From Wenyingzhuangia fucanilytica (GTDB taxonomy: Bacteria > Bacteroidota > Bacteroidia > Flavobacteriales > Flavobacteriaceae), in NCBI RefSeq assembly GCF_001697185.1, contig NZ_CP014224.1, positions 682,001 to 746,000 of the forward strand: DNA of 64,000 bases. The letters run 5' to 3'. Both the position numbers and the translations under genes were made by a program. This document shows, in pieces, positions 1 to 64,000 of this stretch (positions are counted from its first letter, which is position 1; every line of letters starts with the position of its first letter). Under the pieces are notes generated by a model. It saw nothing but the letters and a program-made list of their open reading frames with translations, made no database searches and had not been told where the DNA came from.

Positions 1-468
1 GCTATTTCAAATGCATTGAGTAACTCTTTGAATTTGAAAAGAATAGACTTAGATGACTATATAGAAGAGAAGGAAGGAAAAACAATTGCTGATATTTTTA
101 CAGAGCGTGGTGAAATTTATTTTAGAAAATTAGAAACAGCTTGTTTACAAGAGTTATTAGATAGTAATGAAGAATTTATTCTTTCTCTAGGAGGTGGAAC
201 TCCATGTTTTGGAAACAATATGGAAATCATCAATCAAAAATCTACCTCTGTTTATTTAAGCGCAAATATTCCAACATTAGTAATAAGATTGTTACCAGAA
301 AAAGCCAAAAGACCTTTAATTGCTAGAATTGAAGATGAAGAATTAGCAGAGTTTATTGGTAAACACTTGTTTGAAAGACGTCATTATTATTTACAAGCAA
401 AAATTGCAGTATCTGTAGATAATAAGCCTGTTCAAATTATTGCGGATGAAATAGCTATGGCTTTATAA
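1..468 (+). CDS. aroK: Shikimate kinase, 5'-truncated by the window edge
   Basis: This enzyme phosphorylates shikimate with ATP in the cytoplasmic pathway to chorismate. The frame is open from base 1 with no start, so the N-terminus, including the Walker A P-loop, lies outside the window. What remains begins AISNALSNSLNLKRIDLDDY, which fits the segment just after the P-loop, with the shikimate-binding IDLDD motif. The LSLGGGTPCF stretch is the conserved glycine-rich substrate loop, and the RPLI region matches the lid of the kinase. A TTG at base 16 is in frame but is internal, not a start. The gene ends two bases before the stop of the opposing phosphoribosyltransferase gene. Confidence 0.88.
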   Translation, partial: AISNALSNSLNLKRIDLDDYIEEKEGKTIADIFTERGEIYFRKLETACLQELLDSNEEFILSLGGGTPCFGNNMEIINQKSTSVYLSANIPTLVIRLLPEKAKRPLIARIEDEELAEFIGKHLFERRHYYLQAKIAVSVDNKPVQIIADEIAMAL

Positions 469-469
469 A

Positions 470-970
470 TTAACACAAATAAGCCACAGACTCTTTTTCA
501 TTACTAAAATCAACTTTAATAGTTTCTTGTAAAGAAGTAGATAAAGAAATTCCTTTAAAATCTGCTTTTACAGGATATTCTTTGTGATTACGGTTAACCA
601 AAACAGCTGTTCTAAAAGAGGCTAAAGGTACTTCTAAAAAATGTTTAACTCCATAAATTAAAGTCTTACCAGAATTTAAAACATCATCAATTAAAACTAC
701 ATGTTTATTGGTGTATTCTTCTTTAGAGATACTTGTTGTTATGGGAGCTAAAAGATCTTTTTTATCTAAAATAACTTCGCACAAAGTAATATTTAATTCA
801 GAAATTTGTTCTAAATGGTTTTTAATGTGTTGTGCAAAAACAAATCCATTCCCATTAATCCCAGCCAAGATAATTTCATCAACATCACAGTGACTTTCTA
901 AAATTTGAAAAGCAATTCTTCTTGTTTTTTGAGTAATTTCTAGATGATTTAAAATAATAGACTTGTTCAT
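470..970 (-). CDS. Phosphoribosyltransferase-domain protein (PyrR-like)
   Basis: A 166-residue type I phosphoribosyltransferase. The PRPP-binding motif VVLIDDVLNSGKT sits at residues 91-103 with the two adjacent acidic residues and the Gly-Lys-Thr turn intact, and an upstream loop (residues 37-43) resembles the pyrophosphate-binding loop. Family members transfer phosphoribose to purine or pyrimidine bases. The length and sequence are closest to the PyrR/hypoxanthine phosphoribosyltransferase group, but the base specificity cannot be read here. It lies 12 bases downstream of the S4-domain gene on the same strand, so the two are probably co-transcribed. A regulatory RNA-binding role like that of Bacillus PyrR is not shown. 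Confidence 0.8.
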   Translation of the reverse strand: MNKSIILNHLEITQKTRRIAFQILESHCDVDEIILAGINGNGFVFAQHIKNHLEQISELNITLCEVILDKKDLLAPITTSISKEEYTNKHVVLIDDVLNSGKTLIYGVKHFLEVPLASFRTAVLVNRNHKEYPVKADFKGISLSTSLQETIKVDFSNEKESVAYLC

Positions 971-982
971 GTAATAATGAAT

Positions 983-1369
983 TTAATTTTCTGATTCAAA
1001 GTTATTGTTTTCTTGGTATTCATCTATATCTCTTCGATCTTTTTTACTAGGTCTACCAGCACCTTTTTGGCGGTAATAATCTTTAGAGTATTTTAAAAGA
1101 TCTAAATGATCAAAAGCTTCTTTTGGAGTGGTGTCTTTTCTGTATAAATCTACCAATTTAGCCCCAACTCTGTTAAGTGGAATATCTAAAACTTCTAACT
1201 GATAATTGATTTGGTTTTTGCGAACAATTAATTTTTCACCAATATACACCTCTTTAGAAGGTTTGGCATTAACATTGTTAATCTTAATATGACCTTTTTT
1301 ACATGCCTCAGTTGCTAAAGATCGAGTCTTAAACATTCTAATGGTCCATAAATATTTGTCAATTCGCAT
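983..1369 (-). CDS. S4-domain RNA-binding protein, HslR (Hsp15)-like
   Basis: A 128-residue basic protein opening with MRIDKYLWTIRMFKTRSLAT, the typical start of the S4 RNA-binding fold, followed by the GHIKINN turn and an acceptor strand. The C-terminal part (about 85-128) is charged and contains KKDRRDIDEY, as in the HslR/Hsp15 family, which binds free 50S subunits carrying stalled peptidyl-tRNA. The family assignment rests on the S4 domain and size. Its biological role in Bacteroidota is inferred. It is the first gene of a two-gene minus-strand unit with the phosphoribosyltransferase. Confidence 0.82.
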   Translation of the reverse strand: MRIDKYLWTIRMFKTRSLATEACKKGHIKINNVNAKPSKEVYIGEKLIVRKNQINYQLEVLDIPLNRVGAKLVDLYRKDTTPKEAFDHLDLLKYSKDYYRQKGAGRPSKKDRRDIDEYQENNNFESEN

Positions 1370-1440
1370 GCGTTATTTTTGTTTGTTTCTTTCTGCTAAG
1401 ATATGAAAATTGTAAATTGCGAGTTCTAAAACGTTCAATA

Positions 1441-2124
1441 ATGAATTTTAAAAAAATATGTTTAGCCCTAGTGGCATCAATTATATTCAGTTGTACTCCT
1501 GATACAATAGAAACATTTGACCATGCGGCACAGTATGTAACAGAAAAACCTATTGTGGATGAGTATTTGGCAACGCATTATTTTGATGATGTTGATAAAG
1601 AAATTAAAGAGATAGATGCAAACCAAACAGCTTTGATAAACGATGCTAACCTGCAAGCTTTGTCTACCAACTATAATGATGTTGATTATGTAATGTACTC
1701 ATATGTATATGAACAAGGACAAAATGAGGATGTAAGAGATCAAAATGGTAACCCTAGAGGTGAAGATGCCGTAGTTAGAGATGTAGTAGGTAGCCCTGAT
1801 AGAGATGACTTAGTAAATGTAGCCTATAAAGTATTTTCATTAGATGGAGAAGTTTATGAAGAAAGTAAAAGAAGTGATGGATTCTTATATTTAGATTCTT
1901 TAATTGAAGGATGGAGAATAGGAATGGCTGTTTTTAGAGGTGGTTATTCTAATGAGGATGACTCTGAAGTGTATAGAGAATACACAGAAACAGGAAAAGG
2001 TTTTATGATTATTCCCTCTGGTTTAGCGTACCAAAATCATGGTAGTGGTTTTATAGGTCAAAATGAAATAATTGTTTTTAAAATAGAGTTAAGAACAGTG
2101 ATTTCTTATGGAGAGGATTTATAA
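1441..2124 (+). CDS. FKBP-type peptidyl-prolyl isomerase-like lipoprotein
   Basis: A 227-residue lipoprotein. I place the start at the ATG at 1441; the reading frame extends upstream only through a TTG and non-signal-like residues. The signal peptide MNFKKICLALVASIIFSC ends in a lipobox with Cys18. The C-terminal half (about residues 125-225) has the FKBP pattern: a buried GWRIGMAVFRGG, then GKGFMIIPSGLAYQNHG and a final strand VFKIEL. FKBP domains catalyse proline isomerisation and aid folding in the envelope; whether this one retains activity is unknown. The N-terminal 100 residues are acidic and not recognised. A strong hairpin terminator follows the stop codon. Confidence 0.75.
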   Translation: MNFKKICLALVASIIFSCTPDTIETFDHAAQYVTEKPIVDEYLATHYFDDVDKEIKEIDANQTALINDANLQALSTNYNDVDYVMYSYVYEQGQNEDVRDQNGNPRGEDAVVRDVVGSPDRDDLVNVAYKVFSLDGEVYEESKRSDGFLYLDSLIEGWRIGMAVFRGGYSNEDDSEVYREYTETGKGFMIIPSGLAYQNHGSGFIGQNEIIVFKIELRTVISYGEDL

Positions 2125-2148
2125 AAAATAAGATATATTATTTGCTAA

Positions 2149-2188
2149 TAAAGGGTCTGTTTTATAAAACAGACCCTTTATTTTTTTT
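2149..2188 (+). terminator. Rho-independent terminator after the FKBP-like gene
   Basis: A perfect 32-nt palindrome (2149-2180), 16+16 bases containing GGGTCTGT/ACAGACCC, followed by eight T on the plus strand. It also overlaps the stop codon of the convergent DUF1697 gene, so one hairpin probably serves both transcripts, with the better T-run on the plus strand. Confidence 0.85.
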
Positions 2189-2711
2189 CGGCAATTTCTA
2201 CAAGTTTACCAATAGTTCTTATATTTCTTGTAGTGGCAATTATTTGTAACTGCTTTTCAAAATAATTGTTGTTTAGTTTAGAGTCACTAAGTTTTACACC
2301 GTATTTAACATAAATAACACTTTTTACTACATCAAATATATCATTAGGGTATTCTTTGTCTTTTAACTCACTTATTTTTTGGAGCTTAGGCACTTCTGAT
2401 AAAAAGCTGATATAGTTAGTTTTGTAATCTATCTCGTATGGATAATTGTTAAAAATATTTTTAAATTCATCAATGGAGTAACTAAATGCAGATACATCAT
2501 AATTGTAGTTCTTTAAAATAATACTTGTAAACAAAAGGTTTATTTCATTATTAGTTTTTAAATTGCTATCTACCACAAAATTACCGCTTTGTATATAGCT
2601 TTTAGCAGTTGTAATATTAGGGTGGGTTAAAAGAATCGCTATAAAATCTTTCATCAAAATTTTGTGTTTACCACTAACATTTATACCTCTTAATAATACA
2701 ATATACCTCAT
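2178..2711 (-). CDS. DUF1697 family protein
   Basis: A 177-residue cytoplasmic protein with the hallmark N-terminus YIVLLRGINVSGKHKI of DUF1697, the conserved AKSYIQSGNFVV strand at about residues 36-47, and the C-terminal TTRNIRTIGKL motif. The function of this family is not established. No signal peptide or membrane segment is present. It stands alone on the minus strand between two plus-strand units, with its stop codon inside the shared terminator palindrome and its start divergent from pta, about 90 bases away. Confidence 0.85.
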   Translation of the reverse strand: MRYIVLLRGINVSGKHKILMKDFIAILLTHPNITTAKSYIQSGNFVVDSNLKTNNEINLLFTSIILKNYNYDVSAFSYSIDEFKNIFNNYPYEIDYKTNYISFLSEVPKLQKISELKDKEYPNDIFDVVKSVIYVKYGVKLSDSKLNNNYFEKQLQIIATTRNIRTIGKLVEIAEKK

Positions 2712-2777
2712 GTAGAATAAATTTATTTAATAATTAAAAGTATGATTTATATTAGTTTTTACAGGATTTAATTATCT

Positions 2778-2785
2778 TACTTTTG
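2778..2785 (+). promoter_or_regulatory. Candidate Bacteroidota -7 box for pta-ackA
   Basis: TACTTTTG fits the Bacteroidota -7 consensus TAnnTTTG exactly and lies 17 bases upstream of the pta start codon. No clear -33 TTG was found at the usual distance. Confidence 0.5.
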
Positions 2786-2802
2786 TATAAAAATAATAAG
2801 TT

Positions 2803-4893
2803 ATGAGTAAAGCGATTTATATTGCAGCATCACATTCAAATAGCGGAAAATCTATTGTTACTTTAGGATTAATGAGGTTGTTATTAGGAAAAACAACCAA
2901 AGTAGGTTATATAAAACCAATTATTACTGTAGAGAAAAATAAAAAAGACTTTCATATAGAAACCATCCTTTCTCATTTTGATTTGGATATTGATTATAAC
3001 GATGCCTATGTGTTTACAGGTAAAGAAGTTATCACTAAAAGAAATCAAGGGAAAATAGGAGAGGTGATTGATACCATTATCAAGCAATACAAAAAAATGG
3101 AATCTAAATACGATTTTGTTTTGGTTGAAGGTACTGATTTTGAAGGAGATGCTACTTCTTTAGAGGCTGAGTTAAATGTAAATATTGCTAAAAATTTAGG
3201 GATTCCTGCTTTAATTATTAGTAAAGCTTCAAAAGGATCTATAGATAACACTATTGAAAACACAAAGTTGATTTATGATACTTTTAAAAATGGAGATGTA
3301 GAAGTACTTTCTGTTGTTGTTAATAAAGTAAGTAAAGAAAATGTAGGTAAAATTGAAAAACGTTTGTTAGATATTGTACCAAAAAATGTTGTGACTTGTG
3401 CAATTCCTTTCTCAAATAAATTATCTAATCCTACAGTGGCAGAAATTGTTAGAGAGTTAGATGCTGAGGTAATGTTTGGACAAGGAGGGTTAAACAATCC
3501 TATTGGTGCTTATGGGGTAGGAGCCATGCAGTTAAGAAATCACTTACAACATTACGAAGAAAATTATTTGGTAGTAACCCCAGGAGATAGAGCAGATATT
3601 ATTTTAGGATCGTTACAGGCAAATACCTCTAAAAACTATCCTAAAGTTGCTGGAATTGTATTAACCGGAGGTTTAAAACCAGAAGGAACTATTTTAAGAT
3701 TGATTGATGGACTTTCTGATATTGTTCCTATTTTGTCTGTAAAAACAGGAACTTTTGAAACCGCTACCAATGTAGCAAATGTTCAAGCACAGATTTATTC
3801 AGAGAATAACGATAAAATTTTAGCATCATTAAGAATTTTTAACAAATATGTACCTACTGATGATTTAACTAATAAGTTAATCAATTTTGAAGTAAAAGGG
3901 ATGACTCCCAAAATGTTTCAATACAATATGGTGGATAGGGCTCAAAAACAAAAGAAAAGAGTTGTTTTACCCGAAGGGAATGATGCTAGAGTATTAGAAG
4001 CAGCTGCTATGTTAGCCACTTTAAATATAGTGGATGTTACGCTTTTAGGAGATATTGAAGAGTTAAAAATAAAAGCAGAAAAAATAGGGATTGCGATTAA
4101 TTTTGATAAAATAAAAGTAATCAATCCACTTACTTCAGAGTATTTAGAAGATTTTGTAAATACTTTCTACGAACTTAGAAAACATAAGGGAGTGAATTTA
4201 GATATGGCTCGTGATACCATGACGGATGTATCTTATTTTGGAACCATGATGGTGCACAAAGGTTTAGTAGATGGAATGGTGTCGGGAGCAGTAAATACTA
4301 CCCAACATACCATTAGACCAGCGCTACAATTTATTAAAACGAAACCTGATGTTTCGGTAGTATCATCAGTTTTCTTTATGTGTATGGATAATAGAGTTTC
4401 TGTTTTTGGAGATTGTGCTATTAATCCAGATCCTACGGCAGAACAATTGGCAGAAATTGCTATTTCCTCTGCAGATTCAGCAGCAAATTTTGGAATCGAA
4501 CCAAGAGTCGCTATGTTGTCTTATTCATCTGGTTCATCTGGTAAAGGTGCGCATGTAGATAAGGTAAGAGCAGCTACAGAAATTGTAAAAACCAAACGAC
4601 CAGATTTAAAAGTAGAAGGGCCAATTCAGTACGATGCAGCAGTAGATGCTGGAGTAGCAAAAAGTAAAATGCCAAACTCTGAAGTAGCAGGACAAGCAAC
4701 AGTGTTGATTTTCCCAGATTTAAATACAGGAAACAATACCTATAAAGCCATTCAGAGAGAAACTGGAGCATTGGCTATTGGGCCAATGTTACAAGGACTA
4801 AATAAACCCGTTAACGATTTAAGTAGAGGTTGTACCGTTGACGATATTTTTAACACAGTTATTATTACTGCAATACAAGCACAAGAATTTTAA
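2803..4893 (+). CDS. pta: Phosphate acetyltransferase
   Basis: Converts acetyl-CoA and phosphate to acetyl phosphate in acetate overflow and assimilation. At 696 residues this is the long, multidomain form: an N-terminal P-loop domain of the dethiobiotin-synthetase type with SHSNSGKS at residues 10-17, a DRTGG-type regulatory domain in the middle (about 215-325), and the catalytic domain from about residue 375 with GNDARVLEAA and a C-terminal FPDLNTGNNTYKA motif. It is followed three bases later by ackA, the usual partner. A -7 box lies just upstream. Confidence 0.96.
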   Translation: MSKAIYIAASHSNSGKSIVTLGLMRLLLGKTTKVGYIKPIITVEKNKKDFHIETILSHFDLDIDYNDAYVFTGKEVITKRNQGKIGEVIDTIIKQYKKMESKYDFVLVEGTDFEGDATSLEAELNVNIAKNLGIPALIISKASKGSIDNTIENTKLIYDTFKNGDVEVLSVVVNKVSKENVGKIEKRLLDIVPKNVVTCAIPFSNKLSNPTVAEIVRELDAEVMFGQGGLNNPIGAYGVGAMQLRNHLQHYEENYLVVTPGDRADIILGSLQANTSKNYPKVAGIVLTGGLKPEGTILRLIDGLSDIVPILSVKTGTFETATNVANVQAQIYSENNDKILASLRIFNKYVPTDDLTNKLINFEVKGMTPKMFQYNMVDRAQKQKKRVVLPEGNDARVLEAAAMLATLNIVDVTLLGDIEELKIKAEKIGIAINFDKIKVINPLTSEYLEDFVNTFYELRKHKGVNLDMARDTMTDVSYFGTMMVHKGLVDGMVSGAVNTTQHTIRPALQFIKTKPDVSVVSSVFFMCMDNRVSVFGDCAINPDPTAEQLAEIAISSADSAANFGIEPRVAMLSYSSGSSGKGAHVDKVRAATEIVKTKRPDLKVEGPIQYDAAVDAGVAKSKMPNSEVAGQATVLIFPDLNTGNNTYKAIQRETGALAIGPMLQGLNKPVNDLSRGCTVDDIFNTVIITAIQAQEF

Positions 4894-4896
4894 AAT

Positions 4897-6081
4897 ATGA
4901 ATGTACTAGTTATTAATTCAGGGAGTTCCTCTCTAAAATATCAAATGATAGAAATGCCATCAGAAAAAGTTATTTGTGGTGGATTAATAGAACGTATAGG
5001 ACAGCAAAATTCAAAATTTGTTTATGATCCTACAGATGGAGAGGAAGTAGAGGTAGAAGCTGCTATTTCAGATCATAAAGAAGGATTGTCTAAGTTGGTT
5101 TCTTATTTGTTAGATGAAACCATTGGTGTTTTAAAATCTACAGATGATTTAAAAGTAATTGGACATAGAGTAGTTCATGGAGGAAGTACGTTCTCTAAAA
5201 CAAGATTGGTAACCCCAGAGGTAAAATCAAAAATAAAAGATTTGTTTTCTTTGGCTCCTTTGCACAATCCAGCAAATTTATTGGGTATAGAGGTTTGCGA
5301 AGAATTATTTCCAGCAGCTAAACAAATTGTGGTGTTTGATACTGCTTTTCATCAAACAATGCCTTCTGTCGCGTATAAATATGCTTTACCTAAGAAAATC
5401 ACAGAGGAAAAAAAGATTCGTGTATATGGTTTTCATGGAACAAGTCACAAATATATTTCTGAAAAAGCAAATGAGTTTTTAGGAACTAAAAATACCAAGT
5501 TAATTACTTTACATATTGGGAACGGAGCTTCTGTTTCTGCAGTAAAAAATGGTGAGTGTATAGATCATTCAATGGGTTTTTCACCAACTGCTGGTTTGGC
5601 TATGGGAACAAGAACAGGAGATATAGACCCTTCTGTGGTGTTACATTTAATTAAAAATTTAGGATATTCTGTTGATGAGGCTAGTAATATTTTAAATAAA
5701 CAAAGTGGGATGTTAGGGATGACTGGATATTCAGACTTTAGAGATATTGTTGCTCAATCGGAGTCTGGAAATAAAGATTGTACCGAAGCTTTAGAATTAT
5801 ATGCTTATAGAGTAAAAAAATACATAGGGTCTTTTGTAGCAAGTATGAACGGTTTAGATGCGCTTGTTTTTACGGCTGGTGCAGGTGAAAACTGTAAAGA
5901 AATAAGAGAATTAATTTGTAAAGATTTACAATTTTTAGGAATTGAAATTGATGAGAATCTCAATAATGTTAGAGCAAAGAAGTTAACAGAGATTCATGCT
6001 TCTAACTCAAAAGTAAAAGTGTTGATTATTCCTACTAATGAAGAGTTAGAAATAGCTAAACAGTGTTTTGAGTTGAATTAA
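4897..6081 (+). CDS. ackA: Acetate kinase
   Basis: Interconverts acetyl phosphate plus ADP with acetate plus ATP, completing the Pta-AckA pathway with the gene before it. The 394-residue protein starts with the phosphate-binding signature MNVLVINSGSSSLKYQ and contains the second signature GFHGTSHKYIS, the adenosine-site GNGASVSAV, and TGAGENCKEIR near the C-terminus. The length is standard for the family. It is separated from pta by three bases and ends just before a strong terminator, so pta-ackA forms a two-gene operon. Confidence 0.97.
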   Translation: MNVLVINSGSSSLKYQMIEMPSEKVICGGLIERIGQQNSKFVYDPTDGEEVEVEAAISDHKEGLSKLVSYLLDETIGVLKSTDDLKVIGHRVVHGGSTFSKTRLVTPEVKSKIKDLFSLAPLHNPANLLGIEVCEELFPAAKQIVVFDTAFHQTMPSVAYKYALPKKITEEKKIRVYGFHGTSHKYISEKANEFLGTKNTKLITLHIGNGASVSAVKNGECIDHSMGFSPTAGLAMGTRTGDIDPSVVLHLIKNLGYSVDEASNILNKQSGMLGMTGYSDFRDIVAQSESGNKDCTEALELYAYRVKKYIGSFVASMNGLDALVFTAGAGENCKEIRELICKDLQFLGIEIDENLNNVRAKKLTEIHASNSKVKVLIIPTNEELEIAKQCFELN

Positions 6082-6102
6082 AAGAACTGTATCATTATTA
6101 TA

Positions 6103-6143
6103 AAAAGGGTTTACTACATAAGTGTAGTAAACCCTTTTCTTTT
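6103..6143 (+). terminator. Terminator of the pta-ackA operon
   Basis: A perfect 16-bp stem (6103-6118 with 6123-6138) contains GGGTTTACTAC and its complement, with a 4-nt TAAG loop, and is followed by a T-rich stretch. Confidence 0.85.
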
Positions 6144-6235
6144 TATTTAGATGATGTTTTGTTAATATTTGGTCTTTGGCTTTGGTTACATTATTGTTTT
6201 TTGACTTGTGTATTAATTTAAAATCAAAAAATGTT

Positions 6236-6877
6236 ATGAAAAAAGTATTACTTGGTATGTTGTTTTTAGCAACAATGGGCATGTTTGCTCAAGAAACAGA
6301 ATTTAAATCTCCTATTAAAAAAGGGAGGGTTAATTTAGCAGGGAGTTTATCCGTGATAATAGATGATTCTAATTTTGAGAATAATAATTCTAAATATAAG
6401 AATGTTGTTTTTAGCCCTAATATTGGTTATGTAATTCAAGAGAATTTAGTTTTAGGAACTACTTTATCTGTTGGTTATGGTGAAAACAAGAATGATTATG
6501 AGAATAATAACTCTAACATATTTAATAAAAACACCAGAAAAAAATATAGAATTGGAGTGTTTGCTAAAAAGTATATACCCGTTATAGATAAATTGTTTTT
6601 GAATTTAGCACCAGGAGTTTATTATGAAAGAAATATATATTTATATTCAAACAATAACAATGATGATAATTATTCTAATCAATATGAAGTGAATGTTACT
6701 CCAGGAATAAGCTATTTTTTTAATAATAATTTAGCGTTACAAATGAATTTAGGTAGTTTATCATATAACTATATAGAGAGAAGAGATAAAGAGAGTGATG
6801 AAATTTCTAGTAAAGGAAATACAGTAGCACTAAACTTAACTTCAAATGTTTCTTTAGGTATTAGCTATTTTTTTTAA
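6236..6877 (+). CDS. Outer-membrane beta-barrel-like protein
   Basis: A 213-residue secreted protein. The start is taken at the ATG at 6236, which opens a classical signal peptide, MKKVLLGMLFLATMGMFAQ, with cleavage near AQ. The mature part is a series of short alternating strands rich in Asn, Tyr and Gly with aromatic ends (for example SPNIGYVIQENLVLGTTLSV), ending in VSLGISYFF. A terminal Phe after an amphipathic strand is typical of outer-membrane barrels. It probably corresponds to an OmpA-type or OmpW-like eight-stranded barrel, but no precise family was recognised. It is monocistronic, bounded by terminators on both sides. Confidence 0.72.
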   Translation: MKKVLLGMLFLATMGMFAQETEFKSPIKKGRVNLAGSLSVIIDDSNFENNNSKYKNVVFSPNIGYVIQENLVLGTTLSVGYGENKNDYENNNSNIFNKNTRKKYRIGVFAKKYIPVIDKLFLNLAPGVYYERNIYLYSNNNNDDNYSNQYEVNVTPGISYFFNNNLALQMNLGSLSYNYIERRDKESDEISSKGNTVALNLTSNVSLGISYFF

Positions 6878-6893
6878 AACTATGATAGGTAAT

Positions 6894-6932
6894 AAAAAAA
6901 AACTCGATAGAAATTTCTATCGAGCTTTTTTT
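6894..6932. terminator. Bidirectional terminator between the beta-barrel gene and the TerC gene
   Basis: An inverted repeat (6903-6924, CTCGATAG/CTATCGAG around AAATTT) is flanked by nine A on the left and seven T on the right, so it can stop transcripts from both converging genes. Confidence 0.83.
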
Positions 6933-7629
6933 ATTTGTTAATTTTTACAGTTTTGATTTGTATCAAATCAACTAAGAAAGCAAATAGCATAGAGAAATAA
7001 ATATATCCTTTAGGAATTTCAAAATGCAATCCTTCTCCAATAAGCGATACACCAATCATCATTAAAAAACAAAGTGCTAATATTTTAAAAGAAATATGTT
7101 TGTTAATAAAGTTTACAATAGGTTTAGAAGCAAAAATCATCACCAATACACTAATAATTATGGCGGTATACATTACATATAAATTATTAACCATTCCTAC
7201 AGCGGTAATAATAGAATCTATTGAAAACACAATGTCTAACAATAAAATTTCAAATAACAAATTTCTAAATGTTGGGTTTTTAATCTTCTTATCAGGATTA
7301 CTTTGATGGTTTTCTGTATGATGGAAAATTTCTGTACTAGCCTTGTAAAGTAAAAAGATTCCACCACCCAAAAGGATGATGTTTTTACCGCTAAAACCAA
7401 TTCCGAAAATTGTAAATAAAGTATTGTCTAGCTTTAAAATCCAAGAGATTACAGTAAGCAGTCCTATTCTGATAATTGCAGCTAGTGACAAGCCTATAAT
7501 GCGGAGTTTGTCTCTTTTTTCTTCGGGCAATTTATCAGTTAAAATAGAGATAAAAATAATATTATCTATCCCTAGCACAACTTCTAAAAAAATTAGTGAA
7601 AGTAAGGGAATAAGAATTTCTTGTAGCAT
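6931..7629 (-). CDS. TerC family integral membrane protein
   Basis: A 232-residue membrane protein with about seven hydrophobic helices. The TerC signature is clear: an acidic, membrane-embedded EVVLGIDNIIFIS near the N-terminus (residues 16-28), repeated later as DIVFSIDSIITAVG. TerC proteins are linked to tellurite resistance and, in characterised homologues, to manganese export or metal loading of secreted proteins. The two copies of the acidic motif suggest an internal repeat that binds cations in the membrane. The actual ion is inferred, not seen. No other ter genes are nearby, so a housekeeping metal role is more likely than tellurite resistance. Confidence 0.88.
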   Translation of the reverse strand: MLQEILIPLLSLIFLEVVLGIDNIIFISILTDKLPEEKRDKLRIIGLSLAAIIRIGLLTVISWILKLDNTLFTIFGIGFSGKNIILLGGGIFLLYKASTEIFHHTENHQSNPDKKIKNPTFRNLLFEILLLDIVFSIDSIITAVGMVNNLYVMYTAIIISVLVMIFASKPIVNFINKHISFKILALCFLMMIGVSLIGEGLHFEIPKGYIYFSMLFAFLVDLIQIKTVKINK

Positions 7630-7660
7630 AGTTTAGTTTTATATCAAATTTAATAAATTA

Positions 7661-7689
7661 AAAAACCCTCTAACAAAAGTTAGAGGGTT
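7661..7689 (-). terminator. Terminator of the thrS-infC-rpmI-rplT operon
   Basis: An 11-bp stem (7664-7674 with 7679-7689, AACCCTCTAAC and complement) has a 4-nt loop. In the minus-strand direction it is followed by a U-rich run, directly after the rplT stop. Confidence 0.85.
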
Positions 7690-7717
7690 AAAATATAAGC
7701 AAGATGTTATTTTAAAT

Positions 7718-8062
7718 TTATTTTACTTTTTCGACGATGGCCTTAAAAGCTTCTGGGTTGTTCATCGCTAAATCAGCTAAAACCTTACGGTTTAATTCGA
7801 TATTGTTAGCTTTTACTTTTCCCATAAACTGAGAATAAGACAATCCATGAATACGAGCACCAGCGTTGATACGAGTAATCCATAATCCACGGAAACTTCT
7901 TTTCTTGTTTTTTCTATCACGGTAAGCGTAGCACATTGCTTTCTCAACCGCGTTTTTTGCTACTGTGTAAACGTTTTTACGTCTTCCAAAGTAACCTTTT
8001 GCTTGCTTCAAGATTTTTTTTCTTCTGTTTCTTGAAGCTACTGAATTTACTGATCTAGGCAT
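7718..8062 (-). CDS. rplT: 50S ribosomal protein L20
   Basis: A 114-residue basic protein of the standard L20 length, starting [20 protein letters not shown] and containing the conserved [12 protein letters not shown] and [10 protein letters not shown] stretches. L20 is an early assembly protein of the large subunit and, in some bacteria, represses its own operon. It is the last gene of the thrS-infC-rpmI-rplT operon. A 161-base gap separates it from rpmI, longer than typical within this operon, so it could hold a regulatory RNA element or an extra promoter, though I recognised none. Confidence 0.97.
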
Positions 8063-8223
8063 AATTTCAATGTTTTTTGTAGTAAGGCGATTATCTTAAT
8101 TGTTAGTGTTAAATGTTTAATGGTTAACGATTCGTTGTGCATTAATCATTAATAACTAATCATTGACAATTCTTAAATAAGCCCACTCCATGGTTAATAT
8201 TTAATATTCCCGTTAAACTTAAA

Positions 8224-8421
8224 TTACTTTAAGTTTAATTGATTTTTGATGTTTGACTCATCACTTTTGTGAACTAACCCATCATGAGTTAACTTCAACT
8301 TACGCTTCTTAGACTTCTTTGTTAAGATGTGACTTTTAAAAGCGTGTTTTCTTTTTAATTTTCCAGTACCAGTTACCTTGAATCTCTTCTTAGCACTTGA
8401 TTTTGTTTTTAATTTAGGCAT
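8224..8421 (-). CDS. rpmI: 50S ribosomal protein L35
   Basis: A 65-residue, very basic protein with the L35 opening [20 protein letters not shown] and the [19 protein letters not shown] block. It binds the large ribosomal subunit. Length and sequence match the family fully. It sits between infC (132 bases upstream) and rplT, the usual order for this operon. Confidence 0.97.
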
Positions 8422-8553
8422 CTCTCTTTAAGTTTTTTATTCTTGCTTATTTTATCTTTTAGTTCTTAAAGTTAAAAGTCTGTCAAGTATTAATATTTAC
8501 GCTTTATGAGTAAACTTTTAACTTTATTCCTTTTAAAACTTTAGAAACTAGTT

Positions 8554-9114
8554 TTACTTTTTCACTTTAGGAGCAAGAAACATAATCATACGTTTACCCT
8601 CTAATTTAGGCATCTGTTCTACTTTACCATATTCTTCTAACTCTTGAGCTAATTTTAATAATAAAATTTGTCCTTGGTCTTTAAATATAATAGAACGTCC
8701 TTTAAAGAATACATACGCTTTTAATTTAGCACCATCTTGTAAAAACTTGATAGCATGTTTCTTTTTAAACTCGTAATCGTGTTCATCTGTTTGAGGTCCA
8801 AAACGAATTTCTTTTACAGTTACCTTAGAAGCCTTTGCTTTGATAACCTTATCACGTTTCTTTTGCTCATACAAGAACTTCTTGTAATCAATAATTTTAC
8901 AAACAGGAGGAACTGCTTTTGGAGAAATTTCTACCAAATCTAATTCTTGTTCCTTTGCTATTTGCTTTGCTTTGGCAAGAGGGTAAACACCAATTTCTAT
9001 GTTTTCTCCAACCAAACGTACCTCATCCACAAAACGAATGTGCTCGTTAATTCTGTGTGGATTCTCTTTAATAATTCTCGCAGGTCCTTTAGACCTTCTT
9101 CTCTTAATTGCTAT
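8554..9114 (-). CDS. infC: Translation initiation factor IF-3, probably starting at an AUA codon
   Basis: IF-3 binds the 30S subunit and proofreads start-codon choice. The C-terminal domain with [20 protein letters not shown] and the N-terminal [17 protein letters not shown] are clear. No ATG or GTG gives a full-length protein: the first GTG (9030) would cut off the conserved N-terminal tail. Reading further upstream in frame gives [20 protein letters not shown], the expected IF-3 N-terminus, preceded by an ATA codon (9112-9114) where the initiator should be and by a stop at 9127-9129. I therefore choose the ATA start, giving 186 residues. A non-AUG start is typical of infC and lets IF-3 repress its own translation. 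ATT at 9106-9108 is the alternative start. Confidence 0.9.
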
Positions 9115-9158
9115 GGCTTTATCTTTTTACTCTCATATTGCTATGAGAAATTAAACTT

Positions 9159-11102
9159 TTATTTAAATGTTACTAAGGTTTTAGCAACTTCATCTGATAT
9201 GTGTTTGATGAAATCTTCTATAGAAAAAGTTCCTAAATCTCCTTCTCCATGTTTTCTAACAGAAACACTTTCTTCTCCTTCTTCTTTTTCCCCTACAATA
9301 ATCATGTAAGGAACTTTGCTAACCTCAGCATCTCTAATCTTTCGACCAGTCTTCTCATTTCGGTCGTCAATTAGCGTGCGAATTTCGGAATTTTCTAGCA
9401 ATTCTGAAACTTTTTCAGCATATTTCTGATATTTCTCACTGATTGGTAGGATGATAACTTGTTCTGGCATCAACCAAAGAGGGAAATTACCTCCAGTATG
9501 TTCTAACAATACAGCAATAAAACGTTCCATAGATCCAAATGGAGCACGATGTATCATTACTGGTCTGTGATCTGAATTATCAGAACCTTTGTAAGTTAAA
9601 TCAAATCTTTCTGGTAAATTGTAATCTACCTGAATAGTTCCTAACTGCCAACTTCTACCTAAGGCATCTTTTACCATAAAGTCTAATTTAGGTCCGTAAA
9701 AAGCAGCTTCACCTGTTTCTACCACATAATTTAAACCTTTTTCTTTGGCAGCGTTTATAATTGCATTTTCTGCTTTGTCCCAGTTTTCATCAGAACCAAT
9801 ATATTTACTTGGGTTTTCAGGATCTCTTAAAGATACTTGTGCTGTAAAATCTTCAAAACCTAAAGAACCAAAAACATATAATACCAAATCAATTACATCT
9901 TTAAATTCTTGATCTAATTGGTCTGGAGTACAAAAAATATGTGCATCATCTTGTGTAAAACAACGTACACGTGTCATTCCGTGTAATTCTCCACTTTGCT
10001 CGTATCTATATACAGTACCAAATTCTGCATAACGTTTTGGTAATTCTTTATAAGAATAAGGCTTGTAGTTAAATACTTCACAGTGGTGAGGACAGTTCAT
10101 TGGTTTTAATAAGAACTCTTCGTCCATTTTTGGAGTTTTGATAGGTTGAAAACTATCTTCTCCATATTTTTCATAGTGACCAGAAGTTACATATAATTCT
10201 TTCTGACCAATATGTGGTGTCATTACCATTTCGTAACCAGCTTTCTTTTGTGCTTTTTTTAAGAAATCTTCTAAACGAGATCTTAAAGCAGCTCCTTTAG
10301 GCAACCATAAAGGCAATCCTTGACCTACTTTTTGAGAAAAAGTAAACAATTCTAATTCTTTACCTAATTTACGGTGATCACGTTGTTTTGCTAACTCTAA
10401 CAACTCTAAATATTCCTTAAGCATTTTAGCTTTTGGGAATGATATTCCATAAATACGTGTTAATTGAGGATTTTTTTCATCACCTCTCCAATAAGCACCT
10501 GCAGCACTCATTACTTTAACAGCTTTTAAAATTCCAGTGTTAGGAATATGACCTCCACGACATAAATCTGTAAAATCATCATGATCGCAAAAAGTAATTT
10601 CTCCATCATTTAAGTTTTCAATCAACTCAACTTTAAATGGATTATTTTCTTCTTTATATTTAGCTAAGGCATCAGCTTTAGAAACTTCACGTAACGTAAA
10701 TTCGTGTTTTCCTCTAGCTAATTCTAAAAATCGTTGTTCAATTTTAGGAAAGTCATTTTCAGAAACTTTGTGTTCACCAAAATCAATATCGTAGTAAAAA
10801 CCATTTTCTATGGCAGGACCAATGGTTAGTTTTACACCAGGGTACAATTGTTGGATTGCCTGAGCTAAAACGTGTGCAGAAGAGTGCCAAAAAGCTTTTT
10901 TTCCTTCTGGTTGCTCAAATGTATATAAGGTTAAATTACCATCGGTGGTTAATGGGGTTTTGGTTTCAACGGTTTGTCCATTAAAACTAGCAGAAATCAC
11001 ATTTCTGGCTAATCCTTGGCTAATGCTCATAGCCACATCCATTGGAGTACTGTTTTTGTCGTACTCTCTTACACTTCCATCGGGTAAAGTAATATTAATC
11101 AT
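9159..11102 (-). CDS. thrS: Threonyl-tRNA synthetase
   Basis: Charges tRNA-Thr with threonine. The 647-residue protein shows the full domain order: N-terminal TGS domain (residues 1-62), the editing SAD domain with [12 protein letters not shown] (about 73-84), the class II catalytic core with the zinc Cys in [13 protein letters not shown] and motif 2 [16 protein letters not shown], motif 3 near [11 protein letters not shown], and a C-terminal anticodon-binding domain. It is the first gene of the minus-strand operon with infC, rpmI and rplT. A good -7 box lies just upstream of the ATG. Confidence 0.97.
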
Positions 11103-11122
11103 TATAGATATTTTTTGCTGTG

Positions 11123-11130
11123 CAAAGATA
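11123..11130 (-). promoter_or_regulatory. Candidate -7 box for the thrS operon
   Basis: On the minus strand the sequence reads TATCTTTG, a full match to TAnnTTTG, about 20 bases before the thrS start. A TTG-like -33 element is not certain. Confidence 0.55.
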
Positions 11131-11292
11131 GGGTATTAATTGTAAGTTTAAAACAATCAAAATTAAAGTTTTGAAGCCTTTTTACTTTGGAATTATTGCT
11201 TTTAATCCCTTTGTTTTTCAGCGTGTTAAAAATGTATGAGATTCTTTGACTTTTAAATTTTTAAATCTTTGAATAAAAAGTTACTTTTGCGC

Positions 11293-12825
11293 ATGCAACA
11301 AAAAGTACTTATTCTAGATTTCGGATCTCAAGTTACGCAGCTGATAGCTCGTCGAGTGAGAGAATTAAACATTTATTGTGAAATTCACCCATACAACAGC
11401 GAAAAATACAATTTTGCTGATTATAAAGCAGTTATTTTATCGGGTTCTCCACACTCTGTTAGAGGAGAGAATGCTCCTAAAATTGACTTGTCAGAAGTAA
11501 AAGGTAAAAAACCATTATTAGGAATCTGTTATGGAGCTCAATACTTAGCACACTTTTTTGGTGGAGAAGTAGGAGCATCAAACACAAGAGAATATGGTAG
11601 AGCCAACTTATCTTTCTTAGATCATACCAATCCTTTATTTGATGAAATCAAGGAGGGAAGTCAGGTTTGGATGAGTCACTCTGATACCATTTTAAATTTA
11701 CCAGATAATTATGAATGTATTGCAAGTACACCTGATGTAAAAAATGCAGCATATCATGTAAAAGGTGAAGATACTTATGCTATTCAATTCCACCCAGAAG
11801 TATATCATTCTACAGATGGAACTAAATTGTTAGAAAACTTTTTAGTGAAAATTGCAGGGGTTGCTCAAGAATGGACACCAAATAACTTTGTAGAAACTAC
11901 TGTTCAAGAAATTAAAGATAAAGTAGGAAACGATAAAGTAGTCTTAGGACTGTCTGGTGGAGTAGATTCTACCGTAGCTGCTGTTTTATTAAACAAAGCT
12001 ATTGGAGATAACTTATACTGTATTTTTGTTAACAACGGTTTGTTACGTAAAAATGAATTTGAGGCAGTGTTAAAGCAATACGAAGGTATGGGCTTAAACG
12101 TAAAAGGAGTAGATGCTACTGATAGATTCATGAAAGAATTAGAAGGTTTGTCTGATCCTGAAGCAAAACGTAAAGCTATTGGAAAAGCATTTATTGATGT
12201 TTTTGATGCTGAATCTCATTTGATTGAAGATGTAAAATGGTTGGCACAAGGAACTATTTATCCAGATGTAATTGAATCTGTTTCTGCAGATGGAGGGCCA
12301 TCAGCAACCATTAAATCTCATCACAACGTAGGAGGATTGCCAGACTTTATGAAATTAAAGATAGTGGAGCCTTTGCGTATGATTTTTAAAGATGAAGTTC
12401 GTAGAGCAGGAAAATCTATGGGAATAGATCCTGAGTTGTTAGGACGTCATCCTTTCCCAGGGCCAGGATTGGCTATTAGAATTCTAGGAGATATAACTGC
12501 TGAAAAAGTAGCAATGTTACAAGAAGTAGATCATATTTTTATTCAAGGATTAAAAGATCATGGATTGTATGATTCTGTTTGGCAGGCAGGAGCTATTTTA
12601 TTACCAGTACAATCTGTAGGGGTAATGGGAGATGAGCGTACTTACGAAAAAGCAGTTGCTTTACGTGCAGTAGAGTCTACTGATGGTATGACGGCTGATT
12701 GGGTAGATTTACCTTATAAATTTTTACAAGAAATTTCTAATAAAATTATCAATAACGTTAAAGGAGTAAACAGAGTTGTTTATGATATTAGCTCTAAACC
12801 ACCAGCAACTATTGAGTGGGAATAA
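11293..12825 (+). CDS. guaA: GMP synthase (glutamine-hydrolysing)
   Basis: Converts XMP to GMP using glutamine nitrogen and ATP. I start at the ATG at 11293, which gives [20 protein letters not shown], the family's normal beginning; the in-frame TTG at 11269 adds eight unlikely residues. The class I amidotransferase domain has the nucleophile Cys79 in GICYGAQ and FHPEVYHS as the His-Glu pair. The ATP-pyrophosphatase loop LSGGVDST follows at about 219-226, and the dimerisation domain ends with the usual [16 protein letters not shown] at 11282-11289 matches a -7 box but lies only three bases before the ATG, so the transcript would be nearly leaderless if it is used. The gene is divergent from thrS. 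Confidence 0.97.
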
Positions 12826-12844
12826 TTTTAATAAATGATGATAA

Positions 12845-12880
12845 AAACGCCAAATAACTTATGTTGTTTGGCGTTTCTAT
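12845..12880 (+). terminator. Terminator after guaA
   Basis: A 14-bp stem with one G-T pair (12845-12858 with 12863-12876), holding AACGCCAAA/TTTGGCGTT and a TTAT loop, is followed by a T-rich tail 19 bases after the stop codon. Confidence 0.82.
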
Positions 12881-12980
12881 TTTATAATAACTTATTTATA
12901 GAATGTATTACCTCGTATGAATTATACATATTTGGTATAATATATGTAATATTGCTGTTAGAAAAAGAACCCTTATATAT

Positions 12981-15140
12981 ATGAGAATATTTAAAATTTT
13001 TAGCCTTTTTTTAATTATGATGAGTGCTACTGTATATGCACAAACCATAAAAGAATATAAAACAGAAAAAGGTGAATCTTTAAGAGATGTAGCTAAAAAG
13101 TTTGATATTAGTTATAAAGATTTAATGGAAGCCAACCCTGATATTTCAAGATGGCCAAAATCAAATACTTTAATTAAAATACCTACAGATGCTCCAAAGC
13201 TTGTTAAAAAAATAAAAAGACCAAAAGACCGCAGGCCAGATAGTAAAAAAGATTTGGTTAATGCATCTGCTCAAGATTCTATGGGGATACATATTGTAAA
13301 ACCAAAGGAAACATTGTACAGTTTGTCTAAGTTGTATGATGTAGAAATGACAACTTTAATAAAAGACAATCCAATTTTAACTTTTGATGGTTTAAAAATA
13401 GGGCAAGAATTAAAAGTACCTTATAAAGAACCAGAGGTTTTAGAGGCTTCAAAAAACCACATAGTAAAAGAAAAAGAAACTTGGTATGGTATTTCTAAGC
13501 TATATGGAGTTACCATTGAGGATTTAAAATTAGCCAATCCTAATTTTGCTATTGAAGGATTAAAAATTGGTTCTGTAATAGAAATTCCGGTTTCTAATAA
13601 TTTAGCTACTCAAGAACAAGGAAGTGGAAAATCAAATGAAAATTCTCATACCATTTCAAAAGGAGAAACTTTATATAGTGTTTCTAAATCATACGGAATT
13701 AGTGTAGATGAACTTTTAGCGGTAAATGATACTGTTGTAGTAGATAGTTTAGTGATTGGAACGGTGTTAAAATTACCTAAAAAAGTTGTAGAGAGTGTGG
13801 TGGTAAGTACCGCTTCTCCTATATATAAACAAACGCCAGTATTTTATAAATACTACAGTCATAAAGATACTTTAGCTGTGGTTTTAGATAAATATAACAT
13901 GTCTTTGGACTCGTTAAAGTCATTAAATCCATCATTAGATAGTTTGGTAAATAATGGAGGTAAAATGTTGATGGGCTTTAAAAAGACACATCAATTATTT
14001 GGAAATCAAGAGTGGTTTAAAGATTCAATTATTACCAATAAGCCTATCAAAGCAATGGTAATGCTTCCTTTTGATTTTAAGAAGAACGATACTTTAAGTC
14101 AAGAAATATTATTTGCCAATAGTTCAGCATTACCAACTATTGTTTCTGATTTTTATTTGGGAGCAGAAATAGCGATAGATTCTTTAAAAAATCAAGGAAT
14201 TAATGTTGATTTAAAAGTTGTAGATACTGAAAAATCTGTAGATTCTATTTATAAAAACATCGCAAAATATAAAGCTATGGAACCCGATGTGATTGTGGGG
14301 CCTTTGTATAGCTCTAATGCAATTTATGTTGCTACCCAGTTTACAGGTACACCAGTTTATTATCCTATCTATTCTAAAAAACAATCTACTTTTATGAATA
14401 GTAACTTGATAAAAACAGCTACAGAAAAAAGTTTGTTCGAAAAGGAGATTTTAGCTTTTATTAAAGAAAATAGAAAAGGACAACACTTACTAATTGTTGG
14501 TTTAAATGAGAATAGAAATGAATTGTTAAAACTAAAGAATCAACTGGTTAAAAAAGATAGTGTTGGTAAAGTTTTGGCAGATGATGTTTCTATTTTAACC
14601 CTGTCTAAAGGGTATATTGCTAAGTCAGACTTCCTAGATAAAATAAAGTTAGATAAACCTAATTGGATTTTAATTGCTGATAAGAACAACGTAGTAACTT
14701 CTGATGTTTTTAATAATGTGATGAGTTTGCCTAAAGAGAATAAGTATAAAACTCCAGTGAGAATTTTATCTTTTGAAAAATCAGACTATATTGATAAGTT
14801 GTCTTATGAGTCTTTGTTTAGATATCATTATACTTATGCAACAGATGAGGTTGAGTATAGAGAAATTGAAAACAAATCTTTTGAACAATCGTATTTAAGA
14901 AAAAATCATCAATATCCAAGTTATCATGCAACTCGTGGTTTTGATGTTACTTATGATGCTGTTTTAAGAGTGTTAAAAAGCAAAAACGGTGGAAAAGGTT
15001 TATATGATCCATCTTACAGAAGTAAAACAGCTTTTGTATATAAAAAAGGAGAGCTTCCTACAAAAACAAATCAAGCAGTATTTGTAAACGCTATAGAGAA
15101 TACAAAGCAAGGCGGGTTAAAAATAATAAGATTAAGATAG
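12981..15140 (+). CDS. LysM-repeat protein with periplasmic-binding-protein-like domain
   Basis: A 719-residue secreted protein. A signal peptide (residues 1-20, ending VYAQ) is followed by four LysM modules at about 25-68, 104-146, 159-202 and 221-264, with the pattern GETLYSVSKSYGISVDELL, and perhaps a degenerate fifth near 288-330. LysM domains bind peptidoglycan. The C-terminal half (about 350-690) resembles type 1 periplasmic-binding proteins of the amino-acid ABC family, with DFYLGAEIAIDSL and EPDVIVGPLYSSNA. This architecture is common in Bacteroidota, and its ligand is unknown. A wall-attached sensor or a scaffold in the periplasm are both possible. It ends inside the 3' end of the convergent epimerase gene (9-base overlap). 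Confidence 0.8.
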   Translation: MRIFKIFSLFLIMMSATVYAQTIKEYKTEKGESLRDVAKKFDISYKDLMEANPDISRWPKSNTLIKIPTDAPKLVKKIKRPKDRRPDSKKDLVNASAQDSMGIHIVKPKETLYSLSKLYDVEMTTLIKDNPILTFDGLKIGQELKVPYKEPEVLEASKNHIVKEKETWYGISKLYGVTIEDLKLANPNFAIEGLKIGSVIEIPVSNNLATQEQGSGKSNENSHTISKGETLYSVSKSYGISVDELLAVNDTVVVDSLVIGTVLKLPKKVVESVVVSTASPIYKQTPVFYKYYSHKDTLAVVLDKYNMSLDSLKSLNPSLDSLVNNGGKMLMGFKKTHQLFGNQEWFKDSIITNKPIKAMVMLPFDFKKNDTLSQEILFANSSALPTIVSDFYLGAEIAIDSLKNQGINVDLKVVDTEKSVDSIYKNIAKYKAMEPDVIVGPLYSSNAIYVATQFTGTPVYYPIYSKKQSTFMNSNLIKTATEKSLFEKEILAFIKENRKGQHLLIVGLNENRNELLKLKNQLVKKDSVGKVLADDVSILTLSKGYIAKSDFLDKIKLDKPNWILIADKNNVVTSDVFNNVMSLPKENKYKTPVRILSFEKSDYIDKLSYESLFRYHYTYATDEVEYREIENKSFEQSYLRKNHQYPSYHATRGFDVTYDAVLRVLKSKNGGKGLYDPSYRSKTAFVYKKGELPTKTNQAVFVNAIENTKQGGLKIIRLR

Positions 15141-16130
15141 TTTAGAAGCTATTTTTTCAATAGTCATATCAAAAGGAGTGTAGTTAAAATCTACACTCTT
15201 TTTTATTTTACTACCATCGTAAAATCTTTTTTTCTGAGCAGCTTTTGCACTGTATTTATTTAGGCCAATTTGTAAATATCCAAAGCTAATTACAGAAAAG
15301 AAACTGTTAATTCTCCAAACTACTTCGGTAATTCCTTTTCCAATTTTGTGTTTAGGTGGTTTTACTCCAAGTTTTTTGGCTATTAAAGTAAAAAGATCTT
15401 TAAAACTATAATTTTCGTTTACCAATACAAAACGTTCGTTTTTAATATTGCTATTCATTAAAGTAATCATAGCATTGGTTACATCATTTACATCAACAAC
15501 ACCTGTAACTCCTGTGGTGTAAAATTTAAATCCTTTTTTTATTTTATGGAATAATTTTCCTGTGTTTACTTTCCAAGCACCAAATCCAAAAATAACACCT
15601 GGGTTAACAATAACCATTTCTAAATTTTCTTGAGAACCTCTCCAAACTTCCATTTCTCCTCCAAATTTAGATAGGCTGTAATCACTGTGATCTCCTTCTA
15701 CATTCCATTCAGAATCCTCATCCATAATAGAAGCTCCTGGTTTTTTAGAAAGGGTAGCAATAGAGCTTACATAGCACAATTTTTTAATTTTATTGGCAAT
15801 GCAAAGGTTTACAATATTGGAAGTCCCTTCAATATTTATCTTTCGTAACTTTTCACTGTCTTTAGGAGAAAAAGAAACCATTGCTGCAGCATGATAAACA
15901 TGAGTAATATCTTTAAAAGCAATTTCTAAGGCAGGAATGTCGGTAATATCGGCTTGTCTCCAAATAATGTTATCAAAGAGTGATGTAGCACTATACAAAT
16001 CAAAAATTTCTTTAGTGGTTTGTTGTGTGTTGGCATTTCTATACAATGCAACTACTTTTTGGTTCTCTTTGCACAATTTATAAATTAAGTGTGCACCTAC
16101 TAAGCCTGTTCCTCCTGTTACTAAAATCAT
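15132..16130 (-). CDS. NAD-dependent epimerase/dehydratase family protein
   Basis: A 332-residue extended short-chain dehydrogenase/reductase. The Rossmann nucleotide-binding motif TGGTGLVG is at residues 5-12, the YHAAAMVSF strand near 84-92 matches the family, and the catalytic YxxxK is YSLSK in SDYSLSKFGGE (about 149-155). The substrate is unknown; neither a clear sugar-nucleotide nor a dihydroflavonol-type match is decisive. No membrane segment is evident. The gene converges on the LysM gene, overlaps it by nine bases, and carries that gene's terminator within its coding region. Confidence 0.85.
   Translation of the reverse strand: MILVTGGTGLVGAHLIYKLCKENQKVVALYRNANTQQTTKEIFDLYSATSLFDNIIWRQADITDIPALEIAFKDITHVYHAAAMVSFSPKDSEKLRKINIEGTSNIVNLCIANKIKKLCYVSSIATLSKKPGASIMDEDSEWNVEGDHSDYSLSKFGGEMEVWRGSQENLEMVIVNPGVIFGFGAWKVNTGKLFHKIKKGFKFYTTGVTGVVDVNDVTNAMITLMNSNIKNERFVLVNENYSFKDLFTLIAKKLGVKPPKHKIGKGITEVVWRINSFFSVISFGYLQIGLNKYSAKAAQKKRFYDGSKIKKSVDFNYTPFDMTIEKIASKLS
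15171..15205 (+). terminator. Terminator of the LysM gene, embedded in the antisense epimerase gene
   Basis: GAGTGTAG (15176-15183) pairs with CTACACTC (15191-15198) across a 7-nt loop, with flanking A/T extending the stem and a run of seven T after it on the plus strand. It lies 30-60 bases past the LysM stop and within the epimerase coding sequence. Confidence 0.7.
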
Positions 16131-16193
16131 AGTTCGAAATTAATCAATTTTAGGAAATATTAATTGTTAATTTTACTTTTCAAAGTTTAGTAT

Positions 16194-16763
16194 ATGAATA
16201 AAAATGATTTAAGGATAAAATATAAATCTTTAAGGAGTAAATTAAGTGTTGATGATGTAGCATTAAAAAGTATTGAGGTTTCTAATCAACTATTAAAATT
16301 AGACGTTTGGGAAAAAACATATTATCATCTTTTTTTATCGATTGATACTCAAAAAGAGATAGATACCGAACATGTTTTACATATTCTATTTGCTAGAAAT
16401 AAAGAAGTTGTGGTGTCTAAATCAGATTTTAAAACCAATACTTTATCACATTTTTTATTAACAGAAAACACCAAGTTAAAAGTAAATTCTTATGGTATTC
16501 CAGAACCAACAAACGGATTGCCTGTTCCAGAAAATATGATTGATGTGGTATTTGTTCCTTTATTAGCTTTTGATAAAAAAGGAAATAGGGTAGGATATGG
16601 AAAAGGATTTTATGATGATTTTTTGTCGAAATGTAAAAAGGATACTCTAAAAATAGGATTGTCTTTTTTTGATGCTGAACAAGAAATAGAAGATGTTTAT
16701 CAAGGAGATTTTCCTTTAGATTATTGCGTAACACCAACTAAAATTTACAGGTTTAATGAATAG
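16194..16763 (+). CDS. 5-formyltetrahydrofolate cyclo-ligase
   Basis: Converts 5-formyl-THF to 5,10-methenyl-THF with ATP, recycling folate in the cytoplasm. The 189-residue protein has the family pattern: a basic N-terminus ending in LRSKLS, then the NRVGYGKGFYDDFLSK motif that binds ATP and folate (about residues 136-150), then a final strand LDYCVTPTKIY. Length is standard. It overlaps the following HD-domain gene by eight bases, indicating co-translation in one operon. Confidence 0.93.
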   Translation: MNKNDLRIKYKSLRSKLSVDDVALKSIEVSNQLLKLDVWEKTYYHLFLSIDTQKEIDTEHVLHILFARNKEVVVSKSDFKTNTLSHFLLTENTKLKVNSYGIPEPTNGLPVPENMIDVVFVPLLAFDKKGNRVGYGKGFYDDFLSKCKKDTLKIGLSFFDAEQEIEDVYQGDFPLDYCVTPTKIYRFNE

Positions 16764-17403
16764 TGTTGTAGAGAATACCATTGCTTTTGTAAAAGAGCAA
16801 TTAAAAAATGCAGAGGGAGGTCACGATTGGTTTCATATAGAAAGAGTATACAAAAACTCATTACTGATTGCTCAAACAGAAAAATGTGATATTGAGATTG
16901 TTTCTTTAGGCGCTTTGTTGCACGATATTGCAGATTCTAAATTTTATAACGGAAACGAAGAAGTTGGACCTAAAGTGGCTCGTGATTTTTTAAAATCTCA
17001 AAAAGTAAAAGAATCTACTATTGAGCATGTTATTAAAATTATTGAGAATATTTCTTTTAAAGGAGGAAACGAAACTCAAAAATTTAGCTCAAAAGAATTA
17101 GATGTTGTTCAAGATGCAGATAGGTTAGATGCTATTGGAGCTGTAGGAATTGCTAGAGCTTTTAGTTATGGTGGTTTTAAAAATAGAGGAATGTATGATC
17201 CTGAAATAAAGCCTAATTTAAAGATGACTAAAGAGGAGTATAAAAAAAGTACTGCGCCTACAATTAATCATTTTTATGAAAAATTATTGTTGTTAAAAGA
17301 TAGAATGAATACTACAACAGGAAAAGAAATTGCAGCAAAAAGACATCAGTTTATGGAGCTTTATTTAGAACAGTTTTATAACGAATTTAATGGTGTTTTG
17401 TAA
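16756..17403 (+). CDS. HD-domain phosphohydrolase
   Basis: A 215-residue HD-superfamily protein. The metal-binding residues are visible: GHDWFHIERVY near the N-terminus (the first His), the HD pair in LGALLHDIADSKF (about residues 47-59), and a later Asp in VQDADRLDAIGAVGIARAF. The family hydrolyses phosphate esters, often nucleotides, with a divalent metal. The specific substrate is not known; the YedJ/uncharacterised HD group is the best fit. It starts inside the stop region of the cyclo-ligase gene and is followed by a terminator. Confidence 0.87.
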   Translation: MNSVVENTIAFVKEQLKNAEGGHDWFHIERVYKNSLLIAQTEKCDIEIVSLGALLHDIADSKFYNGNEEVGPKVARDFLKSQKVKESTIEHVIKIIENISFKGGNETQKFSSKELDVVQDADRLDAIGAVGIARAFSYGGFKNRGMYDPEIKPNLKMTKEEYKKSTAPTINHFYEKLLLLKDRMNTTTGKEIAAKRHQFMELYLEQFYNEFNGVL

Positions 17404-17474
17404 TGGATTTGCAAAGAAACCGACAATATATAAAGAAGAGTTAAGCCTGCTTAATTCTTTTTCATAGCAATTTT

Positions 17475-17504
17475 CCTCGCTGTATTTTTTACAGCGAGGT
17501 TTTT
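17475..17504 (+). terminator. Terminator after the HD-domain gene
   Basis: A perfect 10-bp stem (CCTCGCTGTA at 17475-17484 with its complement at 17490-17499) has a T5 loop and four to five T behind it on the plus strand. It also sits just beyond the stop of the convergent SCO1-like gene and may serve both. Confidence 0.8.
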
Positions 17505-18174
17505 ACTTTTCGGTAAGTAATAAATTTATGTCTTTGCTAAGTTGTTCAATTTCTTTTTTATTGGTACCATCATAAAAACCTCTAATTCTTTTTTTAGTAT
17601 CAATCAAAACAAATTGTTCTGTATGTATAAAATCCTGATCACCTCCATCACCTTCATCAAGCACCGCAAAATAACTTTTACGAGCTAGGTTATAAATCAT
17701 TTTTTTACTTCCAGTGGTAATATGCCATTTTCCAGAAATAGCTCCATGGGCATCGGCATAGGCTTTTAGTACAGGAACGCTATCCATAATTGGTGTTACG
17801 GAGTGCGATAAAAATTTAATTTTAGAATTATTGATGAATGCTTCTTGTAAAATAGACATGTTGTCAGTCATTATTGGGCAGATGGTTCCACAACGTGTAA
17901 AGAAAAAATCAGCTACATATATTTTGTCTTTAAAATCAGCTTCTGTAACCGTTTTACCATCTTGATCTACTAAAGAAAAAGAGGCAATAGTGTGGTTTTT
18001 AGAAATATTTAACATACTATCATCAACCAATTTTGGGTTTATATCTGTAGGATTGTAAATTGGCAAAGATTTTGACTTGCTGTTAAGGTGATAAAGTGAT
18101 GCTATAATAATAATCGATAATACACCCATCGCAATAAAAGTGTATTTAGATTTGGCAAAAAAATGTTGACTCAT
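17503..18174 (-). CDS. SCO1/SenC family copper-binding protein
   Basis: A 223-residue membrane-anchored protein of the SCO1/SenC family, which delivers copper to cytochrome c oxidase. After an N-terminal membrane anchor (about residues 11-28) comes a thioredoxin-like domain with the copper ligands Cys95 and Cys99 in TRCGTICP and His184 in FIHTEQF. I choose the ATG at 18174: a second in-frame ATG at 18204 would place the promoter -7 box inside the gene. It stands alone in its orientation, and no oxidase genes are nearby. Confidence 0.9.
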   Translation of the reverse strand: MSQHFFAKSKYTFIAMGVLSIIIIASLYHLNSKSKSLPIYNPTDINPKLVDDSMLNISKNHTIASFSLVDQDGKTVTEADFKDKIYVADFFFTRCGTICPIMTDNMSILQEAFINNSKIKFLSHSVTPIMDSVPVLKAYADAHGAISGKWHITTGSKKMIYNLARKSYFAVLDEGDGGDQDFIHTEQFVLIDTKKRIRGFYDGTNKKEIEQLSKDINLLLTEK

Positions 18175-18188
18175 AATGAAATTTTCAT

Positions 18189-18223
18189 CAAAGTTACAAA
18201 GCATTTAAGAAAATTAGCACAAA
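18189..18223 (-). promoter_or_regulatory. Promoter of the SCO1-like gene
   Basis: On the minus strand, TAACTTTG (18189-18196) matches TAnnTTTG, and TTTG at 18220-18223 is 23 bases upstream, within the range for a -33 element. The position favours the downstream start codon. Confidence 0.6.
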
Positions 18224-18248
18224 AAATATGAACACATAATTAAAGTTG

Positions 18249-18256
18249 TACATTTG
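18249..18256 (+). promoter_or_regulatory. Candidate -7 box for rseP
   Basis: TACATTTG is a full TAnnTTTG match 29 bases before the rseP ATG. A -33 element is not clear. Confidence 0.5.
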
Positions 18257-18285
18257 TTCGACTTAAAAAAGAATTACATTAATAC

Positions 18286-19620
18286 ATGGAGAATTTAATT
18301 ATTGCAGGACAGTTTATTTTAAGCCTGTCACTATTAATAGTGTTACACGAATTAGGGCATTTTATACCTGCAAAACTGTTTAAAACCAAAGTAGAAAAGT
18401 TTTATTTATTTTTTGATTACAAGTTTTCTCTTTTTAAGAAAAAAGTAGGAGAAACTGTATATGGAATTGGATGGATTCCACTAGGAGGATATGTGAAAAT
18501 TGCAGGGATGATAGACGAAAGTATGGATACCGAGCAAATGAAACAACCTGCACAACCTTGGGAATTTAGATCTAAACCAGCATGGCAGCGTTTAATTATT
18601 ATGTTAGGTGGGGTAATTGTAAACTTTGTGTTAGGATTACTAATCTATATCATGATTTTTTCTGTTTGGGGACAAGAAGTTGTTGGGCCTAAAGATGTTA
18701 AAAACGGATTTTCTGTAAGTCAAACCTTAAAAAAATATGGGTTTAAAGATGGAGATACTTTCTTAAAGGTAGATGGAAAACCGGTAGAAAATGTTTTAGA
18801 TGTAAATAAACAATTGTTTTTAAGAGATGTTAAAACAATTGAAGTACTTCATGCTGATGGAACTACTGAAAATTTAAGTGTTCCTGAAGAGATTGGAAAA
18901 GAAATGTGGCAGTTAAATGATTTAAAACCATTTACGCCTCGTTTTGTTGCGGTGGTAGATTCTGTTATTGCAGGAAAACCAGCTTACCAATCAGGATTTA
19001 TGAAACACGATAGAATAGTTTCTGTTAATGGTGAAACTTCTGTGTATTGGGGAGATTTTACTTCTAAAATACAAGAATCAAACGGAGAAGCTATAGAGGT
19101 TGTAGTTGATAGAAATGGTGTTTTGGTGACGTTAACAGTAACTCCAGACGAAGATAAAAAGATTGGGGTAGCCCCTGCGTTTAATCCAGATGAGAATTTT
19201 ACCGTTAAACATCAGACTTATGGAATTGCGGAGAGCATAAATAAAGGTGCATCAGCAGCGTATTGGACTTTAAAAGATTATATGGCTCAGTTTAAGTATG
19301 TATTTACTAAAAAAGGAGCAACTAGTATGGGAGGTTTTATCTCAATTGCTAAAATTTTTAAACCAGTTTGGGATTGGCAAATATTTTGGGCTAACACAGC
19401 ATTCTTATCTATTATGTTAGGGTTTATGAATTTATTACCAATTCCTGCATTAGATGGAGGACATGTAGTGTTTACTTTGTACGAAATGGTTACAGGTAGA
19501 AAACCAGGAGATAAATTTTTAGAGTATGCACAAATTACAGGATTTGTATTGTTACTTTCTTTACTAGCTTTTGCTAATGGAAATGATATTTATAAACTTG
19601 TTTTAGGATTTATATCTTAA
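18286..19620 (+). CDS. rseP: RIP metalloprotease RseP (site-2 protease)
   Basis: A 444-residue intramembrane zinc protease. HELGH at residues 21-25 provides two His ligands and the catalytic Glu22, and NLLPIPALDGGH near the C-terminus gives the third ligand Asp. Between them are two PDZ-like regions (about 125-200 and 205-290), and at least four membrane helices are present. RseP enzymes cleave anti-sigma factors and signal-peptide remnants within the membrane. No sigma factor or anti-sigma gene is adjacent, so the partner is unknown. A terminator follows. Confidence 0.95.
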   Translation: MENLIIAGQFILSLSLLIVLHELGHFIPAKLFKTKVEKFYLFFDYKFSLFKKKVGETVYGIGWIPLGGYVKIAGMIDESMDTEQMKQPAQPWEFRSKPAWQRLIIMLGGVIVNFVLGLLIYIMIFSVWGQEVVGPKDVKNGFSVSQTLKKYGFKDGDTFLKVDGKPVENVLDVNKQLFLRDVKTIEVLHADGTTENLSVPEEIGKEMWQLNDLKPFTPRFVAVVDSVIAGKPAYQSGFMKHDRIVSVNGETSVYWGDFTSKIQESNGEAIEVVVDRNGVLVTLTVTPDEDKKIGVAPAFNPDENFTVKHQTYGIAESINKGASAAYWTLKDYMAQFKYVFTKKGATSMGGFISIAKIFKPVWDWQIFWANTAFLSIMLGFMNLLPIPALDGGHVVFTLYEMVTGRKPGDKFLEYAQITGFVLLLSLLAFANGNDIYKLVLGFIS

Positions 19621-19638
19621 TAAAAAAAATACTTAAAA

Positions 19639-19676
19639 TAAAGGTGTTCTTATTCTGTAAGAACACCTTTATTTTT
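19639..19676 (+). terminator. Terminator after rseP
   Basis: A perfect 14-bp stem (19639-19652 with 19658-19671, containing AGGTGTTCT and complement) has a 5-nt loop and is followed by ATTTTTA. Confidence 0.82.
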
Positions 19677-19719
19677 ATACAAAAAAGTGTATTTTACGGC
19701 TGATAAAAAAAATTGATAT

Positions 19720-21561
19720 ATGATTGAGTTAGCAGGAATTATTATTTTAGGAATTTTAGCACAATGGTTGGCATGGAGGCTTAAATTACCTGCAATTTTA
19801 CCATTAATCTTAGTAGGGCTATTAGTTGGGCCTGTTTCATCATTGTTTACGCCTGATGGTTCTAAATGGATAGAACCTGTTTGGAATGGAACCAAAGGAT
19901 TGTTTGCGGGAGAGAGTTTATTTTATTTTGTTTCCTTAGCAATTAGCATTATTTTGTTTGAAGGAGGGTTAACTTTAAAAAAGAAAGAAGTACTAAATGT
20001 AGGGCCTGCAATTATAAAACTAATTACATTAGGAAGTATCATTACTTTTTTTGCTGCTGGAGTAGCAGTACATTATTTGTTTAATTTAAGTTGGGCAATT
20101 TCCTTTTTATTTTCATCCTTAATTATTGTTACAGGGCCTACGGTAATTACGCCAATCCTTAGAAATATTAGATTAAAAAGAGATGTTTCTGCAATTTTAA
20201 AATGGGAGGGAATTTTAATTGATCCTGTTGGAGCTTTGGTAGCCGTTTTGGTATTTGAGTTTATTAGTATTGAACAAACACATGAGTTTACCAAAACAGC
20301 GATTATTGAGTTTGGTAAAATTATTTTATTTGGAACTACCTTTGGATTTACATTTGCCCACGGATTTAATTTTACTTTAAAAAAGAATTGGGTACCTAAG
20401 TATTTGTTAAATGTTTTTACACTTGCTTATGTGTTAGGAGTTTTTGTGTTGTCAGATTCTTTTGCTCATGAATCTGGTTTATTATCAGTAGTAGTCATGG
20501 GAATGGTGTTAGGAAACATAGATTTACCAAACCTTAAAGAGATATTACATTTTAAAGAATCTCTAAGTGTATTGTTAATTTCTATACTGTTTATATTGCT
20601 ATCAGCTAATATGAATATCAGTGATATTTATTTGGTTAACAATTGGCAAACATTAGCACTTTTTGGAATTATCATTTTCCTTGTTCGCCCATTGGGAGTC
20701 TTTTTAAGTACTATGAATTCTGGCTTAAAATTTAGAGAAAAAGTATTTGTTAGTTGGGTAGGTCCTAGAGGAATTGTTGCGGCTGGTATTGCTTCTTTAT
20801 TTGGTTTAAAATTAGTTGCTCAAGGAGAGCCTGGAGCAGAGTATATAACCCCATTGGTTTTTGTTATTGTATTAGGAACAGTTTTGTTAAACGCTACAAC
20901 GGCAAGAGCAGTTGCTAGAATTTTAGGTGTGTTTTTACGTTCATCAAAAGGAATTTTGATTGTGGGTGCTTCTGAAGTTTCTAGGGTGATTGCTAAATAT
21001 TTAGAAGAGAAAAACAGATATGTTGTTTTGATAGATAACAATGCAGAAAATATTAGCATCGCACAAAAAATGGGATTAAATGCTGAGGTTTTTGATGTTT
21101 TTACTGATGAAGTAGGAGATAATATTGAATACTCTGACATTGGATATTTATTGGCTTTAACTGCTAGTAAAAAAGTAAATAAACACGCTATAGGAAGTTT
21201 TAAAAAGACCATTGATAAAGCTTCTTGTTTTAGGTTTGTGTCAGAGATAGAGTTAAGTTCTGGTAAGGCAGATTCAGGAAGTAATTTCTTATCAACCAAA
21301 GATGACTTTTTAAAGTTTAGTGAGTTAATAAGAGAATATCCTCAGGTTAATGAAATAGAGATTAAATCTCAAGAAGATTTTATTCAAAAAAATCAAGAAT
21401 TAACAGATAAAAACAATACAATTCCATTGTTTGTAGCAGATGAAAAAGGAGAGTTGTATGTGATTGCAGCAGCCAACAAAACCATAAAAATAGGGAAGCA
21501 TTTTAAATTGGTTTATGTTGGAGAACCTTTGTCTGATAAACAGGAAGTTATAAAAAAATAG
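19720..21561 (+). CDS. Cation/proton antiporter (CPA1 type) with C-terminal nucleotide-binding domain
   Basis: A 613-residue transporter. The N-terminal 400 residues form about twelve hydrophobic helices, with GLLVGP and a buried acidic pattern characteristic of NhaP-like Na+(K+)/H+ antiporters. From about residue 408 a Rossmann-type TrkA-N domain follows (GILIVGASEVSRVIAKYLEE and VVLIDNNAE), which in relatives gates transport in response to a nucleotide. The family exchanges Na+ or K+ for protons at the inner membrane. The exact ion cannot be assigned. The gene is separated from rseP by a terminator. Confidence 0.87.
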   Translation: MIELAGIIILGILAQWLAWRLKLPAILPLILVGLLVGPVSSLFTPDGSKWIEPVWNGTKGLFAGESLFYFVSLAISIILFEGGLTLKKKEVLNVGPAIIKLITLGSIITFFAAGVAVHYLFNLSWAISFLFSSLIIVTGPTVITPILRNIRLKRDVSAILKWEGILIDPVGALVAVLVFEFISIEQTHEFTKTAIIEFGKIILFGTTFGFTFAHGFNFTLKKNWVPKYLLNVFTLAYVLGVFVLSDSFAHESGLLSVVVMGMVLGNIDLPNLKEILHFKESLSVLLISILFILLSANMNISDIYLVNNWQTLALFGIIIFLVRPLGVFLSTMNSGLKFREKVFVSWVGPRGIVAAGIASLFGLKLVAQGEPGAEYITPLVFVIVLGTVLLNATTARAVARILGVFLRSSKGILIVGASEVSRVIAKYLEEKNRYVVLIDNNAENISIAQKMGLNAEVFDVFTDEVGDNIEYSDIGYLLALTASKKVNKHAIGSFKKTIDKASCFRFVSEIELSSGKADSGSNFLSTKDDFLKFSELIREYPQVNEIEIKSQEDFIQKNQELTDKNNTIPLFVADEKGELYVIAAANKTIKIGKHFKLVYVGEPLSDKQEVIKK

Positions 21562-21600
21562 ATTTTTTAAAGAAGTCTGTTTTTGAAATAATAATAATTG

Positions 21601-21608
21601 TATATTTG
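21601..21608 (+). promoter_or_regulatory. Candidate -7 box for the rpsP operon
   Basis: TATATTTG is a full match to TAnnTTTG, 50 bases upstream of the rpsP start; TTTG at 21582-21585 is a possible, rather close, -33 element. Confidence 0.55.
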
Positions 21609-21658
21609 CACTCTTAAAAATTAATAACGTGGGTCGTGAACCTGCACAATTTTAAATT

Positions 21659-22210
21659 ATGTCAGTAAAAATTAGATTACAAAGACACGGTAAAAAAGGA
21701 AAACCTTTTTACTATGTAGTAGCAGCAGATGCTCGTGCAAAAAGAGATGGTAAATTCTTAGAAAAATTAGGAAGTTACAATCCAAATGCTAACCCTGCAA
21801 TCATTGAATTAGATGTTGATGCATCTGTAAAATGGTTAAACAATGGAGCGCAACCAACTGATACTGCTAAAACAATTTTATCTACTAAAGGAGTTTTATT
21901 AAAGAAACACTTACAAGGTGGAGTTGCTAAAGGAGCTTTAACAGAAGAGCAAGCAGAAGCTAAATTTAAGGCATGGGTAGAGGCTAAAGAAGCTGCTATT
22001 CAAGCTAAAAAAGATGGTTTAACTGCTGAGCAAGCTGCAGAAAAAGCAAAAGTTTTAGAAGCAGAGAAAGCTGTTAACGCTGCTCGTATTGCTGCTGCAC
22101 AAGAAGCTGAGGCTGCATTATTAGCTGAAGCACAGGCTGCTGAAGCAACTGCAACTGCAACTGAAGGTGAGGCTGCAACTGAAGAAGCTACAGAAGAAAC
22201 TGCTGAGTAA
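21659..22210 (+). CDS. rpsP: 30S ribosomal protein S16 with long Ala/Glu-rich tail
   Basis: The first 80 or so residues are a canonical S16 (MSVKIRLQRHGKKGKPFYYV at the N-terminus, then the LGSYNPNANP loop), a small-subunit assembly protein. The remaining 100 residues are a low-complexity, Ala/Glu/Lys-rich extension ending in ATEEATEETAE, giving 183 residues against roughly 80-90 in Escherichia coli. Extended S16 tails occur in Bacteroidota, so this is probably a lineage trait. It opens an operon with rimM, 19 bases downstream. Confidence 0.95.
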   Translation: MSVKIRLQRHGKKGKPFYYVVAADARAKRDGKFLEKLGSYNPNANPAIIELDVDASVKWLNNGAQPTDTAKTILSTKGVLLKKHLQGGVAKGALTEEQAEAKFKAWVEAKEAAIQAKKDGLTAEQAAEKAKVLEAEKAVNAARIAAAQEAEAALLAEAQAAEATATATEGEAATEEATEETAE

Positions 22211-22229
22211 TTTCTATTAAACGATTGAT

Positions 22230-22757
22230 ATGCGTAAAGAAGATTGTTTTTATTTAGGCAAAATCGTTAGAAAACATAGCTTTAAAGGGGAGGTGGTTAT
22301 TAAATTAGACACCGATGAACCTGAACTGTATGAAAACTTGGAATCTGTCTTTGTCGAACACGGCAAAGACTTGATTCCTTTTTTTATTGAAGAAAGATTA
22401 CTACAAAAAGGAAATCAACTACGTGTGCGTTTTGAAACGGTAGATACTGAACAAGATGCAGATGCTATTATGAATTCTGGAATTTACTTACCACTTTCTT
22501 TTTTACCTAAACTAACAGGTAACAAATTTTACTTTCACGAAATCATAGATTTTACTGCTGTGGATGTTGAAAGAGGAGAATTTGGAATTATTAAAGGAGT
22601 GAATGATACCACCGCACAACCATTGTTTGAAATTATGAATGATGGAGTGGAGATTTTAATTCCAATGATTGATGAATTTATCAAAGAAATAGACCGTAAA
22701 GGAAAACGTGTTGTTTTGCAAACACCTCCTGGGTTGATTGATATGTATTTGTCATAA
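22230..22757 (+). CDS. rimM: 16S rRNA processing protein RimM
   Basis: A 175-residue assembly factor that binds S19 and helps mature the 30S head. The N-terminal barrel has FYLGKIVRKHSFKGEVVIK, and the PRC-barrel C-terminal half contains the conserved GVNDTTAQPLFEI and IPMIDEFIKEID motifs. The length is standard. It follows rpsP by 19 bases, the conserved rpsP-rimM pairing. Confidence 0.95.
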   Translation: MRKEDCFYLGKIVRKHSFKGEVVIKLDTDEPELYENLESVFVEHGKDLIPFFIEERLLQKGNQLRVRFETVDTEQDADAIMNSGIYLPLSFLPKLTGNKFYFHEIIDFTAVDVERGEFGIIKGVNDTTAQPLFEIMNDGVEILIPMIDEFIKEIDRKGKRVVLQTPPGLIDMYLS

Positions 22758-22810
22758 TTACACTTATTTACTAGAAACATTTGTATTTTTAAACTTTCAT
22801 AAAGTTTTTA

Positions 22811-23506
22811 ATGTTTCGATTCAAACAATTTGCTGTTTCTCAAGAAAAGTCAGCCATGAAAGTGGGGACTGATGGGGTTTTATTAGGGGCTTGGACTCCT
22901 GTAGAACAGGTAGGAAGAATCTTAGACATTGGTACAGGTACAGGCTTAATTGCCTTGATGTTGGCTCAAAGAAATCCTGTGGCAAAAATAACTGCAATAG
23001 AAATTGAAGAAAACGCTTTTAAAGAAGCTCAAATTAATTTTAAGAATGCTCCATGGGCAAATAGACTAGAGGTTGTTAATAGTAGTCTACAAAGCTTTAA
23101 GAGTGATATTCAGTTTGATTTAATTGTATCTAATCCACCATATTATACTGATACCTTTAAAAATGATAATATCGAAAGAGCACTAGCTAGGCACGTTGAT
23201 AATTTGTCCTTTCAAGATTTGTTGTTTTATACTTCAACATTACTTAGTGAACAAGGGATGTGTACTTTTATCATTCCATTTGCAGAAGAAGATAATTTTA
23301 TCAACTTAGCTAAAGAACAGGGCTTATATCTTTGTAAAATAACAAGGGTAAGGGGTAGGAAAGATTTGCCTGTAAAAAGAAGTTTACTCTGTTTTACAAA
23401 AGAATTTAAAAAAAATATAGAAAACGAACTTGTGGTAGAAATTGATAGACATGTTTATACCCAAGAATATATAAATCTCACACAATCTTTTTATTTAAAA
23501 ATGTAA
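22811..23506 (+). CDS. tRNA1(Val) (adenine-N6)-methyltransferase family protein
   Basis: A 231-residue AdoMet-dependent methyltransferase. Motif I is LDIGTGTGLIALML (about residues 39-52), and the N6-adenine signature NPPYY follows at about residue 108. The opening FRFKQFAVSQEKSAMKVGTD is typical of TrmN6/YfiC, which methylates A37 of tRNA-Val. The assignment to that exact tRNA is inferred from family resemblance. It follows rimM by 53 bases in the same orientation. Confidence 0.86.
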   Translation: MFRFKQFAVSQEKSAMKVGTDGVLLGAWTPVEQVGRILDIGTGTGLIALMLAQRNPVAKITAIEIEENAFKEAQINFKNAPWANRLEVVNSSLQSFKSDIQFDLIVSNPPYYTDTFKNDNIERALARHVDNLSFQDLLFYTSTLLSEQGMCTFIIPFAEEDNFINLAKEQGLYLCKITRVRGRKDLPVKRSLLCFTKEFKKNIENELVVEIDRHVYTQEYINLTQSFYLKM

Positions 23507-23510
23507 GTCT

Positions 23511-23891
23511 ATGAAAAAATATATAGCCATAGCTGCTTTTAGTGGCGCAATAGCGGTAATGTTAGGTGCTTTTGGAGCACATGCCTTAAAAGAAATATTG
23601 TCCGAAAGTGAATTAAATAGTTTTGAAACAGGTGTTAGGTATCAAATAATTCACAGCTTGTTATTGTTTGTTGTAATGATGATTCCAATGTTTAAAGAAA
23701 AGCAAAAGAAAAGAATTGCTAATATTTTAATATCGGGAATGATAGCTTTTTCTGGGTCTATTTACTTATTGGTTTTAGGAGGTGTACCATCAAAGTATAT
23801 TTGGTTTATTACTCCGTTGGGAGGACTACTGTTATTGGCTTCTTGGTTAATGATTGGAGTATATGCCTTAAAACAAAAAACTACTTTATAA
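23511..23891 (+). CDS. DUF423 family small membrane protein
   Basis: A 126-residue protein with four hydrophobic helices and the DUF423 sequence GAFGAHALKEIL near residues 19-31, then a YQIIHSLLLF helix. The function is not established. It begins five bases after the methyltransferase gene, so it is probably the last gene of the rpsP-led operon. Its stop codon overlaps the arm of the following terminator. Confidence 0.85.
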   Translation: MKKYIAIAAFSGAIAVMLGAFGAHALKEILSESELNSFETGVRYQIIHSLLLFVVMMIPMFKEKQKKRIANILISGMIAFSGSIYLLVLGGVPSKYIWFITPLGGLLLLASWLMIGVYALKQKTTL

Positions 23892-23908
23892 TTAAATAAA
23901 GTAGTTTT
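23877..23908. terminator. Terminator shared by the DUF423 and DUF4296 genes
   Basis: A perfect 13-bp stem (23877-23889 with 23896-23908, AAAACTACTTTAT and complement) with a 6-nt loop lies between the convergent genes, overlapping the DUF423 stop. T-runs are present on both strands. Confidence 0.75.
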
Positions 23909-23911
23909 GGT

Positions 23912-24664
23912 TTATTGAAATTTTTGTTGTTCAAATTTTTTTCTTTTATCAAGAGTAATGTTTTCTTGTTTCTTTTTAAATTCTTCAATCTTCTTTTCTA
24001 ACTCTTTTTGATGTCGACTTTTTAAAGTATCTATTTGTTTATTAATAGAGTCATTTTTAGTCAAATTTAACTCTTCAAGTTTTTGATTTATTCTAACAAT
24101 ATATTTCCTCTTTTTTTCTGCTGATGCAATAGAAACAGTGTCTTTTAAATCTTTTTTTAGTTTAGAGATTTCTACACTAAAAAGGTTGTCTTTGTTTTTT
24201 TTAATTGAATCAACTTGTTCTTCTAGTTTTTTGGCTTCAGAATTTTTTAAAATAGCGAGTTTTTTTTCGGATATTTTTTCTTGAGCTTTTTCTAGAGAAT
24301 CAATCTTTTTATCATAAAAGGCATCATTTTCACTTTTCAAAGTTTCAACCTCCTCATCAATATTTTTCTGAACCAATTTTAATATTTCTTCATTCTGACT
24401 AATATCAGCAGTATAATATCTTAAACTTTCATTAAAAGCAATAGAGTCTACTCCATTGTTTTTATAAACAAGACTTAGGTAGTTGATGTTTCTATCGTTA
24501 TTAATGTTTTTAACACTTCTGGCGCTTCTTGCAATATAACTTTCTGTAAGAATTTTTACCATTTTATCCTTAGAGATAAGATTGTCTGGTTTTTTTAGAA
24601 TGGTATTGCTGTTACAAGCCATTAATATGCTAATGCACAAAGTGTAAAAAATAAATTTCATCAT
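23912..24664 (-). CDS. DUF4296 lipoprotein with coiled-coil tail
   Basis: A 250-residue lipoprotein. The signal ends in a lipobox, LMACNS, near residue 17, followed by KPDNLISKDKMVKILTESY, the signature of DUF4296, a Bacteroidota-specific domain of unknown function (about residues 24-110). The rest is highly charged, with long heptad-like Lys/Glu repeats typical of a coiled coil (about 95-245). It overlaps the upstream dihydroorotase gene by one base and is probably co-transcribed. Confidence 0.8.
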   Translation of the reverse strand: MMKFIFYTLCISILMACNSNTILKKPDNLISKDKMVKILTESYIARSARSVKNINNDRNINYLSLVYKNNGVDSIAFNESLRYYTADISQNEEILKLVQKNIDEEVETLKSENDAFYDKKIDSLEKAQEKISEKKLAILKNSEAKKLEEQVDSIKKNKDNLFSVEISKLKKDLKDTVSIASAEKKRKYIVRINQKLEELNLTKNDSINKQIDTLKSRHQKELEKKIEEFKKKQENITLDKRKKFEQQKFQ

Positions 24665-26001
24665 TATCTATTAAATGTAATTCTTTTTCCTTTGATTTCG
24701 TCGTTAAATACGCCGTTGTCATAAATAAGGTTTCCGTTTACAAAAGTATGGGTAATGGTGTTGTTAAATTTAGTTCCTTCAAAAGGACTCCATCCACATT
24801 TATAAAGTATGTTGTCTTTGTTTACAGTCCATCTTTTTTCTGGATCTACCAATACTAAATCGGCATAATATCCTTCTTTTACAAAACCTCTTTTTTCAAT
24901 ATCAAAAAGTATTGCAGGGTTGTGACACATTTTTTCTACTACTTTTTCTATAGTGATTTTTCCTTGATCAACATAGTTTAGCATAGCAGGTAAAGCGTGT
25001 TGTACTAATGGACCACCGCTTGGAGCTTTGGTGTAAATATTTTGTTTTTCTTCTAAAGTATGTGGAGCATGGTCTGTAGCAATTACATCAATTCTATCAT
25101 CTAACAAAGCTTTCCACAACGCACCCTGATCGTTTTTTGTTTTTACTGCAGGATTCCATTTTATAAAAGTTCCTTTTTTAGCGTAATCATCGCTATTAAA
25201 GTTTAGGTGATGAACACAAACTTCGGCGGTAATTTTCTTTTCTTTTAAAGGGATGTCATTTCTAAACAACTCTGTTTCAATAGCTGTAGATAGGTGAAAA
25301 ATATGAAGTCTAGCTCCTGTTTTTTTAGCCAATTCTATTGCTTTTGATGAAGATAAATAACAAGCCTCTGCACTTCTAATAATTGGGTGCTGTTCAATTG
25401 GAATGTCTTCTCCGTACTCCTCTAAAGCTTTTTTCATGTTTGCTTTAATGGTTTCTTCGTCTTCACAGTGAACGGAAATAACCATGTCTGTAGAAGAAAA
25501 TATTTTTTCTAAAACTTCAGGGTTATCAACCAACATATTTCCGGTAGAAGAACCTAAAAACAATTTAATTCCTGCTACTTTTTTAGGATCTGTTTTTAGC
25601 AATTCATCTAAATTATCATTAGTTCCACCAAACATAAATGAATAGTTGGCATATGATGTTTCCGAAGCAATTTTAAATTTATCTTCTAACAACTCTTGTG
25701 TGGTTGCTTGCGGCACAGTGTTTGGCATTTCTATAAAAGTAGTAATTCCACCTGCTATGGCTGCTCTACTTTCTGTTGCAATATTTGCTTTATGAGTTAA
25801 TCCTGGTTCTCTAAAGTGCACTTGATCATCTATAGCTCCAGGCAGTAAGTATTTTCCTTTGGCTTTAATAACCAAAGCACTTTTAGGTACTTTTATATCT
25901 TTTGCAATTGTTTTAATGATGTCGTTTTCAATCAATACATCACGTTTAAATACTTTTCCTTCGTTAATAATTTTTGCACCCTTAATTACTGTACAACCCA
26001 T
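24664..26001 (-). CDS. pyrC: Dihydroorotase
   Basis: Cyclises carbamoyl aspartate to dihydroorotate in pyrimidine synthesis. The 445-residue amidohydrolase has DQVHFREPGLTHKANIATES at residues 59-78, metal-ligand His residues in ISVHCEDEE and IFHLSTAIET, and DHAPHTLEEK. The first His of the usual HxH metal pair is replaced by Gln60 (QVH), which I recall as common in Bacteroidota members. It starts three bases after the glycosyltransferase gene in a minus-strand operon. Allantoinase is an alternative label but fits less well. Confidence 0.92.
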   Translation of the reverse strand: MGCTVIKGAKIINEGKVFKRDVLIENDIIKTIAKDIKVPKSALVIKAKGKYLLPGAIDDQVHFREPGLTHKANIATESRAAIAGGITTFIEMPNTVPQATTQELLEDKFKIASETSYANYSFMFGGTNDNLDELLKTDPKKVAGIKLFLGSSTGNMLVDNPEVLEKIFSSTDMVISVHCEDEETIKANMKKALEEYGEDIPIEQHPIIRSAEACYLSSSKAIELAKKTGARLHIFHLSTAIETELFRNDIPLKEKKITAEVCVHHLNFNSDDYAKKGTFIKWNPAVKTKNDQGALWKALLDDRIDVIATDHAPHTLEEKQNIYTKAPSGGPLVQHALPAMLNYVDQGKITIEKVVEKMCHNPAILFDIEKRGFVKEGYYADLVLVDPEKRWTVNKDNILYKCGWSPFEGTKFNNTITHTFVNGNLIYDNGVFNDEIKGKRITFNR

Positions 26002-26004
26002 AAT

Positions 26005-26727
26005 TTATTTTTTTGTCAATCCTTTAAATTTCATTCTTATTACTCCAAAAATAGCTTCACTAATAATAGAGCTATCTAATTTTGAAGTTCCTTTAGTTCT
26101 ATCGGTAAAAATAATAGAAACTTCTTTTATTTTAAACTTGTGTAGCCATGCTTTAAATTTCATTTCTATTTGGAAAGCATAACCTGTAAATCTTATTTTG
26201 CTAAAATCAATAGTTTTTAGCACTTTTCTTCTGTAACAAATAAAACCAGCAGTGGTGTCAAAGACAGGAATTCCTGTAACAAACTTTACATATTTTGATG
26301 CAAAGTACGACAACATCAATCTCTTAAAGTCCCAATTGATTACATTTATTTTGTTGTTAATATACCTAGAACCTATTGCTAAATCGTTCCCATCTTGTTC
26401 GCAAGCTTGTATTAACCTAGGTAAATCTTTTGGGTTATGAGAAAAATCTGCATCCATTTCTAGAATGTAATCATAATCTTTATTGATAGCCCATTTAAAA
26501 CCATGTATATAAGCTTTTCCCAAACCACGACTGTTTACTCTAATTTCTAAATACAAATTAGGGTGAACTTTTTGTAAATTTTTAATGATGTCAATGGTAC
26601 CATCTGTAGAATTATCATCTACTATTAAAATGTGGTAATCAGCATTAACATTAAATACAGCTTTAATGATGGCGTTGATGTTTTCAACTTCATTAAGAGT
26701 AGGAATGATGATTAATGCCCGATTCAT
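26005..26727 (-). CDS. Glycosyltransferase family 2, polyprenol monophosphomannose synthase-like
   Basis: A 240-residue cytoplasmic-face glycosyltransferase. The start is the ATG at 26727, giving MNRALIIIPTLNEVENI; a TTG further upstream is less plausible. The GT2 motifs are complete: LIVDDNSTDGT, EMDADFSHNP with the DxD metal site, and FQIEMKFKAWL. These match dolichol/polyprenol-phosphate mannose synthases without the extra membrane domain. The donor sugar is inferred. It leads the operon with the dihydroorotase and DUF4296 genes. Confidence 0.88.
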   Translation of the reverse strand: MNRALIIIPTLNEVENINAIIKAVFNVNADYHILIVDDNSTDGTIDIIKNLQKVHPNLYLEIRVNSRGLGKAYIHGFKWAINKDYDYILEMDADFSHNPKDLPRLIQACEQDGNDLAIGSRYINNKINVINWDFKRLMLSYFASKYVKFVTGIPVFDTTAGFICYRRKVLKTIDFSKIRFTGYAFQIEMKFKAWLHKFKIKEVSIIFTDRTKGTSKLDSSIISEAIFGVIRMKFKGLTKK

Positions 26728-26740
26728 GCTTATAATTTGT

Positions 26741-26775
26741 TTTGCCAAATTTACGTTTTTTTATTCCTAATTTTG
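26741..26775. promoter_or_regulatory. Divergent overlapping promoters for the GT2 and DUF4271 genes
   Basis: TAAATTTG on the minus strand (26746-26753) and TAATTTTG on the plus strand (26768-26775) are both full TAnnTTTG matches, only 14 bases apart. For the plus-strand box, TTTG at 26741-26744 lies 23 bases upstream as a possible -33. The two promoters would compete. Confidence 0.55.
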
Positions 26776-26809
26776 CAGCAACATTCATTCCATATTTTAA
26801 GTAAAACAC

Positions 26810-27466
26810 ATGATAGCAGAACTGGTTGAGTATTCATACTATAATAAGTTGAGTTTGGTATTGTTAATGCCTTTAATTATTGTGTTTTTAATGTGTATGG
26901 TTGACTTGTTAAGGACAAAGCTTTTGTTTAAAAGTTTGTTTTCAAATCAATATTTTTATAAATATCCACACGATTCTGTAAACACACTTTCGCTCTATCA
27001 AGTGTTGGTGTTTTTGTATATGTCAGTTGTTTTAGCTCTTTTTTTAATGTTTTTATTGTGTGATAAAACATATATTTATCAACAATTTTTCGAGGCTTTT
27101 AGAAGTGCTTTTTACATTAGTTCTAGCTTTTTTATAGTAAAGTATTTGGTCTCTGAATTTTTGTATCAATTCTCTAATAAAAAACTACATTTTAAACAAA
27201 TGTTAATACTGGAAACCAGTTATTTAACTGTTGTTTTGTTAGTTGTATTTTTACTTTTATCTTGTGTTTTTTTGCATTTAGATTATTATGATTCATTAAG
27301 AAATATCCTTTTAATTATTGCCTTGTTAACTTATTTTATAAGGTTCATTGTTCTGGTTTTAAATAATAAAAACCTACTGTCGGGTAAAGTTTTGCATATT
27401 ATTTTGTATCTTTGCACGCTAGAAATAGTACCGTTTGTTTATTTATTCAAAAGCTATATAGAGTAA
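26810..27466 (+). CDS. DUF4271 membrane protein
   Basis: A 218-residue integral membrane protein with about six hydrophobic helices, matching the Bacteroidota family DUF4271, which is often found next to hemD. The function is not known. It is seven bases from the uroporphyrinogen-III synthase gene in the same direction, so the two are probably translated from one mRNA. A -7-like TATCTTTG also lies inside its 3' end (27407-27414), so the next gene may have a separate promoter. Confidence 0.8.
   Translation: MIAELVEYSYYNKLSLVLLMPLIIVFLMCMVDLLRTKLLFKSLFSNQYFYKYPHDSVNTLSLYQVLVFLYMSVVLALFLMFLLCDKTYIYQQFFEAFRSAFYISSSFFIVKYLVSEFLYQFSNKKLHFKQMLILETSYLTVVLLVVFLLLSCVFLHLDYYDSLRNILLIIALLTYFIRFIVLVLNNKNLLSGKVLHIILYLCTLEIVPFVYLFKSYIE
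27407..27414 (+). promoter_or_regulatory. Candidate internal -7 box for hemD
   Basis: TATCTTTG matches TAnnTTTG, 59 bases before the hemD start and within the DUF4271 gene. No clear -33 element accompanies it. Confidence 0.35.
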
Positions 27467-27473
27467 GAAAAAG

Positions 27474-28223
27474 ATGAAAGTAAAAACAATATTAGTATCT
27501 CAGCCAGAGCCTAAAACAGATCAACAATCACCCTTTTCAATTTTATCAGAAAAGCAAAAAGTAAAAATTGATTTTAGATCTTTTATTCATGTTGAAGGTT
27601 TAACTGTAAGAGAGGTTCGTAATCAAAAAATTGATCTTGGAAAATATTCGGCAATTATACTTACAAGTAGAAATGCAGTAGATCACTTTTTTAGAATTGC
27701 TGAGGAAATGCGTTTTAAGGTACCAAATGAATTAAAATATTTCTGTCAGTCAGAAGCTGTAGCTTATTACTTACAAAAATATGTAGTTTACAGAAAACGT
27801 AAAATTTATGTTGGAAAAAGAACTTTCCCTGAATTATGTGAATTGATTAAAAAACATAAAACAGAAAAGTTTTTATTACCGTCTTCAGATAAGTTAAAAG
27901 ATTTAATTCCTGAGTCTTTAGATGCTATGGGGGTTGATTGGACAAGAGCAGACTTGTATAGAACTGTAACAAGTGATTTATCTGACTTAGAAAAAGTAAC
28001 TTATGATGTTTTGGTGTTCTTTAGTCCATCTGGAATTCAGTCTTTATTTAAGAACTTTCCAGAGTTTAAACAAAACAACACAAGAATTGCTGTATTTGGA
28101 AACTCTACAGTAAAAGCAGCTACAGAAGCTGGATTAAAAGTTGATATTTCTGCACCATCTCCAGAAAATCCATCAATGACAAGTGCTTTAGAAAAGTATA
28201 TTAAAGAAGTAAATAAAAAATAA
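27474..28223 (+). CDS. hemD: Uroporphyrinogen-III synthase
   Basis: A 249-residue cytoplasmic enzyme that closes and inverts the linear tetrapyrrole to uroporphyrinogen III in heme synthesis. The family is recognised from the bilobal pattern: ILVSQPEP at the start, YSAIILTSRNAVDHFFRIAEE (about residues 57-77), then DVLVFFSPSGIQSLFKNFPE (about 177-196) and IAVFGNSTVKAATEAGLKV. The sequence is poorly conserved in general, so the fold pattern carries the call. It follows the DUF4271 gene and ends before a strong terminator. Confidence 0.85.
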   Translation: MKVKTILVSQPEPKTDQQSPFSILSEKQKVKIDFRSFIHVEGLTVREVRNQKIDLGKYSAIILTSRNAVDHFFRIAEEMRFKVPNELKYFCQSEAVAYYLQKYVVYRKRKIYVGKRTFPELCELIKKHKTEKFLLPSSDKLKDLIPESLDAMGVDWTRADLYRTVTSDLSDLEKVTYDVLVFFSPSGIQSLFKNFPEFKQNNTRIAVFGNSTVKAATEAGLKVDISAPSPENPSMTSALEKYIKEVNKK

Positions 28224-28246
28224 TTTTTTATTTTTGAAGAAAATAT

Positions 28247-28275
28247 AAAGAGCCTATTTTTAATAGGCTCTTTTT
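28247..28275 (+). terminator. Terminator after hemD
   Basis: A perfect 12-bp stem (28247-28258 with 28262-28273, AAAGAGCCTATT and complement) has a 3-nt loop and a run of seven T. Confidence 0.86.
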
Positions 28276-28291
28276 TTATATCAAATAACAT

Positions 28292-28873
28292 ATGTTTCAA
28301 ATAGGGAAAACACTAGTGTCCGAAGAAATCATAGAGAGTGATTTTGTGTGTAATATTTCTGCTTGCAAAGGAGAGTGTTGTGTAGCAGGCGAAGCTGGAG
28401 CTCCAGTTTTAGATGAGGAAATTAAAAAACTAAACGAAGTTTATCCTAAAATTAAACACTTATTAAGACCAGAGGGAATTGCTGCTATAGAAGAGCAAGG
28501 AACTTATACAACCTCTAAATTTGGTGAGCACGAAACTACTTTGGTAAATAATAAAGAGTGTGCTTTTGTGACTTTTGATGATAAAGGAATTACTTCTTGT
28601 GGAATAGAACAAGCTTATAATCTAGGCTTGGTAGATTGGAAAAAACCAATTTCATGTCATTTGTATCCGGTAAGGGTTCAAGAGTACGAAGAGTTTTCGG
28701 CAGTTAATTATCATCATTGGGAAATTTGTGATGATGCTTGTGCTTTAGGAAAAGAATTGCAAGTGCCAGTTTATAAGTTTTTAAAAAATGCATTGATTTT
28801 AAAATTTGGAGAAAATTGGTATATGGAGCTAGAGAAGGTTGCCGAAGAATGGAAAAAACAAAAGAAACTATAA
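28292..28873 (+). CDS. DUF3109 family protein (possible metal-binding cysteine cluster)
   Basis: A 193-residue cytoplasmic protein of DUF3109. Cysteines cluster in VCNISACKGECCVAGEAGAP (residues 19-38) and recur in KECAFV, SCGIEQAY, SCHLYPVR and ICDDACAL. Together with conserved His and Asp, they suggest an iron-sulfur or zinc site, as in the related YkgJ-type proteins. The function is not known, and no partner is adjacent. It begins just after the hemD terminator with its own short leader and ends before another terminator. Confidence 0.82.
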   Translation: MFQIGKTLVSEEIIESDFVCNISACKGECCVAGEAGAPVLDEEIKKLNEVYPKIKHLLRPEGIAAIEEQGTYTTSKFGEHETTLVNNKECAFVTFDDKGITSCGIEQAYNLGLVDWKKPISCHLYPVRVQEYEEFSAVNYHHWEICDDACALGKELQVPVYKFLKNALILKFGENWYMELEKVAEEWKKQKKL

Positions 28874-28895
28874 CAAGTTTTTTATAAAAAAAGTT

Positions 28896-28938
28896 AAAAA
28901 AAGCCTTTACAAATTCTTTGTTTGTTGGGCTTTTTTTT
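28896..28938 (+). terminator. Terminator after the DUF3109 gene
   Basis: AAAAAAAGCC (28896-28905) pairs with GGCTTTTTTT (28928-28937). The 22-nt interior holds a second small hairpin (ACAAA/TTTGT), and a T-run completes the signal. Confidence 0.65.
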
Positions 28939-29055
28939 ATTATTAGGATTCGCTTATTTAAAATAATTTTAAATATAAATACTTGTTTTGTAGTGTTTTG
29001 TGAAAAGTCAGTGTTTATACTGTATTTTGGCAGATTGTTAAGAACTTTCATCTTT

Positions 29056-29064
29056 TGTGGATAA
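29056..29064 (-). promoter_or_regulatory. Perfect DnaA box upstream of nrdB
   Basis: TGTGGATAA on the plus strand is the exact complement of the consensus DnaA box TTATCCACA, 83 bases before the nrdB start. DnaA regulates nrd genes in Escherichia coli, so it is a plausible operator. An inverted repeat AAGAACT/AGTTCTT (29040-29046 and 29067-29073) encloses the box. A chance match somewhere in a window this size is possible, but a chance match in this short region is unlikely. Confidence 0.55.
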
Positions 29065-29147
29065 GTAGTTCTTTTATTCAAGACTATTTTTTGCAATCTT
29101 TGTTAGCACGATAAAATAATACTCAAACTAGAAATTAAATAAAAGAT

Positions 29148-30119
29148 ATGTCTCAAGTTGAACCAATTTTACAAGACGACCCAAATAGATTCGTAATTTT
29201 TCCTATCCAACACCAAGATATTTGGGAATGGTATAAAAAACAAGAAGCAAGTATTTGGACGGCTGAAGAAATTGACTTACACCAAGATGTTGTCGATTGG
29301 GAAAATAAATTAAATGATGATGAACGCTATTTCATTAAACATATTTTAGCATTCTTTGCTGCATCTGACGGAATTGTAAATGAAAATTTGGCCGAAAACT
29401 TTGTAAGCGAAGTTCAATATGCAGAAGCAAAATTCTTCTATGGTTTCCAAATCATGATGGAGAATATCCACTCAGAAGTATATTCTTTGTTGATTGATAC
29501 TTATGTGAAAAACGAAGAGGAAAAAAACAAACTTTTTAAAGCTATAGAGTATTTCCCAGCAATTAAGTTAAAAGCTGATTGGGCTTTAAAATGGATAGAA
29601 TCAGAATCTTTTGCAGAGCGTTTAATTGCTTTCGCAGCAGTTGAAGGAATTTTCTTCTCAGGTAGTTTCTGTGCTATTTTCTGGATGAAAAAACGTGGAT
29701 TATTACCTGGATTAACATTTTCTAATGAATTAATTTCTCGTGATGAAGGATTACACTGTGATTTTGCTGTACACTTACACAACAATCATATTGTAAACAA
29801 AGTACCTAAAGAGCGCATTAAAGAAATTATTGTTGATGCTTTAGATATCGAAAAAGTATTTATTACAGAATCTTTACCAGTAAGTTTAATTGGAATGAAT
29901 GCTAAGTTAATGAGTCAGTACTTAGAATTTGTAACAGATAGACTTTTAGTTGAATTTGGATGCGAAAGAGTGTATAATTCTAGCAATCCTTTCGACTTTA
30001 TGGATATGATATCATTAGAAGGAAAAACAAACTTCTTTGAAAAAAGAGTTTCTGAGTACCAAAAAGCTGGAGTAAAATCTGGAGGAACAGGTGAAATTAG
30101 CTTTGATGCTGATTTCTAA
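29148..30119 (+). CDS. nrdB: Class I ribonucleotide reductase, beta subunit
   Basis: The 323-residue radical-bearing subunit of class I ribonucleotide reductase, which makes deoxynucleotides aerobically. The di-iron ligands and radical site are visible: [34 protein letters not shown], where the Tyr is at the position of the stable radical, and later [15 protein letters not shown] and [16 protein letters not shown] tyrosyl radical and iron site are therefore likely (class Ia). It precedes nrdA, an order seen in Bacteroidota. A DnaA box lies upstream. Confidence 0.95.
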
Positions 30120-30153
30120 AAATAGATAAATAAATTGCTTTTTTTGATATGTT

Positions 30154-30178
30154 ACAATACCATTAAAAATGGTGTTGT
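30154..30178 (+). other. Intercistronic hairpin between nrdB and nrdA
   Basis: An 11-bp stem (30154-30164 with 30168-30178, ACAATACCATT and its near-complement with one G-T pair) has a 3-nt loop and no T-run, so it is not a classic terminator. It may affect mRNA processing or the ratio of the two subunits. Confidence 0.5.
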
Positions 30179-30225
30179 TAGGATATTATTCTCTAAAAAC
30201 TAACTAACTTAAAAGATAAAGGATT

Positions 30226-32607
30226 ATGTACGTAATTAAAAGAGATGGACACAAAGAGTCTGTGATGTTTGATAAAATCACGGCAAGAATTAGAAAGATT
30301 TGTTACGGATTAAACCCGTTGGTAGATCCAGTAAAAGTTGCGATGCGTGTGATTGAAGGGTTGTATGATGGAGTAACTACTTCTGAATTAGATAACTTGG
30401 CAGCAGAAATTGCAGCAACTTTAACTACTGCTCACCCAGACTACGCTAAGTTAGCAGCTAGAATTTCAGTGTCTAACTTACATAAAAACACAGAAAAATC
30501 TTTCTCTGCTACCATGAAAGAATTATACGAGTATGTAAACCCACGTACAGGTTTGGCATCTCCATTACTTTCTGATGAAGTATATAATGTAATTGAAGAA
30601 AACTCTGCCTTATTAGATTCTTCAATTGTATATGATAGAGATTTTAATTACGATTATTTCGGTTTTAAAACTTTAGAACGTTCTTATCTTTTAAAAATTA
30701 ACGGAAAAATTGCAGAGCGTCCACAGCAAATGTTGATGCGTGTAGCTATTGGTATTCATTTAAATGATATCGAAGAAGCTATAGAAACTTATAACTTAAT
30801 GAGTAAAAAGTTTTTTACACACGCTACACCAACTTTGTTTAACTCTGGTACCCCAAAACCACAAATGTCTTCTTGTTTTTTATTACAAATGCAAGATGAT
30901 AGTATTGATGGTATTTATGATACATTAAAACAAACAGCAAAAATATCTCAATCAGCAGGAGGTATTGGTTTGTCTATTCACAATATTAGAGCTACAGGTT
31001 CTTATATTCGTGGAACAAACGGAACTTCTAACGGAATTATTCCAATGTTAAAAGTTTATAATGATACCGCTCGTTACGTAGATCAAGGAGGAGGGAAACG
31101 TAAAGGTTCTTTCGCAATTTATATTGAGCCTTGGCATGCTGATATTTTTGAATTCTTAGATTTAAGAAAAAATACTGGAGCCGAAGAAAAACGTGCAAGA
31201 GATTTATTCTTAGCCTTATGGATTTCTGATTTATTCATGAAGCGTGTTGAAGAAAACGGAGAATGGACATTGATGTGTCCTAATGAATGTCCAGGTTTAT
31301 ATGATACCTACGGAGAAGAGTTTGAAGCATTATACACTAAATACGAAGCTGAAGGAAAAGGTCGTAAAACCATTAAAGCTCGTGAATTGTGGGAAAAAGT
31401 TTTAGAATCTCAAATTGAGACTGGAAACCCATACATGTTGTATAAAGATGCTGCTAACCGTAAATCTAATCAAAAGAATTTAGGAGTTATTCGTTCTTCT
31501 AACTTGTGTACAGAGATTATGGAATACACAGCAAAAGACGAAGTTGCTGTATGTAACTTAGCTTCTATTGCTATTCCAATGTTTGTAGAAACTAACGATA
31601 AAGGAGAAAAATTCTTTAACCACGATAAATTATATAAAGTAGTTAAAAAAGTAACTAGAAACTTAGATACAGTTATTGATAGAAACTACTACCCTGTAAA
31701 AGAAGCAGAGAACTCTAACATGAGACACCGTCCAGTAGGATTGGGTATTCAAGGATTAGCTGATGCTTTTATCATGTTAAGAATGCCGTTTACTTCTGAT
31801 GAAGCAAAACAATTAAACAAAGATATTTTTGAAACCTTATATTTTGCAGCTGTAGAGTCGTCTATGGAAATTGCAACAAAAAAAGGAGCATATTCTACGT
31901 TTGAGGGGTCTCCAATGTCACAAGGAGAGTTTCAATACAATATGTGGGGAGTAAAAGATGAAGAATTAAGTGGTCGTTGGAATTGGGCTGAATTAAGAGA
32001 GAAAGTTAAAAAGAACGGTGTTCGTAACTCTTTATTGGTTGCTCCAATGCCAACAGCATCAACTTCTCAAATTTTAGGGAATAACGAAGCTTTTGAGCCT
32101 TATACATCAAATATCTACACGCGTAGAGTGTTGTCTGGTGAGTTTATTGTTGTTAACAAACACTTATTAGAAGATTTAGTTGAGTTAGGTTTATGGGATA
32201 ACGCTTTAAAAGAAGAGTTGATGAGAGCAAATGGTTCTATTCAACACATAGAAGGAATTCCTCAAGACTTAAAAGATTTATATAAAACAGTTTGGGAATT
32301 GAGTATGAAAGATATTATTGATATGTCTCGTCATAGAGGATATTTTATCGATCAATCTCAATCTTTAAACTTGTTTATGGAAGATGCTAACTATTCTAAG
32401 TTAACCTCAATGCATTTCTACGCTTGGAAGTCAGGATTAAAAACAGGAATGTACTATTTAAGAACAAAATCAGCAGTTAATGCAATTAAGTTCACTTTAA
32501 ATAACGATAAAAAAGAAGAGGATAAACCATTAACCCCAGAAGAGTTTAAGGCTATGGTTTTACAATCTAGAGAAAATCCAGATGATTGTGAAATGTGTGG
32601 ATCTTAA
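30226..32607 (+). CDS. nrdA: Class I ribonucleotide reductase, alpha subunit
   Basis: The 793-residue catalytic subunit. An N-terminal ATP-cone (residues 1-90, starting [18 protein letters not shown]) gives overall activity control by ATP/dATP. The catalytic barrel includes [20 protein letters not shown] and [37 protein letters not shown] supplies catalytic Cys/Glu residues; and the C-terminus ends in CEMCGS, the redox-active Cys pair reduced by thioredoxin. It is 106 bases downstream of nrdB, with a hairpin in the gap, and is followed by a strong terminator. Confidence 0.96.
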
Positions 32608-32624
32608 AAAGATAAACCTATTAT

Positions 32625-32662
32625 AAAAAAAGCCGCTTTGAAATTTCAAAGCGGCTTTTTTT
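32625..32662 (+). terminator. Terminator of nrdBA
   Basis: A perfect 38-nt palindrome centred at 32643/32644, with GCCGCTTTG/CAAAGCGGC in the stem and seven A and seven T at its ends, lies 18 bases after the nrdA stop. Confidence 0.9.
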
Positions 32663-32754
32663 ATGTTGAAAGGTCAAAACACTCAATTTGGGTTAACATA
32701 TGTTAGTCTGTTTTTATATAACAAATAATAACTTTAGGTAAAATGCTATGAGAA

Positions 32755-35700
32755 ATGAAAAAGTCAGTTGCTATGGCTGCCTTATTCATTAATATATTTG
32801 TTGTATCTGCTCAAGATCTAGGACCGGGAGGTGTTGGGTCTACCGAGGCTATTAGTGATGACTATATGTTATGGATGAGTGCAGAAAAAGAGGTGGTAGA
32901 AACTAGTGGAGGACTTGTAATAACAAGTAAAAAAACCACTTGGGGAGATCTTTCTGGTAATGGAAATTCATATGAAGGTGTTGGTGTTAGTATATTGTTT
33001 ATAGGAAATGTATCTCCGCCTAAATTAATTAACAGTGTGGTTAATCAATTACCCACATTAGAGTTTAGTAATTCTTATCAATATTTAGAAGATACTTCAA
33101 TATCTGGTCAGTTAGACGATGATTCGCATACCATTATTATGGTTTGGAAAAGTGATGAAACAAATCCAAGTAACGGGAAAAATGTAATTGCTTCAGAAAA
33201 TTTATTCTCGTTAAACACAAATAACAATCAATTTAGATTAAGTGCCAAAGATGGTGGTAGCACAACTAATTATACTTTTGGGTCTGTAAGTGATTATACT
33301 AGTCCTACCATCAGTTTTATCAGTAGAACAAGTGATGATAAACTTAAGGTTTATAAAAATGGAGTATTAGTATCTACTCAAAATATTTCAAATACCAATC
33401 ATTTTAACTGGACAACAAATTCAAGTATTACTTTAGGTTTAGATATCTCTGGAGATAAAGGTGATGCTTTAGAAAGTAATATGTTTGAAATTATTCACAC
33501 TTCAGTAGATTTTGACAATGAAATCGTGAATAAAATACTAATAGAGAATTATTTGTCAGCAAAATATAACATTGCCTTAGGACAAAATGATGTGTATAAA
33601 GGAGATGACAATGGATACGATTACCAAGTAGCAGGAATTGGACAAGATACCAATGCAAATGCAAACTCATCTGCAAAAGGAACAGGAGTAGTAGCGATAA
33701 GTAATCCGAGTGATTTAGATAATGATGAGTATTTAATTTGGGGACAAAATACCATAGAAGATTATTCGTTTGAAGCCATCACAGAAGGAAAAAGATTGAG
33801 TAATATTTGGTCCGTTTCTTCAAGAGCACCAAATGGGAGTAGTGTTGTAGATGTTGGTACTGTTACGGTGAGTGTAGATTTATCTGATTTAGATGAAGAA
33901 GCAGATAATGGCTCTCAAAAGTTTAGAATGTTAGTGTCTTCAAGTGAAGATTTAACCAATAGTACAGAATATATTGCAACAATTTCTAACGGTGCTGCTA
34001 CTTTTTCAGAGGTAGTTTTAAGTGATACGGATTATTTTACTTTTGAGTATTCTATTGATAAAGTAACTTCATTTAATGGTTCTGTTTGGTCTTCAAAAAC
34101 GCCTGATAACACAACAACTTATTATGATGTTATCATAGAAAGTGGAACAGTAAATCTAGGAACAGGGGAGTTTAAAATGAAATCATTAGTGTTGCAAAAC
34201 AGTAGTAATTTAATATTTGAAGAAAATGCCACTGTGATTATTGATGAAGAAATTACTCTAAATAGTAGTGCGGCTTTGTATTTAGAAGATGGTGCTCAGC
34301 TAATACAAAACAACACAGGAACAAACACCAATACAGGAACAAATTTTTATATTCCATTTACCACCCCAGTTAAAGACAGTTATTCCTTTAGTTACATTAG
34401 TTCTCCGGTGAGTAATAACAACTCAACATATTCTTTTGCAGATCATTTTAAAGATGGACGTGTAGGAAGTGATATTGTAAACAACGAAACTTCTTTTGTG
34501 TATTATAATAATGATTCTGATGGAGCACAGACCGGTGCCATCACTGCATTAAGTACACATTGGATGTACACTTATTTTAATAGTGAAAATTGGGTGTTAA
34601 AAAGAAGTACAGGTGCTGTGCCTATAGGTCAAGGATTAACAATTAAAGAGCCAGGAACTACAGCACAAAGATATTATGCAAAAGGGACTCCTAATAATGG
34701 AGATTACTCTTTAGAGGTTGATGAGAATACCATTAGTTTGTTAGGGAATCCTTATCCTAGTGCTTTGGATGCCGATAGGTTTTTAAGTGATAACTCAATA
34801 ATTAGCACTCTTTATTTTTACGAAGATAAGGCTGGAGTAGAAAGTCATTATCAAAGTGATTATGATGCGGGTTATGGTGTCTATACGGAGTTTGGAGGGG
34901 GAATTGCAGCTTCCGTAACAGTTAATGGTATTTCTTTTTTGGGTGAAGCTCCAGAAAAGTATATTCCCGTTGGGCAAGGGTTTATGGCTGATGCTACAGC
35001 AGATGGAACAATTGAGTTTAAAAATTCTCAAAGAGCAATTGTTTCTTTAGGAAGCACTTCTAAATTTTTTAAACAACAAAAAAGCTCAAAATTAATAAAC
35101 TCTAAAAGTAGCAAGACCGTAAGTGCTTTAGAAAACAATTTATTACCCTCTTTAAGAATTGGTTTTCAGTTTCCATTAGCAAATGGAAAAGAATACCATA
35201 GGCAATTAGGAGTTAATTTTAAATCAGGAAATAGTATTGAAACTTTTGATACTGGATATGATGCTATTTTATTTGATGAAAAACCAACGGATGCTTATAT
35301 CATCAATAAAACAGAAGAAAAATTTGTAATGGCTGGGGTATCTCAAATCACCGAAGAAACAGAAGTGCCAATTTATGTTGTGGTAGATCAGACTAAAGAA
35401 GTTTCTTTTATGATAGATAAAATTGAAAATCTTAATAAAGAAGTTTATTTATATGATAAGGAATTGGAGATAAAAGAAAGTTTAAATGATGGCGATATTG
35501 TTAGGAAAAATTTATCAGCAGGAACATATTCTGATAGGTTTTCATTAGTTTTTAAAGAAGATGCATCGTTAGCGGTTTCTAATATTGATAAAGGAAAGTT
35601 AGAAATTATCATTCATAAAAATCAATTAATTGTTGCCTCAGAAGCATATAGTATTAATGCATTGAGTTTGATAAATATAAAAGGAAGTACAGTGTCAACA

Positions 35701-35802
35701 TCAAATAACAATATGTTAAACTATACAAATTCGCTAACAGGAATTTTTGTTTTAAAAATTAAGACAGATCAAGGGATTGCGGTTAAAAAAATATTTCTGT
35801 AA
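32755..35802 (+). CDS. Large secreted protein with LamG-like region and type IX sorting-like C-terminus
   Basis: A 1015-residue exported protein. A signal peptide ending VVSAQ (near residue 20) leads to an N-terminal concanavalin-like (LamG-type) region of about 250 residues with the strands typical of that fold (HTIIMVWKSDET, DDKLKVYKNGVLVSTQ). A region with YDYQVAGIGQD at about 290-300 is a motif seen in Bacteroidota secreted proteins. The rest is Asn/Ser-rich, and the last 80 residues (ALSLINIKGSTVST and GIFVLKIKTDQGIAVKKIFL) resemble the type A sorting domain of type IX secretion. It probably acts on the cell surface or outside; the target is unknown. It is monocistronic, between nrdA and hisS. 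Confidence 0.75.
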   Translation: MKKSVAMAALFINIFVVSAQDLGPGGVGSTEAISDDYMLWMSAEKEVVETSGGLVITSKKTTWGDLSGNGNSYEGVGVSILFIGNVSPPKLINSVVNQLPTLEFSNSYQYLEDTSISGQLDDDSHTIIMVWKSDETNPSNGKNVIASENLFSLNTNNNQFRLSAKDGGSTTNYTFGSVSDYTSPTISFISRTSDDKLKVYKNGVLVSTQNISNTNHFNWTTNSSITLGLDISGDKGDALESNMFEIIHTSVDFDNEIVNKILIENYLSAKYNIALGQNDVYKGDDNGYDYQVAGIGQDTNANANSSAKGTGVVAISNPSDLDNDEYLIWGQNTIEDYSFEAITEGKRLSNIWSVSSRAPNGSSVVDVGTVTVSVDLSDLDEEADNGSQKFRMLVSSSEDLTNSTEYIATISNGAATFSEVVLSDTDYFTFEYSIDKVTSFNGSVWSSKTPDNTTTYYDVIIESGTVNLGTGEFKMKSLVLQNSSNLIFEENATVIIDEEITLNSSAALYLEDGAQLIQNNTGTNTNTGTNFYIPFTTPVKDSYSFSYISSPVSNNNSTYSFADHFKDGRVGSDIVNNETSFVYYNNDSDGAQTGAITALSTHWMYTYFNSENWVLKRSTGAVPIGQGLTIKEPGTTAQRYYAKGTPNNGDYSLEVDENTISLLGNPYPSALDADRFLSDNSIISTLYFYEDKAGVESHYQSDYDAGYGVYTEFGGGIAASVTVNGISFLGEAPEKYIPVGQGFMADATADGTIEFKNSQRAIVSLGSTSKFFKQQKSSKLINSKSSKTVSALENNLLPSLRIGFQFPLANGKEYHRQLGVNFKSGNSIETFDTGYDAILFDEKPTDAYIINKTEEKFVMAGVSQITEETEVPIYVVVDQTKEVSFMIDKIENLNKEVYLYDKELEIKESLNDGDIVRKNLSAGTYSDRFSLVFKEDASLAVSNIDKGKLEIIIHKNQLIVASEAYSINALSLINIKGSTVSTSNNNMLNYTNSLTGIFVLKIKTDQGIAVKKIFL

Positions 35803-35921
35803 GAGATATGTTATATAAATATTGAAAAAGATTAATCAGAATAAGGTTGATCTTTTTTTGTTTTTATGCAAAGGAATTTAAATCGCTTCTAAATTCATGA
35901 TAGATTAGCTTTTAGTTTATT

Positions 35922-35929
35922 TATATTTG
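35922..35929 (+). promoter_or_regulatory. Candidate -7 box for hisS
   Basis: TATATTTG matches TAnnTTTG exactly, 25 bases before the hisS ATG. Confidence 0.55.
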
Positions 35930-35954
35930 TGCTTTCAAAAAAACAAGGCATTTG

Positions 35955-37331
35955 ATGGCACAAAAACCAAGTATTCCTAAAGGGACTAGAGATTTTTCTC
36001 CTGTTGAAGTGGCAAAAAGAGATTATATTTTTGCAACAATTAAGTCTGTTTTCCAAAATTTTGGATTTCAATCTATAGAAACACCTTCTTTTGAAAACCT
36101 ACAAACTTTAATGGGTAAGTATGGTGAGGAAGGAGATAGGTTAATTTTTAAGATATTAAACTCTGGAGATTATTTAAAGAAAGCGGATGCTACTTTATTA
36201 GCCAATAAAGAGAGTCAAAAATTAACAAGTGCCATTAGTGAAAAAGCTTTGCGTTACGATTTAACTGTGCCTTTTGCGCGTTACGTAGTGCAGCATCAAA
36301 ATGAAATTGAGTTTCCGTTTAAGAGATATCAAATTCAGCCAGTTTGGAGAGCCGATCGCCCTCAAAAAGGACGTTTTAGAGAATTTTATCAATGTGATGC
36401 CGATGTTGTAGGAAGTGATTCTTTATGGCAAGAGGTAGATTTTGTTCAGTTATACGATACTGTTTTTACCAAACTAGGTTTAAATGGGGTGACTATTAAA
36501 ATGAACAACAGAAAAATTTTATCAGGAATTGCAGAGATTATCGATGCAAGTGATAAATTAATTGATTTTACTGTTGCTTTAGATAAGTTAGATAAAATTG
36601 GAAAAGAAGGGGTGACTAAAGAAATGCTTGAAAAAGGAATTTCTGAAGCAGCCATAGAAAAAGTTGCTCCCTTGTTTGATTTTACGGGTACCAATCAACA
36701 AAAGTTAAATCAATTAGCAACTATGTTGGCTAGTTCTGCAGAAGGAACTAAAGGGGTAGAAGAATTAAGCTTTATCATAGATACCATAGAAACAATAGGA
36801 TTACAATCAGCAAACTTAACTTTAGATGTTACTTTAGCTCGTGGCTTAAACTATTACACAGGAGCTATTTTTGAAGTTGCTGCACCAGAAGGTGTAAAAA
36901 TGGGATCTATTGGAGGTGGTGGTCGTTACGATGACTTAACAGGAATCTTTGGATTAAAAGACATGAGTGGTGTTGGAATTTCTTTTGGATTAGATAGAAT
37001 CTATTTGGTTTTAGAGGAGTTAGAGTTGTTTAAAGAAGTAGCATTACCTAGGCCAGATGTTTTATTTATCAACTTTGGTAATGAAGAAGCACTTTATGCG
37101 ACCAAAGCTATTGCGAAGCTAAGAGCAGAAGGAGTAAAATCTGAATTGTATCCTAGTGATGCAAAAATGAAAAAACAAATGATGTATGCCAACAAAAGAA
37201 ACATTCCGTATGTGGTGTTGGTAGGATCAAAAGAAATAGAAGAGGGTACTTATACCTTAAAAAATATGAGTACAGGTGAACAATCAGTGTGTAAATTAAA
37301 TGAATTGCTAGAAGTCATAATTAATTCGTAA
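35955..37331 (+). CDS. hisS: Histidyl-tRNA synthetase
   Basis: Charges tRNA-His. I start at the ATG at 35955, preceded by an in-frame TTG that is less likely. The 458-residue class II enzyme has [11 protein letters not shown] at the N-terminus, motif 2 in [22 protein letters not shown] (near residues 108-130, shown here by [16 protein letters not shown]), the histidine-specific motif [15 protein letters not shown], and motif 3 [11 protein letters not shown], then an anticodon-binding domain. It is followed 25 bases later by folE, whose -7 box overlaps the hisS stop codon. Confidence 0.96.
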
Positions 37332-37336
37332 ATTTG
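37329..37336 (+). promoter_or_regulatory. Candidate -7 box for folE, overlapping the hisS stop codon
   Basis: TAAATTTG matches TAnnTTTG exactly, and its first three bases are the hisS stop TAA. It lies 20 bases before the folE ATG, so folE may be expressed apart from hisS. Confidence 0.5.
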
Positions 37337-37356
37337 CACCCTATAATTTTATAAAT

Positions 37357-38043
37357 ATGTCCCAAGAAATTGACATAATGAACTACGAAGAGATTGATGA
37401 TATAGGAGATAACCACATCGGAGATGTGACAAAAACTCCAATGCGAGCAGACGCGTTTGAATTATCTGATGCTGAAAAGATTGAGAAAATTCAAGCAAAC
37501 GTTAAAGAAATCATGGAAACCTTAGGGTTAGATTTAACAGACGACAGTTTGCAAGGAACCCCAAGACGTGTGGCTAAGGCTTATGTTAAGGAGTTGTTTG
37601 GTGGTTTAAATCCAGAAAATAGACCAAAGTTATCTACATTTAATAATAGTTACCAATATGGAGAAATGTTGGTAGAAAAAAACATAGTGGTTTACTCTAC
37701 TTGTGAACATCACTTGTTACCTATTATTGGTAGAGCACATGTTGCTTATATTTCTAAAGGTACTGTGGTAGGTTTGTCTAAAATGAATCGTATTGTAGAT
37801 CATTATGCAAAAAGACCTCAGGTACAAGAGCGTTTAACTCGTCAAATTGTAAAAGCTTTACAAGAAGCTTTAGGAACAGATGATGTTGCTTGTATTATAG
37901 ATGCAAAACATTTATGTGTAAATTCTAGAGGAGTAAAAGATATTGAAAGTTCAACTGTAACTGCTGAGTTTGGTGGAGCTTTTAAAAATGTTGATAAACA
38001 AAAAGAATTTAGAGATTATATCAAACTAGAAACTAAGTTTTAG
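37357..38043 (+). CDS. folE: GTP cyclohydrolase I
   Basis: Makes dihydroneopterin triphosphate from GTP, the first step of folate and pterin synthesis. The 228-residue protein has an N-terminal extension of about 40 residues, then the catalytic core with the zinc Cys and His in YSTCEHHLLPIIGRAHVAYI, the GTP-binding RIVDHYAKRPQVQERLTRQI, and the second zinc Cys in KHLCVNSRGV. The core matches the family closely. It follows hisS and is itself followed by a terminator, then a 329-base gap before the PUL regulator. Confidence 0.96.
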   Translation: MSQEIDIMNYEEIDDIGDNHIGDVTKTPMRADAFELSDAEKIEKIQANVKEIMETLGLDLTDDSLQGTPRRVAKAYVKELFGGLNPENRPKLSTFNNSYQYGEMLVEKNIVVYSTCEHHLLPIIGRAHVAYISKGTVVGLSKMNRIVDHYAKRPQVQERLTRQIVKALQEALGTDDVACIIDAKHLCVNSRGVKDIESSTVTAEFGGAFKNVDKQKEFRDYIKLETKF

Positions 38044-38134
38044 TAATAATATAAAAGAAAGAATGAAGATTGAAAATAAGGTTTTGTAAAAAATATCACC
38101 TCATAAAAATCTAAATTACTTTGTCACTTAATTT

Positions 38135-38172
38135 AAGACCTTTGAATCGTATGATTTAAAGGTCTTTTTTTT
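38135..38172 (+). terminator. Terminator after folE
   Basis: A 14-bp stem with one G-T pair (38135-38148 with 38153-38166, AAGACCTTT and complement) has a GTAT loop and is followed by a run of T. Confidence 0.8.
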
Positions 38173-38341
38173 GACAAATAACAAAAAAATGAAATTAGGT
38201 TTGTTTATTCTCTAGTTTAAAATGTTAGCTTTCTTGATAGTTTTATATATTAGCTAATGAAACCTATTTATTAAAGTTTTACTATTTTATTTAATGCAAA
38301 AAATAACACTAGATCTAAAATTAACTCCTGTTTTAATTTAG

Positions 38342-38349
38342 TATTTTTG
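38342..38349 (+). promoter_or_regulatory. Candidate -7 box for the hybrid two-component system
   Basis: TATTTTTG is a full TAnnTTTG match, 23 bases before the start codon. No good -33 TTG is visible. Confidence 0.5.
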
Positions 38350-38372
38350 CAAAATTCATAAAAAAAAGTTAA

Positions 38373-41300
38373 ATGAATAAGAATATATATTTTATTGTTT
38401 TTTGCTTTTGCTATCATATTGTTTTTGGCCAGTTTACCAACTTAAAAATTGAGAATTTAAGTACAGAAGAAGGACTTTCTAGTAGTACTTGTTTAGAACT
38501 TTTTCAAGACAGTGATGGATTTTTATGGTTTGGAACTATTGATGGTTTAAATAAATATAATGGTTATGAATTTGAGATATTCCGTCCAATTTTAAATGAT
38601 TCTACTTCTATTAGTAACAATAGAATAAATGTTATAAAAGAAGATGTTGATGGAAATTTATGGATTGGTACCAATAATGGTCTAAATTTTCTTAATAAAA
38701 ACACTAAAGTATTTACACGTGTTAAATTATACGAGAAATCTTTAAAAACTGTTACCACAACAGAGGTCATTAATACATTGTTTTACGATCATCTTACCAA
38801 TCAGCTTTGGGTAGGTACTAATAATGGTTTGGTGAAAATTACATTTAATGATGGTGTTGTAGATTTAAACGATTTAAATATTAAGCATTATAAATATATT
38901 GTTAACAATGAAAAAACTATTGACAATAATAATGTATATGAAATTAGAAAAGATAATGAAGATTTTATTTGGGTAGAAACCAATGGTGAACATTTAAACA
39001 AATACAATCCTAATGCAGATTTTTTCGAAAGAGTTGAAATAAATACCAAAGCTCAATATGAATTAAATCACTTACCTAAACGATTTTTTATAGATGCTGA
39101 TAATGATTTTTGGATAGGTAATGATGTGTCTAAAATTATTTTTTGGGATAAAGAAGAGAATACTTTTAATGAAATTTCACTATCTGATAAAAGTGTCCCT
39201 TTTTATGATTTTTACCAAGATAAATCTGGATTAATATGGATTCCTACTGATGGTGATGGGATTTATTTATATAATAAGTCAACAAAAAAAGCACAGCATA
39301 TCGTACATGATAATTCAGATCCTTTTTCATTACCCAATAATCAAATATGTAAAGTACTAGAGGATAAAGATGGAGTATTTTGGTTGGCTACCTATAATGC
39401 TGGTGTTTGTAAGTTAGACCTTAAAAAGTCAAGTTTTGGACATTATTATTATCAAGAAGGAAGAAAAGATTGGTTGAATGAAAAAATTGTTCAATCTGTT
39501 TTACAAGATTCAAAAGAAAGAATATGGATTAGTGCGTACAATGGAGGTTTAAATTTATTTGATGATAAAAACAGAACTTTTAAATCTTTTAGGTACGATG
39601 CAAAAAATAAAAACACATTAAGTTCTAATAAGATCCTTTATACTTTTGAAGGGAGTAATGGTGAAATATGGGTTTGTACTTTAGATGGTGGGGTTAGTAA
39701 ATTTAATCCAGAAACATTAAAGGCGAAAAGATATTTACACGATGAATTAAACGCATTAAGTGTTGGTCAAAATTCTGTTTGGACTGGTGTTGAAGATGAT
39801 GATAAAAGAGTTTGGTTTGGATTAAGAGATCAAGGTTTAGATTTATTTGATCTTGAAAGTGAAAAATTTTATCATTTTAAAATAGGAGAAAGTAATCAAG
39901 AAGGTTTGTTGAGTAACTTTGTTTTTTCTTTAAAAGTAGACTCCAAAAAAAGACTTTTAATAGGTACTTCCTTAGGTTTAAACTATGTAAATCTAGAAGA
40001 TATAAAAGAACATGTTCCTGAGCAGTTAGTGTTTAATGAAGTTGATATTCACGGTATTTCAGGGAATAGAATAAATTACATTACCGAAGATTATTTAAAT
40101 AACATTTGGTTAGGTACAGATAATGGAGTGTTTAAATTAGATTCAAATTTAAACTTGGTAAAATCATATTTTTCTAAAGATGGATTACCAAATAATTTAA
40201 TTACTGGACTTGTAGAAGATTTAGATCATAATTTTTGGATTACTACCAGAAGTGGTTTGTCTTTTTTAAACCCTCGAACTCATCAAATAAAAACTTTTAA
40301 TACGCATGATGGTATTCAAGGTATGGAGTACCAAAGTAAATCTGTAGATCTTACTAAAGATGGACGAGTAATTCTTGGAGGAATTAATGGGTTTAATATT
40401 TTTAACCCAAAAGATATTTCTTTTAGCGCAAAGGTAGAGTTGCATCCAAAAATTCTAGGGTTAAAAATTAATAACAAGGAGGTTAATCAAGGAGATGTCA
40501 TCAATAGTAGTTATAAGTTATCAAAATCAATCCCTGAGACTAAAAAAATTAGTTTAAAATACGATCAAAGTAATTTGTCCTTTAATTTTATCGCCCTTTA
40601 TTTTCAAAATCAAGAGCAAGTAAAGTATGCTTATATAATGGAGGGATTAGATAAAGATTATATCAATTCTGGTACAAATAGAATTGTAAACTACTCTAAT
40701 TTACAGCCAGGATCTTATACTTTTAAAGTTAAAGCATCATCAGATGGTAATTGGGATGCAGCTCCGGTAACTTTTATGGAGATTAAAGTAAATTTTCCAC
40801 CATGGAAAACACTTACAGCATATACCATCTATCTTTTAATAGCATTTATATTACTATGGTATTTACAGAACTATTATACCAATAGAGTTAATAGTCAAAA
40901 AGAAAGAGAGTTCGATCAATTAAAGTTAGAGTTCTTTATAAATGTTTCTCATGAGTTTAGAACACCGTTAACATTAATATTAAATCCTTTAGATAAATTA
41001 ATTGCAGGATACAATGATCCACAAGTAGTTAAGAGCTCGGCACAATCTATACAACGAAGTGCAAGAAGATTACTGTATTTGGTAAATCAACTTTTAGACT
41101 ATCGTAAGATGGAGGTTGGAATGTCTCCTTTACAATTACAAAAAGGAGATATAGTTAAGTTTAGTAATGATATTTATGCACTGTTTAAAGATATAGCTGC
41201 TAAGAAAAATATAGAATATACTTTTAAATCAAGTTCTCCTGAGTTGATTTCACTTTTTGATTTCGATAAAATTGAAAAGATCTTAACCAATTTAATTTCT

Positions 41301-42542
41301 AATGCAATCAAATTTACCAATGCCGAAGGTGAAATAAAAGTGTCTATCGCTAAAGTGGTTGATAAAAAGAATGGTAAAGATGATGATAAATCAACCAAAA
41401 AAGGACTTGTTAATTATATTCAAATAGAAGTAGAGGATACAGGAATAGGTTTAGATAAAGAACAGCTTAAAAAAATATTCTCTCGTTTTTATAATGTAGA
41501 TGTTTATAAAACAGGAACAGGAATTGGGCTAAACTTTACCAAAGGATTGGTAGAAATACATGGTGGAGAAATTTTTGTAGAAAGTCAATTTAACAAAGGA
41601 AGTAAGTTTACAGTAAGAATTCCGTTAAATACAAATGCAGAATCTAGTGTTGTAAAACCTGTAAAAGATGAGTTCTTAATCAACTCAATGAAATCGGTAG
41701 AATATGACATGTTGATTTCAGATGAAGGAGATGTAATTATTCACGAAGAAAAAGCTCCTGCAAGTGGAGATTTACCAAAAGTGTTAATTGTAGAAGATAA
41801 TAAAGAACTAAGGCTACATTTAAAAAACGAATTATATGCTGCTTACGATGTTTTTGAAGCTCCAAACGGAGAAGAAGGTCTAAAAATGGTTTTAAAACAT
41901 TATCCTGATATTGTTATTAGTGATGTAATGATGCCAAAAATGGATGGTTTTGAATTGTGTAAAAAGATAAAATCAGAGTTTGAAACTTGTCATATTCCTG
42001 TAATACTACTAACTGCAAGAGCCTTAGAAAAAGATAGAATTGAAGGGTATAATACTGGTGCTGATGGGTATTTAGGAAAACCATTTAATATAAATGTTTT
42101 AAAGGCAAGGGTTAATAACTTATTAGAGGCTAAAAGAATTATCAGAGAAAAGTTCTCAAAATTAGGAGCGGTAATCACTCCAAACGAGGTTACTAGTAAT
42201 TCTATAGATGAGGCATTTTTAGAAAAAACAACCAAAATTATTTTAGATAATATTAGTGATACTGATTTTAAATTAGAACACTTATTAAAAGAAATAGGAA
42301 TTGGTAGGTCTCAGTTTTATAGAAAAATACAATCAATTACAGGTCAAAACCCTAGTAATTTTATTCGTACCATTCGATTAAAATACGCTTCAGAACTTTT
42401 GTTAAAAGAGATGTATACCATTAAAGAAGTGACTCATATGGCTGGGTTTAATTCAGCAGCATATTTCGGAAAAACATTCCGTGAATTGTATAATATGACA
42501 CCTAGTGAGTATGTAGAAGCGAATAAAAACGAAAACACATAA
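38373..42542 (+). CDS. Hybrid two-component system (HTCS) regulator of the PUL
   Basis: A single 1389-residue inner-membrane protein combining sensor, kinase and transcription factor. A signal peptide (ends near VFGQ, residue 20) leads to a periplasmic sensor of repeated beta-propeller motifs with DGFLWFGTIDGLNKYN-type repeats (about 25-690) and a Y_Y_Y domain (about 732-808). A membrane helix is at about 810-832. The kinase has phospho-acceptor His860 in NVSHEFRTPL and ATP-binding DTGIGLDKEQL and GTGIGLNFTKG. The receiver domain (about 1136-1250) has phospho-acceptor Asp1184 in VISDVMMPKMDG, and an AraC-type DNA-binding domain ends the protein (about 1290-1385). HTCS proteins sense oligosaccharides and switch on the adjacent PUL, here the genes to its right. 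Confidence 0.96.
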   Translation: MNKNIYFIVFCFCYHIVFGQFTNLKIENLSTEEGLSSSTCLELFQDSDGFLWFGTIDGLNKYNGYEFEIFRPILNDSTSISNNRINVIKEDVDGNLWIGTNNGLNFLNKNTKVFTRVKLYEKSLKTVTTTEVINTLFYDHLTNQLWVGTNNGLVKITFNDGVVDLNDLNIKHYKYIVNNEKTIDNNNVYEIRKDNEDFIWVETNGEHLNKYNPNADFFERVEINTKAQYELNHLPKRFFIDADNDFWIGNDVSKIIFWDKEENTFNEISLSDKSVPFYDFYQDKSGLIWIPTDGDGIYLYNKSTKKAQHIVHDNSDPFSLPNNQICKVLEDKDGVFWLATYNAGVCKLDLKKSSFGHYYYQEGRKDWLNEKIVQSVLQDSKERIWISAYNGGLNLFDDKNRTFKSFRYDAKNKNTLSSNKILYTFEGSNGEIWVCTLDGGVSKFNPETLKAKRYLHDELNALSVGQNSVWTGVEDDDKRVWFGLRDQGLDLFDLESEKFYHFKIGESNQEGLLSNFVFSLKVDSKKRLLIGTSLGLNYVNLEDIKEHVPEQLVFNEVDIHGISGNRINYITEDYLNNIWLGTDNGVFKLDSNLNLVKSYFSKDGLPNNLITGLVEDLDHNFWITTRSGLSFLNPRTHQIKTFNTHDGIQGMEYQSKSVDLTKDGRVILGGINGFNIFNPKDISFSAKVELHPKILGLKINNKEVNQGDVINSSYKLSKSIPETKKISLKYDQSNLSFNFIALYFQNQEQVKYAYIMEGLDKDYINSGTNRIVNYSNLQPGSYTFKVKASSDGNWDAAPVTFMEIKVNFPPWKTLTAYTIYLLIAFILLWYLQNYYTNRVNSQKEREFDQLKLEFFINVSHEFRTPLTLILNPLDKLIAGYNDPQVVKSSAQSIQRSARRLLYLVNQLLDYRKMEVGMSPLQLQKGDIVKFSNDIYALFKDIAAKKNIEYTFKSSSPELISLFDFDKIEKILTNLISNAIKFTNAEGEIKVSIAKVVDKKNGKDDDKSTKKGLVNYIQIEVEDTGIGLDKEQLKKIFSRFYNVDVYKTGTGIGLNFTKGLVEIHGGEIFVESQFNKGSKFTVRIPLNTNAESSVVKPVKDEFLINSMKSVEYDMLISDEGDVIIHEEKAPASGDLPKVLIVEDNKELRLHLKNELYAAYDVFEAPNGEEGLKMVLKHYPDIVISDVMMPKMDGFELCKKIKSEFETCHIPVILLTARALEKDRIEGYNTGADGYLGKPFNINVLKARVNNLLEAKRIIREKFSKLGAVITPNEVTSNSIDEAFLEKTTKIILDNISDTDFKLEHLLKEIGIGRSQFYRKIQSITGQNPSNFIRTIRLKYASELLLKEMYTIKEVTHMAGFNSAAYFGKTFRELYNMTPSEYVEANKNENT

Positions 42543-42594
42543 GTTATTTGACTCTCATGTGTTTAAAGTTTAAATGGGCTTTATTTTAGGAGTA

Positions 42595-42644
42595 TTGATT
42601 CATGTTTTATATTTATAAAAGCATAGTATTTTTATTATTGTATT
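42595..42644 (+). promoter_or_regulatory. Conserved upstream block of the first GH88 gene
   Basis: Fifty bases starting TTGATTCAT and ending ATTGTATT share 37 of 50 positions, without gaps, with the block at 47360-47409 before the second GH88 gene. The central TTTATATTTA is identical. The spacing from first to last motif is exactly 50 bases in both. It is a candidate promoter/operator, perhaps bound by the HTCS; it lies 27 bases before the ATG. Confidence 0.6.
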
Positions 42645-42671
42645 ATTGGAATAATAAAAATACTATGCTTT
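42618..42671 (+). other. Perfect 22-bp hairpin directly before the first GH88 start codon
   Basis: Left arm 42618-42639 and right arm 42650-42671 are perfect reverse complements (they begin AAAGCATAG and end CTATGCTTT), separated by a 10-base loop. The ATG of GH88 follows immediately at 42672. No T-run follows, so it is not a simple terminator. In RNA it would fold next to the start codon and could limit translation; in DNA it could be an operator. Confidence 0.75.
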
Positions 42672-43859
42672 ATGAAAATCTTCAAAATTACTTTTTTATG
42701 CGGTTTGATTTCGGTTTTCCTATCTGGATGTAGTGCAGGAAAACAAAAAACAACCAAAACAGACGTTAAAGTTACACTAGATAAGAACGCTGTTAAAATA
42801 AAAGAATCTCTAAAATCTTTAAAGGTCGCCAATGGCTTTCCAAGAAATATTCCTAATGGACAAAACAATTGGAAATTAGTAGGTGTTAAAGATTGGTGTA
42901 GTGGTTTTTGGCCTGGAGTTTTGTGGTATGATTATGAATATACGCAAGATGAGGAAATTAGAAAAGCTGCCGAAGAGTTTACAGAGCCAATAAAAACTAT
43001 TGCATATAGCCCAGCAGATGATCACGATATAGGGTTTCAAGTGTATTGTAGTTTTGGAAATGGGTATAGATTAACAGGAAATCCAGCATACAAAAAAATA
43101 ATGTTAGCTGCTGCCGATAATTTGGCTACGCTATACAACCCTAATGTGGGAACTATTCTTTCTTGGCCAAGTAAAAAACAATATCCTCATAACACCATCA
43201 TTGATAATATGATGAATTTAGAACTGCTTTTTTGGGCAGCTAAAAATGGAGGAAGTAAAGAATTATACAAAATTGCCAATAGTCATGCTGAGGTTACCAT
43301 GAAACATATTGTTCGTCCTGATAGTGCTACTTATCATTTAGGTTCTTTTGATGATAAAACAGGAGCGTTTATAAAAGGATATACGCATCAAGGATATGCT
43401 GATAATTCAATGTGGGCAAGAGGACAAACTTGGGGAATTTATGGTTTTGCCATTGCAAGTAGAGAAACGGGAAGAAAAGATTTTTTAGAGACTTCTATAA
43501 AATTGGCAGATCATTTTTTAAATCGTTTGCCAAAAGATGGAATTCCTTTTTGGGATTTTGATGATCCTAAAATTCCAAATGCACCAAAAGATGCTTCTGC
43601 TGCAGCCGTTGCAGCTTGCGGAATGTTAGAGTTATCTGCTTTGATAGAAGATAAAAATGTAAAAGAAAAGTATATCAATGCTGCTAAAAATCTGATTGCT
43701 ATTTTGTCTTCGGATGTTTATTTAAGTAATAATAAAAATAATGCTTTGTTATTACATTCAACAGGTCATCACCCTAAAAATAAGGAGATTGATATACCCA
43801 TTGTATATGCAGATTATTACTTTATGGAAGCTTTGTTGAGAATAAAAAACCTAAAATAA
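42672..43859 (+). CDS. GH88 unsaturated uronyl hydrolase (lipoprotein), first copy
   Basis: Removes the unsaturated (4,5-ene) uronic acid left by polysaccharide lyases. The 395-residue protein has a lipobox with Cys20 (SVFLSGC), so it is tethered to the membrane. The (alpha/alpha)6-barrel family motifs are clear: DWCSGFWPGVLWY, HDIGF with catalytic-type Asp119, HNTIIDNMMNLELLFW with Asp178 (the two catalytic Asp of the family), and YADYYFMEALLR. GH88 acts on glycosaminoglycan-type or ulvan-like unsaturated uronates. GH105 has a similar fold, but the motifs favour GH88. It starts the first enzyme block of the PUL and is followed after one base by the next gene. Confidence 0.93.
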   Translation: MKIFKITFLCGLISVFLSGCSAGKQKTTKTDVKVTLDKNAVKIKESLKSLKVANGFPRNIPNGQNNWKLVGVKDWCSGFWPGVLWYDYEYTQDEEIRKAAEEFTEPIKTIAYSPADDHDIGFQVYCSFGNGYRLTGNPAYKKIMLAAADNLATLYNPNVGTILSWPSKKQYPHNTIIDNMMNLELLFWAAKNGGSKELYKIANSHAEVTMKHIVRPDSATYHLGSFDDKTGAFIKGYTHQGYADNSMWARGQTWGIYGFAIASRETGRKDFLETSIKLADHFLNRLPKDGIPFWDFDDPKIPNAPKDASAAAVAACGMLELSALIEDKNVKEKYINAAKNLIAILSSDVYLSNNKNNALLLHSTGHHPKNKEIDIPIVYADYYFMEALLRIKNLK

Positions 43860-43860
43860 A

Positions 43861-44724
43861 ATGAGAAAACAATATTTAGTTTTAGTACTTTTTTTAGTGT
43901 TGGGAAGTAAAATATATTCACAAACGGTTCCCTATACTATTGGGCGTATAGTGGTGAGTTCCGATGGAAATGAACACGATCATGATGATTGGGCTGCCAC
44001 TCCTTTTACACTAGCATTACTTGCTGCAAAAAACTTACAAGATCGTTTAACAGTTTATACTTTTAGTGATCATATATGGGGAAGCAATCATGATAAACCC
44101 GATGGTAAAAAACAAATGTTGATAAGTGCTTTAGAAGGAAAAGAAATTTATCATTACCACCATTCTAATTTTATAGAAGCGGTTGCAGATAGCACAAAAG
44201 CAATTCAGGCCATAGTAAAAGAAATTAATAAATCTAAAAAACAAGATCCATTAACAATTATTGCTGCAGGGCCTATGCATGTTGTTGGAAGTGCTATTGC
44301 CAAAGCCAAAAAATCTAAATTAAAATACGTGAGATTAATTTCTCATTCTAATTGGAATGATAATCATTCTGATAAACCATATAATTGGGAACATCACTCA
44401 GGGTGGACTTGGAAAGAAATAAAAGAAACTTTCTCGTCTAGCGGATTGATTTGTGATAGAATTCTAGACCAAAATGGAGGAAAAGATTATGAGGGAATGA
44501 AAGCCCCAAAACACATGTTCGATTGGATTAAAAACTCACCAATAAGAGAAGGTTCTGAGGAAGTTTCAAAACAATTAGATTGGCTGTATAAAAGACAATT
44601 AACTTGTGTAAAAAAAGGTGATTTAGACCCTTCTGATGCTGGAATGATTATTTATTTACTTACCGGCAAACAAAAAACAAATCCAGAAGATGCTAGAAAA
44701 ATTATTGAGCATAAAACCCTTTAA
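43861..44724 (+). CDS. Secreted nucleoside-hydrolase-like protein of unknown function
   Basis: A 287-residue exported protein (signal peptide ends near IYSQ, residue 21). After the signal there is VVSSDGNEHDHDDWAATPF, where the acidic cluster HDHDD (residues 39-43) with Asp35 resembles the calcium-binding DxDxxxDD of nucleoside hydrolases, though not exactly. A later DPLTIIAAGPMHVVGSAI strand also fits that fold (compare DUF1593). The carbohydrate context makes nucleoside hydrolysis unlikely; a glycosidase or a carbohydrate-binding role is possible. It is one base after GH88 and 21 before GH3, so the three form one transcript. I do not recognise a defined family for it. Confidence 0.6.
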   Translation: MRKQYLVLVLFLVLGSKIYSQTVPYTIGRIVVSSDGNEHDHDDWAATPFTLALLAAKNLQDRLTVYTFSDHIWGSNHDKPDGKKQMLISALEGKEIYHYHHSNFIEAVADSTKAIQAIVKEINKSKKQDPLTIIAAGPMHVVGSAIAKAKKSKLKYVRLISHSNWNDNHSDKPYNWEHHSGWTWKEIKETFSSSGLICDRILDQNGGKDYEGMKAPKHMFDWIKNSPIREGSEEVSKQLDWLYKRQLTCVKKGDLDPSDAGMIIYLLTGKQKTNPEDARKIIEHKTL

Positions 44725-44745
44725 ATCTCGTAAACTTAATTAAGA

Positions 44746-47157
44746 ATGAAATATAAAATAGCAGCAATATTCTTATTGCCTTGTGTTTTAATATTGACTT
44801 TGTCTTTTAAAACAAAACCTAAAAAAATCTATCATAAAGATTGGATAGATTTTAACAAAAATGGAGTAAAAGATGTTTTTGAAGATCCTAAGGCAGATAT
44901 AGAAGATAGGGTACAGAACCTTGTTTCTTTAATGAATGTTGACGAAAAAACTTGTCAGCTAGTAACGCTATACGGATATGCACGCGTTTTAGAAGATGAA
45001 TTGCCTACGCCTGAATGGAAAAATAGAGTGTGGAAAGATGGTATTGCTAATATTGATGAGCACTTAAACACCATTCACGGAAGAGAAAATACTTATACAG
45101 AAAATTCATATCCATATAGTAATCATGCGGAGGCTATTAATAAAGTTCAAAAATGGTTTATAGAAGAAACTAGAATGGGAATTCCTGTAGATTTCACCAA
45201 TGAAGGAGTTCACGGACTTTGTCATAAAAAAGCTACTCCTTTACCAGCTCCCATTGGTATTGGAAGTACATGGAACAAAGAATTGGTTTACAAAGCAGGA
45301 ACTGTAGTAGGTAGAGAAGCAAAAGCTTTAGGTTATACAAATGTGTATGCTCCCATTTTAGATGTTGCAAGAGACCAAAGGTGGGGAAGGGTTTTAGAAT
45401 GTTATGGAGAGGAACCTTTTCATATTTCAGAAATGGGAAAACAAATGGTTAAGGGAATTCAATCTCAAGGAATAGCTTCTACCATCAAGCATTTTGCTGT
45501 TTATAGTATCCCAAAAGGAGCTAGAGATGGAGATGCAAGAACGGATCCGCATGTAGCACCAAGAGAAATGCATCAGTTGCATTTGTATCCTTTTAAAAAA
45601 GTAATTAAGGAAGCAAAGCCTATGGGTGTTATGAGTAGTTATAACGATTATGATGGTGAACCCGTAAGTGCTAGTTATTATTTTTTAACAGAACTATTAA
45701 GAGAAGAATACGGTTTTAATGGTTATGTAGTTTCTGACAGTGAGGCAGTTGAATATGTGTCGGATAAACATCATGTAGCAGCAGATTATAAAGAAGCTGT
45801 AAGACAGGTAATTGAAGCAGGATTAAATGTAAGAACTACTTTTAGAACACCAGAATCTTTTGTAAAACCTTTAAGAGAATTAATTCAAGAAGGAAAGTTG
45901 TCTATGAAAACCATAGATTTAAGAGTGGCAGAAGTACTAAGAGTTAAGTTTAAGTTAGGTTTGTTTGATCAGCCTTATGTAGAAACCCCAAAAAAATCTA
46001 ATGAATTGGTTCATACTAAGCAAGATGAAGAATTTTCTAAACAAATCAATAGAGAGTCATTAGTCTTGTTAAAAAACGAAAACAATTTATTGCCTTTAAA
46101 TGTAAATAATTATAAAAACATCTTAGTAACAGGTCCCTTAGCAGATGAGGTTAATTTTACCTATAGTAGGTATGGGCCAGCAGAAAATCCATCAACCTCA
46201 GTATATCAAGGAATTAAAAAATATGCTAAAAATAGTGCTAATGTTTATTACGAAAAAGGTTGTGATATAGTAGATCCTAATTGGCCAGGAAGTGAGATTA
46301 TTCCTACTCCTTTATCAGTAGAAGAGCAAGCAAGCATTAATGCTGCTGTAGAAAAAGCAAAACAATCAGATGTAATTATTGCTGTAGTAGGAGAGGATGA
46401 AAAACGAGTGGGGGAAACAAAATCAAGAACTAGTCTTGGACTTCCAGGAAGACAATTTCAGTTAGTACAAGCTTTATACGCTACAGGAAAACCTGTTGTT
46501 TTGGTATTGATTAATGGTCAACCTTTAACCATCAACTGGGAAAATAAGTATTTACCAGCTATTTTAGAAGCCTGGTTTCCTAGCACTGCAGCAGGAGAAG
46601 TGATTGCTGAAACTTTATTTGGAGATTATAACCCTGGAGGAAAGTTGTCTGTAACTTTTCCTAAATCAGTAGGACAAATACCTTTAAACTTCCCTTTTAA
46701 ACCAGGTTCTCAAGCAGGGCAGCCAGGTTCTGGTCCCAATGGATATGGTAATACAAGAGTGCTTGGGCCATTGTATCCTTTTGGTTATGGTTTAAGTTAT
46801 ACTACATTTAAGTATAGTGATTTGGTTGTCAATCAAAAAACAAAACATTCTCAAAGTGATGTACTTGTTTCTTTTAAAATAACCAATACAGGAAAAAGAG
46901 AGGGGGATGAAATTGTACAAATGTATGTAAAAGACAAGGTGAGTAGTGTTACTACTTATGAATCACAACTTAGAGGTTTTGAACGTGTTCATTTATCACC
47001 AGGAGAAACTAAAACAGTACAGTTTACTTTACAGCCAGAAGATTTAGAAATTTTGGATAAAAATATGAATTGGACAGTTGAGTCAGGAACTTTTAAAATC
47101 ATGATTGGTAGTTCATCAGTGGAGATTCATTTAAGTGAAGAGTTTGAAGTTTTGTAG
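44746..47157 (+). CDS. GH3 family beta-glycosidase
   Basis: An 803-residue exo-acting glycosidase removing beta-linked terminal sugars (glucose, xylose or similar). A hydrophobic N-terminus acts as signal or anchor, then DFNKNGVKDVFEDPKA, a Ca-binding-like loop, and the (beta/alpha)8 domain with STIKHFAVYS and the nucleophile Asp331 in GYVVSDSEAVEYV. The second domain has NRESLVLLKNENNLLPL, and the end is a fibronectin III-like domain (EGDEIVQMYVKD). The substrate cannot be assigned. It is the last gene of the first enzyme block; a weak hairpin in the following gap may end transcription. Confidence 0.93.
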   Translation: MKYKIAAIFLLPCVLILTLSFKTKPKKIYHKDWIDFNKNGVKDVFEDPKADIEDRVQNLVSLMNVDEKTCQLVTLYGYARVLEDELPTPEWKNRVWKDGIANIDEHLNTIHGRENTYTENSYPYSNHAEAINKVQKWFIEETRMGIPVDFTNEGVHGLCHKKATPLPAPIGIGSTWNKELVYKAGTVVGREAKALGYTNVYAPILDVARDQRWGRVLECYGEEPFHISEMGKQMVKGIQSQGIASTIKHFAVYSIPKGARDGDARTDPHVAPREMHQLHLYPFKKVIKEAKPMGVMSSYNDYDGEPVSASYYFLTELLREEYGFNGYVVSDSEAVEYVSDKHHVAADYKEAVRQVIEAGLNVRTTFRTPESFVKPLRELIQEGKLSMKTIDLRVAEVLRVKFKLGLFDQPYVETPKKSNELVHTKQDEEFSKQINRESLVLLKNENNLLPLNVNNYKNILVTGPLADEVNFTYSRYGPAENPSTSVYQGIKKYAKNSANVYYEKGCDIVDPNWPGSEIIPTPLSVEEQASINAAVEKAKQSDVIIAVVGEDEKRVGETKSRTSLGLPGRQFQLVQALYATGKPVVLVLINGQPLTINWENKYLPAILEAWFPSTAAGEVIAETLFGDYNPGGKLSVTFPKSVGQIPLNFPFKPGSQAGQPGSGPNGYGNTRVLGPLYPFGYGLSYTTFKYSDLVVNQKTKHSQSDVLVSFKITNTGKREGDEIVQMYVKDKVSSVTTYESQLRGFERVHLSPGETKTVQFTLQPEDLEILDKNMNWTVESGTFKIMIGSSSVEIHLSEEFEVL

Positions 47158-47359
47158 AAAAAACATCCGATAGTATCTATGGTTTTGATATCAAAAAATG
47201 TGGTCGTTATAGAAAGGTTTGTCAAGAATAAAAAAAGTAAAATAATAAGTCAGGGTTTGGTTAAATATGTTAAATAATTTTCGGTGTTTTACTAAAAATC
47301 TCTACAAACCCACTGAATACAGTGTTTTCACCCTTAAAAAGGGTATTGTTTTATTGAAT

Positions 47360-47409
47360 TTGATTCATAGTTTATATTTAAAAAAAGCAGATGTCGTTAT
47401 CATTGTATT
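47360..47409 (+). promoter_or_regulatory. Conserved upstream block of the second GH88 gene
   Basis: Counterpart of the block at 42595-42644, with the same TTGATTCAT start, TTTATATTTA core and ATTGTATT end at identical spacing. It lies 60 bases before the ATG, longer than in the first copy, so the 5' leaders differ while the block is kept. Confidence 0.6.
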
Positions 47410-47421
47410 GTAAATATGACT

Positions 47422-47451
47422 TAAATCTAATAACTCCATTTTTTAGATTTA
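47422..47451 (+). other. Leader hairpin of the second GH88 gene
   Basis: TAAATCTAA (47422-47430) pairs with TTAGATTTA (47443-47451) around a 12-base loop, 18 bases before the ATG. It is weaker than the hairpin of the first GH88 gene but in the same place. Confidence 0.45.
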
Positions 47452-47469
47452 TTAAAAGAAAAATATAAT

Positions 47470-48669
47470 ATGAAAGTTTTAAAAATGATTTTGGCAACGT
47501 GTTGTTTGGTTGCTTTGCTGTTTGTCTATGGGTGTGAAAATAAAGAAAAGACAAAAAGCGCTACGGAAGTTGTTCTTGATAAAAGTGTATCAAAGGTAAA
47601 AGATGTAATGCAGTCTTTAACAGAAGTAGATAGTTTTCCAAGAAACATAACAAAAGGGAAAAAGAACTGGAACTTTGTAGGTTACAGAGATTGGTGTTCT
47701 GGTTTTTACCCAGGAGTATTATGGTATGCTTATGAGTATTCTAAAGATGAAGAAATAAGAAAAGGAGCCGAAGCATTTACAGCTTCTTTAAAAGATATTG
47801 CATACACACCTGCTGATAATCACGACATCGGTTTTATGATGTACTGTAGCTACGGAAATGGATATAGATTAACTGGTAATGAGGAGTATAAAGATATTTT
47901 ATTAGCCTCTGCAGATACATTGGCTACTTTGTACAACCCTAAAGTTGGAACTATTTTATCTTGGCCTGGAATGACAGAAAAAATGGGACATAACACCATT
48001 ATTGATAACATGATGAATTTAGAGTTGCTTTTTTGGGCAGCTAAAAATGGAGGAGATCATAAATTGTATGATATCGCAAAAAGTCATGCAGAAGTATCTA
48101 TGAAGTACTTAGTACGTCCAGATAACTCAATTTATCACGTAATTTGTTTTGATCAAGAAACAGGTGAGTTTGTTAAAGGAATAACACACCAAGGTTATGC
48201 TGATGAGTCTATGTGGGCTAGAGGACAAGGATGGGGAATCTATGGTTTCTCAATGTCTTACAGAGAAACAGGAGATGAAGAGTTTTTAAATACAGCTATT
48301 GGTTTGGCTGATCATTTTATAGAAAGATTACCAGAAGATGGTATACCATATTGGGATTTTGATGATCCAAAAATTCCTAACGCACCAAAAGATGCTTCAG
48401 CTGCTGGAGTTGTAGCTTGTGGTATGTTAGAGTTGTCTAGTTTAGTTAAAGATGAGGCTTTAAAAACAAAGTACTTTAACGCAGCAAAATCATTAATCAC
48501 AAAATTAAGTTCTGATGAGTATTTAAGCGGTGATGTTAACGATGCTTTATTGTTACATTCAACAGGACACATGCCTCATAACTCAGAAATTGATGTTCCA
48601 ATTGTATATGCAGACTATTATTTTATGGAAGCATTGTTGAGATTAAAAAAAGCAGAAAGTATAGATTAG
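47470..48669 (+). CDS. GH88 unsaturated uronyl hydrolase (lipoprotein), second copy
   Basis: A 399-residue paralogue of the first GH88, with the same motifs: DWCSGFYPGVLWY, HDIGF with Asp119, NTIIDNMMNLELLFW with Asp179, and an identical WDFDDPKIPNAPKDASAA block. The N-terminal signal ends in a lipobox with Cys22 (FVYGC). Two close GH88 copies in one locus suggest two different unsaturated disaccharides (for example sulfated and unsulfated) or gene dosage; the family cannot tell them apart from sequence. It is flanked by its own promoter region and a strong terminator, so it is probably monocistronic. Confidence 0.93.
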   Translation: MKVLKMILATCCLVALLFVYGCENKEKTKSATEVVLDKSVSKVKDVMQSLTEVDSFPRNITKGKKNWNFVGYRDWCSGFYPGVLWYAYEYSKDEEIRKGAEAFTASLKDIAYTPADNHDIGFMMYCSYGNGYRLTGNEEYKDILLASADTLATLYNPKVGTILSWPGMTEKMGHNTIIDNMMNLELLFWAAKNGGDHKLYDIAKSHAEVSMKYLVRPDNSIYHVICFDQETGEFVKGITHQGYADESMWARGQGWGIYGFSMSYRETGDEEFLNTAIGLADHFIERLPEDGIPYWDFDDPKIPNAPKDASAAGVVACGMLELSSLVKDEALKTKYFNAAKSLITKLSSDEYLSGDVNDALLLHSTGHMPHNSEIDVPIVYADYYFMEALLRLKKAESID

Positions 48670-49133
48670 TTTATATTTATTAAGGCTAGGAATAGTCTTC
48701 ATTTTATTAGTTATCCCATTGTAGTGCATCACTACAATGGGTTTTTTTATGGCTTTATTCAAAGGTGTTTTTTGATGTTTTAATAAGCTTATATAGATGT
48801 TTAATTACTGAAAAAATAGATAAACTCAGCGTCTAGTTTTATGAATTAAAATAAAAGATAAAGTTGAGTTTTTGTGTAGATATTGATTGTTTTTCTTTTG
48901 GTAATAAAACAATAAAAAATGAAGTGTTTTTGTTAAAACCCGTTGTGTTTACTTGCTTTAGGGATAAAATGGTTTCTTAGTTATAGTCTTTGCACCATGA
49001 TTTATTCTATTTTTTAAAGTCAAATCTTAGATTGCACTAGTATTTAAAATAATTTCATAAAGACGAGTTTTTTGTGACTTTTTTTAAGGATATGATTACC
49101 GATGAATTGGTGATTTGATTTTGAAGATGAATT
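48670..49133 (+). other. Intergenic region before the nine-gene PUL operon
   Basis: A 464-base stretch with no gene. The first 80 bases carry the GH88 terminator (48715-48748). The rest is AT-rich; AAACTCA at 48822-48828 and its complement TGAGTTT at 48865-48871 form a distant inverted repeat. The GH88 block is not repeated here, and I found no full TAnnTTTG box; TATAGTCTTTG (48983-48993) has one extra base. The promoter of the following operon is therefore not located. Confidence 0.55.
48715..48748 (+). terminator. Terminator after the second GH88 gene
   Basis: A perfect 12-bp stem (48715-48726 with 48730-48741, CCCATTGTAGTG and complement) has a 3-nt loop and seven T after it. Confidence 0.88.
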
Positions 49134-50234
49134 ATGAATAAAGTTAAGAATTACATCCTGTTTTTATTTTTGTTTAGCATCACAATTTGTGGGCAATCAC
49201 AAAATATAATAAGTGAGAATTTAAAGGAAGCTCCGGTTGATGGAGGACTTAAAATGGATGATTATTGGGTGTGGGGGAGTTCTGTGATTAAAGGAGAAGA
49301 TGGAAAATATCACATGTATGCTTCTCGTTGGTCTAGCTATTTACCATTTCACCCAGGATGGATGATTGATTCAGAAATTGTTCATGCTGTTTCTAACACT
49401 CCAGAGGGGCCATATCAGTTTCAAGATGTTGCTTTAGGAGCGAGAGGGGCACAATACTGGGATGGAAGATCTTGTCATAACCCTAAAATAGTTAAGCATC
49501 ATGATACTTACATTTTGTATTACATGGGATCTACTCACCCTTTTGAAGAAGTGACTAAAGAAAATGTTAGTGAGTTTGATTTGTTAAGTAAATGGTGTAT
49601 CACAGCTCGTTGGAGAAAACGTATAGGTGTGGCAACTTCTAAAAGTCCAAATGGACCATGGAAAAGATTAAATGCTCCAATTCTTGAAGTAAAACCAAAT
49701 TCTTATTATAGTTTCTTAACGTCAAATCCATCACCATTAATTAAAGAAGATGGTTCTGTTGTTTTGTTGTTTAAAGGTCGCTCTTACAAAGAAGATGGAA
49801 TTAGTAATAGTGACATGAGTATTGGTGTAGCAACTGCTCCTTCTTACAATGGTAAATATACGGTAGTTGGCGATGAACCTTTGTTTTCAATGGAACGTTT
49901 TGGTGAAGTTGAAGATCCTCACTTATGGAGTGATGATAATGGTTTTCATATGGTTGCTAAAGATCAACGTGGTGCTATTACAGGTGGTAAGGGAGATGGT
50001 TTGTTAGCACATTCAAAAGATGGAATAAATTGGGTGGTTGATGAAAGTCCTAGAGCTTACACTAAAATGGTAAAATGGGATAATGGAAAAACAATTAAAC
50101 AAGGGCAGTTAGAGCGTCCATTTGTTTTTGTGGAAGATGGGAAACCTACACATATTTTCTTTGCGACTATGAACGGTCCTGGAGGATTTTCAAACGGAAC
50201 TAAAACATGGAATATGGTAATTCCATTACAATAA
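49134..50234 (+). CDS. GH43/GH117-like five-bladed beta-propeller glycosidase
   Basis: A 366-residue secreted protein (signal peptide ends around residue 20-23, ICGQSQ). The sequence shows the repeated propeller blades of the GH43-GH117 clan: DDYWVWGSSVIKGEDGKYHM (Asp42/Asp43), SCHNPKIVKHHDTYILYYMG, KRIGVATSKSPNGPW, and VEDPHLWSDDNGFHM with Glu260-Asp261. The Asp/Glu positions in the blades are typical of these enzymes, but the exact family and sugar (arabinose, xylose or anhydro-galactose in relatives) are unclear. It opens the nine-gene run, 36 bases before the transporter. Confidence 0.72.
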   Translation: MNKVKNYILFLFLFSITICGQSQNIISENLKEAPVDGGLKMDDYWVWGSSVIKGEDGKYHMYASRWSSYLPFHPGWMIDSEIVHAVSNTPEGPYQFQDVALGARGAQYWDGRSCHNPKIVKHHDTYILYYMGSTHPFEEVTKENVSEFDLLSKWCITARWRKRIGVATSKSPNGPWKRLNAPILEVKPNSYYSFLTSNPSPLIKEDGSVVLLFKGRSYKEDGISNSDMSIGVATAPSYNGKYTVVGDEPLFSMERFGEVEDPHLWSDDNGFHMVAKDQRGAITGGKGDGLLAHSKDGINWVVDESPRAYTKMVKWDNGKTIKQGQLERPFVFVEDGKPTHIFFATMNGPGGFSNGTKTWNMVIPLQ

Positions 50235-50270
50235 ATAAAAAATTAAGACAAACAATTATATTATAACAAA

Positions 50271-51599
50271 ATGAACAAGAAAATACTTTTATGGTCTATT
50301 ACAGCAGCACTTGCTGGGTTTTTATTTGGATTTGACGTAGTAGTGATCTCTGGAGCAGACAAAAAATTACAACTTTTATGGGACTCTTCGGATGCTTTTC
50401 ATGGTTGGGTAGTAATGGGTATGGCTCTTTGGGGAACTGTATTAGGGGCAGTTTTTGGAGGTTATCCTACCAACAAATTTGGACGTAAAAACACCTTAAT
50501 TGTTATTGGAATATTGTTTGCTGTTTCTGCAATTGGATCAGCATTATCTAATGATCCTTATATTTTTGCTTTTGCTCGTTTTATTGGAGGAATTGGGGTA
50601 GGTGCCTCAACTATTGCAGCACCAGCATATATTTCTGAAATAGCACCAGCAAAAGACAGAGGAAGATTGGTAGCATTGTATCAGTTTAATATTGTTTTTG
50701 GTATCCTAGTAGCATTTTTATCAAATTACCTTTTAAGTGGTATAGGTGAAAATGATTGGAGATGGATGGTAGGTGTTGAAGCTATTCCTGCAGTATTATA
50801 CATTTTGTTTGCATTAAAAGTACCTAAAAGTCCAAGATGGTTATTGTCTCAGTCAAGAGAACAAGAAGCAAGAGAAGTTTTACAAATTATCGATCCATCA
50901 GCAAATATAGATGAGCAAATTGCTGAGTTTAAAAGTCATTCTGATCAAAGTGATAAAACAGAAACTATCTTTATTAAAAAGTATAGATTCCCATTAATGT
51001 TGGCATTTTTAATTGCCTTTTTTAATCAGTTTTCAGGGATTAATGCATTCTTGTATTATGCACCACGTATTTTTGAAGAAGCTGGTTTAGGAGAAAGCAC
51101 GGCTTTATTGAGTAGTGTAGGTATTGGGATTACAAACCTTATTTTTACTTTGTTAGGAGTTTTCTTAATTGATAAGTTAGGAAGAAAAACATTAATGTAT
51201 ATTGGTTCAGTAGGGTATATCATATCCTTAGGACTTGTTTCTGCAGCCTTTTTCTTAGGTTGGACAGGAATGGCTGTACCTTTCTTTTTATTCTTGTTTA
51301 TTGCAGCTCATGCTGTTGGTCAAGGAGCAGTAATCTGGGTGTTTATCTCAGAAATATTCCCTAATCATTTAAGAGCATCAGGGCAATCTTTCGGAAGTTC
51401 TACTCACTGGATTTTAGCAGCATTAATTCCATCATTAATACCTTATTTATTTAGTCACCCAATGATTGGTGCTGGTGTTGTGTTCTTGGTTTTTGCAGGA
51501 ATGATGATACTTCAGTTATTATTTGTTGCCTTTTTAATGCCAGAAACAAAAGGAAAAACATTAGAAGAGTTAGAGGATATTATTTTAAAGAAAAAATAA
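50271..51599 (+). CDS. Sugar-porter (MFS) transporter
   Basis: A 442-residue inner-membrane transporter with twelve helices. The sugar-porter signatures are clear: GFDVVVISGA in helix 1, KFGRKNTL in the loop after helix 2, FIGGIGVGASTIAAPAYISE, the VPKSPRWLL motif after helix 6, LIDKLGRKTLM and the C-terminal PETKGKTLEELE. These proteins import hexoses or pentoses with protons. The exact sugar is unknown, but the location between glycosidases suggests it takes up the final monosaccharide of the pathway. It is four bases before the esterase. Confidence 0.92.
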   Translation: MNKKILLWSITAALAGFLFGFDVVVISGADKKLQLLWDSSDAFHGWVVMGMALWGTVLGAVFGGYPTNKFGRKNTLIVIGILFAVSAIGSALSNDPYIFAFARFIGGIGVGASTIAAPAYISEIAPAKDRGRLVALYQFNIVFGILVAFLSNYLLSGIGENDWRWMVGVEAIPAVLYILFALKVPKSPRWLLSQSREQEAREVLQIIDPSANIDEQIAEFKSHSDQSDKTETIFIKKYRFPLMLAFLIAFFNQFSGINAFLYYAPRIFEEAGLGESTALLSSVGIGITNLIFTLLGVFLIDKLGRKTLMYIGSVGYIISLGLVSAAFFLGWTGMAVPFFLFLFIAAHAVGQGAVIWVFISEIFPNHLRASGQSFGSSTHWILAALIPSLIPYLFSHPMIGAGVVFLVFAGMMILQLLFVAFLMPETKGKTLEELEDIILKKK

Positions 51600-51603
51600 G
51601 TGG

Positions 51604-52413
51604 ATGAAAACAGTATATAGCTTTTTCTTAATTTATTGTTTTACTATAAGTGTATTTGCATCAAATGTAGATACACTTGTAGTGCATAGTAATATCATGA
51701 ATAAGGATATTAAAAATGTGGTAATTACTCCTGATAATTACAGCAAAAAAGAAAAAGCTTATGCGGTTGTTTATTTATTACATGGTGCAGGAGGGGATTA
51801 TAAAACATGGTTAGCTAAAGCTCCTAAGGTAAAAGCCTATGCAGATTTATACAATGTAATTATTGTTTGTCCTGATGGAGGTAAAACAAGTTGGTATTTT
51901 GATAGTCCTGTTGATAAAACCATGCAATATGAAACCTATATTTCAAAAGAATTAATTTTAAGTATAGACCAAAATTACAATACGATTCCTGATATTAAGC
52001 ACAGAGCAATATCTGGATTTAGCATGGGAGGACACGGAGCTTTGTACTTAGCTTTTAAGCATCCAGATGTATGGGGAGCTGCAGCAAGTATGAGTGGAGG
52101 TGTTGATATAAGACCATTTCCTAGAGGTTGGGATTTATCAAAAAGATTAGGGAGTTATGCAGAAAACCCAACCAATTGGGAAAATAACACAGTAATTAAT
52201 CTAGTACATCTATTAAATGGTAAAAATCTAAAGTTTTTGTTTGACTGTGGTGTTGATGATTTTTTTTACGATTCCAATGTTAGATTACACAAAAAACTTA
52301 TAGAAAGAAATATACCACATGATTATATAGAAAGACCGGGAGGTCATACCAATAAATATTGGGCAAACTCTATCAAATATCACATGGTATTTTTTAAAGA
52401 CTTTTTTAATTAA
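51604..52413 (+). CDS. Alpha/beta-hydrolase esterase (CE1/esterase D type)
   Basis: A 269-residue secreted protein (hydrophobic signal, VFAS around residue 20). The catalytic triad is visible: Ser140 in GFSMGGHGA, Asp218 or 219 in FDCGVDDFF, and His248 in RPGGHTNKYW, with the oxyanion HGAGG at residues 60-64. This matches the esterase D/CE1 group, which includes acetyl, feruloyl and related carbohydrate esterases. Deacylation of the glycan is the likely role, from context. It lies four bases after the MFS gene and 17 before the sulfatase. Confidence 0.85.
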   Translation: MKTVYSFFLIYCFTISVFASNVDTLVVHSNIMNKDIKNVVITPDNYSKKEKAYAVVYLLHGAGGDYKTWLAKAPKVKAYADLYNVIIVCPDGGKTSWYFDSPVDKTMQYETYISKELILSIDQNYNTIPDIKHRAISGFSMGGHGALYLAFKHPDVWGAAASMSGGVDIRPFPRGWDLSKRLGSYAENPTNWENNTVINLVHLLNGKNLKFLFDCGVDDFFYDSNVRLHKKLIERNIPHDYIERPGGHTNKYWANSIKYHMVFFKDFFN

Positions 52414-52430
52414 TAAATAAAATAATTCAA

Positions 52431-53915
52431 ATGAATTTTAAAGCAGTTTATTTCTTTTCACTAATTACGTTATTGTTTGTTTCTTGCAAAAGCAAGTCAG
52501 CTAATAGTAAGGTTAAGCCTGAAACTGAAATATCATCTTTAGCAAATACAAAACCTAATATAGTGGTGTTGTTATGTGATGATTTAGGATATGGAGATTT
52601 ATCGTCTTTTGGTCATCCTATCATCAATACACCTAACTTAGATAATTTAGCTAAAACAGGTATAAAACTTACGAGTTTTTATTCTACAGCGCCTGTTTGT
52701 TCGCCTTCTAGAGCTGGATTGTTAACAGGTAGAAGCCCAAATAAAGCTGGTATTTACGATTTTATTCCAGGTTTAAAAAAGAGTCCAGATAACAGAGATT
52801 TAGTACATCTTCAAGCACATGAACAAACCATTCCTGCGATGTTAAAGTCAGTAGGATATGCTACCTGTTTGGTAGGTAAATGGCATTGTAGCTCTAGATT
52901 TAATAGTGATAAACAACCACAACCAGATGATTTTGGTTTTGATTATTGGATGGCTACGCATAACAATGCTGCACCAAGCCATAAGAATCCAAATAACTTT
53001 GTTCGTAATCGTGAAAAAGTTGGAGAAATTGAAGGGTTTAGTAGTCAAATTATTGTTAGCGAAGCCATCAATTGGTTAGAAAACAAAAAAGATAACAATC
53101 CTTTCTTTTTAGAAGTAACTTTTCACGAACCACATGAGCCAATAGCATCTCCAGAAGATTTGGTTCAAAAATATTTACCAAAAGCAAAAACTAGAGAAGA
53201 GGCAGAATATTTTGCCAATGTAGAAAATGTAGATATTGCTGTAGGACGTTTGGTGGAGTACTTCAAGAAGAACAATATGGACAATACGTTAATTGTCTTT
53301 AGTTCAGATAATGGGCCAGAAACATTAATGAGATACAGTAGAGCTAAACATTCATATGGAACTCCAGGACCTTTAAAAGGAATGAAACTTTGGACAAATG
53401 AAGCTGGATTTAGAGTACCTGGGATCATCAACTGGATAGGAAAAGATATGTATTCTGGAACTACAGATAAAGTAGTTTCTGCTTTAGATTATATGCCAAC
53501 TTTTGCTGAATTATCTGGAGCAAAATTGCCTAATAGAAATTTAGATGGTGAATCTTTTGTATCGCTTTTAGAACAAGGGGAGTTCAACAGAGAAAAGCCA
53601 TTAATTTGGGCTTTTTATGATGCTATCAATGAGCAAAAAGTTGCCATGCGAAAAGGTGATTGGAAAATTATGGCTAGCATAGAAGCTAACGGTGAAACTT
53701 TACCAAACATCCATAATTTATACGATGGTAATGAGGCTTTAGTAAAAAATGCAAAATTGGTAAATCATGTAATGTTCAATTTAACAAAGGATATTCATGA
53801 ATCTGAAGATTTATCTACACAAGAACCAGAAGTATTTGAAGAGATGAAAAAAACTTTAGAGTTAGAGTATAAAAAATTATTAGACGAAAGTCATATTTGG
53901 GTTAGAGAAGAATAA
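52431..53915 (+). CDS. Sulfatase (family S1, lipoprotein), first
   Basis: Hydrolyses sulfate esters on the glycan. The 494-residue protein has a lipobox with Cys19 (LLFVSC), then NIVVLLCDDLGYGDLS with the metal-binding Asp pair, and the Cys-type formylglycine motif CSPSRAGLLTG with Cys90 as the residue to be oxidised. Later SSDNGPE completes the metal site. The enzyme needs an anaerobic-type (anSME) maturase, not seen in the window. The S1 subfamily and sulfate position cannot be assigned. It precedes the lyase by three bases. Confidence 0.93.
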   Translation: MNFKAVYFFSLITLLFVSCKSKSANSKVKPETEISSLANTKPNIVVLLCDDLGYGDLSSFGHPIINTPNLDNLAKTGIKLTSFYSTAPVCSPSRAGLLTGRSPNKAGIYDFIPGLKKSPDNRDLVHLQAHEQTIPAMLKSVGYATCLVGKWHCSSRFNSDKQPQPDDFGFDYWMATHNNAAPSHKNPNNFVRNREKVGEIEGFSSQIIVSEAINWLENKKDNNPFFLEVTFHEPHEPIASPEDLVQKYLPKAKTREEAEYFANVENVDIAVGRLVEYFKKNNMDNTLIVFSSDNGPETLMRYSRAKHSYGTPGPLKGMKLWTNEAGFRVPGIINWIGKDMYSGTTDKVVSALDYMPTFAELSGAKLPNRNLDGESFVSLLEQGEFNREKPLIWAFYDAINEQKVAMRKGDWKIMASIEANGETLPNIHNLYDGNEALVKNAKLVNHVMFNLTKDIHESEDLSTQEPEVFEEMKKTLELEYKKLLDESHIWVREE

Positions 53916-53918
53916 CTT

Positions 53919-56732
53919 ATGATTAAAAAGATTGTTTTACTATTTCTTTGCATCAATATTCTTTTTATAAAGGATGTTGATGCTCAGTTTGTGTTCCCTG
54001 ATAAAATTCAGAGAGAACATCCTCGTTTAATTTCGCCTGAAATTAAGCATGGAGAATTATTGTCTAAAATAGAGAGTGATGCAGCAGTAAAAACATCTTA
54101 TAACTCTTTAAAAAGCGATATTTCAAAATACGTAAATCAATTTAAAAAAGAACCTAATTGGTTGTCATCACGTTTTCAAATGTATTGGAAATCTCATGCA
54201 ACTGATGTGTATGTAAAAGGTGAGTTTTATGCTTATGCCAAAGGAAAAGCACCTGTTCCAACGGTGATGTTTACAGGGCAACGTGATTATGTGACTGATT
54301 ATAAAACGCCAAAAGTTGAAGATATAAAACCTTATTTAGAAGACAAAAGAGGACTGTATCTTCAGCATAAAAATACAAATAAATGGGAGTGGGTTTCTCC
54401 AGAAAAAACAGGGAGAGTTATAGAGAATATCAACGAAAACATCATGAAAATTGCTCGTGATGCTGCTTTGGTTTATTTTGTAGAAGGTGATAAAGAATAT
54501 GCTCAATTCGCTCTTCATTTACTAGATGTTTACTCGCAAGGTTTGTTGTATAGAAATGAACCTATAGATCTAGAAAAAGGGAATATTCAAAATGTTATAG
54601 GGTTAACATCTTTCCAAGTGATTAAAGAAAATATTGTAGATGAATTGGCTCAAACCTATGATTTTTTATATGATTATATTCAAAAAAATCATCCAAAACA
54701 AAATGTTATATATACTGCATCTTTAAAAAAGTTGGCAGAAATTATTATTAAAAATGGAGTGCCAGACAATAACTGGAATTTACATCAAACGAATAAGGTA
54801 ATTGAGATTGCTTTGGTTCTGGATAATAATGAGGCTTACAAAGATGGTAAAGGATGTCAGTATTATTTACATCGTGTTTTTAATGAATCAGAAGCTAGAC
54901 AATGGTCGGTAAATGATGTACTTTCTTATGGTTATGATGAAAATAATGGTGTGTGGAACGAAAGTTCTGGTTACGCATTAAGTGTAGCCAAAGGTTTTAC
55001 AGAATTAGCAAAAGTAATTCAAGAAGCGTTAAATGTTGATGTAATGCCCAATATGCCTGTAATAAAAAAGGCAGTAGAGGTAATGCCACAATATTTATAT
55101 CCAAACAAACAAATTGTAGCTTTTGGAGATTCTCATTATGGAACTTTAGAAACAAATCCATTTTTAGATTTAATCAGCAACGCACAAAAGTTTCATAAAA
55201 AAGAACAAGAAGAACGTTTTACAGAAATGCTTTTTTTGATAAAAGACAAAAAGCAACTGTTAAAGCCTAGCAAGCCTAAAAATGCTTTTAGAGAATTATT
55301 ATACAATACTAAGGTTACATTAAATAAAGATATTGAACCTGCGAATTTATCTGACTATACAACAGCTTCTTTTTACGCACCAAATGTTAGTTGGTTGGCT
55401 ATGAGAAATGGTATGGATAAAGAAAATGGTTTAATGATTTCTCAGGTAGGTTCCACTGGTAATCATGCACATTCTAACGGAATTGCCATGGAGTTTTATG
55501 GTAAAGGTTATGTGTTAGCTCCAGAAGGAGGTAGGGGGTCTAGCTATTTTAGACCAGATTATCGTGAGTACTATTCACAATTCCCAGCACACAATACGGT
55601 GTCTGTAAACGGAAAATCGCAATACAATAAAATGCGAAGTTATTATGCTTTTCAGGTAAATGCATTGTATCCAGCATCAGAACAGAAAGAAGGATATTAT
55701 CCAAATATTAATTTTTCTGATTTGTATTTTCATGAACCAAGTACAAACTCAGATCAAAATAGAGTGATGAGTATTGTACGTACAGGAGAAACTTCTGGAT
55801 ATTATGTTGATATTTTTAGATCTAAAACCAAAGAAAATAATGCAGATTATCACGATTATTTCTTTCACAATTTAGGTCAAACACTTGAGTTTTTTAGTGA
55901 AGAGAATCAATCTATCCGTTTACATAAATCATCAAAACTAAATTCAAAATCAGGAAATATAAAAGCTTATGATTATTTGTTTGATGAGCAATCAGTAAAA
56001 AGAGACAGTCCTTTTAAAGCTACTTATAATTTATCTATTGATGATAAAAATATAGCCATGAATATGTGGATGAACGGAAATGATGATCGTGAATTATTTA
56101 AAGTAAAATCTCCGCATTCTGAGGCTTTTAGAAAAATTTTACCAGAAGCTATAGAAAAAGCACCCTTGTTAACTATGGTAGTTAGGCAATATGGAGAAGC
56201 GTGGAACAAGCCTTTTGTGGCAGTTTATGAACCTTCTACAGATGCTGAGCCAGCAACAATTAAAACCATACAGCAATTTGCAGATGCGAATAACAATTCA
56301 AGTTTTGTAGGCTTACAAATAGTTAGTAAAAACAATAGAACAGATTATATATTTTCTTCGGATGTACACGATATCTATACTTATGATGGCATTCAGTTTA
56401 CAGGAACTTTTGGTTTGGTTACTAAAGAAGAAAATAATACCACTCTTTTTATGGGTCAAGGTAAAGGAATTAGTTACCAAGGATATAGCGTTGAAGTTTT
56501 AGGGAAAAAATCTAGTGATGTTGCTTTGGTAATTGGAACTGAACCAATGTTAACTTGTGCAGATGCAGTTTTGTTAACGGTTCCAGATGAATATAAAAAA
56601 GGACAAGTGGTTTTAAATATTGGCTTTAAAGAAATTCAAGGAGCAAGAAATAAGGTTAACGGAAAAAAGGTAGTTCAGTTTAAAGTACCGTCCACAAAAT
56701 ATCAACATATATTAATTAAAATAAAACAATAA
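53919..56732 (+). CDS. Heparinase II/III-type polysaccharide lyase
   Basis: A 937-residue secreted enzyme (signal ends around residue 22, DVDAQ) with an (alpha/alpha)-toroid first half and a beta-sandwich heparinase II/III second half. Candidate active-site residues are in GVPDNNWNLHQTNK (about 280-293), GVWNESSGYALS, and the His-rich TGNHAHSNGIAMEFYGKGYVLAPE (about 513-536, shortened here). Such lyases cleave uronic-acid-containing chains by beta-elimination, making the unsaturated ends that GH88 removes. The exact PL family is not certain; PL37 and PL40, which act on ulvan-like or glycosaminoglycan-like substrates, are possibilities. A paralogue starts at 62052. Confidence 0.8.
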   Translation: MIKKIVLLFLCINILFIKDVDAQFVFPDKIQREHPRLISPEIKHGELLSKIESDAAVKTSYNSLKSDISKYVNQFKKEPNWLSSRFQMYWKSHATDVYVKGEFYAYAKGKAPVPTVMFTGQRDYVTDYKTPKVEDIKPYLEDKRGLYLQHKNTNKWEWVSPEKTGRVIENINENIMKIARDAALVYFVEGDKEYAQFALHLLDVYSQGLLYRNEPIDLEKGNIQNVIGLTSFQVIKENIVDELAQTYDFLYDYIQKNHPKQNVIYTASLKKLAEIIIKNGVPDNNWNLHQTNKVIEIALVLDNNEAYKDGKGCQYYLHRVFNESEARQWSVNDVLSYGYDENNGVWNESSGYALSVAKGFTELAKVIQEALNVDVMPNMPVIKKAVEVMPQYLYPNKQIVAFGDSHYGTLETNPFLDLISNAQKFHKKEQEERFTEMLFLIKDKKQLLKPSKPKNAFRELLYNTKVTLNKDIEPANLSDYTTASFYAPNVSWLAMRNGMDKENGLMISQVGSTGNHAHSNGIAMEFYGKGYVLAPEGGRGSSYFRPDYREYYSQFPAHNTVSVNGKSQYNKMRSYYAFQVNALYPASEQKEGYYPNINFSDLYFHEPSTNSDQNRVMSIVRTGETSGYYVDIFRSKTKENNADYHDYFFHNLGQTLEFFSEENQSIRLHKSSKLNSKSGNIKAYDYLFDEQSVKRDSPFKATYNLSIDDKNIAMNMWMNGNDDRELFKVKSPHSEAFRKILPEAIEKAPLLTMVVRQYGEAWNKPFVAVYEPSTDAEPATIKTIQQFADANNNSSFVGLQIVSKNNRTDYIFSSDVHDIYTYDGIQFTGTFGLVTKEENNTTLFMGQGKGISYQGYSVEVLGKKSSDVALVIGTEPMLTCADAVLLTVPDEYKKGQVVLNIGFKEIQGARNKVNGKKVVQFKVPSTKYQHILIKIKQ

Positions 56733-56736
56733 ATAA

Positions 56737-58719
56737 ATGAATCTATTTTTTAAAAAGTTTAGCGTTATAATTACATTATTATTAGTGTTTACTAGTTGTA
56801 ATTCAGCTGAGGTGATTGAATTATCATCACCAGATACTTCTAAAAAAATTGTCTTCTTAGAGGGAGAGAATAACAATATTACGTTTTCAGTTTATTACAA
56901 TGATAAAAAAATAATTCAAACATCTGTTTTAGAATTGTTATCAGAGGAATTAAATTTTTCTGGAAAAGTAACTGTTGAACAAATAGAAAATACATCTGTA
57001 AATACTACGTGGAATTCTAGGTTTAGTGAGTTAAGTACTATTCCAGATCACTACAATCAAACTAAAATTTACTTAAAGCAAGGAAATGCCAAGTTAAACA
57101 TTATTGCTAGAGCTTATAATGAAGGTGTAGCGTTTTCTTACGAAGTTCCTGCTCAAAACGGAATAGAAGAAATTGGGTTAAGTGAAAATATTCATTACAA
57201 TTTTTCTGAAAACTTTCCTGTTTGGTCTACTCCAAAACGTGAAAAAGGAGTGTTAACGGCTCAAGGAAAATACAGTAAAATTCCTATGACCGAATTGCAA
57301 GAAGGAGCAGACAGACCTTTGTTAATTGAAGTAAGTGATGATATAAAGATTGCTTTGGCAGAAGCTCAATTGGTAGATTATGCTAGAATGAGTTTTGATA
57401 AAGGAAATTCATCAAAATATAGTATTGTCTCTTCTCTTGATGGAAAAACAGAAGCATTAAAGCAAGATGAAATCACAGGAGCTGTTATAGAAGAAAACAA
57501 AGTAGCAGGAGCTAGAGTACATAAAAAACTTCCTTTTCAATCTCCATGGAGAGTGGTAATGATGGGAGAAAGTTATGGAGAATTGTTAGAGAATAATTAT
57601 TTAATACAGAACTTAAATCCACCATCTGAAATTGCTGATGATTCTTGGATTAAACCAGGAAAAGTACTTAGAGAAACTACTTTAACTACTCAAGGAGCAT
57701 TTGCTGCTATAGATTTTGTATCAAGCCACAACATGCAATACATTATGTTTGATGCGGGTTGGTATGGAAATGAAATGAAGAACAGTTCTGATGCTACTAC
57801 GGTTACTTTAGATCCTAAAAGATCAAAAGGGCCTTTAGATATGCAAGCAGTTACTGCGTATGGTAAAGAAAGAGGTGTTGGACTTATTTTGTATGTTAAC
57901 CGTCGTGCTTTAGAAAAGCAATTAGATGATATTTTACCATTGTTTAAAGAATGGGGAGTAGCAGGTATTAAGTTTGGTTTTGTAAGAGTTGGAGATCAAG
58001 ATGCTACTGCATGGATGCATGAAGCTATTAAAAAAGCTGCCGAATATGGAATGATTGTAGATGTTCATGATGAGTACAGACCAACAGGTTTTTCTAGAAC
58101 GTATCCTAACTTGTTAACTCAAGAAGGTATTAGAGGAGATGAAGAATCAGTGCCAAACGACCATACTCTAATAACAATGTTTACCAGAACTTTGGCTGGA
58201 GCATCTGATAATACTGTTTGTTACTATAACTCCCGTGTTAATAAAATGGGGTCTCACGCATCTCAATTAGCAAAAACAATCTGTGTTTTTAGTCCATTAC
58301 AATTTTTGTATTGGTATGATAAAGCTCCTGCAGCTCCAATAAAAGAAGATGGATTATGGGGAGATACTAAAACTATTGGTAACGAACCAGAACTTGAATT
58401 TTTTAACAATGTACCTACTACTTGGGATGAAACAAAAGTGTTAAAAGCAGAAATTGGAGAAGTTGGAGTGATTGCTCGTAGAAAAGGAAACGATTGGTTT
58501 ATTGGAGGAATTAACGGAACAACGCCTCATAATGTTGAAGTAGATTTTTCATTTTTAGAACCAAATGCTAAGTACCTAGCTAAGGTTTATACAGATGATG
58601 AAACTGTAAAAACTAGAACCAATGTTAAAATAGAAGAGGTAGCGGTATCACATAAAACTAAACAAAACCTAAGTTTAAAAAGTAATAATGGTTTTGTAAT
58701 GCATATAACTAAACAATAA
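56737..58719 (+). CDS. GH97 family alpha-glycosidase with atypical active site
   Basis: A 660-residue lipoprotein (lipobox Cys21, VFTSC) of GH97, a family of alpha-glucosidases and alpha-galactosidases typical of Bacteroidota. Family marks are the N-terminal beta-sandwich, then SWIKPGKVLRETT (about 303-315), and HDEYRPTGFSRTYPNLLTQE (about 444-463). The retaining nucleophile Asp position reads IKFGF (Gly414), as in inverting SusB-like members, but the position of an expected catalytic Glu is Asp445, followed by Glu446; Glu463 and Glu469/470 remain. The mechanism is therefore uncertain. It lies four bases after the lyase and 11 before the second sulfatase. Confidence 0.88.
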   Translation: MNLFFKKFSVIITLLLVFTSCNSAEVIELSSPDTSKKIVFLEGENNNITFSVYYNDKKIIQTSVLELLSEELNFSGKVTVEQIENTSVNTTWNSRFSELSTIPDHYNQTKIYLKQGNAKLNIIARAYNEGVAFSYEVPAQNGIEEIGLSENIHYNFSENFPVWSTPKREKGVLTAQGKYSKIPMTELQEGADRPLLIEVSDDIKIALAEAQLVDYARMSFDKGNSSKYSIVSSLDGKTEALKQDEITGAVIEENKVAGARVHKKLPFQSPWRVVMMGESYGELLENNYLIQNLNPPSEIADDSWIKPGKVLRETTLTTQGAFAAIDFVSSHNMQYIMFDAGWYGNEMKNSSDATTVTLDPKRSKGPLDMQAVTAYGKERGVGLILYVNRRALEKQLDDILPLFKEWGVAGIKFGFVRVGDQDATAWMHEAIKKAAEYGMIVDVHDEYRPTGFSRTYPNLLTQEGIRGDEESVPNDHTLITMFTRTLAGASDNTVCYYNSRVNKMGSHASQLAKTICVFSPLQFLYWYDKAPAAPIKEDGLWGDTKTIGNEPELEFFNNVPTTWDETKVLKAEIGEVGVIARRKGNDWFIGGINGTTPHNVEVDFSFLEPNAKYLAKVYTDDETVKTRTNVKIEEVAVSHKTKQNLSLKSNNGFVMHITKQ

Positions 58720-58730
58720 TTAAATAAGAA

Positions 58731-60401
58731 ATGAAAAATCAACAACTAACATTAAGGTTTTTATCGTTTTTCTTTTGTGCTATACTAGTAGTGTCATGTA
58801 AGCCAAAAGAACAAAAAGCAGCAAAAAAAGAATTGCCAGCAAAAAGACCAAATATCATTTTTATGATGTCTGATGATCATGCTTATCAAGCAATTAGTGC
58901 TTATAGTGATCATTTAATTCAAACACCTAATATTGATAGAATAGCAAACGAAGGGATTAAATTTACAAATGCCTGTGTATCTAACTCTATTTGTGCACCA
59001 TCAAGAGCTACAATCTTAACAGGTAAGCACTGTCATATACACGGTAAAGTAGATAATGTTTTTCCTTTTGATGAATCTCAAACTACCTTTCCTCAAATCA
59101 TGCAAAAAGCTGGATACAAAACAGCGATGTTTGGAAAATTACACTTTGGGAACAATCCTAAAGGGGTAGATGAATTTAAAATTTTACCAGGACAAGGAAG
59201 ATATTACAATCCTATTTTTAATACTAATGATGGTCAAATTACTGTTGAAGGATATGTAACAGATATCATTATGGATATGACTTTAGAGTGGTTAGAAAAC
59301 AACAAGAATAGCGAAGAGCCATTTATGTTATTTTCTATGCAAAAAGCACCTCATAGAGAGTGGTTGCCAGCACCACGTCACTTTAAAGAGTACACTAAAA
59401 AAACTTTTAAAGAGCCAGAAACTTTGTTTGATGACTACGAAGGAAGAGGAACTGCTGCTAAAACTGCAGAAATGAACTTATTAACTCATATGAACTGGGC
59501 TGGAGATTCTAAAATGTATCCAGACATCATGAAAGAGTTAGGAATTAAAGACAAGTCAGGTTGGGACTTAGAAGCTTTTGAACGTGAGGTAGGAGCTATG
59601 AATGAAGAGCAAAGAGCTGTTTGGGATTCTGTGTACAGACCTATGATGGAAGCATTCAAAAAAGAATATCCTAACATGAGTGATGAGGAATTGATGAAAT
59701 GGCGTTACCAACGTTATATGCAAGATTATTTAGGATGTATTGCTTCTGTGGATGAAAATGTTGGTCGTTTATTAGACTATTTAGATGAAACTGGATTGGC
59801 AGAAAATACGATTATCGTATATACTTCAGACCAAGGATTTTATTTAGGAGAGCACGGATGGTTTGACAAGCGTTTTGTTTACGATGAATCATTTAAAACA
59901 CCTTTATTAATCCGTTGGCCAAATGTAATTAAGCCTGGTACTACTAGTACAGAAATGGTTCAGAATTTAGATTTTGCACAAACTATTTTAGAAGCAGCTC
60001 ATATTGAGGCTCCTGATGATATGCAAGGAGAAAGTTTGGTTCCATTATTATTAGGAAACAATGAGGAGTGGACAAGAGATGCTGTGTATTATCACTACTA
60101 TGAATACCCAGGTATTCACATGGTAAAAAGACACTATGCTATCATTACTCAAGAATATAAGTTAGCACATTTTTACTACGATGTTGATGAATGGGAATTG
60201 TACGATCGTAAAAATGACCCTAATGAAATGAAAAATGTAATTGATGATCCTGCATATGCTGATGTTGTTGTAAAACTGAAAAAGCAATTGGCAGATTTGA
60301 GAGAACAATATGGAGATAGCTCTCAATTAGATCAAGAAATATTAAGAAAATACTTAGAAGCACAAAATAATCCTGATATAGAAACAGTGCCTTTGCATTA
60401 A
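58731..60401 (+). CDS. Sulfatase (family S1, lipoprotein), second
   Basis: A 556-residue sulfatase distinct from the first. The lipobox Cys23 (LVVSC) anchors it. NIIFMMSDDHAYQ holds the metal Asp pair, and the formylglycine motif is CAPSRATILTGKH with Cys88. A second acidic site is YTSDQGFYLGEHG. Length and style are like N-acetylglucosamine-6-sulfatase/choline-sulfatase-type members, but the S1 subfamily is not assigned. Two sulfatases here point to at least two sulfate positions in the substrate. It is 69 bases from the next gene. Confidence 0.93.
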   Translation: MKNQQLTLRFLSFFFCAILVVSCKPKEQKAAKKELPAKRPNIIFMMSDDHAYQAISAYSDHLIQTPNIDRIANEGIKFTNACVSNSICAPSRATILTGKHCHIHGKVDNVFPFDESQTTFPQIMQKAGYKTAMFGKLHFGNNPKGVDEFKILPGQGRYYNPIFNTNDGQITVEGYVTDIIMDMTLEWLENNKNSEEPFMLFSMQKAPHREWLPAPRHFKEYTKKTFKEPETLFDDYEGRGTAAKTAEMNLLTHMNWAGDSKMYPDIMKELGIKDKSGWDLEAFEREVGAMNEEQRAVWDSVYRPMMEAFKKEYPNMSDEELMKWRYQRYMQDYLGCIASVDENVGRLLDYLDETGLAENTIIVYTSDQGFYLGEHGWFDKRFVYDESFKTPLLIRWPNVIKPGTTSTEMVQNLDFAQTILEAAHIEAPDDMQGESLVPLLLGNNEEWTRDAVYYHYYEYPGIHMVKRHYAIITQEYKLAHFYYDVDEWELYDRKNDPNEMKNVIDDPAYADVVVKLKKQLADLREQYGDSSQLDQEILRKYLEAQNNPDIETVPLH

Positions 60402-60470
60402 AATGTAGAGAATTGTTGTATCGGAGGGGAGGAATTCCAAGAATAGAAACATTAACTTAAACAAATAATT

Positions 60471-61967
60471 ATGAATACATTAAAACTAAAAAACGTTTTA
60501 TTTTTAAGTCTGGTAGTTTTATTTACTTCAGTCTTAACAACGAGCTGTGTAAACAGAGTACAGCCCGAAGAATTTGATAATGATAGAGAAAAAGATTTAC
60601 CTCAAGAGCCTAGTTATGGAGATGATACCATAAGGGTAGCATCAATAGCTCAATTAAGAAAAGCAGCAATTAGAAATAATAAAACAATTATTATGGTGCC
60701 TGGAGAGTACACTGCAGAAGGTACTATGCCACAGGATCCTAAAACGATTTATCACTTTAGTGGTTCTAATAACAAGTTTATTTTTAAAGATGCTACTATT
60801 ATCACTCCAACAGAGGTGTTACGTGGTATGGGGCCTGGTAATACGCATGAATTTGCTACTTACCGTATTGATGGAAGCAATATTACTATCGAAGGAGGAA
60901 CTTTTAAAAATACAGGATGGGATCACCCATACAAAAGTCTTTCTGAGTTTGAAGTACAAGGAAACGACATTTCATTCTTAGGATGTAATATCTATGTTCA
61001 AGGATCTAAACCTTATGGTTACGGAGATTATTATGGTAAAGGTTCACCTTTTTATACACCTTTGTATAAACATGCTGCGATGTCTATTTTAGGAGATAAT
61101 GTAATTGTAGATGGTTGTGATTTTAAAGTGTATGCATTTGGACATGGAATTCACATTCATGGTTCTCAAAATACAATTATACGTAACAATACTATGGAAG
61201 GTATTTTAAGGCCTACTAATGAAATTTACGAAGAAACAGAAGCAACTCATCCAGGAAGTCCAGCAGTTTCTTTTGATTACAAAATTTGGTTTCCAGAAGA
61301 GAAAAGAGGAGATGCTATTCCAAGAGATGAAATGTTGAGTTTAACAGAAGATGGAATTAGAGCTTATTTAGATGGAACTGATGTAAATGGTGTAAACCGT
61401 AGAACTGGAGACATTTTAGTAGAAAATAATTTTGTAGATAAAATGAGATCAGGGGTCGCTATGGCAATTGCATCTGGTAAAGTAACGGTAAAGGGGAATA
61501 CTATAATCAATTGTGATACTGCTTATTCATTGTCTTCTGATGATGAAGTAACAGCAGATAACAAAGGAAATGTTGCTTATGGACCATTATTATCTATGCC
61601 ATATGATCATAAAAGAAACTCTCAAATTGTATTAACATTGATAGATCCAAATGAAGGAACTATGGGAACTCACAATTTTGCTGAAATTACAGGTTCTGGA
61701 CATAACATTAGATTTATTGATGAAACTACTGATCCAAACGCTAACTTAAGACCTATTTGGATTGGTGTAGCTCATGAGTATAGCTCTGATGAATCAGATC
61801 CAGATGCTTCAGTAGATGGTTACAATGCTAAAGACATCATTATTAATAATGAAACTAAAAACCCAATAGTATTTGGACAATATTCTTCTGGTACTACAGG
61901 AACTACAAAAGGTGTAATTACATCTGATGATGGAACAAATAATTCAGTTACTGTTGTAACAGAATAA
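60471..61967 (+). CDS. Right-handed beta-helix lipoprotein (PL6-like fold)
   Basis: A 498-residue lipoprotein (lipobox Cys26, LTTSC) with the pectate-lyase-like beta-helix pattern: VPGEYTAEGTMPQ, ITIEGGTFKNTGW, NVIVDGCDFKVYAFGHGIHI, NTIIRNNTMEG, ILVENNFVDKMRSG. This resembles chondroitinase B/PL6-type lyases or related surface glycan-binding or epimerase-like proteins; the family is not secure and catalytic residues cannot be named. The C-terminus is Thr/Gly-rich and less ordered. Its place between the sulfatase and the second lyase supports a polysaccharide role. Confidence 0.65.
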   Translation: MNTLKLKNVLFLSLVVLFTSVLTTSCVNRVQPEEFDNDREKDLPQEPSYGDDTIRVASIAQLRKAAIRNNKTIIMVPGEYTAEGTMPQDPKTIYHFSGSNNKFIFKDATIITPTEVLRGMGPGNTHEFATYRIDGSNITIEGGTFKNTGWDHPYKSLSEFEVQGNDISFLGCNIYVQGSKPYGYGDYYGKGSPFYTPLYKHAAMSILGDNVIVDGCDFKVYAFGHGIHIHGSQNTIIRNNTMEGILRPTNEIYEETEATHPGSPAVSFDYKIWFPEEKRGDAIPRDEMLSLTEDGIRAYLDGTDVNGVNRRTGDILVENNFVDKMRSGVAMAIASGKVTVKGNTIINCDTAYSLSSDDEVTADNKGNVAYGPLLSMPYDHKRNSQIVLTLIDPNEGTMGTHNFAEITGSGHNIRFIDETTDPNANLRPIWIGVAHEYSSDESDPDASVDGYNAKDIIINNETKNPIVFGQYSSGTTGTTKGVITSDDGTNNSVTVVTE

Positions 61968-61996
61968 TTATAGGAAAACCTATTATTAAAAATTAA

Positions 61997-62036
61997 AATA
62001 ATCTTGGGTTTGTGTTTTCACAGACTCAAGATTATT
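61997..62036 (+). other. Intercistronic 18-bp hairpin before the second lyase gene
   Basis: Arms 61997-62014 and 62019-62036 pair over 18 positions (two G-T pairs) around a TTTT loop, the arms beginning AATAATCTTG. No T-run follows; the next gene starts 16 bases later. It may be an mRNA processing or stability element rather than a terminator, though weak termination is possible. Confidence 0.6.
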
Positions 62037-62051
62037 AATTAAATAAATAAC

Positions 62052-64000
62052 ATGAAATATAGATTACTAATACTTTCTTTTGTTTTATTTTTTATACAAA
62101 GTCAGGCTCAACAAACAAAGAATCATCCAAGAATATTTACTTCAAAAGAAGATAGAGCTGAGTTATTACATAAAATAGAAAATGAATCTTGGGCTAAACA
62201 ATCATGGAACAAACTTTTAGAAGATATAGAAGTCCATGTAAATAGACATGTAACAGATCCGGAATGGATGGTGTCTAGGTTAGCTATGTATTGGAAAGAT
62301 GGTGAACGTTATACGCAATGTTATATTAAAAATCAAAATTGGGATTATGGAGAAGGAAACGCTCCTGTACCCACAGTAAGATTACCAGGTATGCGTACTT
62401 GGAATGATTACGTAAATGTACCTTTAGAAGATAGAATTCCGTATAATGAATCTGGAGATTTGTTAGGAATTAGTCGTTCTAGTGCAGACAAAACCCCTGT
62501 ATTAATTCCTTATAAGGAAACAGGACATATGATTCGCCAAAACAATATGGAAATATTGCAGTTGGCAGAACAAGCAGCTTTTGCTTATTACATTACTCAA
62601 GAAGAAAAATATGCAAAATTTTCATCAGATATTTTTTGGACCTGGTTATTAGGTATTTATTACATGAATCCACCTTTAGATCCTGAACAATCTACAAAAG
62701 GACCTGGAGGATATGAACCAGGAGGAATTATGGGGTATTATGACTATGAAGTAATTCATGACGATAGACAAGCTCCAATGGCCGCTACTTATGATTTCTT
62801 ATACGACTATTTAAATAATAACCCTCATAAACATTTGTCTCAAATCAACAAAAAAACAGTTGATGTAGCAGGAGAAGTGTTTAAGAGATTTATAGAAATA
62901 GGATTGGTTAGAGGAGGAAAAAAGGGAAATTGGAATGTGAACAGATATAGACATATCATGAACAGCATTTTAGCTTTAGAGTCTAATGAATTTTATGAAG
63001 ACGGAAAAGGTCGTGAATATTACATTCCTTTTTACACAGAAAAGTCAGGAGACCACTATGCAGGTTTGCCAGAAATTATGGCAAACTATGATAAAGAAAC
63101 TGGATTGTGGCCAGAATCTCCAGGGTATGCATCGGGAATGATTCCTTTTGTCTTAGAAATGGGATTAAAATTATATAAATCAGGAGTAAATACTTTAGAT
63201 GGAAACCCAATAATTACCAAAGCAACCTTAGCAAATTTAGGTTGGTTAGATGCTAGAGGGAATTTAGTCGTTTTTGGTGATATGCGTGGAGGACCAGCAA
63301 ACATGTCTGCTTTTGAATTTTTATTGACTTATTCAGTTTGGGAAAATGATTCTGAAACGGCTAAAAAAATGGCAACAGTTATCCGTAAAAATATGGCCGC
63401 TAATCAGCATGATAGAACTGCTTTAGATTGGGAAGAAATTATTTTTAATCAACCATTACCAGATTCTGGAAGTGATTTGCCATTTCATAACGCAGCCTAT
63501 TCAAAATTCCATAGACATATGATTTTAAGAAATGGAAACGATGAAGAAAATGGTTTGATGTTTACTTTATATGGAGGAAAAAAGAATTCTCACTTAACCG
63601 AAAACGGTTTGGCTATGCAATTTTATGGTAAAGGTTTTGCTTTGGCTCCAGATGCATCGGCTTATGAGTCTTATTGGTCATCAGATGCTGGATACCATAG
63701 AGGGATTATGGGATCTAACACTATTGTTCCCGGATATAGAGTAGGAGATATTAAAGTAAACGCTATGGATCCTATGGTGGATAATGGTTTTTATAACAGT
63801 AAAGTTACTTCAGAAAATTGTTCTTTTGCTGATGTTTCTGCTGATGAAAAACGTCGTTTGGTAGCCATGGTGCGTACTTCTAAAACCACAGGATATTATG
63901 TAGATGTTTTTAGATCTGACCAAAAAGACAATGATTTTGTACATCATAATTTAGGGAATTCAGTAACACTTAAAAACGATGCTAATGAACCTTTAAGCCT
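62052..64000 (+). CDS. Second heparinase II/III-type lyase, 3'-truncated by the window edge
   Basis: At least 649 residues, open to the window end. A signal peptide (ends near residue 20, QSQAQQ) precedes a sequence clearly paralogous to the lyase at 53919: NHPRIFTS, a WMVSRLAMYW block, APVPTVRLPG, NWNVNRYRHIMNSILAL, GLAMQFYGKGFALAPD and TTGYYVDVFRS. The His-rich turn present in the first copy reads NSHLTENG here, so the active sites are not identical, which suggests different chain ends or sulfation patterns. It is the last visible gene of the PUL, which evidently continues. Confidence 0.82.
   Translation, partial: MKYRLLILSFVLFFIQSQAQQTKNHPRIFTSKEDRAELLHKIENESWAKQSWNKLLEDIEVHVNRHVTDPEWMVSRLAMYWKDGERYTQCYIKNQNWDYGEGNAPVPTVRLPGMRTWNDYVNVPLEDRIPYNESGDLLGISRSSADKTPVLIPYKETGHMIRQNNMEILQLAEQAAFAYYITQEEKYAKFSSDIFWTWLLGIYYMNPPLDPEQSTKGPGGYEPGGIMGYYDYEVIHDDRQAPMAATYDFLYDYLNNNPHKHLSQINKKTVDVAGEVFKRFIEIGLVRGGKKGNWNVNRYRHIMNSILALESNEFYEDGKGREYYIPFYTEKSGDHYAGLPEIMANYDKETGLWPESPGYASGMIPFVLEMGLKLYKSGVNTLDGNPIITKATLANLGWLDARGNLVVFGDMRGGPANMSAFEFLLTYSVWENDSETAKKMATVIRKNMAANQHDRTALDWEEIIFNQPLPDSGSDLPFHNAAYSKFHRHMILRNGNDEENGLMFTLYGGKKNSHLTENGLAMQFYGKGFALAPDASAYESYWSSDAGYHRGIMGSNTIVPGYRVGDIKVNAMDPMVDNGFYNSKVTSENCSFADVSADEKRRLVAMVRTSKTTGYYVDVFRSDQKDNDFVHHNLGNSVTLKNDANEPLS

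Follow-up and report, generated by a model that had tools for sequence, protein, structure and literature searches.

A sulfatase- and lyase-rich segment of Wenyingzhuangia fucanilytica DNA as the probable left end of a 180-kb island, with distant SusC/SusD pairs and a SusC of mosaic sequence

The window, i.e. the whole stretch of 64,000 nucleotides analysed here (Wenyingzhuangia fucanilytica, contig NZ_CP014224.1, positions 682,001 to 746,000), ends on its right side in a segment that is, with high probability, the left end of one island of about 179.7 kb (G000:C1:720043-899712), located directly after folE. According to this explanation, the island serves an algal polysaccharide that is sulfated and contains fucose and glucuronate, most likely a sulfated fucoglucuronomannan-type fucoidan. 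The island is found in the W. fucanilytica genome and is missing from most sequenced members of the genus.

An earlier note, made from the letters alone, had listed in positions 38373-64000 a regulator, glycoside hydrolases, an esterase, sulfatases, lyases and a sugar porter, and had seen no SusC or SusD. Pfam analysis recovered this gene inventory, with qualifications on the GH43-like protein and the second lyase, and genome searches with four Pfam models agreed that neither SusC nor SusD is encoded there. The features are the following (window positions):

37357..38043, + strand: folE (GTP cyclohydrolase I; Pfam PF01227), last gene left of the island
38044..64000, no strand: left 26 kb of the island (blastn junction against G228; empty site in 5/6 other genus members)
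38373..42542, + strand: HTCS regulator (Pfam Reg_prop, Y_Y_Y, HisKA, HATPase, Response_reg, HTH_18)
42618..42671, no strand: inverted repeat, 22-bp perfect arms and 10-base loop (sequence reading)
42672..43859, + strand: GH88-like unsaturated glucuronyl hydrolase with lipoprotein-type signal (Pfam)
43861..44724, + strand: conserved 287-aa protein (orthologues 55-80% identical in relatives)
44746..47157, + strand: GH3 (Pfam)
47470..48669, + strand: second GH88-like protein (Pfam; 66% identity to the first by blastp)
49134..50234, + strand: GH43-like protein (Pfam 24.1 bits, under the cut-off of 32.2)
50271..51599, + strand: MFS sugar porter, XylE/GlcP type (Pfam Sugar_tr; inner membrane by family)
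51604..52413, + strand: esterase (Pfam PF00756)
52431..53915, + strand: sulfatase with CSPSR motif (Pfam; motif; PDB sulfatases)
53919..56732, + strand: heparinase-fold lyase (Pfam Hepar_II_III; query of the family search)
56737..58719, + strand: GH97 (Pfam)
58731..60401, + strand: sulfatase with CAPSR motif (Pfam; motif; orthologues of 85-90% in several relatives)
60471..61967, + strand: FdlA-like right-handed beta-helix protein (PDB 7xzf, 1.6e-36, residues 54-495)
62052..64000, + strand: second heparinase-type lyase, 885 aa, ending past the edge at window-equivalent 64709

The HTCS shares 53-62% identity with HTCSs adjoining SusCD in relatives. The inverted repeat abuts the start codon of the first GH88-like gene and occupies the slot that corresponds to the SusDC position in relatives; a 20-base piece of its arm had no other exact copy in 331 kb. 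PDB relatives are a GH88 (1e-81) and an unsaturated glucuronyl hydrolase (2e-72) for the first GH88-like protein, and a D-xylose-proton symporter (1e-74) for the porter. The 287-aa protein could be placed in no Pfam family, giving only a match at 0.16. Orthologues of the GH43-like protein (74-82% identity) mostly adjoin the MFS gene in relatives. The first lyase is a distant relative of Uly1040 (9vtk; 2e-38 in PDB), with orthologues of 70-73%. At full length the second lyase had no Pfam match, and it was assigned to the heparinase type because it is 28% identical to the first by blastp; its orthologues in relatives reach 70-79%. The beta-helix protein carries a lipoprotein-type signal, its N-terminus having been read by eye. 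No tRNA was found within the window.

The earlier note's proposal of a sulfated-uronate PUL running off the right edge is supported, and the block continues to about 899.7 kb: from the HTCS (720.4 kb) onward, 97 of 98 ORFs lie on the + strand. By blastn, the alignment with the sister genome G228 stops at the end of folE and resumes at position 899713 of W. fucanilytica, so that the same site measures 20 bp in the sister genome and 179,670 bp here. An uninterrupted empty site is present in five of the six other genus genomes (G228 included), the sixth being a fragmented assembly. GC content is 32.8% in the island and 31.2% and 31.7% in the flanks, a difference too small for base composition to be retained as a sign of transfer. 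A Pfam scan of 71 of the 98 island ORFs (ORFs of at least 90 aa) recognised no mobility family; the remaining 27 were assigned by similarity or by SusC/D profiles. The 38 clear island orthologues in G173, which belongs to a different genus, have a median identity of 73%, and two flank or housekeeping proteins 74-75%. Given the small GC gap, the lack of a recognised mobility gene and these ordinary identities, the argument for en-bloc acquisition is one of presence and absence.

Regarding the substrate, the earlier note held that the families matched no classical glycan well; fucoidan is the likely answer, since the beta-helix lipoprotein is related to the FdlA (fucoglucuronomannan) lyase. A local profile detects nine FdlA-like proteins in the island, one of them in the window, with matches of 9e-213, 2e-127, 1e-45 and 2e-36 to this endo-acting fucoidan enzyme, an assignment made by sequence similarity only. 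The similarity of the window protein to FdlA is modest (1.6e-36). The island also contains 21 sulfatases, GH29 (two by Pfam and one by blastp), GH95 (two by Pfam and one by blastp), GH97, GH116, GH141-like and GH88 proteins, together with KduI and SDRs, of which KduI and a dehydrogenase stand at the right end. Three profiles (FdlA-like, heparinase-type, sulfatase) were built from 7, 4 and 12 island members, which match by construction; further members found with them in the block are two FdlA-like proteins and nine full-size sulfatases. GH29/GH95 fucosidases accompanied by several sulfatases, the combination that characterises fucoidan PULs, thus occur here. A pure ulvan PUL, suggested by the relationship of the lyase to Uly1040, is not preferred, because the FdlA relatives, the fucosidases and the GH141-like protein favor fucoidan. 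Chondroitin and heparin, to which only fold-level Pfam names and GH88 relatives point, were rejected. A sulfated fucoglucuronomannan-type fucoidan is therefore the probable substrate.

In a genome search with four Pfam models, the interval 675.9-833.5 kb was free of SusC and the interval 678.4-836.4 kb free of SusD (genome coordinates). Three SusC/SusD pairs lie in the block, at 832.9-838.2, 862.2-867.0 and 870.2-875.0 kb, which places them 112-155 kb rightward of where the HTCS begins. The nearest is 112.5 kb from the HTCS, a distance that excludes a single operon. Hence a pair does follow in the same block, as the earlier note had considered, but not directly downstream in one operon, the nearest standing 86.9 kb past the edge. 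Two features expected of a Bacteroidetes PUL are found in the block: SusC/SusD co-localised with CAZymes (none in the window part) and a cognate regulator, given by the HTCS and by the ECF sigma with FecR. The pair on the left (673.5-678.4 kb) was rejected as cognate, its SusD clustering with other SusDs of the genome.

The link between the distant pairs and the window genes is provided by relatives, in which SusCD orthologues adjoin the same enzymes. In 7 of 12 relatives SusDC separates the HTCS from the enzymes, and one further relative has two tandem SusCD pairs between HTCS and MFS. Both G207 and G229 show the order HTCS, SusD-SusC (divergent), GH88, 287-aa gene, GH29, GH43-like, (GH95 in G229), MFS, esterase, GH97 and lyase, while G121 has HTCS, SusC2D2, SusC3D3, then GH43-like, MFS and lyases; a Polaribacter locus (L112) gathers SusC3/SusD3, GH88, MFS, sulfatase and lyase inside about 13 kb. 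Counts over the lyase loci rest on the best 15 of 21 (identity 55% or more); among the remaining six, MFS occurs in none and a SusC- or SusD-like gene in five. A SusD tree was built from 46 of 54 rows, after removal of six duplicates of the same W. fucanilytica genes and two fragments shorter than 400 aa. In it, the three island SusDs each group with relatives from lyase loci in a clade supported at 100/100, and these clades contain none of the genome's 17 other SusDs.

These results run against the idea that an MFS porter stands in for SusCD, since the same codirectional block contains three SusC/SusD pairs. A XylE-type porter belongs to the inner membrane and is unable to replace an outer-membrane importer. 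The MFS orthologue lies in the fetched stretch of 8 of 12 relatives, all eight of which have SusC/SusD there too; this co-occurrence, the orthologous SusCD in the block and the inner-membrane type of the porter led us to reject it as a substitute. The claimed exception to the selfish SusCD model is thereby removed. For genome scanning, more than 100 kb may separate SusCD from its HTCS and enzymes within one block, and a 64-kb window, or a PUL caller starting from susCD, can miss the link.

The first of these importers, SusC1, is preceded by an ECF sigma and a FecR gene (830778-832812). Its N-terminal part resembles ECF/FecR-linked SusCs and the remainder (plug and barrel) HTCS-linked SusC1s; residues 101-150 are no nearer to the ECF type. 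At the sequence level SusC1 is a mosaic, and it looks chimeric, with an N-terminal fold that is STN-like on modest scores. ECF sigma and FecR neighbors were present at 20/20 extension-bearing SusC loci, which were hand-picked from the upper part of the list, some higher rows being skipped and some lower ones taken for variety. The Pfam STN model gave no match on W. fucanilytica SusC1 at E 0.001, 5 or 1, and in a set of 10 N-termini it hit two (6e-5 and 0.058). With a longer N-terminal model, a carboxypeptidase-like domain dominated the fold search; apart from PilQ N0 at rank 50, no row of a different kind concerned the extension, and in VIA-align FoxA stood at row 50 (Z 7.9). The extension was therefore modelled alone. 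Foldseek of this model returned no match at E 0.001 or better; its top row was a type IV secretion (T4SS) protein (2.8e-3), followed by the PupR/PupB complex, PupA, FecA and PupB. Structural comparison gave FoxA (Z 8.4) and PupA (Z 8.2) beside phage-tail and secretin rows of similar Z, values under 8 possibly reflecting only a common arrangement. Because of the T4SS top row and these phage-tail and secretin rows, the STN assignment leans also on the gene neighborhood. A literature search over titles and abstract openings found no publication of such a SusC mosaic, which does not prove its absence.

We are evenly divided on whether these features reflect a glycan importer rewired by intragenic recombination. 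Canonical loci have SusC1/D1 between HTCS and enzyme operon; in the island this slot is empty and SusC1/D1 lies 112 kb away. On this reading, roughly the first 200 residues of SusC1 gave way to the signalling half of a SusC under ECF/FecR control, and SusC1 has a sigma/anti-sigma pair of its own, all inside a 180-kb island gained as a unit. If so, import of the glycan would act back on transcription across the outer membrane, with the enzymes remaining under HTCS control. SusC1 offers a test of whether domain exchange lets PUL transporters swap HTCS and ECF/anti-sigma control.

The block, interrupted by 17 intergenic gaps of 183-714 bases, may hold two or more PULs. An unlikely reading is that of independent PULs side by side: the HTCS segment (720-807 kb) would act on one sulfated glycan with import borrowed from other loci, and a second glycan would be handled by the SusCDs and most of the FdlA-like enzymes further right. 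The breaks between genes, a single gene on the minus strand (807-811 kb), the separate ECF/FecR pair at SusC1 and a differing order of the two halves' orthologues among relatives would fit it, as would the 98 ORFs, compared with the mean of 38 genes given for fucose-containing sulfated polysaccharide PULs in the available part of one survey (PMC6298971). However, genes of both halves share one stretch in G173, G121 and G002, where left-half genes lie near SusC1D1 or SusC2/3; the left half also has an FdlA-like gene, and the entire block is present or absent as a unit across the genus. We find it more doubtful still that the ancestor of the genus carried the block and the sister species lost it. 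The small GC difference, the lack of a recognised mobility gene among the 71 of 98 ORFs scanned and a median identity to G173 resembling that of two other proteins would suit such losses. The same uninterrupted empty site in 5/6 genomes argues against them, as does the lyase being found nowhere in the six other genus genomes (one of them 85% complete); moreover, five genes of a module at 820-830 kb are 89-94% identical to their G173 counterparts, whereas HisRS and a right-flank gene reach 74-75%.

Two further readings are barely credible. The mosaic could be an assembly or gene-calling artefact, and the called start of SusC1 may precede the real one by some 18-20 residues; yet the genome is one contig, estimated 100% complete, and the extension is in frame in a gene that follows FecR and ECF sigma as at all the picked loci. 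Equally improbable is a SusCD-less PUL, whose breakdown would be finished outside or in the periplasm with only monosaccharides entering via the MFS. The 112 kb without SusC/SusD to the right of the HTCS favor it, and the nearest left pair is 42 kb off, across ribonucleotide reductase, HisRS, folE and others, with a SusD of another clade. The orthologous pairs within the block, the joint presence of MFS and SusCD in those eight relatives and the inner-membrane position of the porter, no stand-in for an outer-membrane importer, oppose it. PULs without the entire susCD tandem are known and classed as 'incomplete' subtypes in the part of PMC6298971 consulted, but the levan PUL, as described in the accessible part of PMC7782687, combines HTCS, SusCD and an inner-membrane MFS.

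Returning to a single island for a fucoidan, the polymer would be cut outside the cell by T9SS-exported FdlA-like and alginate-lyase-like enzymes, and the oligosaccharides imported by SusC1/D1 and the two further SusCD pairs. Breakdown would be completed in the periplasm by heparinase-type lyases, sulfatases, fucosidases, GH88 and further GHs, many of them from the window, before monosaccharides cross the inner membrane via the MFS and unsaturated uronate is presumably processed onward by KduI and the dehydrogenase from the right end. SusC1 would answer to its ECF/FecR pair, not to the HTCS. In this scheme we infer substrate, localisation, flow and SusC1 control; the gene content, the places of the SusCD pairs, orthologues and their neighbourhoods in relatives, the ends of the island and the sequence mosaic of SusC1 are observed. 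The island provides a presence/absence marker within one genus for the degradation of a recalcitrant algal polysaccharide.

Among known systems, a published locus with PL40 shares with the island, in the part of its description available, two PL40 lyases, GH29, GH95, GH97, GH141, GH28, sulfatases, kduI and kduD, as well as a mixed substrate signal. It has PL33 and GH117, neither identified in the island, where no dedicated model was used; the island differs by its size of about 180 kb and by the large distance between its three SusCD pairs and the HTCS, and has FdlA-like lyases and a SusC mosaic, which that part does not describe. The fucoidan cluster of Wenyingzhuangia fucanilytica CZ1127T, also a marine flavobacterium, contains GH29, GH95, GH141 and sulfatases like the island, according to excerpts of PMC6315715, PMC10778895 and PMC12786026; its GH107 and GH168 were not recognised in the island, again with no dedicated model, and FdlA-like and heparinase-type lyases are prominent in the latter. 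The FdlA/FdlB fucoidan (fucoglucuronomannan) lyases of Flavobacterium sp. SA-0082 (excerpts of PMC9410043; PDB 7xz7-7xzf) have the right-handed beta-helix catalytic domain seen here, and some island copies share their T9SS tail and F5/8-type or CBM domains; the island has nine predicted paralogues, the window copy being without a T9SS tail. In the levan PUL of Bacteroides thetaiotaomicron (PMC7782687, in part), HTCS, SusCD and inner-membrane MFS also occur together, but SusCD lies inside a compact PUL, whereas more than 100 kb separate it from the HTCS in the island, where SusC1 is accompanied by a separate ECF/FecR pair. Like the ECF-sigma/anti-sigma controlled SusCs with STN covered in the same excerpt, SusC1 has an upstream ECF sigma and FecR and an N-terminal extension of tentatively STN-like fold, but its plug and barrel are of the HTCS-linked kind. 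According to that paper (PMC7782687), the carboxypeptidase-like NTE stands before the STN in all cases, whereas in SusC1 the STN-like part would come first, ahead of the carboxypeptidase-like domain.

The gene set listed earlier for 38373-64000 was found by Pfam, with two caveats: the GH43-like protein scores below its Pfam cut-off, and for the second heparinase-type lyase the assignment comes solely from 28% identity to the first. A genome search with Pfam models (3,427,057 bases in one contig) detected no SusC (plug PF07715, barrel PF00593) at 675.9-833.5 kb and no SusD (PF07980, PF14322) at 678.4-836.4 kb; therefore, the absence of SusC/SusD noticed in this stretch is real, and the gap extends 112 kb to the right of the HTCS, the hybrid regulator at window 38373-42542. 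The HTCS-GH88 slot, occupied by SusDC in relatives, harbors a perfect inverted repeat of 22 bp with a 10-base loop (window 42618-42671) that abuts the GH88 start codon; a 20-base piece of its arm has no further exact copy within 331 kb. The two GH88-like genes (window 42672-43859 and 47470-48669) are 66% identical and enclose an unknown 287-aa gene and a GH3, while the stretches read in relatives carry one GH88-like gene (10 of 12) or none (2 of 12).

As the earlier note had supposed, the locus continues beyond the right edge of the window, at 746000: codirectional ORFs, called mechanically by script outside the window, extend from the HTCS as far as 899.7 kb; of 98 with a length of 90 aa or more, 97 lie on the plus strand. 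The genome search for SusC/SusD revealed three pairs in this block (genome coordinates, equal to window coordinates plus 682000):

832915-838192: SusC1D1, with an ECF sigma gene (830778) and a FecR gene (831655) upstream
862242-866963: SusC2D2
870179-874970: SusC3D3

Fasciclin-domain proteins precede and separate SusC2D2 and SusC3D3 (859905-870155). The middle ones are kept in the relatives G121 and G173 and the first in G121, the G173 stretch starting inside SusC2. Pfam also identified, right of the window, families GH28, GH29, GH30, GH31, GH39, GH43, GH95, GH97, and GH116, a GH141-like protein, a raffinose-synthase-like protein, esterases, and sulfatases, along with alginate-lyase-like proteins, a minus-strand CBM6/T9SS protein and, at the right end, KduI and two short-chain dehydrogenases. 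A profile built from 12 members counted 21 sulfatases and one fragment in the block. One sulfatase (779450-780862) is divided by an in-frame stop into ORFs of 350 and 119 aa and is probably a broken gene; another, at 792955 (L023 9955-11457), carries C-V-A-S-R where the motif is usually C-x-P-x-R.

To relate these pairs to the locus, we started from the 937-aa heparinase-type lyase (window 53919-56732). Of 299 family genomes, 30 (its own among them) have a match to it, and the neighbourhoods of its homologues were read in 12 relatives. Seven of them (G212, G236, G229, G011, G129, G227, and G207) show the order HTCS, divergent SusD-SusC, enzymes. The order nearest to that of the window, in G207 and G229, is HTCS, SusD, SusC, GH88, the unknown 287-aa gene, GH29, GH43-like, (GH95 in G229), MFS, esterase, GH97, and lyase. 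In G121, orthologues of SusC2D2 and SusC3D3 (55-71%) are flanked by an HTCS (62%) on one side and GH43-like-MFS-esterase-sulfatase-lyase on the other; in G173, pairs of these two types precede the MFS, 22 kb upstream of it. None of the 12 stretches is without a SusC/SusD pair, that of G061 being of another type. In a 46-row SusD tree, SusD1 is sister to SusD1s that come from lyase loci in Arenibacter, G002, G129, and G227, SusD2 forms a clade with G121 and G173, and SusD3 with G121, G173, and Polaribacter (each 100/100); none of the other 17 SusDs of the genome falls in these clades. Relatives' neighbourhoods and tree together thus indicate that the cognate importers are present in the same block, displaced from their usual slot. 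G173 also has a SusC1-type match (C1:484858-485835, minus strand) with an open frame of just 387 aa and a SusD 4 kb off, perhaps the remnant of a SusC1 that has decayed, SusC2/3 being retained there.

The gap was thus correctly seen, but its interpretation as an MFS porter instead of SusCD does not hold, since the importers lie further along and all eight relatives (8 of 12) whose stretch includes an MFS orthologue also carry SusC/SusD within that stretch. Among the 15 best named lyase loci (two of which coincide with the G173 and G212 contigs), 10-kb flanks contained an MFS in 13 and SusC and/or SusD in six, with neither SusC nor SusD in the flank of the other nine. The MFS resembles XylE (1e-74), an inner-membrane porter, and is most likely the inner-membrane partner of the SusC/SusD importers.

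SusC1 is 1154 aa as called, versus 1072-1120 in nine orthologues, in which its N-terminal part (to residue ~118-149 by local alignment) has no counterpart; among the proteins compared, this part matches only the ECF/FecR-adjacent SusC of G212 (40%, 8e-25). Compared in windows of 50 residues, the part 1-200 is closer to the ECF type in three of its four (46-64%), residues 101-150 showing just 15% to it, while residues 201-1150 are closer to SusC1s in every window (44-82% vs 11-58%). With residues 19-500 searched against 397 family genomes, the ten matches of at least 63% outside this genome, among those listed, all start at query residue 109-123 and lack the extension; listed matches covering it are at most 51% identical. 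Across nine SusC1 loci and nine relatives, alignment starts at residue 118 or later, and FecR with ECF sigma occurs only beside the other SusC of G212 (nine of these stretches having flanks of just ~1.5 kb). In 20 of 20 hand-picked extension-bearing loci, FecR and ECF sigma genes adjoin the SusC, the sigma gene often on the opposite strand.

Modelled alone (pLDDT 86, pTM 0.74), the extension gave no Foldseek row reaching 0.001: a T4SS protein came top (2.8e-3), followed at 5e-3 to 2e-2 by the PupR/PupB complex, PupA, FecA, PupB and, past PilQ N0, FpvA. In VIA-align, FoxA scored Z 8.4 (77 residues aligned at rmsd 2.2) and PupA Z 8.2 (81 at rmsd 2.6); phage-tail rows reached at most Z 8.0, and those of secretin type 7.6. 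Pfam STN matches two of ten N-termini tested, SusC1 of this genome not among them. A signalling role is likely.

The block is sharply bounded. G228, of the same genus, follows this genome to 720042, the penultimate base of folE, then has 20 bases and resumes at 899713, giving a site of 20 bp vs 179,670 bp. A 3.3-kb probe over the G228 site has a single uninterrupted match in G228, G300, G299, G301, and G302, is split by the block here, and has its halves on separate contigs in G303, a fragmented, 85%-complete assembly. The lyase is present in one of seven genus genomes, this one. At this site, in the intergenic gap where folE and the following gene converge, lies a terminator-like palindrome. 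The GC content of the block is 32.8% against 31-32% in its flanks. No mobility gene was recognised, either in the 71 of 98 ORFs scanned with Pfam or among the 27 labelled by similarity. Left of folE, a 1015-aa protein without Pfam match (window 32755-35802) is missing from G228 at this position, where its flanks are joined (~3.2-kb indel).

The module at 820549-830428 (GH116, two FdlA-like, GH43-CBM35, GH28, GH39) is 79-94% identical to G173, of a different genus. Because five of its genes reach 89-94%, compared to 74-75% for HisRS and the right-flank gene, sequence identity suggests sharing between genera; the median for the 38 island genes with a clear orthologue in G173, 73%, counts against it. 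What keeps the locus of interest is how large the island is and how cleanly it is present or absent, together with an importer out of its usual slot and seemingly under altered control.

Regarding the substrate, the heparinase-type lyase is distantly related to Uly1040 (2e-38), a PL40 ulvan lyase, and the relatives of the window GH88 are unsaturated glucuronyl hydrolases. The GH141-like protein matches BT_1002 (9e-14) less well than a beta-helix repeat protein (1e-32). The window beta-helix protein matches crystal structures of the fucoidan lyase FdlA (1.6e-36, residues 54-495), as do proteins at 838451 (9e-213), 850307 (2e-127), and 823185 (1e-45); a profile built from seven members groups nine FdlA-like proteins in the block. 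In sulfated fucoglucuronomannan, FdlA cuts the linkage of mannose with glucuronic acid (PMC9410043). T9SS tails, found in seven scanned proteins of the right half and in none of 14 scanned in the window, fit a scheme in which the polymer would be cut outside the cell, imported, and finished in the periplasm.

The nearest described locus found is the 'ulvan and fucoidan' PUL of Maribacter dokdonensis (PMC8072126), and HTCS, SusCD, and MFS likewise occur together in the levan PUL (PMC7782687).
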